Shown here: piece after piece, positions 1 to 36,313 of the stretch
Numbering within the stretch: the stretch's first letter is position 1
Layout of the letters: every line of letters begins with the position of its first letter
From: Thiomicrorhabdus sp. Milos-T2
GTDB taxonomy: Bacteria > Pseudomonadota > Gammaproteobacteria > Thiomicrospirales > Thiomicrospiraceae
Length of the DNA stretch: 36,313 bases
NCBI RefSeq assembly: GCF_000702325.1
Contig: NZ_KL370891.1
Coordinates: 420,209-456,521, forward strand
Direction: 5' to 3'
Notes under the pieces: generated by a model
The model's input: only the letters and a program-made list of their open reading frames with translations
Databases searched by the model: none
Told to the model about the DNA's origin: nothing
Translations under genes and position numbers: made by a program

Positions 1-134
1 AGCTAATGTATTTAAGTGGCTTTAATTTTATGTGCTTAAAATATTTAATCACCTCACTTTTTATTAAAAATAAATTGAGGTAATTAATTGCTACACATTA
101 AAAAATAGATAGTCAATTATTTTGGTAAATAGTT

Positions 135-1106
135 TTATTTACTAGGAATTGGTTTTATTGTTAAATCTTGTGCATTTGCTTTTACAAAACCGTATTTCGC
201 ATAAATATTTTGAGCACCATCTGTTGTTAGATAAGTTAAATAACGTTTAGCATTTTGTTGGTTTTTAGCTGTTTTTAAAATACCAATAGAATAGCCAACT
301 TTATCAGCCATGTTATAAGGTGCTGGAATTTCTACACCCTCGAGAGCACGCCCAAGAGATTTGTTATATTTTACTTCTGTTGTCCAAACAATACCTACGT
401 CTGCTTTGCCATTTTCAATACGGTGTGGAGTTTCACGGTGATGACGTTTTGTGTAATAGGTTTCGCCTTCAACTGCCCAACAACCTTTACACTGTTTATC
501 ATTTGTTAGCTCTTGGTACATACCTAAATCTTTTAGCATTTGAGAACCATAGAACTTATAAATTCCTTCTGTTAAAGGGTTAGGAAAAGATTTAACTAAA
601 TCTTTTCTTGTTAAGTCTTCCACACCTTTTATATTTTTAGGGTTACCCTTAGCAACCATTAACTCCAATTTATTATGAGCATAGGTCAGGTAAGAGTCCA
701 TTAGACCTTTCTCTTTTAACTTTTTTAAATGACCTAGATTTACACTGCCGTAAATATCAGGATTTTGTGCTGTTTTTTGTCCGTTAATTTTACCTTGTTG
801 CAGAATTTGACCTTTTAGGATTTGACCTGGTGGAATCGTTTCTAGGTAAACCGTCTTAACAGATGGATTGTTTTTTTGAAAATCTTTTATTAAATCTTCC
901 ATAACCATAAACTGGTTACCCGCCACATAAACAGTTAAATCTGAGTTATACGAATCTGAGATTCTTCCATATTCAATATGACCATCAGCATAAAATGTAC
1001 GGTAATCATGACCCTGTCCAGCATCTGCCGCTATACTTGATCCAAATAAAAACATACTAGCTGCTGCAACCGATGCAAAACAGACATTCTTTAATTTTGT
1101 ACTCAT
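135..1106 (-). CDS. Orphan periplasmic solute-binding protein (ModA-like)
   Basis: Exported binding protein of about 323 residues. I place the start at the ATG at 1106-1104, which has GGAG eight bases upstream; an in-frame GTG at 1115 overlaps that ribosome site and is less likely. The first ~27 residues form a signal peptide ending SSIA-AD. The mature part has the two-lobed binding-protein look: TVYVAGNQFMVMEDLI near residue 58, ELMVAKGNPKNIKGVEDL near 148 and KADVGIVWTTEV near 234 resemble molybdate/sulfate-type (ModA-like) proteins. Odd features are a CKGCW motif at about 206-210 and a basic His-rich stretch (KRHHRETPHR) just after it, which might bind a metal or form a disulfide (inference). 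No permease or ATPase gene lies beside it, so the ligand and any transporter are unknown. It lies downstream of, and is read in the same direction as, the sensor-regulator gene at 1321-3264, which suggests functional linkage. Family-level call is firm; substrate is not. Confidence 0.8.
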   Translation of the reverse strand: MSTKLKNVCFASVAAASMFLFGSSIAADAGQGHDYRTFYADGHIEYGRISDSYNSDLTVYVAGNQFMVMEDLIKDFQKNNPSVKTVYLETIPPGQILKGQILQQGKINGQKTAQNPDIYGSVNLGHLKKLKEKGLMDSYLTYAHNKLELMVAKGNPKNIKGVEDLTRKDLVKSFPNPLTEGIYKFYGSQMLKDLGMYQELTNDKQCKGCWAVEGETYYTKRHHRETPHRIENGKADVGIVWTTEVKYNKSLGRALEGVEIPAPYNMADKVGYSIGILKTAKNQQNAKRYLTYLTTDGAQNIYAKYGFVKANAQDLTIKPIPSK

Positions 1107-1194
1107 AACAATCACTCCAAAGATTAAGTTTTAATTTCAAAACAATTCTTATTCAACGCAGCTTACTGTTCAGTTTAATTAAAGTTTATTGAGC

Positions 1195-1223
1195 TATCTA
1201 ATAATAAAACTGCTTATTTGTAA
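1195..1223 (-). promoter_or_regulatory. Candidate promoter of the binding-protein gene
   Basis: On the minus strand TTACAA (1223-1218) and TAGATA (1200-1195) are separated by 17 bases, a weak sigma-70-like pair about 90 bases before the ATG at 1106. The rest of the 1107-1320 gap is AT-rich and shows no other clear signal except the palindrome at its upstream edge. Confidence 0.3.
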
Positions 1224-1305
1224 GTGCTGAAATATTGAAATGTTTAATCGTTATCTATTAGTGCTTAAAGCGAATTTGAAAGCAATATATTGATTTACTT
1301 GGGTG

Positions 1306-1327
1306 TACCTAGGGAATTCCCTAGGTA
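1306..1327. promoter_or_regulatory. 22-bp perfect palindrome, lux-box-like operator candidate
   Basis: A perfect 22-base palindrome, TACCTA-N10-TAGGTA with GGGAATTCCC in the centre. It contains the TAG stop codon of the upstream regulator gene. Neither strand has a T-run after it, so it is not a normal intrinsic terminator. The inner 20 bases have the ACCT...AGGT ends of LuxR-type operators, and the neighbouring gene encodes a LuxR-type DNA-binding domain. On the minus strand it runs directly into GTACACCCAAGTAA, close to a motif (GTACACCAGTAA) found upstream of the regulator. Function as an operator is inference. Confidence 0.5.
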
Positions 1328-3264
1328 GGGTTAACAATGCCAGATAGAATGGCCTGTTTGACGAGTTGAATAGTTGAAGTTGCTTTTGTTTTTCGTAATA
1401 AATTAGCGCGATGTAGCTCAACGGTTTTAGGGCTTATTTTTAAAATACGTGCAATATTTTTATTTGGTTCACCATCCACAACTAATTTTAAGACTTCTTT
1501 TTCTCGTGAAGTGAGGTCTAAAAATTGTTTTTGCAAAATTTGAAGTTGATTATGATTCGAATCCTCATTATCAATTCTTATAATTTCATTGCTTGCCCAA
1601 AAGGCCAATACATTTAAAATACGAAGATCAAATTCTGCTAATTCTTGACTTTCTAAAAGGTTTATATCCCCTTGTTGTTCTGTTACAAACTCAAATAAGC
1701 ACCCTGATGTACCTGAAACAAATACAGGCAATGCAATATAAGTTTTCCATTTATTTTGACCATTATGAACAACCACCTTATTTTCTATGATTGCCTGGTT
1801 TCCATAATCCATTGAACAAGGGGCTTTATTGACCTCTTTAGACGAACTAAAGATACATAAATTAAATTGGTTATTTTCAAACCTTGATAGAATAGCCGAT
1901 TCAACCCCCAAATATTTTCGGGTTAAATCTAATATTGACTGTAATTTTTCTTTACCTTCTAGATCAAATCTTGTTGAAATATTGTAAAGTTCATGCAAAA
2001 ATTCGCAGCCGTTATTAATGGTTTTTTCAGACTGAATACGGAATTCGATATCTTGCTGTAACACTCGGTTTATTTCAATCAGTTCATTAGTACGCTGTTG
2101 AATCATTAAAATTTGCTGATCTCGCTGAGATGTCAATTGTTGTTGTTGACCTAATAGTTTTCGATTTTCTTTTAAAATAAAAACTATAAATAAGACACAC
2201 ATTAAAAACAAAAATGAGATTGCCATTATCCAATAAGAATATAGGTGCCAAAACTTATTTAAATCAAACGCCTGTGGTTCAAAAGGTGGAATTTTTAATT
2301 CTTTTAAGAGGGTTTTTGCAATTTGGTAATTTAACGGAATTGTCCAGCCAGCAGTATCTGAAGCACGCGCTGGAATCGAGTCTTGTCGCATCTCAAGTAA
2401 AGCTATAAGTACTTTTTTAGCAAGCTTAGTATTGGTTTTAGGCACACTTGCTAATGGCCACTCTGGGTACAATTGAGAGCTATGTACAAATGGAAAGCTC
2501 GTTGATTTTTTAGGTGCGATAACCTTAAAATCCTCTAAAGAAATTCCATCTTTTAGTGTCATTTTTTCTAAAATACCTGTACGAACAATCCCCACGTCTG
2601 TTTTACCTGATAAAACATGTTGCACAATATCCGATTGAGGAAACCCTAACCATTTAATGTTTAGATCTTTTTTAACATCAATACCAAAATCTGAAAATAC
2701 TTTCTCAGCTAATTGAAACCCACCAAAAGCACCTTCACCCACCGCGGCCAAAGAATGATTTTTAAGCGATTTTATGGTGTCTAAATGAGCATCTTTTCTT
2801 GTAAAAATGACTGCTCCGTAATGCTCTAAAGCATGATTAATGTAAGATGTTTTTAAGGTGGCCATTGCCGTTACGTTGTTTTTAGCTTGTAACTGTATAT
2901 AGTGACCGGGATTGGTTAAAACAAAATCTAACTGCTCTTTATTAATAGCCTGGTTAATCTCTTCAAGGGTTAAAGGAACGATTGTAAACTGACAAGAAGG
3001 TATTTTATTTGAGAGATATTTTGCCGTTGGCGTCCATTGTGAAAGCGTTGCAATTTTACCTTTGTATGCCAAAACACCAATAGTAACTTGTTTAACGCCC
3101 AATTCATTTCCATAAACAACTGACGATAAAAGCAATAAGCAGAACACCGCAAAAAATTGCAAACTGCATCGAAGTCTATGATGAATTAACTGTTTAAGCT
3201 GAGTAAGAGTTTCTATTTTTAGCCTACTTTCTTTTATTTTATTTAAACGAAAATAATTAACCAT
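1321..3264 (-). CDS. Transmembrane one-component regulator: PhnD-like sensor, GAF, LuxR HTH
   Basis: 647 residues. An N-terminal cytoplasmic stub is followed by a hydrophobic segment (residues ~33-52) that anchors or exports the next part. Residues ~55-330 are a PhnD-like periplasmic binding domain (VTIGVLAYKG, LDFVLTNPGHYIQLQ, GAFGGFQLAEKVF, WLGFPQSDIVQHVLSGKTDVGIVRTG). A membrane helix spans ~343-364, a coiled-coil-like Gln/Glu-rich linker ~365-412 and a GAF-like domain ~420-560. The end (583-642, LTSREKEVLKLVVDGEPNKNIA...SPKTVELHRANLLRKTKA) is a typical LuxR/NarL helix-turn-helix. There is no histidine kinase or receiver domain, so a periplasmic ligand signal would pass straight through the membrane to DNA. 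PhnD-like sensors are known on histidine kinases such as TtrS; this fusion replaces the kinase with the DNA-binding domain. The likely nearby target is the binding-protein gene downstream (inference). The ATG at 3264-3262 has no good ribosome site. Confidence 0.85.
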   Translation of the reverse strand: MVNYFRLNKIKESRLKIETLTQLKQLIHHRLRCSLQFFAVFCLLLLSSVVYGNELGVKQVTIGVLAYKGKIATLSQWTPTAKYLSNKIPSCQFTIVPLTLEEINQAINKEQLDFVLTNPGHYIQLQAKNNVTAMATLKTSYINHALEHYGAVIFTRKDAHLDTIKSLKNHSLAAVGEGAFGGFQLAEKVFSDFGIDVKKDLNIKWLGFPQSDIVQHVLSGKTDVGIVRTGILEKMTLKDGISLEDFKVIAPKKSTSFPFVHSSQLYPEWPLASVPKTNTKLAKKVLIALLEMRQDSIPARASDTAGWTIPLNYQIAKTLLKELKIPPFEPQAFDLNKFWHLYSYWIMAISFLFLMCVLFIVFILKENRKLLGQQQQLTSQRDQQILMIQQRTNELIEINRVLQQDIEFRIQSEKTINNGCEFLHELYNISTRFDLEGKEKLQSILDLTRKYLGVESAILSRFENNQFNLCIFSSSKEVNKAPCSMDYGNQAIIENKVVVHNGQNKWKTYIALPVFVSGTSGCLFEFVTEQQGDINLLESQELAEFDLRILNVLAFWASNEIIRIDNEDSNHNQLQILQKQFLDLTSREKEVLKLVVDGEPNKNIARILKISPKTVELHRANLLRKTKATSTIQLVKQAILSGIVNPT

Positions 3265-3302
3265 TTGTATGAAAGGTGTTTATTATCATTTTATTTTAAA
3301 CT

Positions 3303-3378
3303 ACTCAAAAAATAGAATGGTAAATAAAATAATACCTATGAGGTATTAATAATTTAATAAGTACACCAGTAAGTACAC
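3303..3378 (-). promoter_or_regulatory. Regulator promoter region with palindrome and direct repeat
   Basis: Upstream of the regulator gene the minus strand carries TTGAGT (3308-3303) followed 17 bases later by TAATAA, a possible -35/-10 pair. About 20 bases further upstream is an inverted repeat, TAATACCT-ATG-AGGTATTA (3330-3348), then two direct copies of AAGTACAC 12 bases apart (3359-3366 and 3371-3378). The TACCT/AGGTA arms resemble those of the palindrome at 1306-1327, and GTACACC also recurs there. The placement suits an activator or autoregulator site, by inference. The rest of the 3265-3581 gap holds only the terminator described next. Confidence 0.4.
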
Positions 3379-3442
3379 AGTTTAAGTTTTTTAGTTAAAA
3401 TGCCTTTATTTATCTATTTGTTCGGTGTAGCCACCATATTTT

Positions 3443-3482
3443 AAAGCCCGTACTTTCATTTAGTTAAGTACGGGCTTTTTTG
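3443..3482 (+). terminator. Intrinsic terminator with no obvious gene in front of it
   Basis: AAAGCCCGTACTT (3443-3455) pairs perfectly with AAGTACGGGCTTT (3466-3478) around a 10-base loop, followed by a T-run on the plus strand. No plus-strand gene lies upstream within the window: the sequence back to 3265 is the promoter region of a minus-strand gene. It may end a short untranslated RNA started from around 3395 (TAAAAT there could be a -10), or limit antisense transcription into fic. Confidence 0.75.
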
Positions 3483-3581
3483 TTTTTGTAGATAAGTTTA
3501 AAAGTTAGCGTATGTTTAATTTTTCTATTTTTTTAAATGTATTTAGAATCTATGTTAAATTTTGAGTGTTTTTTTAACATA

Positions 3582-4688
3582 TTAGTTTTTGTAAGTTGTG
3601 AACTCACTCCTGTCTGTTGTCAGTAGTTTTAATAGTTTAGAGTGAACGAAAAGCTTTTCCCTTCCCATTTCAATTTCAACCAATACGCCAATATCACAAA
3701 GTTGTTTTAGATAATTTGAGGCCGTTTGGCGTTTGGCAATATTCCTTTCCACGAGGTTGTTGATTCGACAGTAAGGTTGTTCAAAAATTAGGTCAACTAG
3801 CTCATAGCTATATACTTTTGGTAGGGATTCTTTAATGTATTCACGAGTATGTTCGGCAAGCTGGGTAATGGCTTGAATTTTATTAGTTGTCCAGTTAGAG
3901 GTTTTTTCAACGCCTTTTAAAATAAAGGTAATCCACTCTTCCCAGGCTTGTTCTTTGGTCACTTTTAGAAGTAGTTGATAGTAGTCTTTTTTGTTTTGAA
4001 TTATGTAACGGCTTAAATACAAAATAGGAAGAGTTAATAGCTCTTCTTGAATAAGATACAAACTATTTACAACACGTCCAGTTCGTCCATTACCATCTGT
4101 AAAAGGGTGGATCGCCTCAAACTGGTAGTGTGCTACCGCTAAACGAATCAAAGGGTCTAATTCTGGTTGGTTATGAATAAACTGCTCCCAGTTGCTTAGT
4201 AATTCTCTAATCACCTCTTCGCCTTCTGGTGGTGTGTAAATCACCGTTCCTGACTTGTCACTTGCTAATGCTGTTCCGGGGACTTTACGAATTTGCATTT
4301 GTTGCCCTTTAATTTGACTACAAATGGCTATACAGGTATTGGTATTGAGTGGTTTTTTTACAAGCTCCTGAAACCCAGTAAAAAGGGCAGTACGATAGCG
4401 CAGAGCCTCCTTAGTTGCCGAGTCTGCATTTTGCTCTTCTTGGGCATATTGAAACAGTTTATCGGTAGTGGTAACAATGTTCTCTATTTCAGAAGAGGAC
4501 TGAGCTTCTAACAAAGGTAGAGTGTTTATCAGGATACTTTGGTTGGGAATAAGCTTTGCAGACTGATTTAACTCAGCGAGAGCGGCACGAGCAGAAATAC
4601 AGGCTTTTAAAATTGATTTAGTTTCCAGTTCTTGCTCAGGAGGCAATAATGGTAAATCATTGTAAGGTTTGCCTGGATTCCAGTTCAT
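3582..4688 (-). CDS. Fic-domain protein AMP-transferase with N-terminal self-inhibition and winged helix
   Basis: 368 residues. The Fic signature [12 protein letters not shown] is intact at 194-205, with catalytic His194, which in this family transfers AMP from ATP to a hydroxyl side chain of a target protein. Residues 65-70 (SSEIEN region) match the inhibitory motif (S/T)xxxE(G/N) of class II Fic proteins, where the Glu (here E69) blocks ATP, so the enzyme carries its own antitoxin helix. The N-terminal segment ([15 protein letters not shown]) is typical of SoFic-like proteins. Residues ~290-355 look like a winged helix ([34 protein letters not shown]), suggesting DNA binding. It is monocistronic and its upstream DNA carries six ordered TGTCGAT sites, so tight and perhaps autogenous regulation is likely (inference). 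Target protein unknown. Confidence 0.92.
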
Positions 4689-4712
4689 AAGATTCTCTTG
4701 AAAAATACAATT

Positions 4713-4829
4713 TGTCGATAATTTTAACGTTTATCGACATGTTTTAGCGATATGTCGATAGTTTAAACATATTAGAAGGTTATGTCGATTATTTTTAGTT
4801 TTATCGACATATTATGGAGTTGTGTCGAT
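4713..4829. promoter_or_regulatory. Phased array of six TGTCGAT operator-like sites
   Basis: The 7-mer TGTCGAT or its complement ATCGACA occurs at 4713, 4733 (inverted), 4753, 4783, 4803 (inverted) and 4823. Start-to-start spacings are exactly 20, 20, 30, 20 and 20 bases, so all sites lie on nearly the same face of the helix, as two matching triads (+,-,+). Flanks are often T or A, giving ATGTCGATA or TATCGACAT at several sites. The array lies 25-141 bases before the fic start and overlaps its probable promoter. It has the look of a cooperative repressor or activator array; the binding protein is unknown, with the Fic winged helix one candidate. Confidence 0.75.
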
Positions 4830-4836
4830 TTCATAA

Positions 4837-4854
4837 ACCTATCAATTGATAGGT
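4837..4854. promoter_or_regulatory. 18-bp perfect palindrome between fic and the exported-protein gene
   Basis: ACCTATCAATTGATAGGT is a perfect 18-base palindrome directly after the TGTCGAT array. No T-run follows on either side, so an operator is more likely than a terminator. Its ACCTA/TAGGT ends match the palindromes at 1306-1327 and 14947-14967. Confidence 0.4.
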
Positions 4855-4955
4855 CTTTCTAGGTTGTAATGTATGTTCTCTAGATGTTTTTGACTTAATT
4901 TATTGAGATTACTTTACTTATTCAATCATTCAATAAGAATGGAATTTTTTGTTTT

Positions 4956-4964
4956 TGGTATGAT
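4956..4964 (+). promoter_or_regulatory. Extended -10 promoter of the small exported-protein gene
   Basis: TGGTATGAT fits the extended -10 form TGnTATAAT, 30 bases before the ATG at 4994. No good -35 is visible, as is common for extended -10 promoters. Confidence 0.45.
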
Positions 4965-4993
4965 AGATTTTTAATTAATTAGAGTCTTGGATT

Positions 4994-5554
4994 ATGCGTT
5001 GGTTTCAATTTTTAATATTAGGATTTAGCTTGTTATATAGCTACCAGGCCTGGTCATATGCTGAACCTTGTCAGTTAGTTGCTAAGATGGCGGGTAATCA
5101 TGAGTATAAGCAGAAACCTATGCGTCTTGCCACTATGACTCAGCCTGATGAAATTCCTGCTGAATGGCATTTAAGCTTGATAGAGCAGCATGGTAGTTGG
5201 TCTATTTTTCAAACTAACCAGGCCTGGTTTCTTAAAGAGACGTGTGCTCCACTCTCTAAACGCAATGAGGCTAATGGTCATATTGTTGAGTTTATGCCTG
5301 TTTTATTGAATTTAAAAACGGATTCTAATGCGGTGATTACGGGAACGTTTATTATTAAGACTTATCACAAACGAGATTTAGATAAGGTTGTTCAGCGCTA
5401 TGGTTTTAAAGAGCTCAGTCCTCTGCCTAACCCTCAGTCTCTGATTGTGGATGTGAAGCCAACAAGTTCTTATGATTTATTGATTAGAGCATTGGATTTA
5501 GATAAAGACGTTGATTTGGCTTTGCCATTATTGAGTGAACCGCGTAAACGTTAG
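4994..5554 (+). CDS. Small exported protein, possible protease prodomain/chaperone-like fold
   Basis: 186 residues, not confidently recognised. It starts with a signal peptide (MRWFQFLILGFSLLYSYQAWSYA, cleavage near residue 23) and so is probably periplasmic. Two cysteines lie in the mature part (EPCQL and KETCAPL) and could pair. The C-terminal ~75 residues (TGTFIIKTYHKRDLDKVVQRYGFKELSPLPN...LIRALDLDKDVDLALPLL) resemble the beta-alpha-beta folds of subtilase propeptides and of the external chaperone of Aeromonas serine protease (ASP); it ends in a basic tail EPRKR. No subtilisin-like protease gene is in the window, so a chaperone or inhibitor role is only a suggestion. Two copies of CCAGGCCTGG lie inside the gene, both coding Gln-Ala-Trp. 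It converges on the thioredoxin-like gene across a shared terminator. Confidence 0.75.
   Translation: MRWFQFLILGFSLLYSYQAWSYAEPCQLVAKMAGNHEYKQKPMRLATMTQPDEIPAEWHLSLIEQHGSWSIFQTNQAWFLKETCAPLSKRNEANGHIVEFMPVLLNLKTDSNAVITGTFIIKTYHKRDLDKVVQRYGFKELSPLPNPQSLIVDVKPTSSYDLLIRALDLDKDVDLALPLLSEPRKR
5043..5054. repeat. CCAGGCCTGG dispersed palindrome, copy 1
   Basis: ACCAGGCCTGGT, coding Q-A-W in the exported-protein gene. Member of the family discussed in the findings. Confidence 0.85.
5216..5229. repeat. CCAGGCCTGG dispersed palindrome, copy 2
   Basis: A 14-base palindrome (AACCAGGCCTGGTT), again coding Q-A-W, in the same gene as copy 1. Confidence 0.85.
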
Positions 5555-5653
5555 TTTACGTGCTTTGTTTGAATCTGATTTGTTAAATCGTTGAGTTTAA
5601 TTTTGATTTGTACTTAATAAAAACATGTATCAAGTAAAAAGTTGTATCAAATT

Positions 5654-5683
5654 AAAAAGGCTTCTCAATTGAGAAGCCTTTTT
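5654..5683. terminator. Bidirectional intrinsic terminator between convergent genes
   Basis: A 30-base perfect palindrome: an A5 run, GGCTTCTCAATTGAGAAGCC, then a T5 run. It lies between the plus-strand gene ending at 5554 and the minus-strand gene ending at 5704, so it can stop transcription from both sides. Confidence 0.9.
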
Positions 5684-5703
5684 GATTGAAGTGAGAGGAG
5701 GGG

Positions 5704-6231
5704 TTAGTATTGCACCTTGCTCTCTTTTATCATTTTATAGATATCAACTCGCTTATCGTTACCCAGTGCTTTTAAACCTTGGTTAATAACTTGTTCAAGG
5801 TTTCCGGGGTAGAACTCTTCTAGCGTTAAGCCAAGAATAGGTTCGGCAATGAGTTCGCCTTTTGAGTTATAGACGTGAGTGGTTGGAGCAACGATGACTT
5901 TTTGAGAGGGTGGAAAGGTTTTCATTTCGATATCCTTGCCAGAAAAGTCTTTCATTTGCCAATGAGCACGATCCATAATGACTTGCCTAAATTCAGCATA
6001 ATCTTCAATATTGGTGGTTTCTAAAAGAGGATGGATAATATTCTCTTCGAGTTTTTTACAATAGTGACACCAGGTGGCGGTAAAGAATATAACCACCGGT
6101 ATATTATACTTTTTAGCGGTATTAGCGGTTTTTTGTAAATCAACAGCAAGAGGTAGTATTTCCCCAGCTTTTACATTTGAAAACGATACTAGTAGAGCCA
6201 TAGAGAGGCTAAAAATGAATTTCTTTGACAT
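5704..6231 (-). CDS. Periplasmic thioredoxin-fold protein (SoxW-like)
   Basis: 175 residues with a signal peptide (about residues 1-22, ending VKA). The redox motif is W54-C55-H-Y-C58 in FFTATWCHYCKKLEEN, followed by the long insertion and cis-Pro region (VIVAPTTHVYNSKGELI) of thioredoxin-fold proteins. It resembles the periplasmic thioredoxins of the SoxW/thioredoxin_7 type that reduce cysteines of exported sulfur-oxidation or cytochrome proteins; the actual partner cannot be read from this window. Strong ribosome site AAGGAG before the ATG. It follows the lipoprotein gene by 37 bases and is probably cotranscribed with it. Confidence 0.8.
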   Translation of the reverse strand: MSKKFIFSLSMALLVSFSNVKAGEILPLAVDLQKTANTAKKYNIPVVIFFTATWCHYCKKLEENIIHPLLETTNIEDYAEFRQVIMDRAHWQMKDFSGKDIEMKTFPPSQKVIVAPTTHVYNSKGELIAEPILGLTLEEFYPGNLEQVINQGLKALGNDKRVDIYKMIKESKVQY

Positions 6232-6268
6232 TATCTATGCTCCTTAGTCAATTAAATTGTGGTGAAGA

Positions 6269-6916
6269 CTACAAATAGTGACGTCTTTGGGTTCTACAAT
6301 GGCTGGCAGACTCTTTTACAAACAGTCTGATATTATCTAGACTTTCATAAGACGAACTATATAAACTTTTTTTGTAGTTACTACCGCATGCCCAATGGCC
6401 ATCGCGAAGTAATGATATGCGTTTACTTGAGCTGTATTTAGGGTTGTCTAAATATAAATAGACGCCGTTACCATGCTGAGCATAAACAAGGTAAGCGGTT
6501 TCATTAGAATTGTAGTGCTTTTTGGATTCTTCTAGTCTCAATTCAATCTGTTTAGCTTCACCACGGGCAATTTGGTAGGTATCTTCCATAATATTATAAT
6601 GGCGTTTGCCGGACTTGTAATCCCCTCCTAGAATGTTGACCATAATCACATTGCCATTTTCTGGGTTGTTGTATAAGGCGTCTAGACGTTTCTTTTCAGC
6701 AATATCTCGCTTTAGTTGTAATTCACGCTCTTTAGCGGCAGCTTTCATGCGAATGACTCTTTGTTCTTCATTATATTTTTGCTGCTTTAAGAGTAGGGCT
6801 TGACGTTCTTGAGGCGAAATGGATTTCCATTGTTCTTCACTCATGCCTAAAGGATAAGAGCTGGCACAGGCGGTTAATAAGCTAAATAGGGCTAAGATGA
6901 ATAAAGCTTTTTTCAT
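6269..6916 (-). CDS. Lipoprotein of unknown function
   Basis: 215 residues. The lipobox LLTAC near residues 13-17 marks lipid attachment at Cys17, so it is membrane-anchored. After it comes MSEEQWKSISPQERQALLLKQQ, a motif of uncharacterised gammaproteobacterial lipoproteins, then a charged, coiled-coil-like Lys/Glu/Arg stretch (~50-80). The C-terminal half (~90-205) is beta-rich and contains two cysteines (HWACGSN and SHCRTQ) that may form a disulfide. Ribosome site AGGAA precedes the ATG. Specific function is not recognised. Confidence 0.75.
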   Translation of the reverse strand: MKKALFILALFSLLTACASSYPLGMSEEQWKSISPQERQALLLKQQKYNEEQRVIRMKAAAKERELQLKRDIAEKKRLDALYNNPENGNVIMVNILGGDYKSGKRHYNIMEDTYQIARGEAKQIELRLEESKKHYNSNETAYLVYAQHGNGVYLYLDNPKYSSSKRISLLRDGHWACGSNYKKSLYSSSYESLDNIRLFVKESASHCRTQRRHYL

Positions 6917-6952
6917 GAAAATTCCTTTCTGGGGATAAATTTTTTAAGCCTT

Positions 6953-6966
6953 TACCAGGCCTGGTA
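6953..6966. repeat. CCAGGCCTGG dispersed palindrome, intergenic copy 3
   Basis: The 14-base palindrome TACCAGGCCTGGTA lies 10 bases beyond the ubiB stop codon, between ubiB and the lipoprotein gene. It has no T-run and so is not an ordinary terminator. Confidence 0.85.
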
Positions 6967-6975
6967 GGTTTATCA

Positions 6976-8589
6976 CTATTTCTTAATTAAGAAGAGTCCA
7001 CCGGTTATTAATAAGCCTAATTGAATCCAATCTTGGTATTGCGATTCAATAGGGAGTAGTAATCCAAACAGTATTAATACAAACCCAATTGCCCTTTGGC
7101 GTTGCTGGCGATTTTGTTGTTCAAGTTGAGCTTCAATCTTAGCGATTTGCTGTGACTGAATATTTAGACCTTGATGCGATAATCTATTTAAGGTGCTATG
7201 CACCAGGCCTGGTATCTCGGGCGCTTGTTCCATCCAGAAAGGTAGGTTGTTTTTAACTTTTTTGGCCAGTCCTTTTGGTCCAACGCGATCTTGCATCCAA
7301 TCTTCTAAGAATGGTTTTGCAGTATCCCATAGATCTAATTCATCATCTAGTTGGCGACCTAGACCTTCAATGTTTAGTAAGGTTTTCTGCAGTAAGACAA
7401 GTTGCGGTTGTACTTCCATGCCAAAGCGGCGTGCCGTTTGAAATAGGCGCATAAGCACTAAGCCAAAAGAGATATCTTTTAGCGGTCTATCCCAGATAGG
7501 TTCACATACTGAACGAATAGCCGATTCTAATTCATTAACACGTGTTTCGCGAGGAACCCATTCAGACTCAATATGGAGTTCCGATACTCTGAGGTAGTCA
7601 CGGTTAAAGAAGGCTAAAAAGTTTTCAGCAAGATAGCGCTGATCTTCTGGGGTAAGTGTTCCCATTATGCCAAAATCAATTGCGGCATAACGACCGTCAG
7701 GCAGAACAAATATGTTCCCTGGATGCATATCTGCATGGAAAAAGTTGTGTTTGAAGACTTGAGTGAAAAAGATGATGACACCTTTAGCACTTAAGTCGGT
7801 AAGGTCAATGCCTGCTTCAATCAGTTTTTCGGTTTCGCTAATGCGAATACCGCGAATGCGTTCCATCGTCATCACACTTTCAGAGGTGTGAGACCAATAA
7901 ACTTCTGGTACATAAAGTAATTCAGAATTATCAAAATTACGCTTTAACTGCCCCGCATTTGCCGCTTCGCGAATCATATCGAGTTCATCTAAAATGGTTT
8001 TTTCAAACTCTGCGACCACCTCAACAGGGTGCAAGCGGCGAGCAATTTTAACAGCGGCTTCAAGTAGTTTTGCTAGGCTGAACATAATGGAGACATCTTG
8101 TTCAATCACGGGTTTAATGTCTGGACGAACGACTTTAACCACAACTTCCGTTCCTGAATGCATGGTGGCTTCGTGCACTTGAGCAATTGATGCGGATGCC
8201 ATAGGTACAGGATTAAAACTCGCAAAGGCTTCTTCTACCGTTTGGTTTAAACCTTGTTCAATTAGAGCTAAAGAGTGATTTTCATCAAAAGGTGGGCAGT
8301 CATCTTGGAGTTTAGCGAGTTCAAGTGAAATATCGTGCGGTAATAAATCTTTACGTGTTGATAAGGCTTGACCCAGTTTAATAAAAATAGGCCCTAATTC
8401 TTCTAAAGATAAGCGTATACGTTCTCCACGTGAAGCGTTAGAGCCACTATTCCAGTTCCACGGAAAAATTTTGTTTACCAAAATTAGCCACGCATATTTA
8501 GTGTCGCTCAATACCAACTTATCGATCTGGTAATGGCTTAACACGCGGTTAATTTTGATAATGCGGAGAATTTTTTTAAATATCTTCAT
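6976..8589 (-). CDS. ubiB: UbiB, ABC1-family kinase-like protein of ubiquinone synthesis
   Basis: 537 residues, normal length. It has the ABC1/UbiB marks: the KxGQ motif (IFIKLGQALSTR, K71-Q74), an Ala/Ser nucleotide loop (ASASIAQVHEA, 131-141), the conserved Lys (VVVKVVRPDI, ~152), HADMHPGNIF and the DFG metal motif (AAIDFGIMG). Two C-terminal membrane helices (RAIGFVLILFGLLLPIE and DWIQLGLLITGGLFLIKK) anchor it to the inner membrane. Known members have ATPase activity and help bring hydrophobic ubiquinone intermediates to the Ubi enzymes. It is last in the ubiE-ubiJ-ubiB set, 58 bases after ubiJ. One dispersed palindrome copy lies within it. The ATG has no clear ribosome site. Confidence 0.96.
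   Translation of the reverse strand: MKIFKKILRIIKINRVLSHYQIDKLVLSDTKYAWLILVNKIFPWNWNSGSNASRGERIRLSLEELGPIFIKLGQALSTRKDLLPHDISLELAKLQDDCPPFDENHSLALIEQGLNQTVEEAFASFNPVPMASASIAQVHEATMHSGTEVVVKVVRPDIKPVIEQDVSIMFSLAKLLEAAVKIARRLHPVEVVAEFEKTILDELDMIREAANAGQLKRNFDNSELLYVPEVYWSHTSESVMTMERIRGIRISETEKLIEAGIDLTDLSAKGVIIFFTQVFKHNFFHADMHPGNIFVLPDGRYAAIDFGIMGTLTPEDQRYLAENFLAFFNRDYLRVSELHIESEWVPRETRVNELESAIRSVCEPIWDRPLKDISFGLVLMRLFQTARRFGMEVQPQLVLLQKTLLNIEGLGRQLDDELDLWDTAKPFLEDWMQDRVGPKGLAKKVKNNLPFWMEQAPEIPGLVHSTLNRLSHQGLNIQSQQIAKIEAQLEQQNRQQRQRAIGFVLILFGLLLPIESQYQDWIQLGLLITGGLFLIKK
7202..7213. repeat. CCAGGCCTGG dispersed palindrome, copy 4
   Basis: ACCAGGCCTGGT inside ubiB, read on the minus strand as I-P-G-L-V. 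Confidence 0.85.
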
Positions 8590-8647
8590 ATAGATTAGGT
8601 TGTCTTATAAATGTGGATTAGCATGATTTTAGTGTTTATTGGCATGC

Positions 8648-9256
8648 TTAATTAATGGTTTTACTGAGCTTTTCTATGCGTTCCGCAATTTGCTCAACCT
8701 TAGTTTGTGTTTGCTCAATGTCTTGTATTAAGTGAGACACTTGATTCTGAGTAGGAAGCGCATTGATTTCAAATTGCAGATATTCTCGAATGGTGTCACT
8801 CGCGTACTGTTTGGCGTGTTGTTTTTTTGCTAACAATGAACGCACACCATGACCCACTTTAAAAGCCACTAAGTCGCCGGTGTAATGTGAAAGGTGTTCT
8901 TCCCAATCAATCTCTAATTTTTGCATGGCATTGACAAATGTCTGTGCCGTGTTTAGGTCGCCTTTAATAAATTTATGTTCAAAAGGTTCTCCTAAACTAA
9001 GAGCGATGAGTTGCCTCATGCCGGTTTTTATGGTGGCGTCAGCTTCACCTTTTAGAAAACCTTGGGTAGAAATTTTGCACTGATTGATAATGCAAAATAT
9101 AGGCGTTTTTAAGGGAGCAATCCAAAGTTCAATGACTTTGCCATCCAGCGCTTCAAAAACACGCCCTTGCTCTTCATCTAAATGAATAGCCGTATTGATT
9201 GCTAATTCAATGGTTTTAGAAAAACTCAAATTTACAAGGCCTGGTTGTTTTGTCAT
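8648..9256 (-). CDS. ubiJ: UbiJ, SCP2-domain lipid-binding accessory factor
   Basis: 202 residues. Residues ~10-110 form an SCP2-like sterol-carrier domain (FCIINQCKISTQGFLKGEADATIKTG, GDLNTAQTFVNAMQKLEIDWEEHLS). The C-terminal helix (VSHLIQDIEQTQTKVEQIAERIEKLSKTI, ~172-201) is a coiled coil, the usual UbiJ layout. UbiJ binds ubiquinone intermediates and organises the soluble Ubi complex. Its place between ubiE and ubiB confirms the call. Unusually, 285 bases separate it from ubiE, filled largely by a structured repeat. A degenerate palindrome copy (AGGCCTGG, 9237-9244) is at its start, coding Q-P-G-L-V. Confidence 0.9.
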   Translation of the reverse strand: MTKQPGLVNLSFSKTIELAINTAIHLDEEQGRVFEALDGKVIELWIAPLKTPIFCIINQCKISTQGFLKGEADATIKTGMRQLIALSLGEPFEHKFIKGDLNTAQTFVNAMQKLEIDWEEHLSHYTGDLVAFKVGHGVRSLLAKKQHAKQYASDTIREYLQFEINALPTQNQVSHLIQDIEQTQTKVEQIAERIEKLSKTIN

Positions 9257-9325
9257 GACATAAATCCAATGTTAAATTGCATGATTTTAATGATATATAA
9301 ATCCATTAAGTGTTCTGTATTCAGT

Positions 9326-9351
9326 CTTATTTATTAAGCTTATTTATTAAG
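9326..9351. repeat. Tandem 13-bp repeat in the ubiE-ubiJ gap
   Basis: CTTATTTATTAAG occurs twice head to tail. It is AT-rich, in the untranslated gap, and no role is apparent. Confidence 0.6.
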
Positions 9352-9432
9352 TCTTATTCTAGATAGTTTAGAAGTATGTAATGCGCATTTACTTTTTATT
9401 TTGTAATTAAACAATCTATTGGTTTTAGGCAG

Positions 9433-9538
9433 TTTAGAAGTTCTTAAAGTGCGCTAGTTCAAGGAAATGAGAGGGAGTTTACAAGTGTAAACGACCGAAC
9501 ATTGACGAAGAGATAGCGCGCTTTAAGGGCTTTCTAAA
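9433..9538. repeat. Long inverted-repeat element, nested hairpins, between ubiE and ubiJ
   Basis: The arms 9433-9456 (TTTAGAA...CTTAAAGTGCGCTA) and 9514-9538 (TAGCGCGCTTTAAG...TTCTAAA) are nearly exact reverse complements over about 24 bases. The inner ~57 bases contain a second perfect hairpin, GTTTACA-AG-TGTAAAC (9477-9492). The whole unit begins and ends with short matching ends (TTTAGAA/TTCTAAA), like a small non-autonomous repeat of the REP/MITE kind. It starts just past the ubiE stop codon and would form a strong structure in the ubiE-ubiJ transcript. Confidence 0.75.
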
Positions 9539-9541
9539 TGT

Positions 9542-10294
9542 CTAAAACTTCCAGGCACGGTGGAGCGCTACTATCCCCTCGGACATATTTAAGTACTCTG
9601 CCTTATCAAACCCTGCATCTAACATCATTTGCTTTAGGGTTTCTTGGTCAGGGTGCATACGAATGGATTCTGCTAAATACTGGTAACTCGCTTCGTCATC
9701 AGCAATGAATTTACCCATCTTAGGTAAGATATTAAATGAGTAAAAGTCATAAAATTTGGCTAGCATGGGTTGCGTGACTTTTGAAAACTCTAAAACTAAG
9801 AGCTGTCCGCCTGGTTTTAACACTCGGCAAAGTTCTTCTAATGCTTTGTCTTTATTAGTGACATTTCGCAAGCCAAAGGCAATGGTGGCAACATCAAACG
9901 TGTTGTCTGGAAATCCAAGAGCTTCGGCATTGGTGATGGTGTAATCTACATTACCAACAATGCCTTCGTTAATTAAACGATCACGTCCAACACGCACCAT
10001 GCTTTCATTAATATCGGCTAGAACAACCTTTCCGTCTTTACCCACACGTTTGGCAAAGGCTTTGGTTAAATCGCCAGTCCCACCAGCTAAATCTAAAACT
10101 TTATTACCCGGTCTAACGCCACTTAATTCTATGGTTTTACGTTTCCAAACTCGGTGAATTCCCATGGACATGACATCATTCATAATGTCGTAATTGCCTG
10201 CTACTGAGTCAAATACGCCTTTGACCTTTTTGACTTTTTCTTCTAGCGGAACTTCCGCAAATCCAAAATCGATGGTTTTTTTATCTTGACTCAT
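9542..10294 (-). CDS. ubiE: UbiE, ubiquinone/menaquinone C-methyltransferase
   Basis: 250 residues, full length. The start [19 protein letters not shown] and the SAM-binding motif [21 protein letters not shown] (motif I) are typical of UbiE, followed by [27 protein letters not shown] and LLVLEFSKV. It methylates the ring of demethoxy-ubiquinol (and demethylmenaquinol where present) using S-adenosylmethionine. It lies 54 bases after the DUF971 gene and is probably cotranscribed with hslU and DUF971. AAAGG precedes the ATG. Confidence 0.97.
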
Positions 10295-10348
10295 AACAGA
10301 ACCTTTTAAAGTGTTGGTTATTGTAATATTGGCTGTTCTAAATATTGG

Positions 10349-10738
10349 TTACTTTGGGTTTTTAATGCTGTCTTGCATTTGCGTTAACTCAGGGTGTTGG
10401 TGACCAGCCCGCATAACTCTGCGTAAGTAACCAACCCAGTAATCTTCTTGATTTTTGCCTAAATCGTATAGACGTTCCCAGGTATAAAGCCCGGTGTCAT
10501 GACCATCATCAAAATGGAGTTTTACTGCGTAGTTACCAACAGGAGTAATATTCTCAATATTTACGTCTTGTTTGTCTAATTGTAAAACTTCTTGACCCGG
10601 CGCGTGACCGGTTACTTCTGCCGACTGTGAGTAAACACGTAAAAATTCACAACTAAAGGTAAATTCTTCACCGGTGTCAAAAGTGACCTCTAAGGTTTTT
10701 GACTTTTGGTGAAGTTTTATATCAGTAGGATGAGGCAT
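10349..10738 (-). CDS. DUF971 (GBBH-like N-terminal domain) protein
   Basis: 129 residues of the DUF971 family, which is related to the N-terminal domain of gamma-butyrobetaine hydroxylase. The core is PTDIKLHQKSKTLEVTFDTGEEFTFSCEFLRVYS, then GNYAVKLHFDDGHDTGLYTWERLYDLG, the family hallmark (H-DDGH-SGIYSW pattern). It starts 10 bases after the hslU stop codon and so is in its operon; hslU-DUF971-ubiE is a common gammaproteobacterial order. A role in Fe-S or quinone metabolism has been suggested for relatives, but the function here is unknown. Confidence 0.92.
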   Translation of the reverse strand: MPHPTDIKLHQKSKTLEVTFDTGEEFTFSCEFLRVYSQSAEVTGHAPGQEVLQLDKQDVNIENITPVGNYAVKLHFDDGHDTGLYTWERLYDLGKNQEDYWVGYLRRVMRAGHQHPELTQMQDSIKNPK

Positions 10739-10748
10739 TTAGGCAACC

Positions 10749-12071
10749 TTATAAAATGTACTGTGATAAATCTTGGTCAACAGCCAACTCACCTAAACGT
10801 TCATCAACCATTGCGGCATTAACAATAATGTTAGCACCAGGCATGGTAGGTGCTTCAAAGGAGACATCTTCCAGTAAACGTTCTAATACGGTGTGCAAAC
10901 GACGTGCGCCAATATTTTCTGTGCTTTCGTTAACCTGGTAGGCAATCTCGGCCAAACGTTCAATGCCATCTTCAGTAAAGCTTAACTCTACGCCTTCTGT
11001 TTTTAGTAGGGCAATGGCTTGTGTGGTTAATGCTGCTTTTGGCTCTGTTAAAATTCGCACAAAATCTTCTACACGTAAAGACTGCAATTCTACTCTAATG
11101 GGTAAGCGACCTTGTAGCTCAGGAATTAAATCGGATGGCTTAGAAAGATGAAAGGCTCCCGAAGCGATAAATAGAATATGGTCGGTTTTTATCATGCCAA
11201 ATTTAGTAGATACAGTGCTACCTTCAATTAAGGGTAATAGGTCACGCTGTACCCCTTCACGAGAGACTTCTCCACCGCCACTAGCATCTTGGCGTTTGGC
11301 CACTTTGTCAATTTCGTCAATAAATACAATCCCGTTTTGTTCAACACTTTCAATGGCTTGTGATTTAATGTCTTCTTCATTAACTAAACGCTGAGCTTCT
11401 TCTTCTGTTAGGGCTTTGAGCGCTTTGTTAATAGGCAGTTTACGTTTTTCTTTTTTGTCTTTGCCCATGCCTTCAAACATACCCTGCAATTGCTGGGTCA
11501 TCTCTTCCATGCCTGGTGCGCCTAAAATTTCAACATGTGCTGGTGTTGCCGCTAAGTCAATTTCAATCTCTTTAGTATCTAAATCGCCTTCACGTAAACG
11601 TTTGCGAAACTTTTGACGAGTTTCTGACATATTGTCATAACTCTCTTCTTCACGACCACGAGCAGGGGGCAGTAAAATGTCTAAAATACGTTCTTCTGCG
11701 TTATCTTCTGCTTTACGTTGCACATTTTGAATGGCGTTTTCACGCATCATTTTTACAGCGCTTTCTGCTAGGTCACGAATAATGGATTCTACATCGCGTC
11801 CAACGTAACCCACTTCAGTAAATTTAGTGGCTTCAATTTTTAAAAAAGGCGCATTTGCTAATTTAGCTAAACGACGAGCAATTTCTGTTTTACCTACCCC
11901 GGTAGGACCAATCATTAGAATGTTTTTTGGCGTGACTTCTGTACGAAGATCATCCGCAAGTTGAGCGCGTCTCCAGCGATTACGCAAGGCTATGGCTACG
12001 GCTCTTTTAGCTTCAGCCTGACCAACAATGTGAGAATCTAAACTGTTAACGATTTCTTTTGGCGTCATCAT
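10749..12071 (-). CDS. hslU: HslU, ATPase unfoldase of the HslVU protease
   Basis: 440 residues. N-terminal [21 protein letters not shown] is diagnostic; Walker A GPTGVGKT at 55-62; the GYVGRDVE pore motif (~88-95); the I-domain in the middle; Walker B VFIDEIDK; sensor/arginine region [17 protein letters not shown]; and a C-terminus ending DLSQYIL, the tail that inserts into HslV and activates it. It unfolds substrates for the HslV peptidase. Its partner hslV is not adjacent but 13 kb away on the other strand. It is first in a minus-strand set with DUF971 and ubiE. Two consecutive ATG codons (12071 and 12068) could start it. Confidence 0.97.
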
Positions 12072-12112
12072 CTAAAAAAGGGTCCTTAATTAATTTAATA
12101 AATTGTCGACAC

Positions 12113-12118
12113 ATTATA
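12113..12118 (-). promoter_or_regulatory. Candidate -10 box for hslU
   Basis: A perfect TATAAT on the minus strand, 42 bases before the hslU ATG. No convincing -35 or heat-shock (sigma-32) -35 element was seen upstream. This gap (12072-12216) also holds the dapF promoter, which I could not place. Confidence 0.4.
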
Positions 12119-12216
12119 AAGGAAAAGTGATGGCTTTGTGCGCGTATGGTTTGCGTATCGACTATATGCGTGATAAATTCGCATTATAGAAAAAACTACC
12201 AATTTTAAGGATAACC

Positions 12217-13080
12217 ATGTCAGTGCAAATAGTCGCTACGGAGTTTGCTTCGCAGCCAGTTAAATTCACCAAAATGCAGGGTCTAGGAAATGACTTTATG
12301 GTGATTGATGCAATTCATCAATCTGTGCAATTAGAAGCCACAAAAATTCGTGAATGGTCAGATAGAAATTTTGGAATAGGTTTTGATCAACTTTTAGTCG
12401 TTGAAAAACCTACCCAGGATAATGTTGATTTTCGTTACCGTATTTTTAATGCGGATGGTTCTGAAGTGCAGCAATGTGGAAATGGTGCTCGTTGTTTTGC
12501 GCGTTTTGTTTATGACAAAGGTTTAACCGATAAAACTGAGATAACTGTAGAAACCGCTTCTGGTGTGATCGTGCTTTATATTGAAGCGCAAGGTTTTGTT
12601 AGAGTGAATATGGGCTTGCCAAATTTTGAACCGAGTAGCTTACCTTTTTTGGCTGAAACTCAGCAAGAAGAGTATGCAATCAATGTATTGGGAGAAACCT
12701 TGTTAATTGGTGCGGTTTCCATGGGAAATCCACATGCGGTATTACCTGTGGATGATGTTAAAACCGCTCCGGTTGAAAAGTTCGGTAAGGCGCTAGAGTC
12801 TCACCCCATGTTTCCAGAGAGAGTTAATGTGGGGTTTGCACAAAAAATAGATAAAACCCATATTCGCCTGCGCGTTTATGAACGCGGTGCAGCAGAGACT
12901 TTAGCGTGCGGCACAGGTGCTTGTGCGGCAATGGTTGTGCTGCGCCAGTGGCAGCAAGTTGGTGATGAGGTTACGGTGACTTTGCCGGGGGGCGATTTAT
13001 TGATTCAATGGAACGGTGAAAAAGATTCCCCCGTATGGATGAGTGGCCCAGCGGTTAGCGTTTTTGAAGGAGAAATTTAA
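12217..13080 (+). CDS. dapF: DapF, diaminopimelate epimerase
   Basis: 287 residues. Converts LL- to meso-diaminopimelate for lysine and peptidoglycan synthesis in the cytoplasm. Both catalytic cysteines are in place: C87 in NADGSEVQQCGNGARCFARF and C231 in ERGAAETLACGTGACAAM. The family start KFTKMQGLGNDFMVID is preceded by about 14 extra residues, yet AAGGAT upstream of the ATG at 12217 supports the longer form. Divergent from hslU and first of a compact operon: its TAA abuts the ATG of the next gene. Confidence 0.97.
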   Translation: MSVQIVATEFASQPVKFTKMQGLGNDFMVIDAIHQSVQLEATKIREWSDRNFGIGFDQLLVVEKPTQDNVDFRYRIFNADGSEVQQCGNGARCFARFVYDKGLTDKTEITVETASGVIVLYIEAQGFVRVNMGLPNFEPSSLPFLAETQQEEYAINVLGETLLIGAVSMGNPHAVLPVDDVKTAPVEKFGKALESHPMFPERVNVGFAQKIDKTHIRLRVYERGAAETLACGTGACAAMVVLRQWQQVGDEVTVTLPGGDLLIQWNGEKDSPVWMSGPAVSVFEGEI

Positions 13081-13782
13081 ATGAGTCATCGCGCGGTTAC
13101 GGGGCCTTTAAGTGACTCGAAAGTTTCAGCAGAAGAAGTGGTTAATTACTTAAGCCATAACCCTAAATTTTTTCATATATTTCCCAACTTGTTGGATGAT
13201 TTGAGTATTCCTCACCCTAAAACGGGGGATGCGGTTTCGTTGCTAGAACGTCAGGTTTTTCAGTTGCGTGAACAGCGTGATACGCTAAAGATTGAAGTAG
13301 ATAATTTGGTGGATGTGGCAACTGAAAATGGTCAATTATTTTATAAGGTACAGCTATTTACTAAGGCGTTAATGGCGACCCAAACAGAACAAGATTTAGT
13401 GACTGAAGTTTATGCGCAAATGCAGAACTTGTTTGAGGTTGATCAAGTGGCCATGGTTTCTTGGGATGTTCCTAAAACGAGTTTGCAAGGCATTACCCAG
13501 CTTGGAGTAAGTCAATCTTGGTCCGAAGCCTTAAAAACCTCTTTAAACCCCCATAAACCAATCTGTGGTTTGTTAGAAAATGAGTGGCAAAACGGTCTGT
13601 TTCATACAGAAGATGCGATGCAGTCAGTGTGCCTTTTACCTATGGGGGTCGAAGCGGTATGGGGCGTATTGGCTTTAGGTAGTAAAACCAATCGTTTTCA
13701 TCCTGACTTAGGAACGTATTTTTTAAATATTATGGCTGAGCTTATTGGTGCTCGCCTCAATCATTTGTTTGAGAAGTCTTAA
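13081..13782 (+). CDS. DUF484 family protein
   Basis: 233 residues, the GAF-fold DUF484 family found between dapF and xerC in many gammaproteobacteria. N-terminal VVNYLSHNPKFFHIFPNLLDDLSIPHP is the family signature, then a coiled coil (LLERQVFQLREQRDTLKIEVDNLVDVATEN, ~55-85) and a GAF-like domain with LGSKTNRFHPDLGTYFLNIMAELIGARL at the end. Molecular role unknown. It directly follows dapF and precedes xerC by two bases. Confidence 0.92.
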   Translation: MSHRAVTGPLSDSKVSAEEVVNYLSHNPKFFHIFPNLLDDLSIPHPKTGDAVSLLERQVFQLREQRDTLKIEVDNLVDVATENGQLFYKVQLFTKALMATQTEQDLVTEVYAQMQNLFEVDQVAMVSWDVPKTSLQGITQLGVSQSWSEALKTSLNPHKPICGLLENEWQNGLFHTEDAMQSVCLLPMGVEAVWGVLALGSKTNRFHPDLGTYFLNIMAELIGARLNHLFEKS

Positions 13783-13784
13783 TA

Positions 13785-14792
13785 ATGACGACGCTTAAAG
13801 CGAATTTTAGTCCTTCAAAAAATCATGCTTTAGGCAGTTTTATTCGCCATTTGCAATCTCAAAACAAATCCATTCATACGGTTAAAAACTATCAGCGAGA
13901 TATTGAAGACTTTTTAGGGTTTTATTTGGCGGATGATTTAGAGGTTAGTGTTGCCCAAAATACAGAAAATCAAACGTTTGATCCAGAAAAACATAAATCT
14001 CAGTTAGGTAATGCGATTGTCGGCTTTAAGGATTGGTCGTTAATCGATTCTCAGGGTATTCGCGCCTTTTTAGCCTATCGAGTACAGCATGGAATTAGTG
14101 CTCGAACTTTAGCTAGGCAGCTCTCTGCAATTCGTTCTTTTTATGACTATTTGTTAGAAAAAACGTTAGTCCTTAAAAACCCCGCTAAAGGTGTTAAGGC
14201 ACCCAAACAACCACAGCCTTTGCCAAAAAGTGTCGATGTGGATTGGATGCAACGTTTATTAGACCAGCCGCTAGAAACTTGGCAGGATGTTCGTGATCAA
14301 GCGATGTTTGAACTCCTATATTCTGCTGGCTTACGTGTCTCGGAATTGGCTGAACTCGATTTATCACCAGGCCTGGATGAATCTCAGTCTGGTTGGGTTC
14401 GTGTTTTAGGTAAGGGGCAAAAAGAACGTTTAGCACCGGTAGGATCTAAATCACTTTTGGCCTTAACGAACTGGCTAGAGATTCGTAATGAATACGCTAA
14501 CGACGATGAGCAAGCGGTTTTTGTGAATCAGCGTGGTAATCGTTTAAGCGTGCGTTCCATTCAAAATCAATTAGACAAACGCACAACCCTAGCAGGCCTG
14601 CCAACTAAGATGTCACCTCACAGATTGCGACACGCCTGTGCCACTCATGTGTTGGAATCTAGTGGCGATTTAAGAGCGGTTCAAGAGATTTTAGGGCACG
14701 CAAACCTTTCTACTACTCAAATCTATACTAAGTTAGATCTTCAGCATTTAGCCCAGGTTTACGATAAAGCACATCCTCGTGCAAAAAAATAA
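13785..14792 (+). CDS. xerC: XerC, tyrosine recombinase for chromosome dimer resolution
   Basis: 335 residues. N-terminal core-binding domain (LGSFIRHLQSQNKSIHTVKNYQRDIEDFLGFY) and C-terminal catalytic domain with R184 (GLRVSELAEL), K210, H279 and R282 (SPHRLRHACATHVL), H305 (LGHANLSTTQIY) and nucleophile Y314. With XerD it recombines dif sites. It is longer than the usual ~300 residues because of an insertion at about 50-82 (VSVAQNTENQTFDPEKHKSQ), which makes the linker between helices unusual. Context dapF-DUF484-xerC supports XerC over XerD. One palindrome copy lies at 14367. Confidence 0.95.
   Translation: MTTLKANFSPSKNHALGSFIRHLQSQNKSIHTVKNYQRDIEDFLGFYLADDLEVSVAQNTENQTFDPEKHKSQLGNAIVGFKDWSLIDSQGIRAFLAYRVQHGISARTLARQLSAIRSFYDYLLEKTLVLKNPAKGVKAPKQPQPLPKSVDVDWMQRLLDQPLETWQDVRDQAMFELLYSAGLRVSELAELDLSPGLDESQSGWVRVLGKGQKERLAPVGSKSLLALTNWLEIRNEYANDDEQAVFVNQRGNRLSVRSIQNQLDKRTTLAGLPTKMSPHRLRHACATHVLESSGDLRAVQEILGHANLSTTQIYTKLDLQHLAQVYDKAHPRAKK
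14367..14376. repeat. CCAGGCCTGG dispersed palindrome, copy 5
   Basis: Exact 10-mer inside xerC, coding S-P-G-L-D. A degenerate relative (GCAGGCCTGC, 14592-14601) lies further on in the same gene. Confidence 0.8.
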
Positions 14793-15180
14793 ACTGAGAT
14801 TTTTCAGAGTTACCCAATGAAAAAACGATGATTCGCTTTTAGCCTAAAAGCCAGTAAGTATTTAGTCATTTTAATCATGGATGTTCGTAAATGGCCATGG
14901 TGCGATGAGAATTCAATACATACTAAAAATTGTTTTTAAAGTTTATTACCTACATTGTTCTTAGGTACAGTAGTTTGAATTTTATGATGGATGTATGATG
15001 TTATTGTAATCTTAGTAGTTTAATGATTAGTTAGACCTTTTCAGGGGTAGCTTTTTTATTGGCGCAAACGCCTTGTGCAAATATTATATTAAGTCTTTTT
15101 TATCTAAAGACCTTTTAAAAAGCTTTAAGAACTTATGATTGGCTTTTTTTTTAAAATAGTAAATTTCTCTGGGAGTAGAG
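14793..15180 (+). other. Long intergenic leader before the adhesin gene
   Basis: 388 bases without a gene. Near xerC is an inverted repeat GCTTTTAG-C-CTAAAAGC (14835-14851) lacking a T-run. Then a TACCTA-N9-TAGGTA palindrome (14947-14967). Closer to the adhesin are small hairpins: GGCG-CAAA-CGCC (15061-15072) and GTCTTT-N7-AAAGAC (15093-15111), followed by T/A-rich sequence. These suggest a structured, regulated 5' leader, but no known riboswitch was recognised. Confidence 0.5.
14947..14967. promoter_or_regulatory. TACCTA-N9-TAGGTA inverted repeat upstream of the adhesin
   Basis: Six-base perfect arms 9 bases apart, centred 224 bases before the adhesin ATG. The arms are identical to the outer arms of the palindrome at 1306-1327 (spacer 10 there). 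Candidate operator. Confidence 0.4.
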
Positions 15181-18100
15181 ATGGGTATTGTTGCAGGAAA
15201 AATTATATCGGTTAGCGGCGTTGTGCAAGCGAAAGACTCGTTAACGGGTGAAATTAGGATTTTAATTGCGCCTGCCGAGGTTTTTAAAACCGATATTATT
15301 CTTACTTCTCATGGAAGTGGAGTGGTTATTCAGCTTTCAAATGGAGAGGTGTTAACTCTTGGGCCTAAAAATGAATATAGTTTAGGTGGGGATGAATATA
15401 CTGCCGATGTCATATTGGATGATTCTGTTACGGAAGAAAATTATCCGGTTAATATAGAAGCTCTTCAACAAGCCGTTTTGGATGGTAATTTCGATTTTTT
15501 AGAAGCCACTGCTGCTGGTGTGAGTGTTATTAGTTCTTCTGCAAGTGTTGCGTTTATTCTAGCTAGAGCAGGTTTAATCGGCAACATCGATTCAGGTTTT
15601 GATACGGCCACAGATAAGACGGAGTTAAAAAATCAAAATGAGTTGGCTGATACTCCTAGAACTCCAGATTCTTCGATTAATCGAGTAGTCTCAACTCCAG
15701 ATTCCTCAGCGGTTAATCCTTTTGGAGTGTCTCGTGGAAATCCTGAAGGTGAAATCGATAGTGGGTACGACACGGGAACAGATTCTAATGCTAGCAGAAT
15801 TCCAGAAGATGACTCAGGTCGTGATCCTGTCGTTATTACCGCTAATTTATCTTTAACAGGGCAGTCTGTTGTTTTGGAAGGTGGCTTGGCTGTTTACACT
15901 CTAACTTTAGATAATCCTCCGACTCAAAATTTTATCGTTAATTTACAAGTGTTAAATAGAAGCACTTCTAGTGCGGACTTGGAGACTCAAAATATTACGG
16001 TTGAATTTGCCCCTAATCAGCAAACAGCGAATTTTTCTATTCCCATTTATGACGATTATATTGCCGATAATGCTGAATCATTTAGCGTCAGTGTAACCAG
16101 TACTTCAGGCGGTGGCTATACTCTTCAACCAACCTCTCCTCCAAGTGTGCAAACTTTTATTAGGGATGATTCAGAACCACAGACCCCTTATGACGTAAAT
16201 GATGTTGTTGAGACTGATTCGGCAGACACGATTCAATTTACCTTATATGCTCTGGACAATAATGGTCAAAGAGTTTCTGTAAACCAGGTTGTAGAGGGGG
16301 AGGCAGCTAGCTATGTGGTTGTGGCAACTGATAAATCCGGCAATGAATTAGGGTTACCTGGAACGATTGGTATTAATTGCATTGACCAAACGGCTATAGG
16401 CGCGCCTGCTGATACCTTAAATAATGGTTCTCAAGATTATATTAATGCATTACAAACCGTTGCTATCGGCCAAGTTTTTACCGTTAGTTCAATTGATGAT
16501 TGGCTAGCCGATAGTGGTGAAATTTTTAGTCTGCAGTTAATTGATCAAAGCTACAGTGATGCGAATCAATATGAAAACATTGTGATTGATAGCACAGGGG
16601 TGCAAACAACCATTATTGATGATTCTGAGCCGGGTTTAACACCATTACCCGAGCTGGATTTAGATACGGTTTACTTGAAATTAAGTGGTAATGCTGTGGT
16701 TGATGAATCCGATGGCGCGGTGATAACGCATTTTTTCAGTTTAGTGGATAAGAGTGGTTCTCCAGTTAATTTAGCCGTAGGCGAAAGCATTCAGTTAGCG
16801 CTTTCTTACAGCGATATTAGTGGAGTTAATTCGATTTCCGCAGCTGATTTTCAGCAACCTCTGTTGACTAGCGTGACATTGACTGGGGATGGTTCAAATC
16901 AATATAGTTTTGTAAATACCGTTGCAGCAGATGCATTAAATGAAGGAGACGAAGGTTATACCGTTACATTAGACTCAATTACCACCGATAGCGGGTATTT
17001 TGAAAATCTTGTGATTGATACTTCGGCGAAGACTGCAACAGCAATTATTGAAGATAATATTATATTGACTGAAGACTCTGCAACCGTTGTTGAAGGTGGG
17101 CAGACAATAGGACTGAATTTACTATCCAATGATGTTGAATTAGGTCAAAATGCTCGAATTGTCAGTGTCACTTTCATTGATGAAAATGGAGATACTCCAA
17201 CAGAGGATTTAATTGGTGGCACAGTTACGGTTGATACCCAATATGGGGTATTGACTCTTAATGAAGACGGTACCGGCAGTTATACTTCTGATCAAACAGA
17301 AAACAATCCTAATGGCGTATTGGATAATATGTCTATTACATTGGTCGATGATAATGGTAAATCGGCAAGTTCTCCTTTAGCGATAACCGTTACGGATACA
17401 TCACCCATTAGCTCAGCTACCAACGGACAAGTAGCAGAGGATGATTTACCTACTGGATCCTATACTACAAAAGAATCCTTAGCGGTCACAAACTCACTAG
17501 GCATTACAAAAACTCAAGACGATATTACGGATGTTCAATGGAGTGCCGCGAATATAACTGATTTACAAGCCTTAACATTGAAATCTGCAGGGGTGAGTTT
17601 GAGTTACAGCATTAGCGGTGATGGTTATACCATTAATGCGACAGCTGGAAGTGATGCCATCTTTAATGTGGTATTGAATAATCCTACGGATAGTTCAGGC
17701 ACAACTCAAAACTACACCTTTACTTTGCAAGGTCCATTAGACCATGCAGATGCCGCTGGCAATAATACGATTACGCTCCCTTTTAAATTTGATGTGCTTG
17801 ATATTGATTCGACACTTGCTGAACAAAAATTGAGTGTTGATGTTGTTGATGATGTGCCTCAAGGTGTTAATGAAGATGATATTTCAGTCGTTGAAGGAAA
17901 TGTCGATTTAACCGGGCAAGCAAACTTGTTAGCTAATGAAATCGCTGATAATAAGGCGGGAGCAGATGGGCATTTAACCATAACTGAATTTACCTATACC
18001 AAAGAAGACGGTTCAACGGCAACGGTCAATGCGGGCACTTCGGTTGATAGTCAATATGGTACCTTACAAGTTAATGCAGATGGTAGCTGGAGTTACACCT

Positions 18101-21100
18101 CAGATGCTAGTGAAAGTCAATCAGGAGCAACGGTTCCGAGTGAGACGATTACATACACTTTTAAAGACCAAGATGGTGATGTTGCAACTGCGAGTCAAGT
18201 GGTTAAGGTCACTGATGGTGCTGACCCTAGTATTGGTAATCCTGTTGATCAAACTGTTAACGAAGCCAATTTGGCTGCAGGTTCAAGCCCGGATAATTCT
18301 GCTTTAACGCAGACGGGCAGTTTAGGTGTTACAAAAGGTTCGGATGCAATAAATACGACTTTTGATTTAGATCAACCAGGCCTGGTAAGTTCATCTTCTT
18401 CTGTTTATAGCTCTGGTGGTGTTGATGTTGTTTATAGTGTAAGTGCAGATGGTTTGACTTTAACGGCATATACAACGGATATTAATAGTCCTGTTTTTAC
18501 TGCACAAATCAATGATTCAACAAATAATGCTGCTAGTTATAGTGTGACATTGCTTAAACCATTAGATCACTTAGCAAGTGTTGTAGATAGTAATAATGAT
18601 ATTGTTATTCCTTTGTATTTTACTGTTACGGATAGTGATGGGGATGCGGTACCTTCTTCTTCTTTTAAATTAACGATTATTGATGACAGTCCAAGTACGA
18701 CACAATCTCTATCAGTTTATGAAGAAGGGTTAAGTGGTGCGCATGATACTTCAGCAACCATTAACACTAATGCAGATGCGACTCAATCTAATACCACTAT
18801 TACCACTCAAGGTACTTATGGTTTTGCTGAAATTAATGCCGATGGAACCTTAACGTATACCCCTAGTTTTGATGGCTCTAATGCAATTGCTAGCAACTAT
18901 AGTGGGCAAGATACCATTATTTACGAGACAATTTTGGATGATGGTATCACAAAATCAACCACGACGATTGGGGTCACAATTAATTCTTTAACAGATGCGC
19001 CAGTTTTAGCGGTACAGCCTGATGTGACTACAAACGAAGATTCCTTGGTTGATTTAGGGTTAACGCTTCCAGCAATCAGTGATGCTACTGATCAAAATGG
19101 AGCGGGTACTGGTGACCATGCAGAACGTTTAGGCTACATTACCTTGAACAATCTAGATAGTGGCGTAGAAATTTACCAAGCAGATGGCAAAACCTTATTA
19201 TTTACCGGTGCTAACGATAGCATGAAAATTTCGATTGTTGACGGAAGCGGTAATTTAGATACAAGCATTCATCATACTGACCTTGATCCAAATGCAGCAG
19301 GTGTTATCAAATTAACTCAAGCCGAATTTGAATCATTAAAACTGTTACCTGCTGAAAATAAGCATAATGATATTGATATGACTTTAAAGGTAACCAGCTA
19401 TGAGGTTGATGACAGTGGTAATTTATTAACGTCAATCCCAGGAGCTGAATCAACCAGCGATGTTCACGTTGAAGTCCTAGCAGTAACAGATACGGCAAGT
19501 CTAAGCCTAGCTCAAAATAGTTACAGCGTTAATGAAGATACACCGCTTACATTAACCAATGATTTAGTTGAAGGGTTTAAGTCAACATTCGATATTGATG
19601 GTTCTGAAAAACTTTGGTACGAAGTATCAGGCCTGGTTGAAGGAACAAAAGTTACCATTAACGGTAAAACTTATACCGCAGATGCAAGTGGCAAAATTGA
19701 TAGTAGTGCCAATAAAATCACGATTGATGCAACGGATAAAAATCCTGCTTTTAGCATTAAACCACCCGCTGATTACAGCGGTGGGGATATGAATTCAGTC
19801 ACCGTTACCCTCAATACCCAAGATAGTGATGGTGATTCAACAACTACGCCAGCAATAGAATCTCAATCGGTTACATTTGCATTAACGGTTAACCCAGTTG
19901 CAGGTGATGTAACCATTGCAACTCCGCAAGCAGGAGTAGAAGATACTCCCATCTATCTCTTCAAACAAACCGATGGAAGCTCAATCTTTACGGTTACTGA
20001 CACCAATGGTGCAGCGACTGAAAGTATTACTAATGTCGGTGTGTTAAAAACATCGATTCCGACAGGAGCGACACTTTCTGGATTTGCTAGCGACGATACA
20101 AACTACTATTATTTTGATGTCAATAATTTAGCAAGCTATACCATTACACCTCCAGCACATAGTAGTGCTGATATGACATTGTCCTACTTTGTTGAAACAA
20201 CTGATGGTGTTGGTGTTAATAAGAACGTTAATACCCAAACGGTAGATAAGACTATTGTAGTGAGTGCCGTTAGTGAAACGGATGTAACTGATTCAGATGG
20301 TTCGAGTGCCAATGATGTTCTTTGGAATGCTTCTCATGATTACGGGGCTTTAGGTCAAGAAGACCAGGCCTGGTTAGATTTAAACAGTGGTTTTAGTCTG
20401 TTTGCTACGAATGAAGACACGAGTGAAACAGACCTTGCGTTGATTTCAATAAATACCAACTCAGCAGGTGGTGATGTCACCAGTTTGTATGGTTCTAAGT
20501 TGCAGTATAGTGATGGTTCGACAACTCATACTTTAACGTTTTCTGCAAATCAACAGGTGTTAGAAATTCCTGCTGAATACCTCGATACTCTACAATTTAG
20601 TCCCCTTGCCAACTTTAGTGGCAATGTGGTGTTGGATATGCAAGTTCAAACTCAGGATTTTGATGAAGATACTGGTACAGCGGTTACCCCTTGGCTTTCT
20701 GATGCACGTCAACTTACCTTTGATATTACCCCTGTAGCAGATGACGTTACATTAGCGGTAAAACAAAGTGATGGTAACGAAGACTCTGGCCGAGATGCAA
20801 CGGGTGTAATAACTAATAATGGCACTGACGGAATCCCTCTTTACATTAAGCCAACTTCCGATGATACGGATGGTAGCCAAACTTATGACTTAACCTTGGG
20901 GGCTATTCCCAGTGGAGCAAGTATTTCGTATGATGGTTCACTTATTTATCTGGATAGTCACTCATCTGGCAGTGTTACGATTATTAGCTTTGATTATGCC
21001 AAACCGTTGTATATTGTGGCACCTCACAATAGCAACGAAGACATTACCTTAACGGCATCGGCTATTGCTAAGGATGGAAATGCAACTAGTGCGGAAAGCC

Positions 21101-24100
21101 CAACTTTAGATGTGTTGGTAAAAATCAAAGGGGTTGCCGATAGCGTTGTTAATAATAACTTAGCAAGTGAAACGGCAACGGATGATAATGCAACCACTCA
21201 TGATTTTAATAAAATTATGAGTGAAGCTGATTTTGAAGATAATGGAATTTTGCTGAATAGTGTCTTTGGTACACCTGCAAATATTGCAAGTTATGATGAC
21301 GATAGTCCAGACGTTAATTCAGAATCTGTGAGTGTGGTCATAAGCGGTTTAGCGACTAATTTTACTTTGGTGAATGGAACCTTTATTGGCGGAACAGGAG
21401 TTGACCGTAAATGGAGTATGACCTTAGAAGAGTTTAAGGCGACCTCTGGTAATGTTATTTCAATTGAAGGGGCAAAGAACTTCAGCGGACAAGTCGATTT
21501 TAACATTAACTTTATTACCACTGAAAATGATGGTAATAGCCTAACTCCTGATACGCCTCAGGCAGCGAGTGTTTTAGTTACACCAATTGCTGAAGCAGCC
21601 ATGTCTTTAGCCACTCAGTCAACAGAAGATGTGCTAACAAAAATGAACTTAGACGTGGTTCATGTAAATGAAGATAATGATGAAACCTTGTCCTTGGTAT
21701 GGATTAAACAAGCAGATATTAGCAATCAAAACTTTACAGTTTATGTTGGTAATTCAACCAATACGCCATTAACAAGTAACTTGTCTGGAGTGACTGAAGC
21801 AGATTTTAAAGGCGTGACTTTTCTAAAACTTGAATCTAGTGTATTTAATGACCTTTATGTTCAATATGATCCTCAAGTAGGCGTGGATAGTGACGATATT
21901 GCCATTAAGTATCAAGTAGAAGACACCGTGACGGTAGATGGTAACCCATATACCAACGCTCTTGGTCCAGTAGCTGCGAATTATAGTCTTGTAAATGCGG
22001 CTGTAACAGATAGTGTCGTGCAAACAATTACTAGTTTTGATGGTTATGATTCTAGCAAAACAACAGTGAGTGGCAGTGATATTACCTTAACCGGCAATGA
22101 TACATTAAATGTTAATTTAACGATGACTAGCATTGATACCGATAGCTCTGAAAATATTACTAAACTGGTTATTGAGGGTGTTCCCAACGGAATAAGCGTA
22201 CAAGGAGCAGACTACATTGGAGATACCTCAATAACTGGTGGAACAGAGTTTAGCGGGACTTGGACGATAAATTTTGATTTAAGTGATACAGCTTTTGATA
22301 TGGATACCGATGGCGTCAGTTATCCTTTAGTTTTCTTGATTGATGGTGAACCTGCTGAGGGTAGCTATGCGGTTGATATTACGGCTTATAATCAAGATGG
22401 AATTGTGAGTAGAACTTTTGATACAGATTCATTTAACTTTACTGTTCCTAGCGCATCCAGTTTTGATAGTCAAAATACCGGCTCGCCAATGACCATTGAT
22501 GCGTTTGAAGAAAATAGTCCTCCAGTTGTAATAACTGAAGACACTTCATTCACCTTAGATACCGCAATTAATGCGCAAGTATCCGGTTCTTCAACATTTT
22601 CTATTACATTACAAAATCTAAACCATTGTTCTGTTGCGGGTGCTGAACCTTATACAGTAAATGGCAAAACCGTCTATGTTATAACAGGTTCAGGAAGCGA
22701 TATTGAAGCCGCATTAGCAACGGTTACGGTTACACCAGATGAAAATTTTAATAGTAATGATGGCGAACCGCTTGCATTAGAGGCTGTGTTAACGACTTAC
22801 GCTTCTGGTGGCCAGCAACAAACCCAGACGTTTGATCTCTCTCAAAATGTTACCCCTGTTACGGATGAATTGACGCTAGATGAAACGTTAACTTATTTAA
22901 CAGCGGACTCTGTCGTTAGCTCAACACCCCAAGAAGATGGCTCTTATAATATTTCAATTGCTATTGATTCTGTTGATCAAAACTATACTTTAGTACAAGG
23001 GTCAAATGACAATACACGATTAACGGATATCACCATTACGCATTCAGGAGTAGATGGTGAGTTAAGTTGGAATGGTGGGTCTATAAATTTAAATAGTGGA
23101 AATCATTCAGCAACTGTGCCATACAGTGAATTAAATGACCTAACTTTCACACCAAAAGCAGACGCAAGTGGCGCAGCAACATTTGACTATACTATATATG
23201 ACCAAGAAAACGGTGCAAATAATATTCAGACAACTGCTGGAAGCTTTAATTTTGATATACAGCCTGTTGTTGATGGGCTAGATTTAACAAATTTAACAGT
23301 AAGTGGTCTTGAAGATAATCTTATCGAAATTAAGGCTAATGGCACCAGCTTATCAGATAGTGGTTTACTCCAAGATACCGACGGTAGTGAGTCTATTCAA
23401 AGCCTTTTTGTGAATAATGTCCCTGATGGATTTTTGGTATTTTATGGCGCAAGTGGTTCGACGACTCTTGCGCAAAACACGGGTAATAACGGTTCGCCTG
23501 ATGAAAACCTTTGGAATATTCCAATTTCAGGAGGCAGTGTTCCTCAGGTTTGGATAGCCGCGCCTGAAAATTATGCAGGAACCTTGGCTGCTTTGACGCT
23601 TCAAACCTCTGTAAAAGATGGCAATGTGTCAACATTGCTTTCAAGCAATTTCTCAGCCTCATGGAGTGCGGTAGCTGATGATATTAGCATTTCACCAACT
23701 AAAACATTTGGTGATGAAGCGACGACCATAGATTTAAATTTAAATGCCTCTATGCAAGATATTGATGGCTCAGAAACCGTTAAGATTATCTTAACAGGTA
23801 ATGGTTCGACATTACCTGATGGCATTGTTTTCAGTGCCGACGGTAGCTCCATTGTTTCAAGTTATGATAATTCATCGCAAACCTATACCTTATCAGGGGT
23901 TACGTATGATCAAATAAACAATGTGGTTATGACCCTGCCTCAGGGCATGAAAGGCGACTTTAGCGTCGATGTAACTGCGCAAACCGTTGAACTGAGTAAT
24001 GCTGATATAGGGACCTTGGTGAGCGGTAATTTTAATATGGCCATTACCTCACAAGCAAGTGGCGTAACCGCATTTACTCCAAACGTTGGCAATCAAGTGA

Positions 24101-24891
24101 ATACCACCATTAGTGGTAAAACGGTGGTTAATCCAGATTATGAAATTGCGTTATCGATTTCAGATATTGATTTAGTGGACAAAGATGGTTCGGAGAGTTT
24201 AACAATACGTTTGGCCGGCCTTACTGATGCGCTTACAGTCGATGTTTCTGCTTTAACGGGTGTTACCACAGAAAAACAAGGTGATGGTAGTTGGTTAGTT
24301 GAATTAGGTAACCCAACGGATGGAAACTATGATTCAAACTTGACGGCCTTAGCAAATGGAAGTTTAAAATTAATCTCTACAGACTCCAGTGGGTTGGTTG
24401 ATAGTATTGATATTAGTGCCTATTCAACGTTAATAGAAACTGGCTCAAAAAGTGATGAAACAACAGCTCAAAATGTGCCACTAAATTTAGAAGTTGATAA
24501 TAGTGGTTCCATAGAGGGAACATCAAATGATGATTTCATCTACGGTGGTGATGGAGATGATGTGTTGGTTGGTGGCTTAGGTCAAGATACCCTAACAGGT
24601 GGCGCTGGTGCAGATAAATTCCGAATTGCAGTTGATGAAGACTCTACAGATGTCGTCACTGATTTTACGGCTAATGAAGATAAAATAGACATTTCTGAAG
24701 TTCTTAACATACCCGTGATTGATGCCAATAACTTTGATGACTATATTAAAACAGATGTGGATAACAATGATTTGTTAGTACAAATTTTTAAAAATGGAGA
24801 TGCTCAATCAGGAGGAACGGCAACTCAATTACTATTACTTGACGATCAAAGTGCATTAACATTAGATGAAAACGATTTTCATCAAGACTAA
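15181..24891 (+). CDS. Giant type I-secreted adhesin, LapA-like retention module and RTX end
   Basis: 3236 residues. Residues 1-~105 (MGIVAGKIISVSGVVQAKD... SNGEVLTLGPKNEYSL) form the retention module that holds LapA-type adhesins in their outer-membrane TolC-like pore. T110-A-A-G113 is the dialanine site cut by LapG-type proteases, which c-di-GMP-bound LapD normally restrains. Three Calx-beta-like domains follow (~216-333, ~335-484, ~490-626, each ending near a DDS/EDN motif). Then VCBS-like (~627-740, ~897-1013) and T1SS-143-like repeats (~754-895, ~1022-1172, with PLDH and DxDGD motifs). About 1900 residues of divergent Ig/cadherin-like repeats lead to RTX nonapeptides (GGDGDDVLVGGLGQDTLTGG, ~3120-3140) and a C-terminal VCA0849-type secretion signal. 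Acidic and Asp-rich, it probably needs calcium to fold outside the cell. No LapBCE, LapD or LapG gene is in the window. Start supported by GGGAG. It sits between xerC and hslV. Confidence 0.93.
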   Translation: MGIVAGKIISVSGVVQAKDSLTGEIRILIAPAEVFKTDIILTSHGSGVVIQLSNGEVLTLGPKNEYSLGGDEYTADVILDDSVTEENYPVNIEALQQAVLDGNFDFLEATAAGVSVISSSASVAFILARAGLIGNIDSGFDTATDKTELKNQNELADTPRTPDSSINRVVSTPDSSAVNPFGVSRGNPEGEIDSGYDTGTDSNASRIPEDDSGRDPVVITANLSLTGQSVVLEGGLAVYTLTLDNPPTQNFIVNLQVLNRSTSSADLETQNITVEFAPNQQTANFSIPIYDDYIADNAESFSVSVTSTSGGGYTLQPTSPPSVQTFIRDDSEPQTPYDVNDVVETDSADTIQFTLYALDNNGQRVSVNQVVEGEAASYVVVATDKSGNELGLPGTIGINCIDQTAIGAPADTLNNGSQDYINALQTVAIGQVFTVSSIDDWLADSGEIFSLQLIDQSYSDANQYENIVIDSTGVQTTIIDDSEPGLTPLPELDLDTVYLKLSGNAVVDESDGAVITHFFSLVDKSGSPVNLAVGESIQLALSYSDISGVNSISAADFQQPLLTSVTLTGDGSNQYSFVNTVAADALNEGDEGYTVTLDSITTDSGYFENLVIDTSAKTATAIIEDNIILTEDSATVVEGGQTIGLNLLSNDVELGQNARIVSVTFIDENGDTPTEDLIGGTVTVDTQYGVLTLNEDGTGSYTSDQTENNPNGVLDNMSITLVDDNGKSASSPLAITVTDTSPISSATNGQVAEDDLPTGSYTTKESLAVTNSLGITKTQDDITDVQWSAANITDLQALTLKSAGVSLSYSISGDGYTINATAGSDAIFNVVLNNPTDSSGTTQNYTFTLQGPLDHADAAGNNTITLPFKFDVLDIDSTLAEQKLSVDVVDDVPQGVNEDDISVVEGNVDLTGQANLLANEIADNKAGADGHLTITEFTYTKEDGSTATVNAGTSVDSQYGTLQVNADGSWSYTSDASESQSGATVPSETITYTFKDQDGDVATASQVVKVTDGADPSIGNPVDQTVNEANLAAGSSPDNSALTQTGSLGVTKGSDAINTTFDLDQPGLVSSSSSVYSSGGVDVVYSVSADGLTLTAYTTDINSPVFTAQINDSTNNAASYSVTLLKPLDHLASVVDSNNDIVIPLYFTVTDSDGDAVPSSSFKLTIIDDSPSTTQSLSVYEEGLSGAHDTSATINTNADATQSNTTITTQGTYGFAEINADGTLTYTPSFDGSNAIASNYSGQDTIIYETILDDGITKSTTTIGVTINSLTDAPVLAVQPDVTTNEDSLVDLGLTLPAISDATDQNGAGTGDHAERLGYITLNNLDSGVEIYQADGKTLLFTGANDSMKISIVDGSGNLDTSIHHTDLDPNAAGVIKLTQAEFESLKLLPAENKHNDIDMTLKVTSYEVDDSGNLLTSIPGAESTSDVHVEVLAVTDTASLSLAQNSYSVNEDTPLTLTNDLVEGFKSTFDIDGSEKLWYEVSGLVEGTKVTINGKTYTADASGKIDSSANKITIDATDKNPAFSIKPPADYSGGDMNSVTVTLNTQDSDGDSTTTPAIESQSVTFALTVNPVAGDVTIATPQAGVEDTPIYLFKQTDGSSIFTVTDTNGAATESITNVGVLKTSIPTGATLSGFASDDTNYYYFDVNNLASYTITPPAHSSADMTLSYFVETTDGVGVNKNVNTQTVDKTIVVSAVSETDVTDSDGSSANDVLWNASHDYGALGQEDQAWLDLNSGFSLFATNEDTSETDLALISINTNSAGGDVTSLYGSKLQYSDGSTTHTLTFSANQQVLEIPAEYLDTLQFSPLANFSGNVVLDMQVQTQDFDEDTGTAVTPWLSDARQLTFDITPVADDVTLAVKQSDGNEDSGRDATGVITNNGTDGIPLYIKPTSDDTDGSQTYDLTLGAIPSGASISYDGSLIYLDSHSSGSVTIISFDYAKPLYIVAPHNSNEDITLTASAIAKDGNATSAESPTLDVLVKIKGVADSVVNNNLASETATDDNATTHDFNKIMSEADFEDNGILLNSVFGTPANIASYDDDSPDVNSESVSVVISGLATNFTLVNGTFIGGTGVDRKWSMTLEEFKATSGNVISIEGAKNFSGQVDFNINFITTENDGNSLTPDTPQAASVLVTPIAEAAMSLATQSTEDVLTKMNLDVVHVNEDNDETLSLVWIKQADISNQNFTVYVGNSTNTPLTSNLSGVTEADFKGVTFLKLESSVFNDLYVQYDPQVGVDSDDIAIKYQVEDTVTVDGNPYTNALGPVAANYSLVNAAVTDSVVQTITSFDGYDSSKTTVSGSDITLTGNDTLNVNLTMTSIDTDSSENITKLVIEGVPNGISVQGADYIGDTSITGGTEFSGTWTINFDLSDTAFDMDTDGVSYPLVFLIDGEPAEGSYAVDITAYNQDGIVSRTFDTDSFNFTVPSASSFDSQNTGSPMTIDAFEENSPPVVITEDTSFTLDTAINAQVSGSSTFSITLQNLNHCSVAGAEPYTVNGKTVYVITGSGSDIEAALATVTVTPDENFNSNDGEPLALEAVLTTYASGGQQQTQTFDLSQNVTPVTDELTLDETLTYLTADSVVSSTPQEDGSYNISIAIDSVDQNYTLVQGSNDNTRLTDITITHSGVDGELSWNGGSINLNSGNHSATVPYSELNDLTFTPKADASGAATFDYTIYDQENGANNIQTTAGSFNFDIQPVVDGLDLTNLTVSGLEDNLIEIKANGTSLSDSGLLQDTDGSESIQSLFVNNVPDGFLVFYGASGSTTLAQNTGNNGSPDENLWNIPISGGSVPQVWIAAPENYAGTLAALTLQTSVKDGNVSTLLSSNFSASWSAVADDISISPTKTFGDEATTIDLNLNASMQDIDGSETVKIILTGNGSTLPDGIVFSADGSSIVSSYDNSSQTYTLSGVTYDQINNVVMTLPQGMKGDFSVDVTAQTVELSNADIGTLVSGNFNMAITSQASGVTAFTPNVGNQVNTTISGKTVVNPDYEIALSISDIDLVDKDGSESLTIRLAGLTDALTVDVSALTGVTTEKQGDGSWLVELGNPTDGNYDSNLTALANGSLKLISTDSSGLVDSIDISAYSTLIETGSKSDETTAQNVPLNLEVDNSGSIEGTSNDDFIYGGDGDDVLVGGLGQDTLTGGAGADKFRIAVDEDSTDVVTDFTANEDKIDISEVLNIPVIDANNFDDYIKTDVDNNDLLVQIFKNGDAQSGGTATQLLLLDDQSALTLDENDFHQD
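18375..18386. repeat. CCAGGCCTGG dispersed palindrome, copy 6
   Basis: ACCAGGCCTGGT inside the adhesin gene, coding Q-P-G-L-V. Confidence 0.8.
20363..20374. repeat. CCAGGCCTGG dispersed palindrome, copy 7
   Basis: ACCAGGCCTGGT inside the adhesin gene, coding D-Q-A-W-L. A nine-base relative (CAGGCCTGG) also lies at 19628-19636 in this gene. Confidence 0.8.
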
Positions 24892-24941
24892 ATCGGTGTT
24901 AACTGACATTGTAATGCTTGATTGGTGAGTCTTTTTTAACG

Positions 24942-24986
24942 ACAGCGATTATCCAGTCAGGCTGGATAATGACGTGCTGTTTTTTG
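24942..24986 (+). terminator. Terminator after the adhesin gene
   Basis: ATTATCCAG (24948-24956) pairs with CTGGATAAT (24962-24970); an outer ACAGC/GCTGT pair (24942-24946, 24976-24980) extends the stem, and a T-run follows. It begins 51 bases after the adhesin stop codon. Confidence 0.85.
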
Positions 24987-25273
24987 TTTCATCTCCAGCT
25001 CTTGCAAAGGTCTGAAAGTATCTTTTTCTTTGAATATCTATCTGGTCTTTATGTCTTTGCTTGAAGAGCTTTCATATTAAACAGTATTTGCTTTAAAACT
25101 CTCGTGACTTTTTTGACTCTTTGTCTTTATGGGTCTTTAAGAGTCTTTAAGTTCTCATTAAATCTTTGGTTTATCTCAAAATAAACGCATTAAACGCAAT
25201 TTCTGTCTTATCGAAATCAAATTACTTTAAAATAGCCTGATTGAAATTTAAGTGACAAACTAAAAGGAAAGAT
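24987..25273 (+). other. Intergenic region before hslV
   Basis: 287 bases with no gene. It contains GCAAAGGTCT (25004-25013), a 10-mer shared with two other intergenic sites, and a cluster of GTCTTT motifs (about 25050-25150). hslV must have its promoter here, but no confident -35/-10 or heat-shock promoter could be picked. The hslV ribosome site is AAAGGA just before 25274. Confidence 0.5.
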
Positions 25274-25807
25274 ATGTCTTTTCATGGAACAACAATTTTG
25301 TGTGCTAAACGTAATGGCCAAATGGTGATTGGGGGCGATGGTCAGGTAACATTGGGTCATATTGTTATGAAAGGTAATGCCCGTAAGGTGCGCCGTTTAT
25401 ACAATGGTCAGGTGATTGCAGGTTTTGCTGGAGCAACCGCAGATGCATTTACCTTGTTTGAACGTTTTGAAGGACGTTTACAAACTCATAATGGCCAATT
25501 AATGCGTGCCGCCGTTGAAATGGCTAAAGACTGGCGTACTGATCGCGCTTTACGCAAATTAGAGGCAATGATGTTGGTGGCGGATAAAGATTATATGCTG
25601 TTAATTTCCGGTACTGGAGATGTGATTGAACCGCAAGATGACTTTATTGCCATCGGTTCAGGCGGAAGTTATGCTCATTCTGCGGCACAAGCCTTGATGG
25701 AAAATACAGAATTATCAGCACGAGATGTGGTCGAAAAATCACTCCATATTGCTGGAAATTTATGTATTTACACTAATCATAATTTAACCATTGAAGAGTT
25801 AAGCTAA
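25274..25807 (+). CDS. hslV: HslV, proteolytic subunit of the HslVU protease
   Basis: 177 residues. After a short leader MSFHG comes the catalytic N-terminal threonine (T6, in [12 protein letters not shown]), exposed by processing as in other HslV proteins. Family motifs follow: [79 protein letters not shown] and [13 protein letters not shown]. HslV forms a two-ring peptidase that degrades proteins fed by HslU. In most relatives hslV directly precedes hslU; here hslU is on the opposite strand 13 kb away, with the adhesin lying just before hslV. Strong AAAGGA ribosome site. Confidence 0.97.
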
Positions 25808-25904
25808 AGGGCTTTTATACCCAATGCTGTAATAGAATTACCGATTTACTTCCTCTTAAAAGGGGGTAAATGGCTTGGTAAAAACAAATTTACTGGAGAG
25901 TTTG

Positions 25905-26489
25905 ATGGCGAGTCAAGACATTGATAATCAAAATAATGAATCTCAAAAAGAATCTGAAATTAATAACCAAGGTATTGCCGAAAGGGTCGTTGAATCGGCT
26001 TTATGGAACAGCCGTTTTGTAGTGCTAGTTGCGGTAATAGCCAGTCTGTTTACGGCATTTGCTATTTTTTATACGACTACGGTAGATGTGTTTTACACCA
26101 TTATTCACCTAAGTCATTATCACGAGATGGATGATGCTGGACGAGCCTTGTTAAAAGCACAAACGGTTGCTCATATAGTTGGTTCTGTTGATGGTTACCT
26201 ATTGGGTGCAATTTTGCTGATTTTCTCTTTAGGTTTATATGAACTGTTTATTTCAAAAATTGATATTGCAGGCAGTAAACACGGGGCGAGTAATATTCTA
26301 TTTATTAATTCACTCGATGACTTAAAAGACCGTTTAGCAAAAGTGATAGTGCTGATTTTAATTGTTATGTTTTTTGAACAAGCCATTTTTCTAAAGCCAA
26401 CAGAGCCACTTGAACTGCTCTATTATTCTTTGGCGATTATGATGGTTTCTTTAGCACTATATTTATCGCATAAAGCTTATGAACATTGA
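25905..26489 (+). CDS. YqhA family (UPF0114) inner-membrane protein
   Basis: About 194 residues from the ATG at 25905, which has GGAG at a normal distance; a TTG at 25875 would add 10 residues but lacks such a site. A polar N-terminus is followed by about four membrane helices (FVVLVAVIASLFTAFAIFY, YLLGAILLIFSLGLYELF, VIVLILIVMFFEQAIFL and LLYYSLAIMMVSLALYL). SVDGYLLG...LFISKID and the LDDLKDRLAKVI segment fit the YqhA/UPF0114 family. Its function is not established. It follows hslV by 97 bases and ends before a strong shared terminator. Confidence 0.85.
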   Translation: MASQDIDNQNNESQKESEINNQGIAERVVESALWNSRFVVLVAVIASLFTAFAIFYTTTVDVFYTIIHLSHYHEMDDAGRALLKAQTVAHIVGSVDGYLLGAILLIFSLGLYELFISKIDIAGSKHGASNILFINSLDDLKDRLAKVIVLILIVMFFEQAIFLKPTEPLELLYYSLAIMMVSLALYLSHKAYEH

Positions 26490-26525
26490 GTTTGTGAACC
26501 TGGAAATATAAGTTGGTTTTAAATG

Positions 26526-26577
26526 AAAAAAGCCCCGTTTAATAACTTTTAAGTTATGAAAAAACTGGGGCTTTTTT
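26526..26577. terminator. Bidirectional terminator between the YqhA-family gene and waaA
   Basis: An A6-GCCCC arm (26526-26536) pairs with GGGGC-T6 (26567-26577). The loop contains a second hairpin, ATAACTT/AAGTTAT (26542-26557). A-run and T-run on the two sides let it act for both converging genes. Confidence 0.88.
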
Positions 26578-26603
26578 GTTTTTTGAATTGCACTTTATCA
26601 AGT

Positions 26604-26617
26604 TACCAGGCCTGGTA
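26604..26617. repeat. CCAGGCCTGG dispersed palindrome, intergenic copy 8
   Basis: TACCAGGCCTGGTA, identical over 14 bases to the intergenic copy at 6953-6966, and likewise placed just beyond the stop codon of a minus-strand gene (waaA). Confidence 0.85.
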
Positions 26618-26647
26618 GAACTTATTTGAAGGGGTTAGTTTTTTAAG

Positions 26648-28003
26648 TTAAGACTCTAAATGTGGCTCTAAATAGGGTTCTAAATAAGGCTTTAAGGCTT
26701 GCAGGGTTCTGTCTACAGCCCCTGTTTGTTGGGCAAAGCATTTGTAGCCTTGGTTAGCAAGTTTGTTTGCCTGGCTTTTATGGGTGATGAGTTGCTCTAA
26801 GGTTTGTGCGAGTTCATGACTATTGTCTACAATTTTAACGCCTTCTTGGTTAACAAACGGTTCAAATAACGCCGCCAGGTTTTGATAATTTGGTCCAGAC
26901 AATACGGGTTTGTTTAACGCGGCTGGCTCTAAAATATTATGGCCACCAAATGGCACTAAACTGCCTCCAATAAAAGCAATATCCGCCACGGAAAACCATA
27001 GCATAAGCTCTCCAACACTATCCGCTAGATAAACTTGTGTGTCTGTTTTAACTTCATTACTTTGGCTGCGTTGTTGCCAAATTAATGAGTTTTCAGATAA
27101 TAAGTCGGCAACTGGTTGAAAACGATCTGCATGCCTTGGCACTAATATCAGCAATGCATTGGGCTGGCTTTTAAGAAGTTCTTGGTGTGCATCCAAGATT
27201 AACTGTTCTTCACTCGCTTTGTTTTCACTATGAATTGGATGAGCATGAGTACTCGCCGCTACCCAAATAGGGCGTTCTAATAGTTGATTTTGTTGTTTCC
27301 AGTTATGAGCTCGGTCACTTAAATCCTCAGCAATATTTAAATCAAACTTTAGATTTCCTAAGGTTTTAATTTTACTTTCTTCAGCTCCCAAGGCTTTAAA
27401 GTGTTCTGCATCGGTTGCAAATTGAGCACTAATAAATTGGGTTTGGTTTAATGCATTAGCAATCAGTTTACCGCCCCATTTTTGGTAGGCTTTAAACGAA
27501 GATTCCTTTAAACGGGCATTAATCAAGATAACGGGAATATTCTGTTTTTTACAGGCCTGGTAAAGATTAGGCCAAATCTCTGTTTCCACCATGATCACTA
27601 ATTTGGGTTTGATTTGGTGTAAAAAACGTTTAATTGCAAAAGGGTAGTCGTAAGGCAGCATTTGATGTTGAATCGCAACCGGGGAGAATTGTAATGCTTG
27701 TAATGCACCCTGCGTTGAACCATTAGTAACGGTAAGGGGTAAATTGGGATATTGCTTTTTTAAGGCGCTTAATAAAGGAAATATAGAGCGGGTTTCACCT
27801 ACGGAAACTGCATGAATCCAAATTCCATCAGTTTGGTAATTTTGGCGATTAAAGCCAAATCGACTTCTAAAACAGTCTGGAATTTCTGGTAAGTCTGGAT
27901 TTTGAAGCTGTTGTTTTTGGTGTTTTCGGCATCGTTTCCAACCTGAATAAGCAATGAATGGCATTGCCAGAGTGGTTAGAAGTTGGTAGCTAAACAGATT
28001 CAT
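26648..28003 (-). CDS. waaA: WaaA (KdtA), Kdo transferase
   Basis: 451 residues. Adds 3-deoxy-D-manno-oct-2-ulosonic acid (Kdo) from CMP-Kdo to lipid A precursor at the inner membrane. N-terminal membrane helix (LFSYQLLTTLAMPFIAYSGW), then IWIHAVSVGETRSIFPLL, LTVTNGSTQGA, MVETEIWPNLYQAC and ILINARLKESSFKAYQKWG, all hallmarks of the GT30 family; the C-terminal half has AFIGGSLVPFGGHNILEPAALNKPVLSGP. The last residues (LEPYLEPHLES) come from a 12-base tandem repeat. A nine-base palindrome relative lies at 27552. Precedes the terminator/palindrome region; 68 bases after kdsD. Confidence 0.96.
   Translation of the reverse strand: MNLFSYQLLTTLAMPFIAYSGWKRCRKHQKQQLQNPDLPEIPDCFRSRFGFNRQNYQTDGIWIHAVSVGETRSIFPLLSALKKQYPNLPLTVTNGSTQGALQALQFSPVAIQHQMLPYDYPFAIKRFLHQIKPKLVIMVETEIWPNLYQACKKQNIPVILINARLKESSFKAYQKWGGKLIANALNQTQFISAQFATDAEHFKALGAEESKIKTLGNLKFDLNIAEDLSDRAHNWKQQNQLLERPIWVAASTHAHPIHSENKASEEQLILDAHQELLKSQPNALLILVPRHADRFQPVADLLSENSLIWQQRSQSNEVKTDTQVYLADSVGELMLWFSVADIAFIGGSLVPFGGHNILEPAALNKPVLSGPNYQNLAALFEPFVNQEGVKIVDNSHELAQTLEQLITHKSQANKLANQGYKCFAQQTGAVDRTLQALKPYLEPYLEPHLES
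26651..26690. repeat. 12-bp tandem repeat at the 3' end of waaA
   Basis: About three units of (G)GCTCTAAATAG-like sequence, coding a repeated LEP(Y/H) four-residue tail. Length may vary by slippage without shifting the frame. Confidence 0.6.
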
Positions 28004-28071
28004 CTAACCACACCCCGCAAGAGGGTATAAAAGCCTGATAAATTTGAATTGTGTGAATTAAGCATTTAGAT

Positions 28072-29013
28072 TTAACCATTCAAATCGTAAATTTGAATAA
28101 CACCGACTAATTTATCTTTCTCGGTTACCAATAAAGAGGTGATTTTATTTTCATTCATCATCTCTTCGGCTTCATTTAAACGCGCTTCAGCATTAATCGT
28201 TTTGGGATTTAAACCCATTAAATCTTGTGCGGTTAGTTGCATAAAATTAGTGGTGTTTTTTTCCATGTGACGACGTAAATCACCATCGGTAATAATGCCT
28301 TGACCTTCGTCTACAATACATAAGCCTAAACGACCTTCATTCATTGACTGAATGACTTCTTTAACTGAAGAGCTAGCCGTAACCATTGGGAGGTTTTTGC
28401 TCGTCATTTCATGTTTAACACGCGTTAATAATTTACGGCCTAAACTACCACCTGGATGAAAACGGGCAAATTCATGCGGTTGAAAGTTTCTCGCTTCCAT
28501 TAAAGCAACCGCTAAAGCATCCCCCATCACTAAGGTCGCGGTAGTGGATGACGTTGGAGCTAACTGATGCGGACAAGCTTCTTTTGGAACCGCAATGTTT
28601 AAATGAAAGTCTGAGTTTGTTGCCAAGGTAGATTCTGGGCGGCTAGTCATGGAAACGACAATATTGCCATTGTCTTTTAAAAATGGCAGTAGGCGAATGA
28701 CTTCTTCAGTTTCACCTGAATTAGATAAGGCTAAAAAAACATCTTTAGGTGAAACCATTCCTAAATCACCATGAAACGCTTCGCCTGGGTGCATAAAGAA
28801 ACAAGGTGTACCTGTGCTGGCAAAAGTCGCCATGATTTTTTTACCAATTAATCCGGACTTTCCCATACCGCAAATGACGACTCGACCTTGCGTTTTTAAA
28901 ATGGCATCTACACTACCTGAGAAGTTGTCATCAATCAGTGATTTAAGATTTAAAATGGCCTCGGCTTCAATATCTAAAACTTGTTTTGCAATGGCTTGAT
29001 AGTCAATGGACAT
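28072..29013 (-). CDS. kdsD: KdsD, D-arabinose-5-phosphate isomerase
   Basis: 313 residues. Interconverts ribulose-5-phosphate and arabinose-5-phosphate, the first step to Kdo. N-terminal SIS domain with VVICGMGKSGLIGKKI (46-60), HPGEAFHGDLGM, LALSNSGETEEVI and the family ACPHQLAPTSSTTA region; then two CBS domains (~205-313) with LGLCIVDEGQGIITDGDLRR and KLVGVIQIYDLNG. Same strand as waaA, upstream of it, so the two Kdo genes are likely coexpressed. Confidence 0.95.
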   Translation of the reverse strand: MSIDYQAIAKQVLDIEAEAILNLKSLIDDNFSGSVDAILKTQGRVVICGMGKSGLIGKKIMATFASTGTPCFFMHPGEAFHGDLGMVSPKDVFLALSNSGETEEVIRLLPFLKDNGNIVVSMTSRPESTLATNSDFHLNIAVPKEACPHQLAPTSSTTATLVMGDALAVALMEARNFQPHEFARFHPGGSLGRKLLTRVKHEMTSKNLPMVTASSSVKEVIQSMNEGRLGLCIVDEGQGIITDGDLRRHMEKNTTNFMQLTAQDLMGLNPKTINAEARLNEAEEMMNENKITSLLVTEKDKLVGVIQIYDLNG

Positions 29014-29103
29014 AATTTATAGCTAACCTTAATTGTAAGACCTTTGCAAAGGCCTCATTGAGTTTGTTTATTTTCTAAAAACACGTGTTTTAAAAATCGT
29101 GTT

Positions 29104-29763
29104 TTAAAAATGATAACCCACGTGAATATTGTGAATGTCAGTACCTGGGTTTGGCATTTCAATACCCGCATTAGAGATATGTAAGTAACGATAACCCACT
29201 TCTAAGTTCCCACGTTTAACCCCTAAACCAAAAATACTACCAAATTGAAATTGGGTCGACTTATAGTCATTTTCTAAGTGTATGTCACTCAGCAAATGTG
29301 GGCCACCACCCATTTCTACAAAAGGTGTGTAAGACAAGTTTTTTAACTGATACTGAAACACCGGGGTTAAGCCAATGATATAGCCTGAGTCATTTACAAT
29401 ATTTTTTTTGTCAGAGTGCCAGTGATGAAAGCTCAAATCCCAGCGACCAACCACTTCCCAGTTTTTGGCTTCATAGACTTTTTGATTCCAGTCGGCGCCA
29501 ATGGCAATGCGCTCATGTTTTAAGGAATTATCTTCACCAATATCGGTGCTTAGGGTCAGTTTGTCGGTGTTAATTTGTGAGCCTAACACGCAAGGGGGTT
29601 TGCCTTCATAGCAAGCAAATCCTAATGAACCAATTGCGCCTAAAATAGCAAGTGACATAGGCCCATTGTTTGAGTTTTCAGCATAACTGATAGAAGGGGT
29701 TAATGACGCTGACAGAATTAAACTACCTAAAACGGCAGAAAAAATGTTTTTTGAATTTTGCAT
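29104..29763 (-). CDS. pagL: PagL-like lipid A 3-O-deacylase (outer membrane)
   Basis: 219 residues. A signal peptide (~1-28, ending SYA) leads into a beta-rich protein ending in aromatic F, typical of an eight-stranded outer-membrane barrel. Near the end YLHISNAG carries the PagL catalytic pair H195-x-S197, followed by PNPG as in known PagL (HYSNAGLKQPNDGIE). The position of the catalytic Glu is Asp here (D209, GTD instead of GIE). PagL removes the 3-O acyl chain of lipid A. Sits among lipopolysaccharide genes, divergent from hldE; AGGAAA before the ATG. Acyloxyacyl-hydrolase-like annotation is possible, but PagL fits best. Confidence 0.8.
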   Translation of the reverse strand: MQNSKNIFSAVLGSLILSASLTPSISYAENSNNGPMSLAILGAIGSLGFACYEGKPPCVLGSQINTDKLTLSTDIGEDNSLKHERIAIGADWNQKVYEAKNWEVVGRWDLSFHHWHSDKKNIVNDSGYIIGLTPVFQYQLKNLSYTPFVEMGGGPHLLSDIHLENDYKSTQFQFGSIFGLGVKRGNLEVGYRYLHISNAGIEMPNPGTDIHNIHVGYHF

Positions 29764-29829
29764 GATGAGGTTTCCTGATAAACTGTTGGCTCATTTTAAT
29801 CTATCTAAGAGTTTTTGGTAAGGAATCTT

Positions 29830-31263
29830 ATGCACGACTTTTCACAATCTAAAATCCTTGTTGTTGGGGATGTTATGTTGGATCAATATTGGAATGGACG
29901 AGCAGGAAGGATTTCACCTGAAGCGCCGGTTCCAGTCGTAAAAGTGGCCCAAGAGGAGATGCGTGCGGGGGGGGCAGCAAACGTCGCTTTAAATGTGGCG
30001 GCTTTAGGTGCTCAAGCATGCTTGTTGGGCGTGGTGGGTCACAACGAAAACGGTGAAGTAGATTCACACGGCCAACTGTTAACTCAATTAATGCATCAAG
30101 CGGGTGTAAAAACCGATTGGTCACTTTCTAACAGTGGCACTATCTGTAAACTTAGGGTGCTTAGTCATCATCAGCAACTTATTCGTATGGATTTTGAAGA
30201 ACCTGTACCCGAAGCACCAGCTCTTGAACTCGTGGATCTAGTTAAAAAACACCTGGCAGATTACGATGTGTTAGTGATTTCAGATTATGCCAAAGGGGCG
30301 TTGCAATTTGTCGAGCAGATGATTGCAATAGCTGTAGAGGCTGATGTTCCTGTTTTGGTTGACCCAAAAGGGCTTGATTTTAGCCGTTATCAAAATGCCA
30401 CTTTAATTAAACCTAATCAATCTGAATTTGAAGCCATTGTTGGCCCCGCGGCAGATGAAGAAACTGTTGTTGCCAAGGCTAATAAATTGATTGATGAGTT
30501 ATCACTACAAGCCTTGCTTGTTACTCGCAGTGAGCATGGAATGGCTTTGGTTATAAAAAATGACAATCCTTATCTATTAAAATCGCAAGCACAAGAAGTG
30601 TACGATGTTACTGGAGCTGGCGATACGGTTATGGCAGCTTTGGCAACGGGATTTGCTAGTGGTTTATCATTGCAAAATGCGATGCATATGGCTAACCAGG
30701 CCGCCAGTGTTGTGGTGAGAAAAGTGGGAACTTCTACTGTTTCTAAAGCAGAGCTAGATGAAGCGATTAAAGCGGATATGCGTCATCAAGGTTATGTGGC
30801 TATGAGCGAAGATGAGTTATTGCAACTGGTACAATTAGCTCAAAAAAATGGCGAAAAAGTGGTCTTTACCAATGGCTGTTTTGATTTGTTGCATAGCGGC
30901 CATGTTCGCTACTTAAACGAAGCGGCTAAGTTAGGCGAACGTTTAATTATTGCGGTAAATTCTGATGAATCAGTAAAAAAACTTAAAGGTGACACTAGAC
31001 CTATTGTGGGGGTTGATGGCAGAATGGAGTTGTTATCGGCGTTAAGTTGCGTTGATTGGGTTGTTGCTTTTAATGAAGAGACACCAGAGCGTTTAATTTG
31101 TAAGTTGTTGCCCGATGTCTTAGTGAAAGGTGGTGACTATAAACCTGAAGAGATTGCTGGATCAACATGTGTTTGGGATGCTGGAGGGCAAGTTGAAGTA
31201 CTTTCCTTTTGGGATGGCTATTCAACCACTAAATTGGTCGATAAAATTGAGAATACAAAATAG
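29830..31263 (+). CDS. hldE: HldE, bifunctional heptose kinase/adenylyltransferase
   Basis: 477 residues from the ATG at 29830, which has AAGGA at a good distance; a TTG at 29815 is unlikely. That is the same length as the E. coli enzyme. The N-terminal ribokinase-like domain phosphorylates heptose-7-phosphate (KILVVGDVMLDQYWNG, RISPEAPVPVVKV, GAGDTVMAALATGFASG). The C-terminal nucleotidyltransferase domain (FTNGCFDLLHSGHVRYLNEA with HSGH, and the RPIVG motif) adds AMP. Together they make ADP-heptose for the lipopolysaccharide core. gmhA starts two bases after its stop codon. Confidence 0.97.
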   Translation: MHDFSQSKILVVGDVMLDQYWNGRAGRISPEAPVPVVKVAQEEMRAGGAANVALNVAALGAQACLLGVVGHNENGEVDSHGQLLTQLMHQAGVKTDWSLSNSGTICKLRVLSHHQQLIRMDFEEPVPEAPALELVDLVKKHLADYDVLVISDYAKGALQFVEQMIAIAVEADVPVLVDPKGLDFSRYQNATLIKPNQSEFEAIVGPAADEETVVAKANKLIDELSLQALLVTRSEHGMALVIKNDNPYLLKSQAQEVYDVTGAGDTVMAALATGFASGLSLQNAMHMANQAASVVVRKVGTSTVSKAELDEAIKADMRHQGYVAMSEDELLQLVQLAQKNGEKVVFTNGCFDLLHSGHVRYLNEAAKLGERLIIAVNSDESVKKLKGDTRPIVGVDGRMELLSALSCVDWVVAFNEETPERLICKLLPDVLVKGGDYKPEEIAGSTCVWDAGGQVEVLSFWDGYSTTKLVDKIENTK

Positions 31264-31265
31264 CG

Positions 31266-31838
31266 ATGAGTAATATAAAAATCAATTTTGAGCATGCCAT
31301 TCTTGAAAACCAAAAAGCGATACAGTCAGTCATAGATCAAGCAGGCCTGGTAACTGAAGTTGTTAAGCAAATAGTTAAGTCTATCAATGATGGTGGAAAG
31401 GTAATTTGGCTAGGAAATGGCGGAAGTGCTGCCGATGCGCAACATATGGCTGCCGAATTAATGGTGCGTTATGTTAAAAATCGCCAGCCCATTGCTTCAA
31501 TTGCTTTAACAACAGACTCTTCAATTTTAACGGCTCATGCTAATGACTACGAATTTGACACGGTGTTTGCTCGTCAAATACAGGGTTTAGCCAAGCCTGG
31601 TGATGTGTTAATGGCGATGTCCACTTCGGGTAATAGTCAAAATGTGGTCAAAGCTATTGAAATGGCGCAACATATAGGTTGTGTAACCGTTGCTTTAACG
31701 GGTAACCAAGCCAGTTTAATGAGTCAAAAATCCGATTATTGTTTGCAGGTGACCTCCTCTGAGACTGCTCGCATTCAAGAAGCACACAGCTTTTTTAATC
31801 ATTTAGTCTGTGAAGGCTTGGATTCTATTTATGATTAA
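31266..31838 (+). CDS. gmhA: GmhA, phosphoheptose isomerase
   Basis: 190 residues. Converts sedoheptulose-7-phosphate to heptose-7-phosphate, the step before HldE. SIS-domain motifs VIWLGNGGSAADAQHMAAEL, FARQIQGLAKPGDVLMAMSTSGNS and SETARIQEAHSFFNHLVCE (with the active-site Glu and His) identify it; close in length to the E. coli enzyme. Two bases separate it from hldE. TATGATTAA, its last codons, is duplicated right after the stop. A nine-base palindrome relative at 31342 codes A-G-L-V. Confidence 0.95.
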   Translation: MSNIKINFEHAILENQKAIQSVIDQAGLVTEVVKQIVKSINDGGKVIWLGNGGSAADAQHMAAELMVRYVKNRQPIASIALTTDSSILTAHANDYEFDTVFARQIQGLAKPGDVLMAMSTSGNSQNVVKAIEMAQHIGCVTVALTGNQASLMSQKSDYCLQVTSSETARIQEAHSFFNHLVCEGLDSIYD

Positions 31839-31875
31839 TTTTATGATTAAACGCTCAAAAAATATGAGGTGGTAA

Positions 31876-32994
31876 ATGTATTATCTAGCAGGCGATATTG
31901 GTGGCACAAAAGCTTTGCTTCAACTTATTAAGATTAACGCAGAAAATAATACCCATATTACCTGCGGTCAAAAACGTTTCTTATGCCATAAATTCGACTC
32001 TCTAGAGTCAATCATTTCTTCATTTATCCGACCTTTAAATATTTCAAATCTTGTCATTGAGTCAGCTTGCTTTGGTTTGCCAGGCCCGGTTAATGGCAGC
32101 AAGGTAAAGCTAACTAATTTGCCTTGGATTGTTGATGCTCATCAAATAGAGAAAACTTGTTCAATACAAAAAGTACATTTTGTTAATGACTTTTATGCAG
32201 CCGCTTTAGGGGTGGATACTTTAACTGGTAAAGAACTCGTTTCACTTTATAGTCAAGATATCAGTAGTAAAGTAAATGAAATGAGTGTGCCAATGCCAAC
32301 ACAAGGAAATAGACTTGTTGTGGGGGCGGGTACGGGTTTAGGGGTCGCTCCGGTTTATTTTGATGGCAAGCAATTTTTACCTCAAAATTCTGAAGGTGGG
32401 CATTTTGAATTTGCCCCTATCTCAGACACTCAACAGATACTTTTGCAATGGTTATGGCAACAGTGGGAGCATGTCTCATATGAAAGGGTACTTTCTGGTC
32501 CAGGCCTAGAAACCCTATATGCTTTTTTTATTGCACACGATTTGCCCACGACTTATTCTGAAACAAGTTCACAAAATCTTAATAAAAATACACTACATTC
32601 AAGGCAAGATAATAAGGTAGGCTTAGATTTTACGGTAAAAGATTTTGACTTATCTCAAAAAAATCTCAACGCAGAGCAAATAAGCCAAGCTGCCGGCAAT
32701 GGCGATCCTGTGGCGATTAAAGCATTACTTGAATTTGTGACAATATATGGCGCTTTTATTGGTGCAGTTGCACTTGTTTGGCCAGCCCAAAATGGAATTT
32801 ATTTAGCGGGTGGTATTGCTGTTAAAATTCTTGATTGGATGCAAAAACCCTATTTTAAAAAAGCCTTTTTAGAAAAAGGCCGAATGACGCAGATAGTGGA
32901 AAGAACTCCAGTGTATTTAGTCACCGATGAATCGCTTGGTTTAAGAGGAGCAATGCGACAAAATCAAATTACTTCTGGTCTTAAATTATCTTGA
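31876..32994 (+). CDS. glk: Glucokinase
   Basis: 372 residues, ATP-dependent phosphorylation of glucose in the cytoplasm. Motifs: phosphate loop YLAGDIGGTKALLQL, CFGLPGPVNG, FVNDFYAAALGV (catalytic Asp), VVGAGTGLGVAPVY, SEGGHFEFAP and IYLAGGIA. About 50 residues longer than the E. coli enzyme, mostly from an insertion around 225-275 (SETSSQNLNKNTLHSRQDNK...). GAGGTGG precedes the ATG. It begins a plus-strand glycogen block with glgC and the GH57 gene, feeding or recycling glucose. Confidence 0.92.
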   Translation: MYYLAGDIGGTKALLQLIKINAENNTHITCGQKRFLCHKFDSLESIISSFIRPLNISNLVIESACFGLPGPVNGSKVKLTNLPWIVDAHQIEKTCSIQKVHFVNDFYAAALGVDTLTGKELVSLYSQDISSKVNEMSVPMPTQGNRLVVGAGTGLGVAPVYFDGKQFLPQNSEGGHFEFAPISDTQQILLQWLWQQWEHVSYERVLSGPGLETLYAFFIAHDLPTTYSETSSQNLNKNTLHSRQDNKVGLDFTVKDFDLSQKNLNAEQISQAAGNGDPVAIKALLEFVTIYGAFIGAVALVWPAQNGIYLAGGIAVKILDWMQKPYFKKAFLEKGRMTQIVERTPVYLVTDESLGLRGAMRQNQITSGLKLS

Positions 32995-33102
32995 AAATAC
33001 AAAATATTATATAAGTGAGATTGAACAGGTAGAGTGTGACTGTTTGAATTATTGTGAAGTGCTATAAAAACACCAAAAATAGGTGTAATAGAGGAATGCT
33101 TA

Positions 33103-34371
33103 ATGAAATACTATAGTGAAACTAAAACGGCAACTGAGTTAACCAGAAAAACCTTAGCAATTGTTCTAGCGGGTGGGGAAGGAAGTCGTTTAAAAGATTT
33201 AACTCGTTGGAGAGCAAAACCCGCGGTACCATTTGGTGGTAAATACCGAATTGTTGATTTCGTTTTATCAAACTGTGTAAATTCCGGTATTCGTAAAATT
33301 GGCGTATTAACCCAATATAAGTCACACTCTTTAATTCGCCATATTCAACGTGCATGGAGTTTTATGCGTTATGAGGTGGGCGAATTTGTTGAGTTGCTAC
33401 CGGCACAACAGCGAGTTGATAAAGAGTGGTATCAGGGAACGGCAGATGCTCTGTACCAAAATCTAGATATTATGCGTCGTCATACGCCAGAGTATGTCAT
33501 GGTATTGGGAGGGGATCATATCTACTCAATGGATTACAGTAAAATGTTAGTCGAGCATGCCAATTCGGGCGCGGATGTCACTATTGGGTGCATTGAAGTA
33601 CCTCGAATGGAAGCCACCGGTTTTGGTGTTATGTCGGTAGATGAGACCTTTAAAATTACACATTTCACTGAAAAACCAGCAGACCCAGATTCAATACCAG
33701 GCAAACCTGATATGGCATTGGCATCTATGGGAATCTATATCTTTTCAACCGAATTCTTATTTCAAAAGTTAATTGAAGATCGTGATAACCCAAACTCTTC
33801 AAGAGATTTTGGTAAAGATATCATCCCGTCAATCATTGAAGAATGGAATGTTCAAGCTTATCCGTTTGTGGATGATAATGATTTACCTGTTTATTGGCGA
33901 GATGTAGGAACGATTGAGTCGTTTTGGAAAGCAAACTTAGATTTATGCTCAATTGAGCCTGAATTGAATTTATATGATCGTGACTGGCCAATTTGGACAT
34001 ACCAAGCTCAAATGCCACCTGCTAAATTTACTTTTGATGATGAAGGTCGTCGTGGTGAAGCCATTGATTCTATGGTGGCAGGGGGGTGTATTATCTCAGG
34101 TGCAAGAATTAAGCGTTCAGTTATAGGAAGTGGTTCTCGCGTGCACAGCTATGCGCTCGTTAAAGATTCGGTTTTACTTCCTAGGGTAGAAGTGGGGCGT
34201 AATTGCCGTATTCAGAATGCCGTTATTGATAAAGGTACGGTTATTCCTGAAAATACCATTATTGGTGAAGACCCTATTGAAGATGCAAAGCGTTTTTATG
34301 TCGAACAGCCATCGGGACTTGTATTAGTTACTCCTGAAATGTTGGGGCAAAAGTTACATACTGTACGTTAA
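33103..34371 (+). CDS. glgC: GlgC, glucose-1-phosphate adenylyltransferase
   Basis: 422 residues. Makes ADP-glucose, the committed step of bacterial glycogen synthesis. LAIVLAGGEGSRLKDLT (19-34), AKPAVPFGGKYRIVDFVLSN (38-57), WYQGTADALYQN, GGDHIYSMDY, DVTIGCIEVPR and TEKPADPDS are GlgC motifs; the C-terminal half is a left-handed beta-helix (GARIKRSVIGSGSRVHSYALV). The N-terminal effector region is complete. 108 bases separate it from glk; nothing clear is seen in that gap. Confidence 0.97.
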   Translation: MKYYSETKTATELTRKTLAIVLAGGEGSRLKDLTRWRAKPAVPFGGKYRIVDFVLSNCVNSGIRKIGVLTQYKSHSLIRHIQRAWSFMRYEVGEFVELLPAQQRVDKEWYQGTADALYQNLDIMRRHTPEYVMVLGGDHIYSMDYSKMLVEHANSGADVTIGCIEVPRMEATGFGVMSVDETFKITHFTEKPADPDSIPGKPDMALASMGIYIFSTEFLFQKLIEDRDNPNSSRDFGKDIIPSIIEEWNVQAYPFVDDNDLPVYWRDVGTIESFWKANLDLCSIEPELNLYDRDWPIWTYQAQMPPAKFTFDDEGRRGEAIDSMVAGGCIISGARIKRSVIGSGSRVHSYALVKDSVLLPRVEVGRNCRIQNAVIDKGTVIPENTIIGEDPIEDAKRFYVEQPSGLVLVTPEMLGQKLHTVR

Positions 34372-34374
34372 TGA

Positions 34375-34484
34375 GCAAAGGTCTCAAAATATAAAAAATA
34401 TAAAAAATATAAAAAATAAAAAAAATAAAAAAAATAAACTAAAAATCCAATTTAAATAAAAAATAGAACAAGAAGAACCGGGTT
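34375..34484 (+). repeat. A/T-rich tandem repeat between glgC and the GH57 gene
   Basis: Starts with GCAAAGGTCT (34375-34384), then an almost pure A/T run of TATAAAAA-type units (about 34387-34439). It looks slippage-prone and may act as an UP-like promoter element for the gene at 34485; no clear terminator for glgC was seen. Confidence 0.6.
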
Positions 34485-36218
34485 ATGAATAAGAAAAAAA
34501 TAAAAGTCGTTTTATGCTGGCATATGCACCAACCCCATTATCGTGATGGTTTAGACGGAGTTTACCGTTTGCCATGGGTATATCTACATGCCATTAAAGA
34601 CTACTCAGATATGGTTTGGCATTTAGAAAATTGCCCCGAAGCCAAGGTGGTGGTGAATTTTGCTCCGGTTCTGTTGGAACAATTGGATGATTATGAACAG
34701 CAGATGAGGGCTTGGTTAGATAATGGCTCTGTAATGAATGACCCATTATTAAACTTAGTTTCTGGCGCAACGCCAATTCCAAAAACGGCTGAGGAACGTC
34801 AAGAAATTATAACGGTCTGTCAGCGTGCTTATGCACCTACTATGATTAATGTATTGCCTTGTTTTAAAGAACTTCTTGGCATGGTTAAGTGTAGTGAGGC
34901 TAACAAAAACATTGATAATGAAAACATCGATAACGTTTGCGTTAGCTATGTTAATGATCAATATTTTACGGATTTATTAGTTTGGTATCACTTAGCTTGG
35001 ATGGGCGTAAGTGTGCGTGAAACGGATCCACGAGTAGAAGCGTTAATGGATAAAAAAATGCATTACACTTCTGACGATCAGCGTACTTTAATGGAAATTA
35101 TGGCCGATTGTGTGGCAAGTATTATTCCCCGTTATAAGGCGCTGATGGATCGTGGACAAATTGAGATTTCAATGACTCCTTATGGTCACCCTATCGTTCC
35201 TTTATTAATCGATTTCTCAAGTATGCGTGATGCCTTACCTGATGCGCCAGCGCCTAAATACTCGAGTTATCCCGATGGCTATGAACGCTCTAAATGGCAT
35301 ATGGAACATGGCTTAAGTGTCTATAAACAACATTTTGAAGCAAAACCAAAAGGAGTTTGGTTATCTGAAGGTGCCGTTAGTAGTGCTGCAGTAGGTCTAC
35401 TTGATGAATATGATATTAAGTGGACGGCATCAGGCGAAGGTGTTTGGCGACATTCGTGTGAAGCGTCGTGTGTTGATCAGCATGATTTTCATAGTAAAAA
35501 AGCGTTATACCAACCTTTGCAGCATGCTTCACAAAAATGCGCTATGTTTTTTAGAGATGATGGATTATCCGATATGGTTGGTTTTCAATATAAAGATTGG
35601 AATCCAACGGATGCCGCCAATGACTTTGCTCATCACATGGATAATATCGCTAACTTTTTAGGTGATAGTGTTGAAGAGCATGTTGTCTCCGTTATTCTGG
35701 ATGGTGAAAATGCTTGGGAATACTATTTTGATAATGCGAGTCTCTTTTTAAAAGAGATGTACTCAAAATTATCGAGTCATCCTCGTGTAGAAATGACCAC
35801 CTTTTCCGAAGCTCTGGAAAACGGAGCTAAACCACGTCATCTGCCGATTTTAAAATCGGGTAGTTGGGTGTATGGTTCTTTTTCAACCTGGATAGGTGAT
35901 AAAGACAAAAATAAAGCTTGGGATTTATTGGTTGAAGCTAAACAGTGCTTTGACAAGGTTGTTAACGCTAAAAAGCTTTCAAAGACTGAATTAAAGCAAG
36001 CAACCGAACAGTTGGCAATTTGTGAAGGTTCAGATTGGTTTTGGTGGTTTGGTGGTTATAACCCATCAGACAGTGTGCAGGATTTTGATCAACTATATCG
36101 TAGACACCTTAAACGACTCTATGAGTTATTGGGTGAAACGGCACCAGAAATTTTAGATATCCCAATCTCTTTAGGTGGCGGAGATATGGAGAATGCAGGA
36201 ACAATGCGTCGAAACTAA
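34485..36218 (+). CDS. GH57 family alpha-glucan hydrolase/transferase
   Basis: 577 residues. GH57 marks in order: WHMHQPHY (12-19), region with GHPI (233-237), VWLSEGAV (291-298) with the nucleophile Glu295, FFRDDGLSDMVGF (355-367) with the likely acid/base Asp363, and ILDGENAWEYY (404-414). The FRDxxLSD form of motif 4 points to the amylopullulanase/alpha-amylase side of the family rather than the 4-glucanotransferase side. No signal peptide, so it acts in the cytoplasm, presumably on glycogen or maltodextrin, as its glgC and glk neighbours suggest. Exact bond specificity is uncertain. Confidence 0.88.
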   Translation: MNKKKIKVVLCWHMHQPHYRDGLDGVYRLPWVYLHAIKDYSDMVWHLENCPEAKVVVNFAPVLLEQLDDYEQQMRAWLDNGSVMNDPLLNLVSGATPIPKTAEERQEIITVCQRAYAPTMINVLPCFKELLGMVKCSEANKNIDNENIDNVCVSYVNDQYFTDLLVWYHLAWMGVSVRETDPRVEALMDKKMHYTSDDQRTLMEIMADCVASIIPRYKALMDRGQIEISMTPYGHPIVPLLIDFSSMRDALPDAPAPKYSSYPDGYERSKWHMEHGLSVYKQHFEAKPKGVWLSEGAVSSAAVGLLDEYDIKWTASGEGVWRHSCEASCVDQHDFHSKKALYQPLQHASQKCAMFFRDDGLSDMVGFQYKDWNPTDAANDFAHHMDNIANFLGDSVEEHVVSVILDGENAWEYYFDNASLFLKEMYSKLSSHPRVEMTTFSEALENGAKPRHLPILKSGSWVYGSFSTWIGDKDKNKAWDLLVEAKQCFDKVVNAKKLSKTELKQATEQLAICEGSDWFWWFGGYNPSDSVQDFDQLYRRHLKRLYELLGETAPEILDIPISLGGGDMENAGTMRRN

Positions 36219-36242
36219 TATGAAATGGCACCCGAAGATGAC

Positions 36243-36313
36243 CTCGCAATGACAAAAAGATAAAGTCAAAATAAAGATAAAAGTCATTGCGAGCAAAGCG
36301 AAGCAATCCAGGG
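36243..36313. repeat. Dispersed GTCATTGCGAG repeat, cut by the window end
   Basis: CTCGCAATGAC (36243-36253) and GTCATTGCGAG (36283-36293) form an inverted pair 29 bases apart. The right copy continues into CAAAGCGAAGCAATCCAG, a sequence I recognise as a widespread short interspersed repeat of bacterial chromosomes. Only part of the element is in view. Confidence 0.75.

Follow-up and report, generated by a model that had tools for sequence, protein, structure and literature searches.

The palindrome CCAGGCCTGG, repeated throughout the genome of Thiomicrorhabdus sp. Milos-T2, most closely resembles a novel type of "self" tag in DNA uptake. We lean toward the view, without holding it firmly, that one family, probably the Thiomicrospiraceae, has a DNA-uptake-signal-like sequence of which it forms the core. 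A preliminary description of this DNA had pointed to HIP1 of cyanobacteria, to uptake sequences and to Dcm methylation; the uptake-sequence lead gained ground, whereas a methylase of the Dcm/HIP1 kind did not. Judged from sequence, the former would draw its support from the restriction to one family, dialects that include a non-palindromic one, a core combined with a T-tract, synonymous conservation, intergenic enrichment and the presence of ComEC and prepilin genes.

The palindrome in the window and in the genome

In the window, i.e., the whole stretch of 36,313 nucleotides that was analyzed, CCAGGCCTGG occurs eight times, each copy lying where the preliminary description had placed it, against 0.017 copies expected from an order-3 Markov model. 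The strong over-representation that it reported is thus confirmed. Allowing up to one mismatch gave 17 matches (mean of 0.43 and maximum of 3 in 100 shuffles), and 12 of the 15 AGGCCT hexamers do extend to CAGGCCTG. The two CCWGG sites within each copy, said to overlap, in fact abut.

Two exact copies (5044 to 5053 and 5218 to 5227) lie in the open reading frame (ORF) 4994-5554 (+). At the orthologous position, G015, G009, G021, and G027 have the first copy unchanged; the second reads TCAGGCCTGG in G009 and is not preserved in any other relative aligned there. The copy at 7203 to 7212 lies in ubiB (6976-8589, -; NCBIfam UbiB, 735 bits for a cut-off of 667); it is exact in G030 and G021 and altered along with the encoded residues in G015, G009, and G027. 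Another, at 14367 to 14376, encodes P-G-L in xerC (13785-14792, +; top NCBIfam match XerC, at 330.7 bits slightly below the cut-off of 335.2). It is exact in 7 of 14 word-rich relatives and in none of the 14 other relatives aligned there, and the same gene carries GCAGGCCTGC, with both outer bases altered, at 14592 to 14601. The 3,236-residue ORF 15181-24891 (+) harbors exact copies at 18376 to 18385 and 20364 to 20373, as well as the one-mismatch form TCAGGCCTGG at 19627 to 19636. The remaining two exact copies are indeed embedded between genes in a longer 14-mer, TACCAGGCCTGGTA: at 6953 to 6966 (core 6955 to 6964), between ORFs 6269-6916 (-) and 6976-8589 (-), and at 26604 to 26617 (core 26606 to 26615), between the convergent ORFs 25875-26489 (+) and 26648-28003 (-).

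Other sites differ from the palindrome at a single base. CAAGGCCTGG at 9235 to 9244, in ORF 8648-9256 (-), is an exact CCAGGCCTGG in all five close relatives, and ACAGGCCTGG at 27551 to 27560 lies in ORF 26648-28003 (-), which matches the NCBIfam lipid IVA Kdo transferase. ORF 31266-31838 (+) contains GCAGGCCTGG at 31341 to 31350 and CCAAGCCTGG at 31591 to 31600, the latter exact in G015 and G030, and both CCAGGCCCGG (32080 to 32089) and CCAGGCCTAG (32500 to 32509), located in ORF 31876-32994, are exact in G030; this ORF is glucokinase-like by matches below the NCBIfam cut-offs. All one-mismatch forms listed in the preliminary description are present, but two were missing from it, at 10837 and 11507. 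These are altered at core positions 7 and 4, respectively, and are possibly due to chance.

The whole genome contains 612 copies of CCAGGCCTGG (230 per Mb) and none of the reversed control pattern. In a sample of 464,708 bases, or 17.5% of the total, an order-3 model predicts 0.26 copies and 104 were found. The genome-wide count, which the preliminary description had proposed as a check, shows that the palindrome is not confined to the window. Over-dispersion along 21 sampled stretches was not significant (P = 0.14). Among 98 sampled sites, 64 lie inside ORFs and 34 between them, although intergenic DNA makes up 13% (P = 3e-8); their intergenic density is highest between convergent ORFs (10 sites in 7.3 kb, compared to 3 in 11.5 kb between divergent ones). 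The dispersion and intergenic counts were computed without an overlap of about 13 kb between sampled stretches.

We then compared orthologous sites. For coding sites of the window whose encoded residues are unchanged, five close motif-rich relatives gave an identical site in 10 of 12 comparisons, against 7 to 20% for control 10-mers; with motif-poor or other-dialect genomes, the figure is 0 of 4. These alignments, also suggested beforehand as a check, indicate that the sites are conserved at synonymous positions.

The palindrome itself forms the center of an extended dyad motif composed of ACCAGGCCTGGT, a purine at 8 bp and T-tracts 10 to 12 bp from the dyad. The full motif (A-tract, ACCAGGCCTGGT, T-tract) is dyad-symmetric and spans about 24 to 26 bp. 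In eight of the nine genome groups tested the T-tract is found at this distance, on one side only in two of them, and in the ninth, G046, none was seen. We rejected the possibility that the palindromic sites conceal a one-sided orientation, because scores for the left and the right T-tract show no anticorrelation (rho = 0.07, P = 0.53 in the Milos-T2 genome; rho = 0.26, P = 0.01 in other motif-rich genomes).

Family distribution, dialects and competence genes

Among 60 genomes of the family, 26 carry at least 100 copies of CCAGGCCTGG and 34 carry 0 to 44. Of 370 genomes sampled from the class, 365 lie outside the family, and none of these has more than 46 copies. The motif is abundant in one family alone among the genomes examined. 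Some relatives devoid of CCAGGCCTGG use replacement words, namely, ACCGGCCGGT, CAGGCCTG or the non-palindromic CCCARCCTGGYAGATTTT, which mostly keep the spacing to the T-tract. Thus, CCGGCCGGT occurs 1117 and 1107 times on the two strands of G023, where CCAGGCCTGG is absent, and CCCARCCTGGYAG occurs 314, 331, and 376 times (strands summed) in G053, G055, and G057, with 0, 1, and 0 copies of CCAGGCCTGG. CAGGCCTG was found 13 times in 38 kb of G017 and 16 times in 40 kb of G025, and its reversed control was not found. The dialect of genus g6, represented by three genomes, is strongly asymmetric, non-palindromic and 18 bases long, with a T-tract. It is the only directional version, the canonical core being palindromic with tracts on two sides, and its genomes form one clade in a XerC tree whose support is weak in part. 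What the dialects have in common is the T-tract spacing and a portion of the core.

The motif can also be nearly lost: the close relative G003 retains two copies. A search covering 140 kb each of G003, G019, and G024 and 80 kb each of G014 and G026 revealed no dialect in these five genomes. In G024, the top-ranking words form long overlapping chains suggestive of a longer repeat. Among 2.9 million viral contigs, 66 stretches carry ACCAGGCCTGGTANNT, one contig holding two of them, and these matches are uninformative on hosts. A scan of genome contigs returned at least 104 stretches, and most of the 80 listed, by name and without counts, come from unrelated taxa.

Competence genes, whose presence had been another suggested check, are indeed found in the Milos-T2 genome. 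ComEC is encoded in 54 of the 60 family genomes, including this one, and in 29 of 30 motif-rich genomes, and prepilin genes are present in all 11 genomes scanned. The motif-less G003, G014, G019, G024, and G026 still carry ComEC, indicating that ComEC does not predict the motif. Searches with PF07963 (N_methyl) and PF12019 (GspH) yielded no candidate for a receptor resembling ComP of Neisseriaceae: PF07963 detected prepilin clusters both in motif-rich and in motif-poor genomes, and the GspH matches fall in 3 of 39 genomes, none of them motif-rich. We found no literature on natural transformation or uptake sequences in the genera of the family.

An IS4-family element at the palindrome

The Milos-T2 genome harbors 13 full and 2 partial copies of an IS4-family element (244 bits with NCBIfam transpos_IS4_1; cut-off, 115). 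All 13 full copies lie between genes and are inserted exactly in CCAGGCCTGG, with the 10-mer duplicated on both flanks, so that this element has specialized on the motif as its insertion site. By inserting there, it ends up between genes and flanked by two signals. Its 10-bp duplication agrees with the length of roughly one helix turn that PMC2266710 gives as a rule for the IS4 family. It resembles ISRm16-group copies of Sinorhizobium in its termini and in its transposase (41 to 42% identical), but the four copies of that group looked at sit in other sequences, whereas the element described here targets one exact 10-bp palindrome.

Could transposition have spread the palindrome, with this element or an extinct relative leaving the 10-mer behind as target duplications? 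We find this barely credible. Two copies of CCAGGCCTGG do flank every full element, but only about 13 to 15 of the 612 copies are duplicates made in this way, and an element that requires the word as its target does not create it. Moreover, across the 60 family genomes, matches at E values up to 1e-40 were found elsewhere only in G039, although 26 genomes have at least 100 sites, and single sites persist at conserved codons amid synonymous divergence. The rarity of the element largely refutes transposition as the main origin of the copies.

Uptake signal or chromosomal site

To our knowledge, known uptake sequences, including the DUS of Neisseriaceae, are non-palindromic and directional. The DUS is likewise a short, high-copy motif of one family with variants in subclades, and its bearers have type IV pilin and ComEC genes, as is the case here; the dialects described here differ in symmetry and core length. 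The introduction of PMC12616744 describes the DUS as an uninterrupted motif no longer than about 13 nt and no uptake sequence as palindromic. According to the same introduction, the Pasteurellaceae USS has a short core with adjoining AT-rich tracts and occurs in hundreds to thousands of copies, with types by subclade, features also seen here (PMC12616744). Its sequence is unrelated, however, and in our motif a perfectly palindromic core has, in most genomes, tracts to its left and right, one helix turn away instead of two. The traits of uptake signals present here are hundreds of copies of a motif in the range of 9 to 12 nt, subclade dialects in one family and competence genes (ComEC and prepilins), which are not discriminating. 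Uptake signals are often arranged as inverted repeats that also serve as terminators; here, the sites are enriched between genes, and their arms show no extra complementarity beyond the palindromic core.

Intrinsic terminators or other RNA hairpins are a very improbable cause of the palindrome. The intergenic excess, densest between convergent ORFs, would suit them, and at 3 of 33 intergenic sites at least 9 of 11 further positions pair. Nevertheless, about two-thirds of the sites (64 of 98) are within ORFs, and the complementarity of arms past the core does not exceed that of shuffled pairs, the observed value being reached by 637 of 2000 shuffles for intergenic and by 484 of 2000 for coding sites (about 13 kb of the Milos-T2 genome is counted twice in its rows for this measure and for T-tract spacing). 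Hairpins as the main cause are not supported, and a terminator role may be a secondary use. Also improbable, if less so, is a HIP1-like by-product, in which a methylase recognizes the core and biased mismatch repair makes and keeps copies, as modeled in PMC4390886. As reported there for HIP1 and alternate HIPs, a GC-rich palindrome is highly iterated, the end positions are the most variable (23 of 37 one-mismatch neighbors in 378 kb differ at the first or last base), and other palindromes take its place in some relatives. In contrast to alternate HIPs, one version here, CCCARCCTGGYAGATTTT, is non-palindromic, and density is lower than that of HIP1 (about 500 to 2500 per Mb; PMC4390886). An 18-base non-palindromic dialect and T-tracts 10 to 12 bp away, flanks that HIP1 lacks, are at odds with a type II methylase site, and the dialect ACCGGCCGGT contains no CCWGG. 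In a survey of the C5 class (PF00145), 21 of 30 motif-rich genomes had no methyltransferase above the Pfam cut-off; the 9 that did compare to 13 of 30 other family genomes (Fisher P = 0.42), and the Milos-T2 genome gave a single match of 19.1 bits, below the 22-bit cut-off. Because C5-methyltransferases do not follow the motif, the Dcm/HIP1 explanation is weak, and a C5 methylase was rejected as the cause.

Unlikely, but less so than these, is a site bound inside the cell by a dimeric protein that acts across the chromosome (in nucleoid organization, segregation, or silencing), the dialects being co-evolved protein-site pairs. The two-fold symmetry with its lack of left-right anticorrelation and the footprint of about 24 to 26 bp would suit a homodimer; the sites are not over-dispersed, and their conservation fits selected binding sites. 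On the other hand, such a protein accords poorly with the asymmetric dialect of the three g6 genomes, the near-complete loss in G003 and the lack of regional clustering in the 17.5% of the genome sampled. Many of the signs of uptake would nonetheless be expected from it, and the palindromic canonical core, the xerC site kept in only half of the word-rich relatives and G046 without a T-tract also count against an uptake signal.

If the motif is an uptake signal, a DNA-binding protein on the cell surface, probably one of the minor type IV pilins, would bind it on free DNA, and motif-bearing DNA would preferentially be pulled in, passed through ComEC and recombined. Over many generations, this bias would make the motif accumulate and be kept at synonymous positions, and dialects would diverge together with the receptor. 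We propose only tentatively, with doubt slightly outweighing belief, a third, independently evolved uptake-signal system consisting of a palindrome with a symmetric receptor and four or more dialects that share their geometry, one turned directional, together with an IS4-family transposon specific for the signal, which inserts between genes and whose two flanking uptake signals would favor its own spread by transformation. The benefit of these flanking signals to the element would be part of this scheme.

An insertion sequence that targets the signal would illustrate how a mobile element exploits it and could readily serve as a natural reporter of site recognition. Even for a chromosomal protein, it would be unusual for a chromosome-wide site to change its sequence from one close relative to another. 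If the uptake-signal reading is true, environmental sulfur bacteria would provide a third case, whose dialects, palindromic core and close relatives without the motif would make possible a comparative test of how uptake signals originate, switch and disappear.

Abundance and anatomy of the palindrome

The preliminary description had reported eight exact copies of the palindromic 10-mer CCAGGCCTGG in the window as a strong over-representation. This was borne out, since the exact copies and nine one-mismatch forms gave a total of 17 against a shuffle mean of 0.43. The excess extended to the whole genome (2,655,367 bases, two contigs), in which we counted 612 copies and none of the backwards-read pattern. 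The 464,708 bases sampled (17.5%) held 104 copies, compared to 0.26 expected under an order-3 Markov model, and among palindromic 10-mers in 378 kb this word ranked first (393-fold; runner-up, 66-fold). There was no sign of clustering in one region, over-dispersion across 21 stretches of about 20 kb being nonsignificant (p 0.14). Copies were apparently denser on C2, the small contig (350 per Mb; stretches L224-L226, 60 kb), than on contig C1 (201 per Mb, with a small double count).

The 12-mer ACCAGGCCTGGT accounted for 80 of the 104 sampled copies. In the flanks, T was found at +1 in 87% and a purine at +3 in 89% of the cases, positions +5 to +7 were T-rich, and the other side mirrored this pattern. 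Because left and right tracts were not anticorrelated, the sites are two-sided. Complementarity of the arms outside the core did not exceed that of shuffled pairs. The flank signal was also visible at coding sites and therefore reflects more than a terminator signature. The distance from the dyad is 8 bp for the purine and 10-12 bp, roughly one turn of the helix, for the T-tract. One-mismatch forms were uncommon, 23 of 37 in 378 kb differing at the first or last base.

Other repeats were also observed. A second dispersed repeat, centered on the palindrome TAGCTAGCTA, occurs on sampled stretches of the same genome (e.g., L117:6839, L133:519, and L226:14807), with at least 27 copies of the 10-mer. 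About 70 bases are alike and each arm exists in two or three variants, so that it may be REP- or MITE-like. TAGCTAGCTA was absent from stretches L167 and L168 of G018, another genome of the family; CAAAGGTCTC and CTCGTGCAA were over-represented in both genomes. In stretches L183 and L184 of a further genome, G043, the word GCGGCTTAGAAAA was over-represented, with 15-19 occurrences of its 10-mers in 40 kb, and may reflect a local repeat.

Taxonomic spread and replacement words

The excess recurred in related genomes. Among 60 genomes of family f1, which we take to be the Thiomicrospiraceae, 26 (own genome included in the 60) harbored at least 100 copies of CCAGGCCTGG (106-856) and 34 harbored 0-44. 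In a class-wide sample of 370 genomes, the 365 outside the family had at most 46 copies each, the 46 occurring in 4.8 Mb. Among the contig matches listed for the 14-mer TACCAGGCCTGGTA, 6 of 80 belonged to Thiomicrorhabdus (probably g1, the genus of the window), Thiomicrospira or Hydrogenovibrio, the others being spread over many taxa; the Hydrogenovibrio halophilus DSM 15072 record NZ_KB913033.1 contains this 14-mer.

Several genomes poor in CCAGGCCTGG carried a clade-specific replacement word, or dialect. G023, devoid of CCAGGCCTGG, had 1117 copies of CCGGCCGGT on one strand and 1107 on the other (control counts, 5 and 8); the other family genomes had at most 42 per strand, and the genome at 42 had a control count of 50. 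Three genomes of genus g6, which we take to include Hydrogenovibrio, had 0, 1, and 0 copies of CCAGGCCTGG (G053, G055, and G057) and carried the non-palindromic CCCARCCTGGYAG at 178/136, 182/149, and 195/181 copies per strand, respectively, the remaining 57 genomes having at most one per strand. Sampled CCCARCCTGGYAG copies of G053 and G055 extended into a form of CCCARCCTGGYAGATTTT. For G017 and G025, with 24 and 27 copies of CCAGGCCTGG, samples of 38 and 40 kb yielded 13 and 16 copies, respectively, of the inner word CAGGCCTG (control, 0), with variable outer bases. All of these dialects had cores of 8 or 10 bp and a T-tract 10-12 bp from the dyad. The g6 dialect was one-sided, the T-tract being present at 98-100% in one half and not over background in the other. 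An exception was G046 of genus g5, which had no T-tract (32% versus a background of 28%, p 0.17).

On a XerC tree of 31 genomes, in which 11 of 28 inner branches had support below 80, the g6 dialect formed a single clade (support 100) and G017 and G025 clustered with G008 (support 85). Genomes with the canonical word appeared at several positions, and word-poor genomes included two groups plus G003, nested within a canonical clade. A search for a replacement word in G003, G014, G019, G024, and G026 (80-140 kb each) found none.

Conservation, placement, and transposition

Conservation of copies at orthologous sites, suggested as a check in the preliminary description, was assessed in two sets of relatives. 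In five close motif-rich relatives (nucleotide identity 70-77% across 20-21 genes), 10 of 12 comparisons of window coding sites encoding the same residues were identical, although these are not independent because all rest on four window sites. Control 10-mers with unchanged residues were identical in 12-20% (frame 0) or 7-13% (frame 2) of the cases, and same-residue comparisons in four motif-poor or other-dialect genomes gave 0/4. Residues had changed in six further comparisons with the close relatives. At position 9235, a one-mismatch form in the window, all five had the exact word. At the xerC site, encoding P-G-L, the exact word was kept in 7 of 14 aligned word-rich relatives, although no more than 2-10% of their aligned 10-mers were the same as in the window, and in none of 14 others (11 word-poor, three with the g6 dialect), where the residues were kept and the codons differed.

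The genes around xerC are arranged as follows. HslU and HslV genes are usually adjacent; the window ORFs presumably corresponding to them (10749-12071, minus strand, and 25274-25807, plus strand) are 13 kb apart and oppositely oriented, separated by xerC and a single 3236-aa ORF (15181-24891). The latter looks repetitive, ends in a GGxGxD-like stretch, and presumably resembles a large surface adhesin. Elsewhere in the window, ORF 3582-4688 encodes a SoFic-type Fic protein adenylyltransferase (NCBIfam NF046030, 642.6 bits, cut-off 550).

Excluding six copies adjoining an insertion sequence, and with ORFs called by a simple length rule rather than a gene finder, 34 of 98 sampled sites lay between ORFs, compared to 13% of the DNA (p 3e-8). 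Gaps between convergent ORFs were densest (10 sites in 7.3 kb; divergent, 3 in 11.5 kb), and 59 of the 64 sites inside ORFs used two of the three frames. The same excess was found in other canonical genomes (46/120), in G023 (17/52), and in G053 plus G055 (21/28).

This insertion sequence is 1298 bp long with CACTAGTGTCCGG ends, its transposase belongs to the IS4 family (244 bits; cut-off, 115), and it is present in 13 full copies on C1 and C2 whose identity rounds to 100% (e.g., L126:15959-17256, outside the window). In all 13, the flanking direct repeat is exactly CCAGGCCTGG, a 10-bp target duplication, and two partial copies likewise end at CCAGGCCTGG. The 13 empty sites are all intergenic (p 3e-6 versus 39 of 104 sites between ORFs). 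The only other one of the 60 genomes with a match (E <=1e-40) was G039, which belongs to a different genus and has 747 motifs; its matches were at most 77% identical and contained stops, and each of the three copies abutted CCAGGCCTGG, one at both ends. Target specificity seems to be a property of this lineage, since no such target was evident in seven flank pairs, with exact ends unsettled, of another IS4-type element in the same genome (33% identical) or at four Sinorhizobium copies of the ISRm16 group (41-42% identical). The element contributes merely some 13-15 of the 612 sites.

A putative uptake signal

The proposed lead of Dcm-type methylation found no support: the C5-cytosine methyltransferase family PF00145 passed the cut-off in nine of the 30 genomes counted as motif-rich (the 26 with at least 100 copies of CCAGGCCTGG plus G023, G053, G055, and G057) versus 13 of 30 others, which include the CAGGCCTG carriers G017 and G025 (p 0.42). 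Competence genes, in turn, were present: ComEC was found in 54 of 60 genomes, among them the own genome and 29 motif-rich ones, with G006 (82% complete) as the sole exception in the motif-rich set of 30, and prepilins in all 11 genomes scanned. The presence of ComEC fits uptake without being diagnostic of it, because most motif-poor genomes have ComEC too. The suggested dedicated binding protein did not emerge, the prepilin scans yielding no receptor candidate; this and the palindromic core are the main gaps of the uptake reading, and the leading rival, a chromosomal dimeric protein that binds the motif, is compatible with all of these data.

Within the literature covered, which left out most subscription journals and all preprints, no paper dealt with Thiomicrospira and palindromes or uptake sequences, or with Thiomicrorhabdus and natural transformation. 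Among the matches listed, papers containing the 10-mer said nothing about CCAGGCCTGG, and the titles and abstract starts of the wider literature named no such system. In the text of PMC4390886, the source for the model of HIP, the cyanobacterial iterated palindrome, a word search gave no hit for Thiomicrospira, Hydrogenovibrio or Dcm. According to PMC12616744, the Neisseriaceae and Pasteurellaceae are the sole families from which uptake signals are known. Given its high copy number, its restriction to one family, dialects that follow a common geometry, its retention at synonymous positions, and the core-plus-T-tract form, the motif is a better match to uptake signal sequences than to by-products of a methylase or of transposition, and we regard it as a putative uptake signal of this family.
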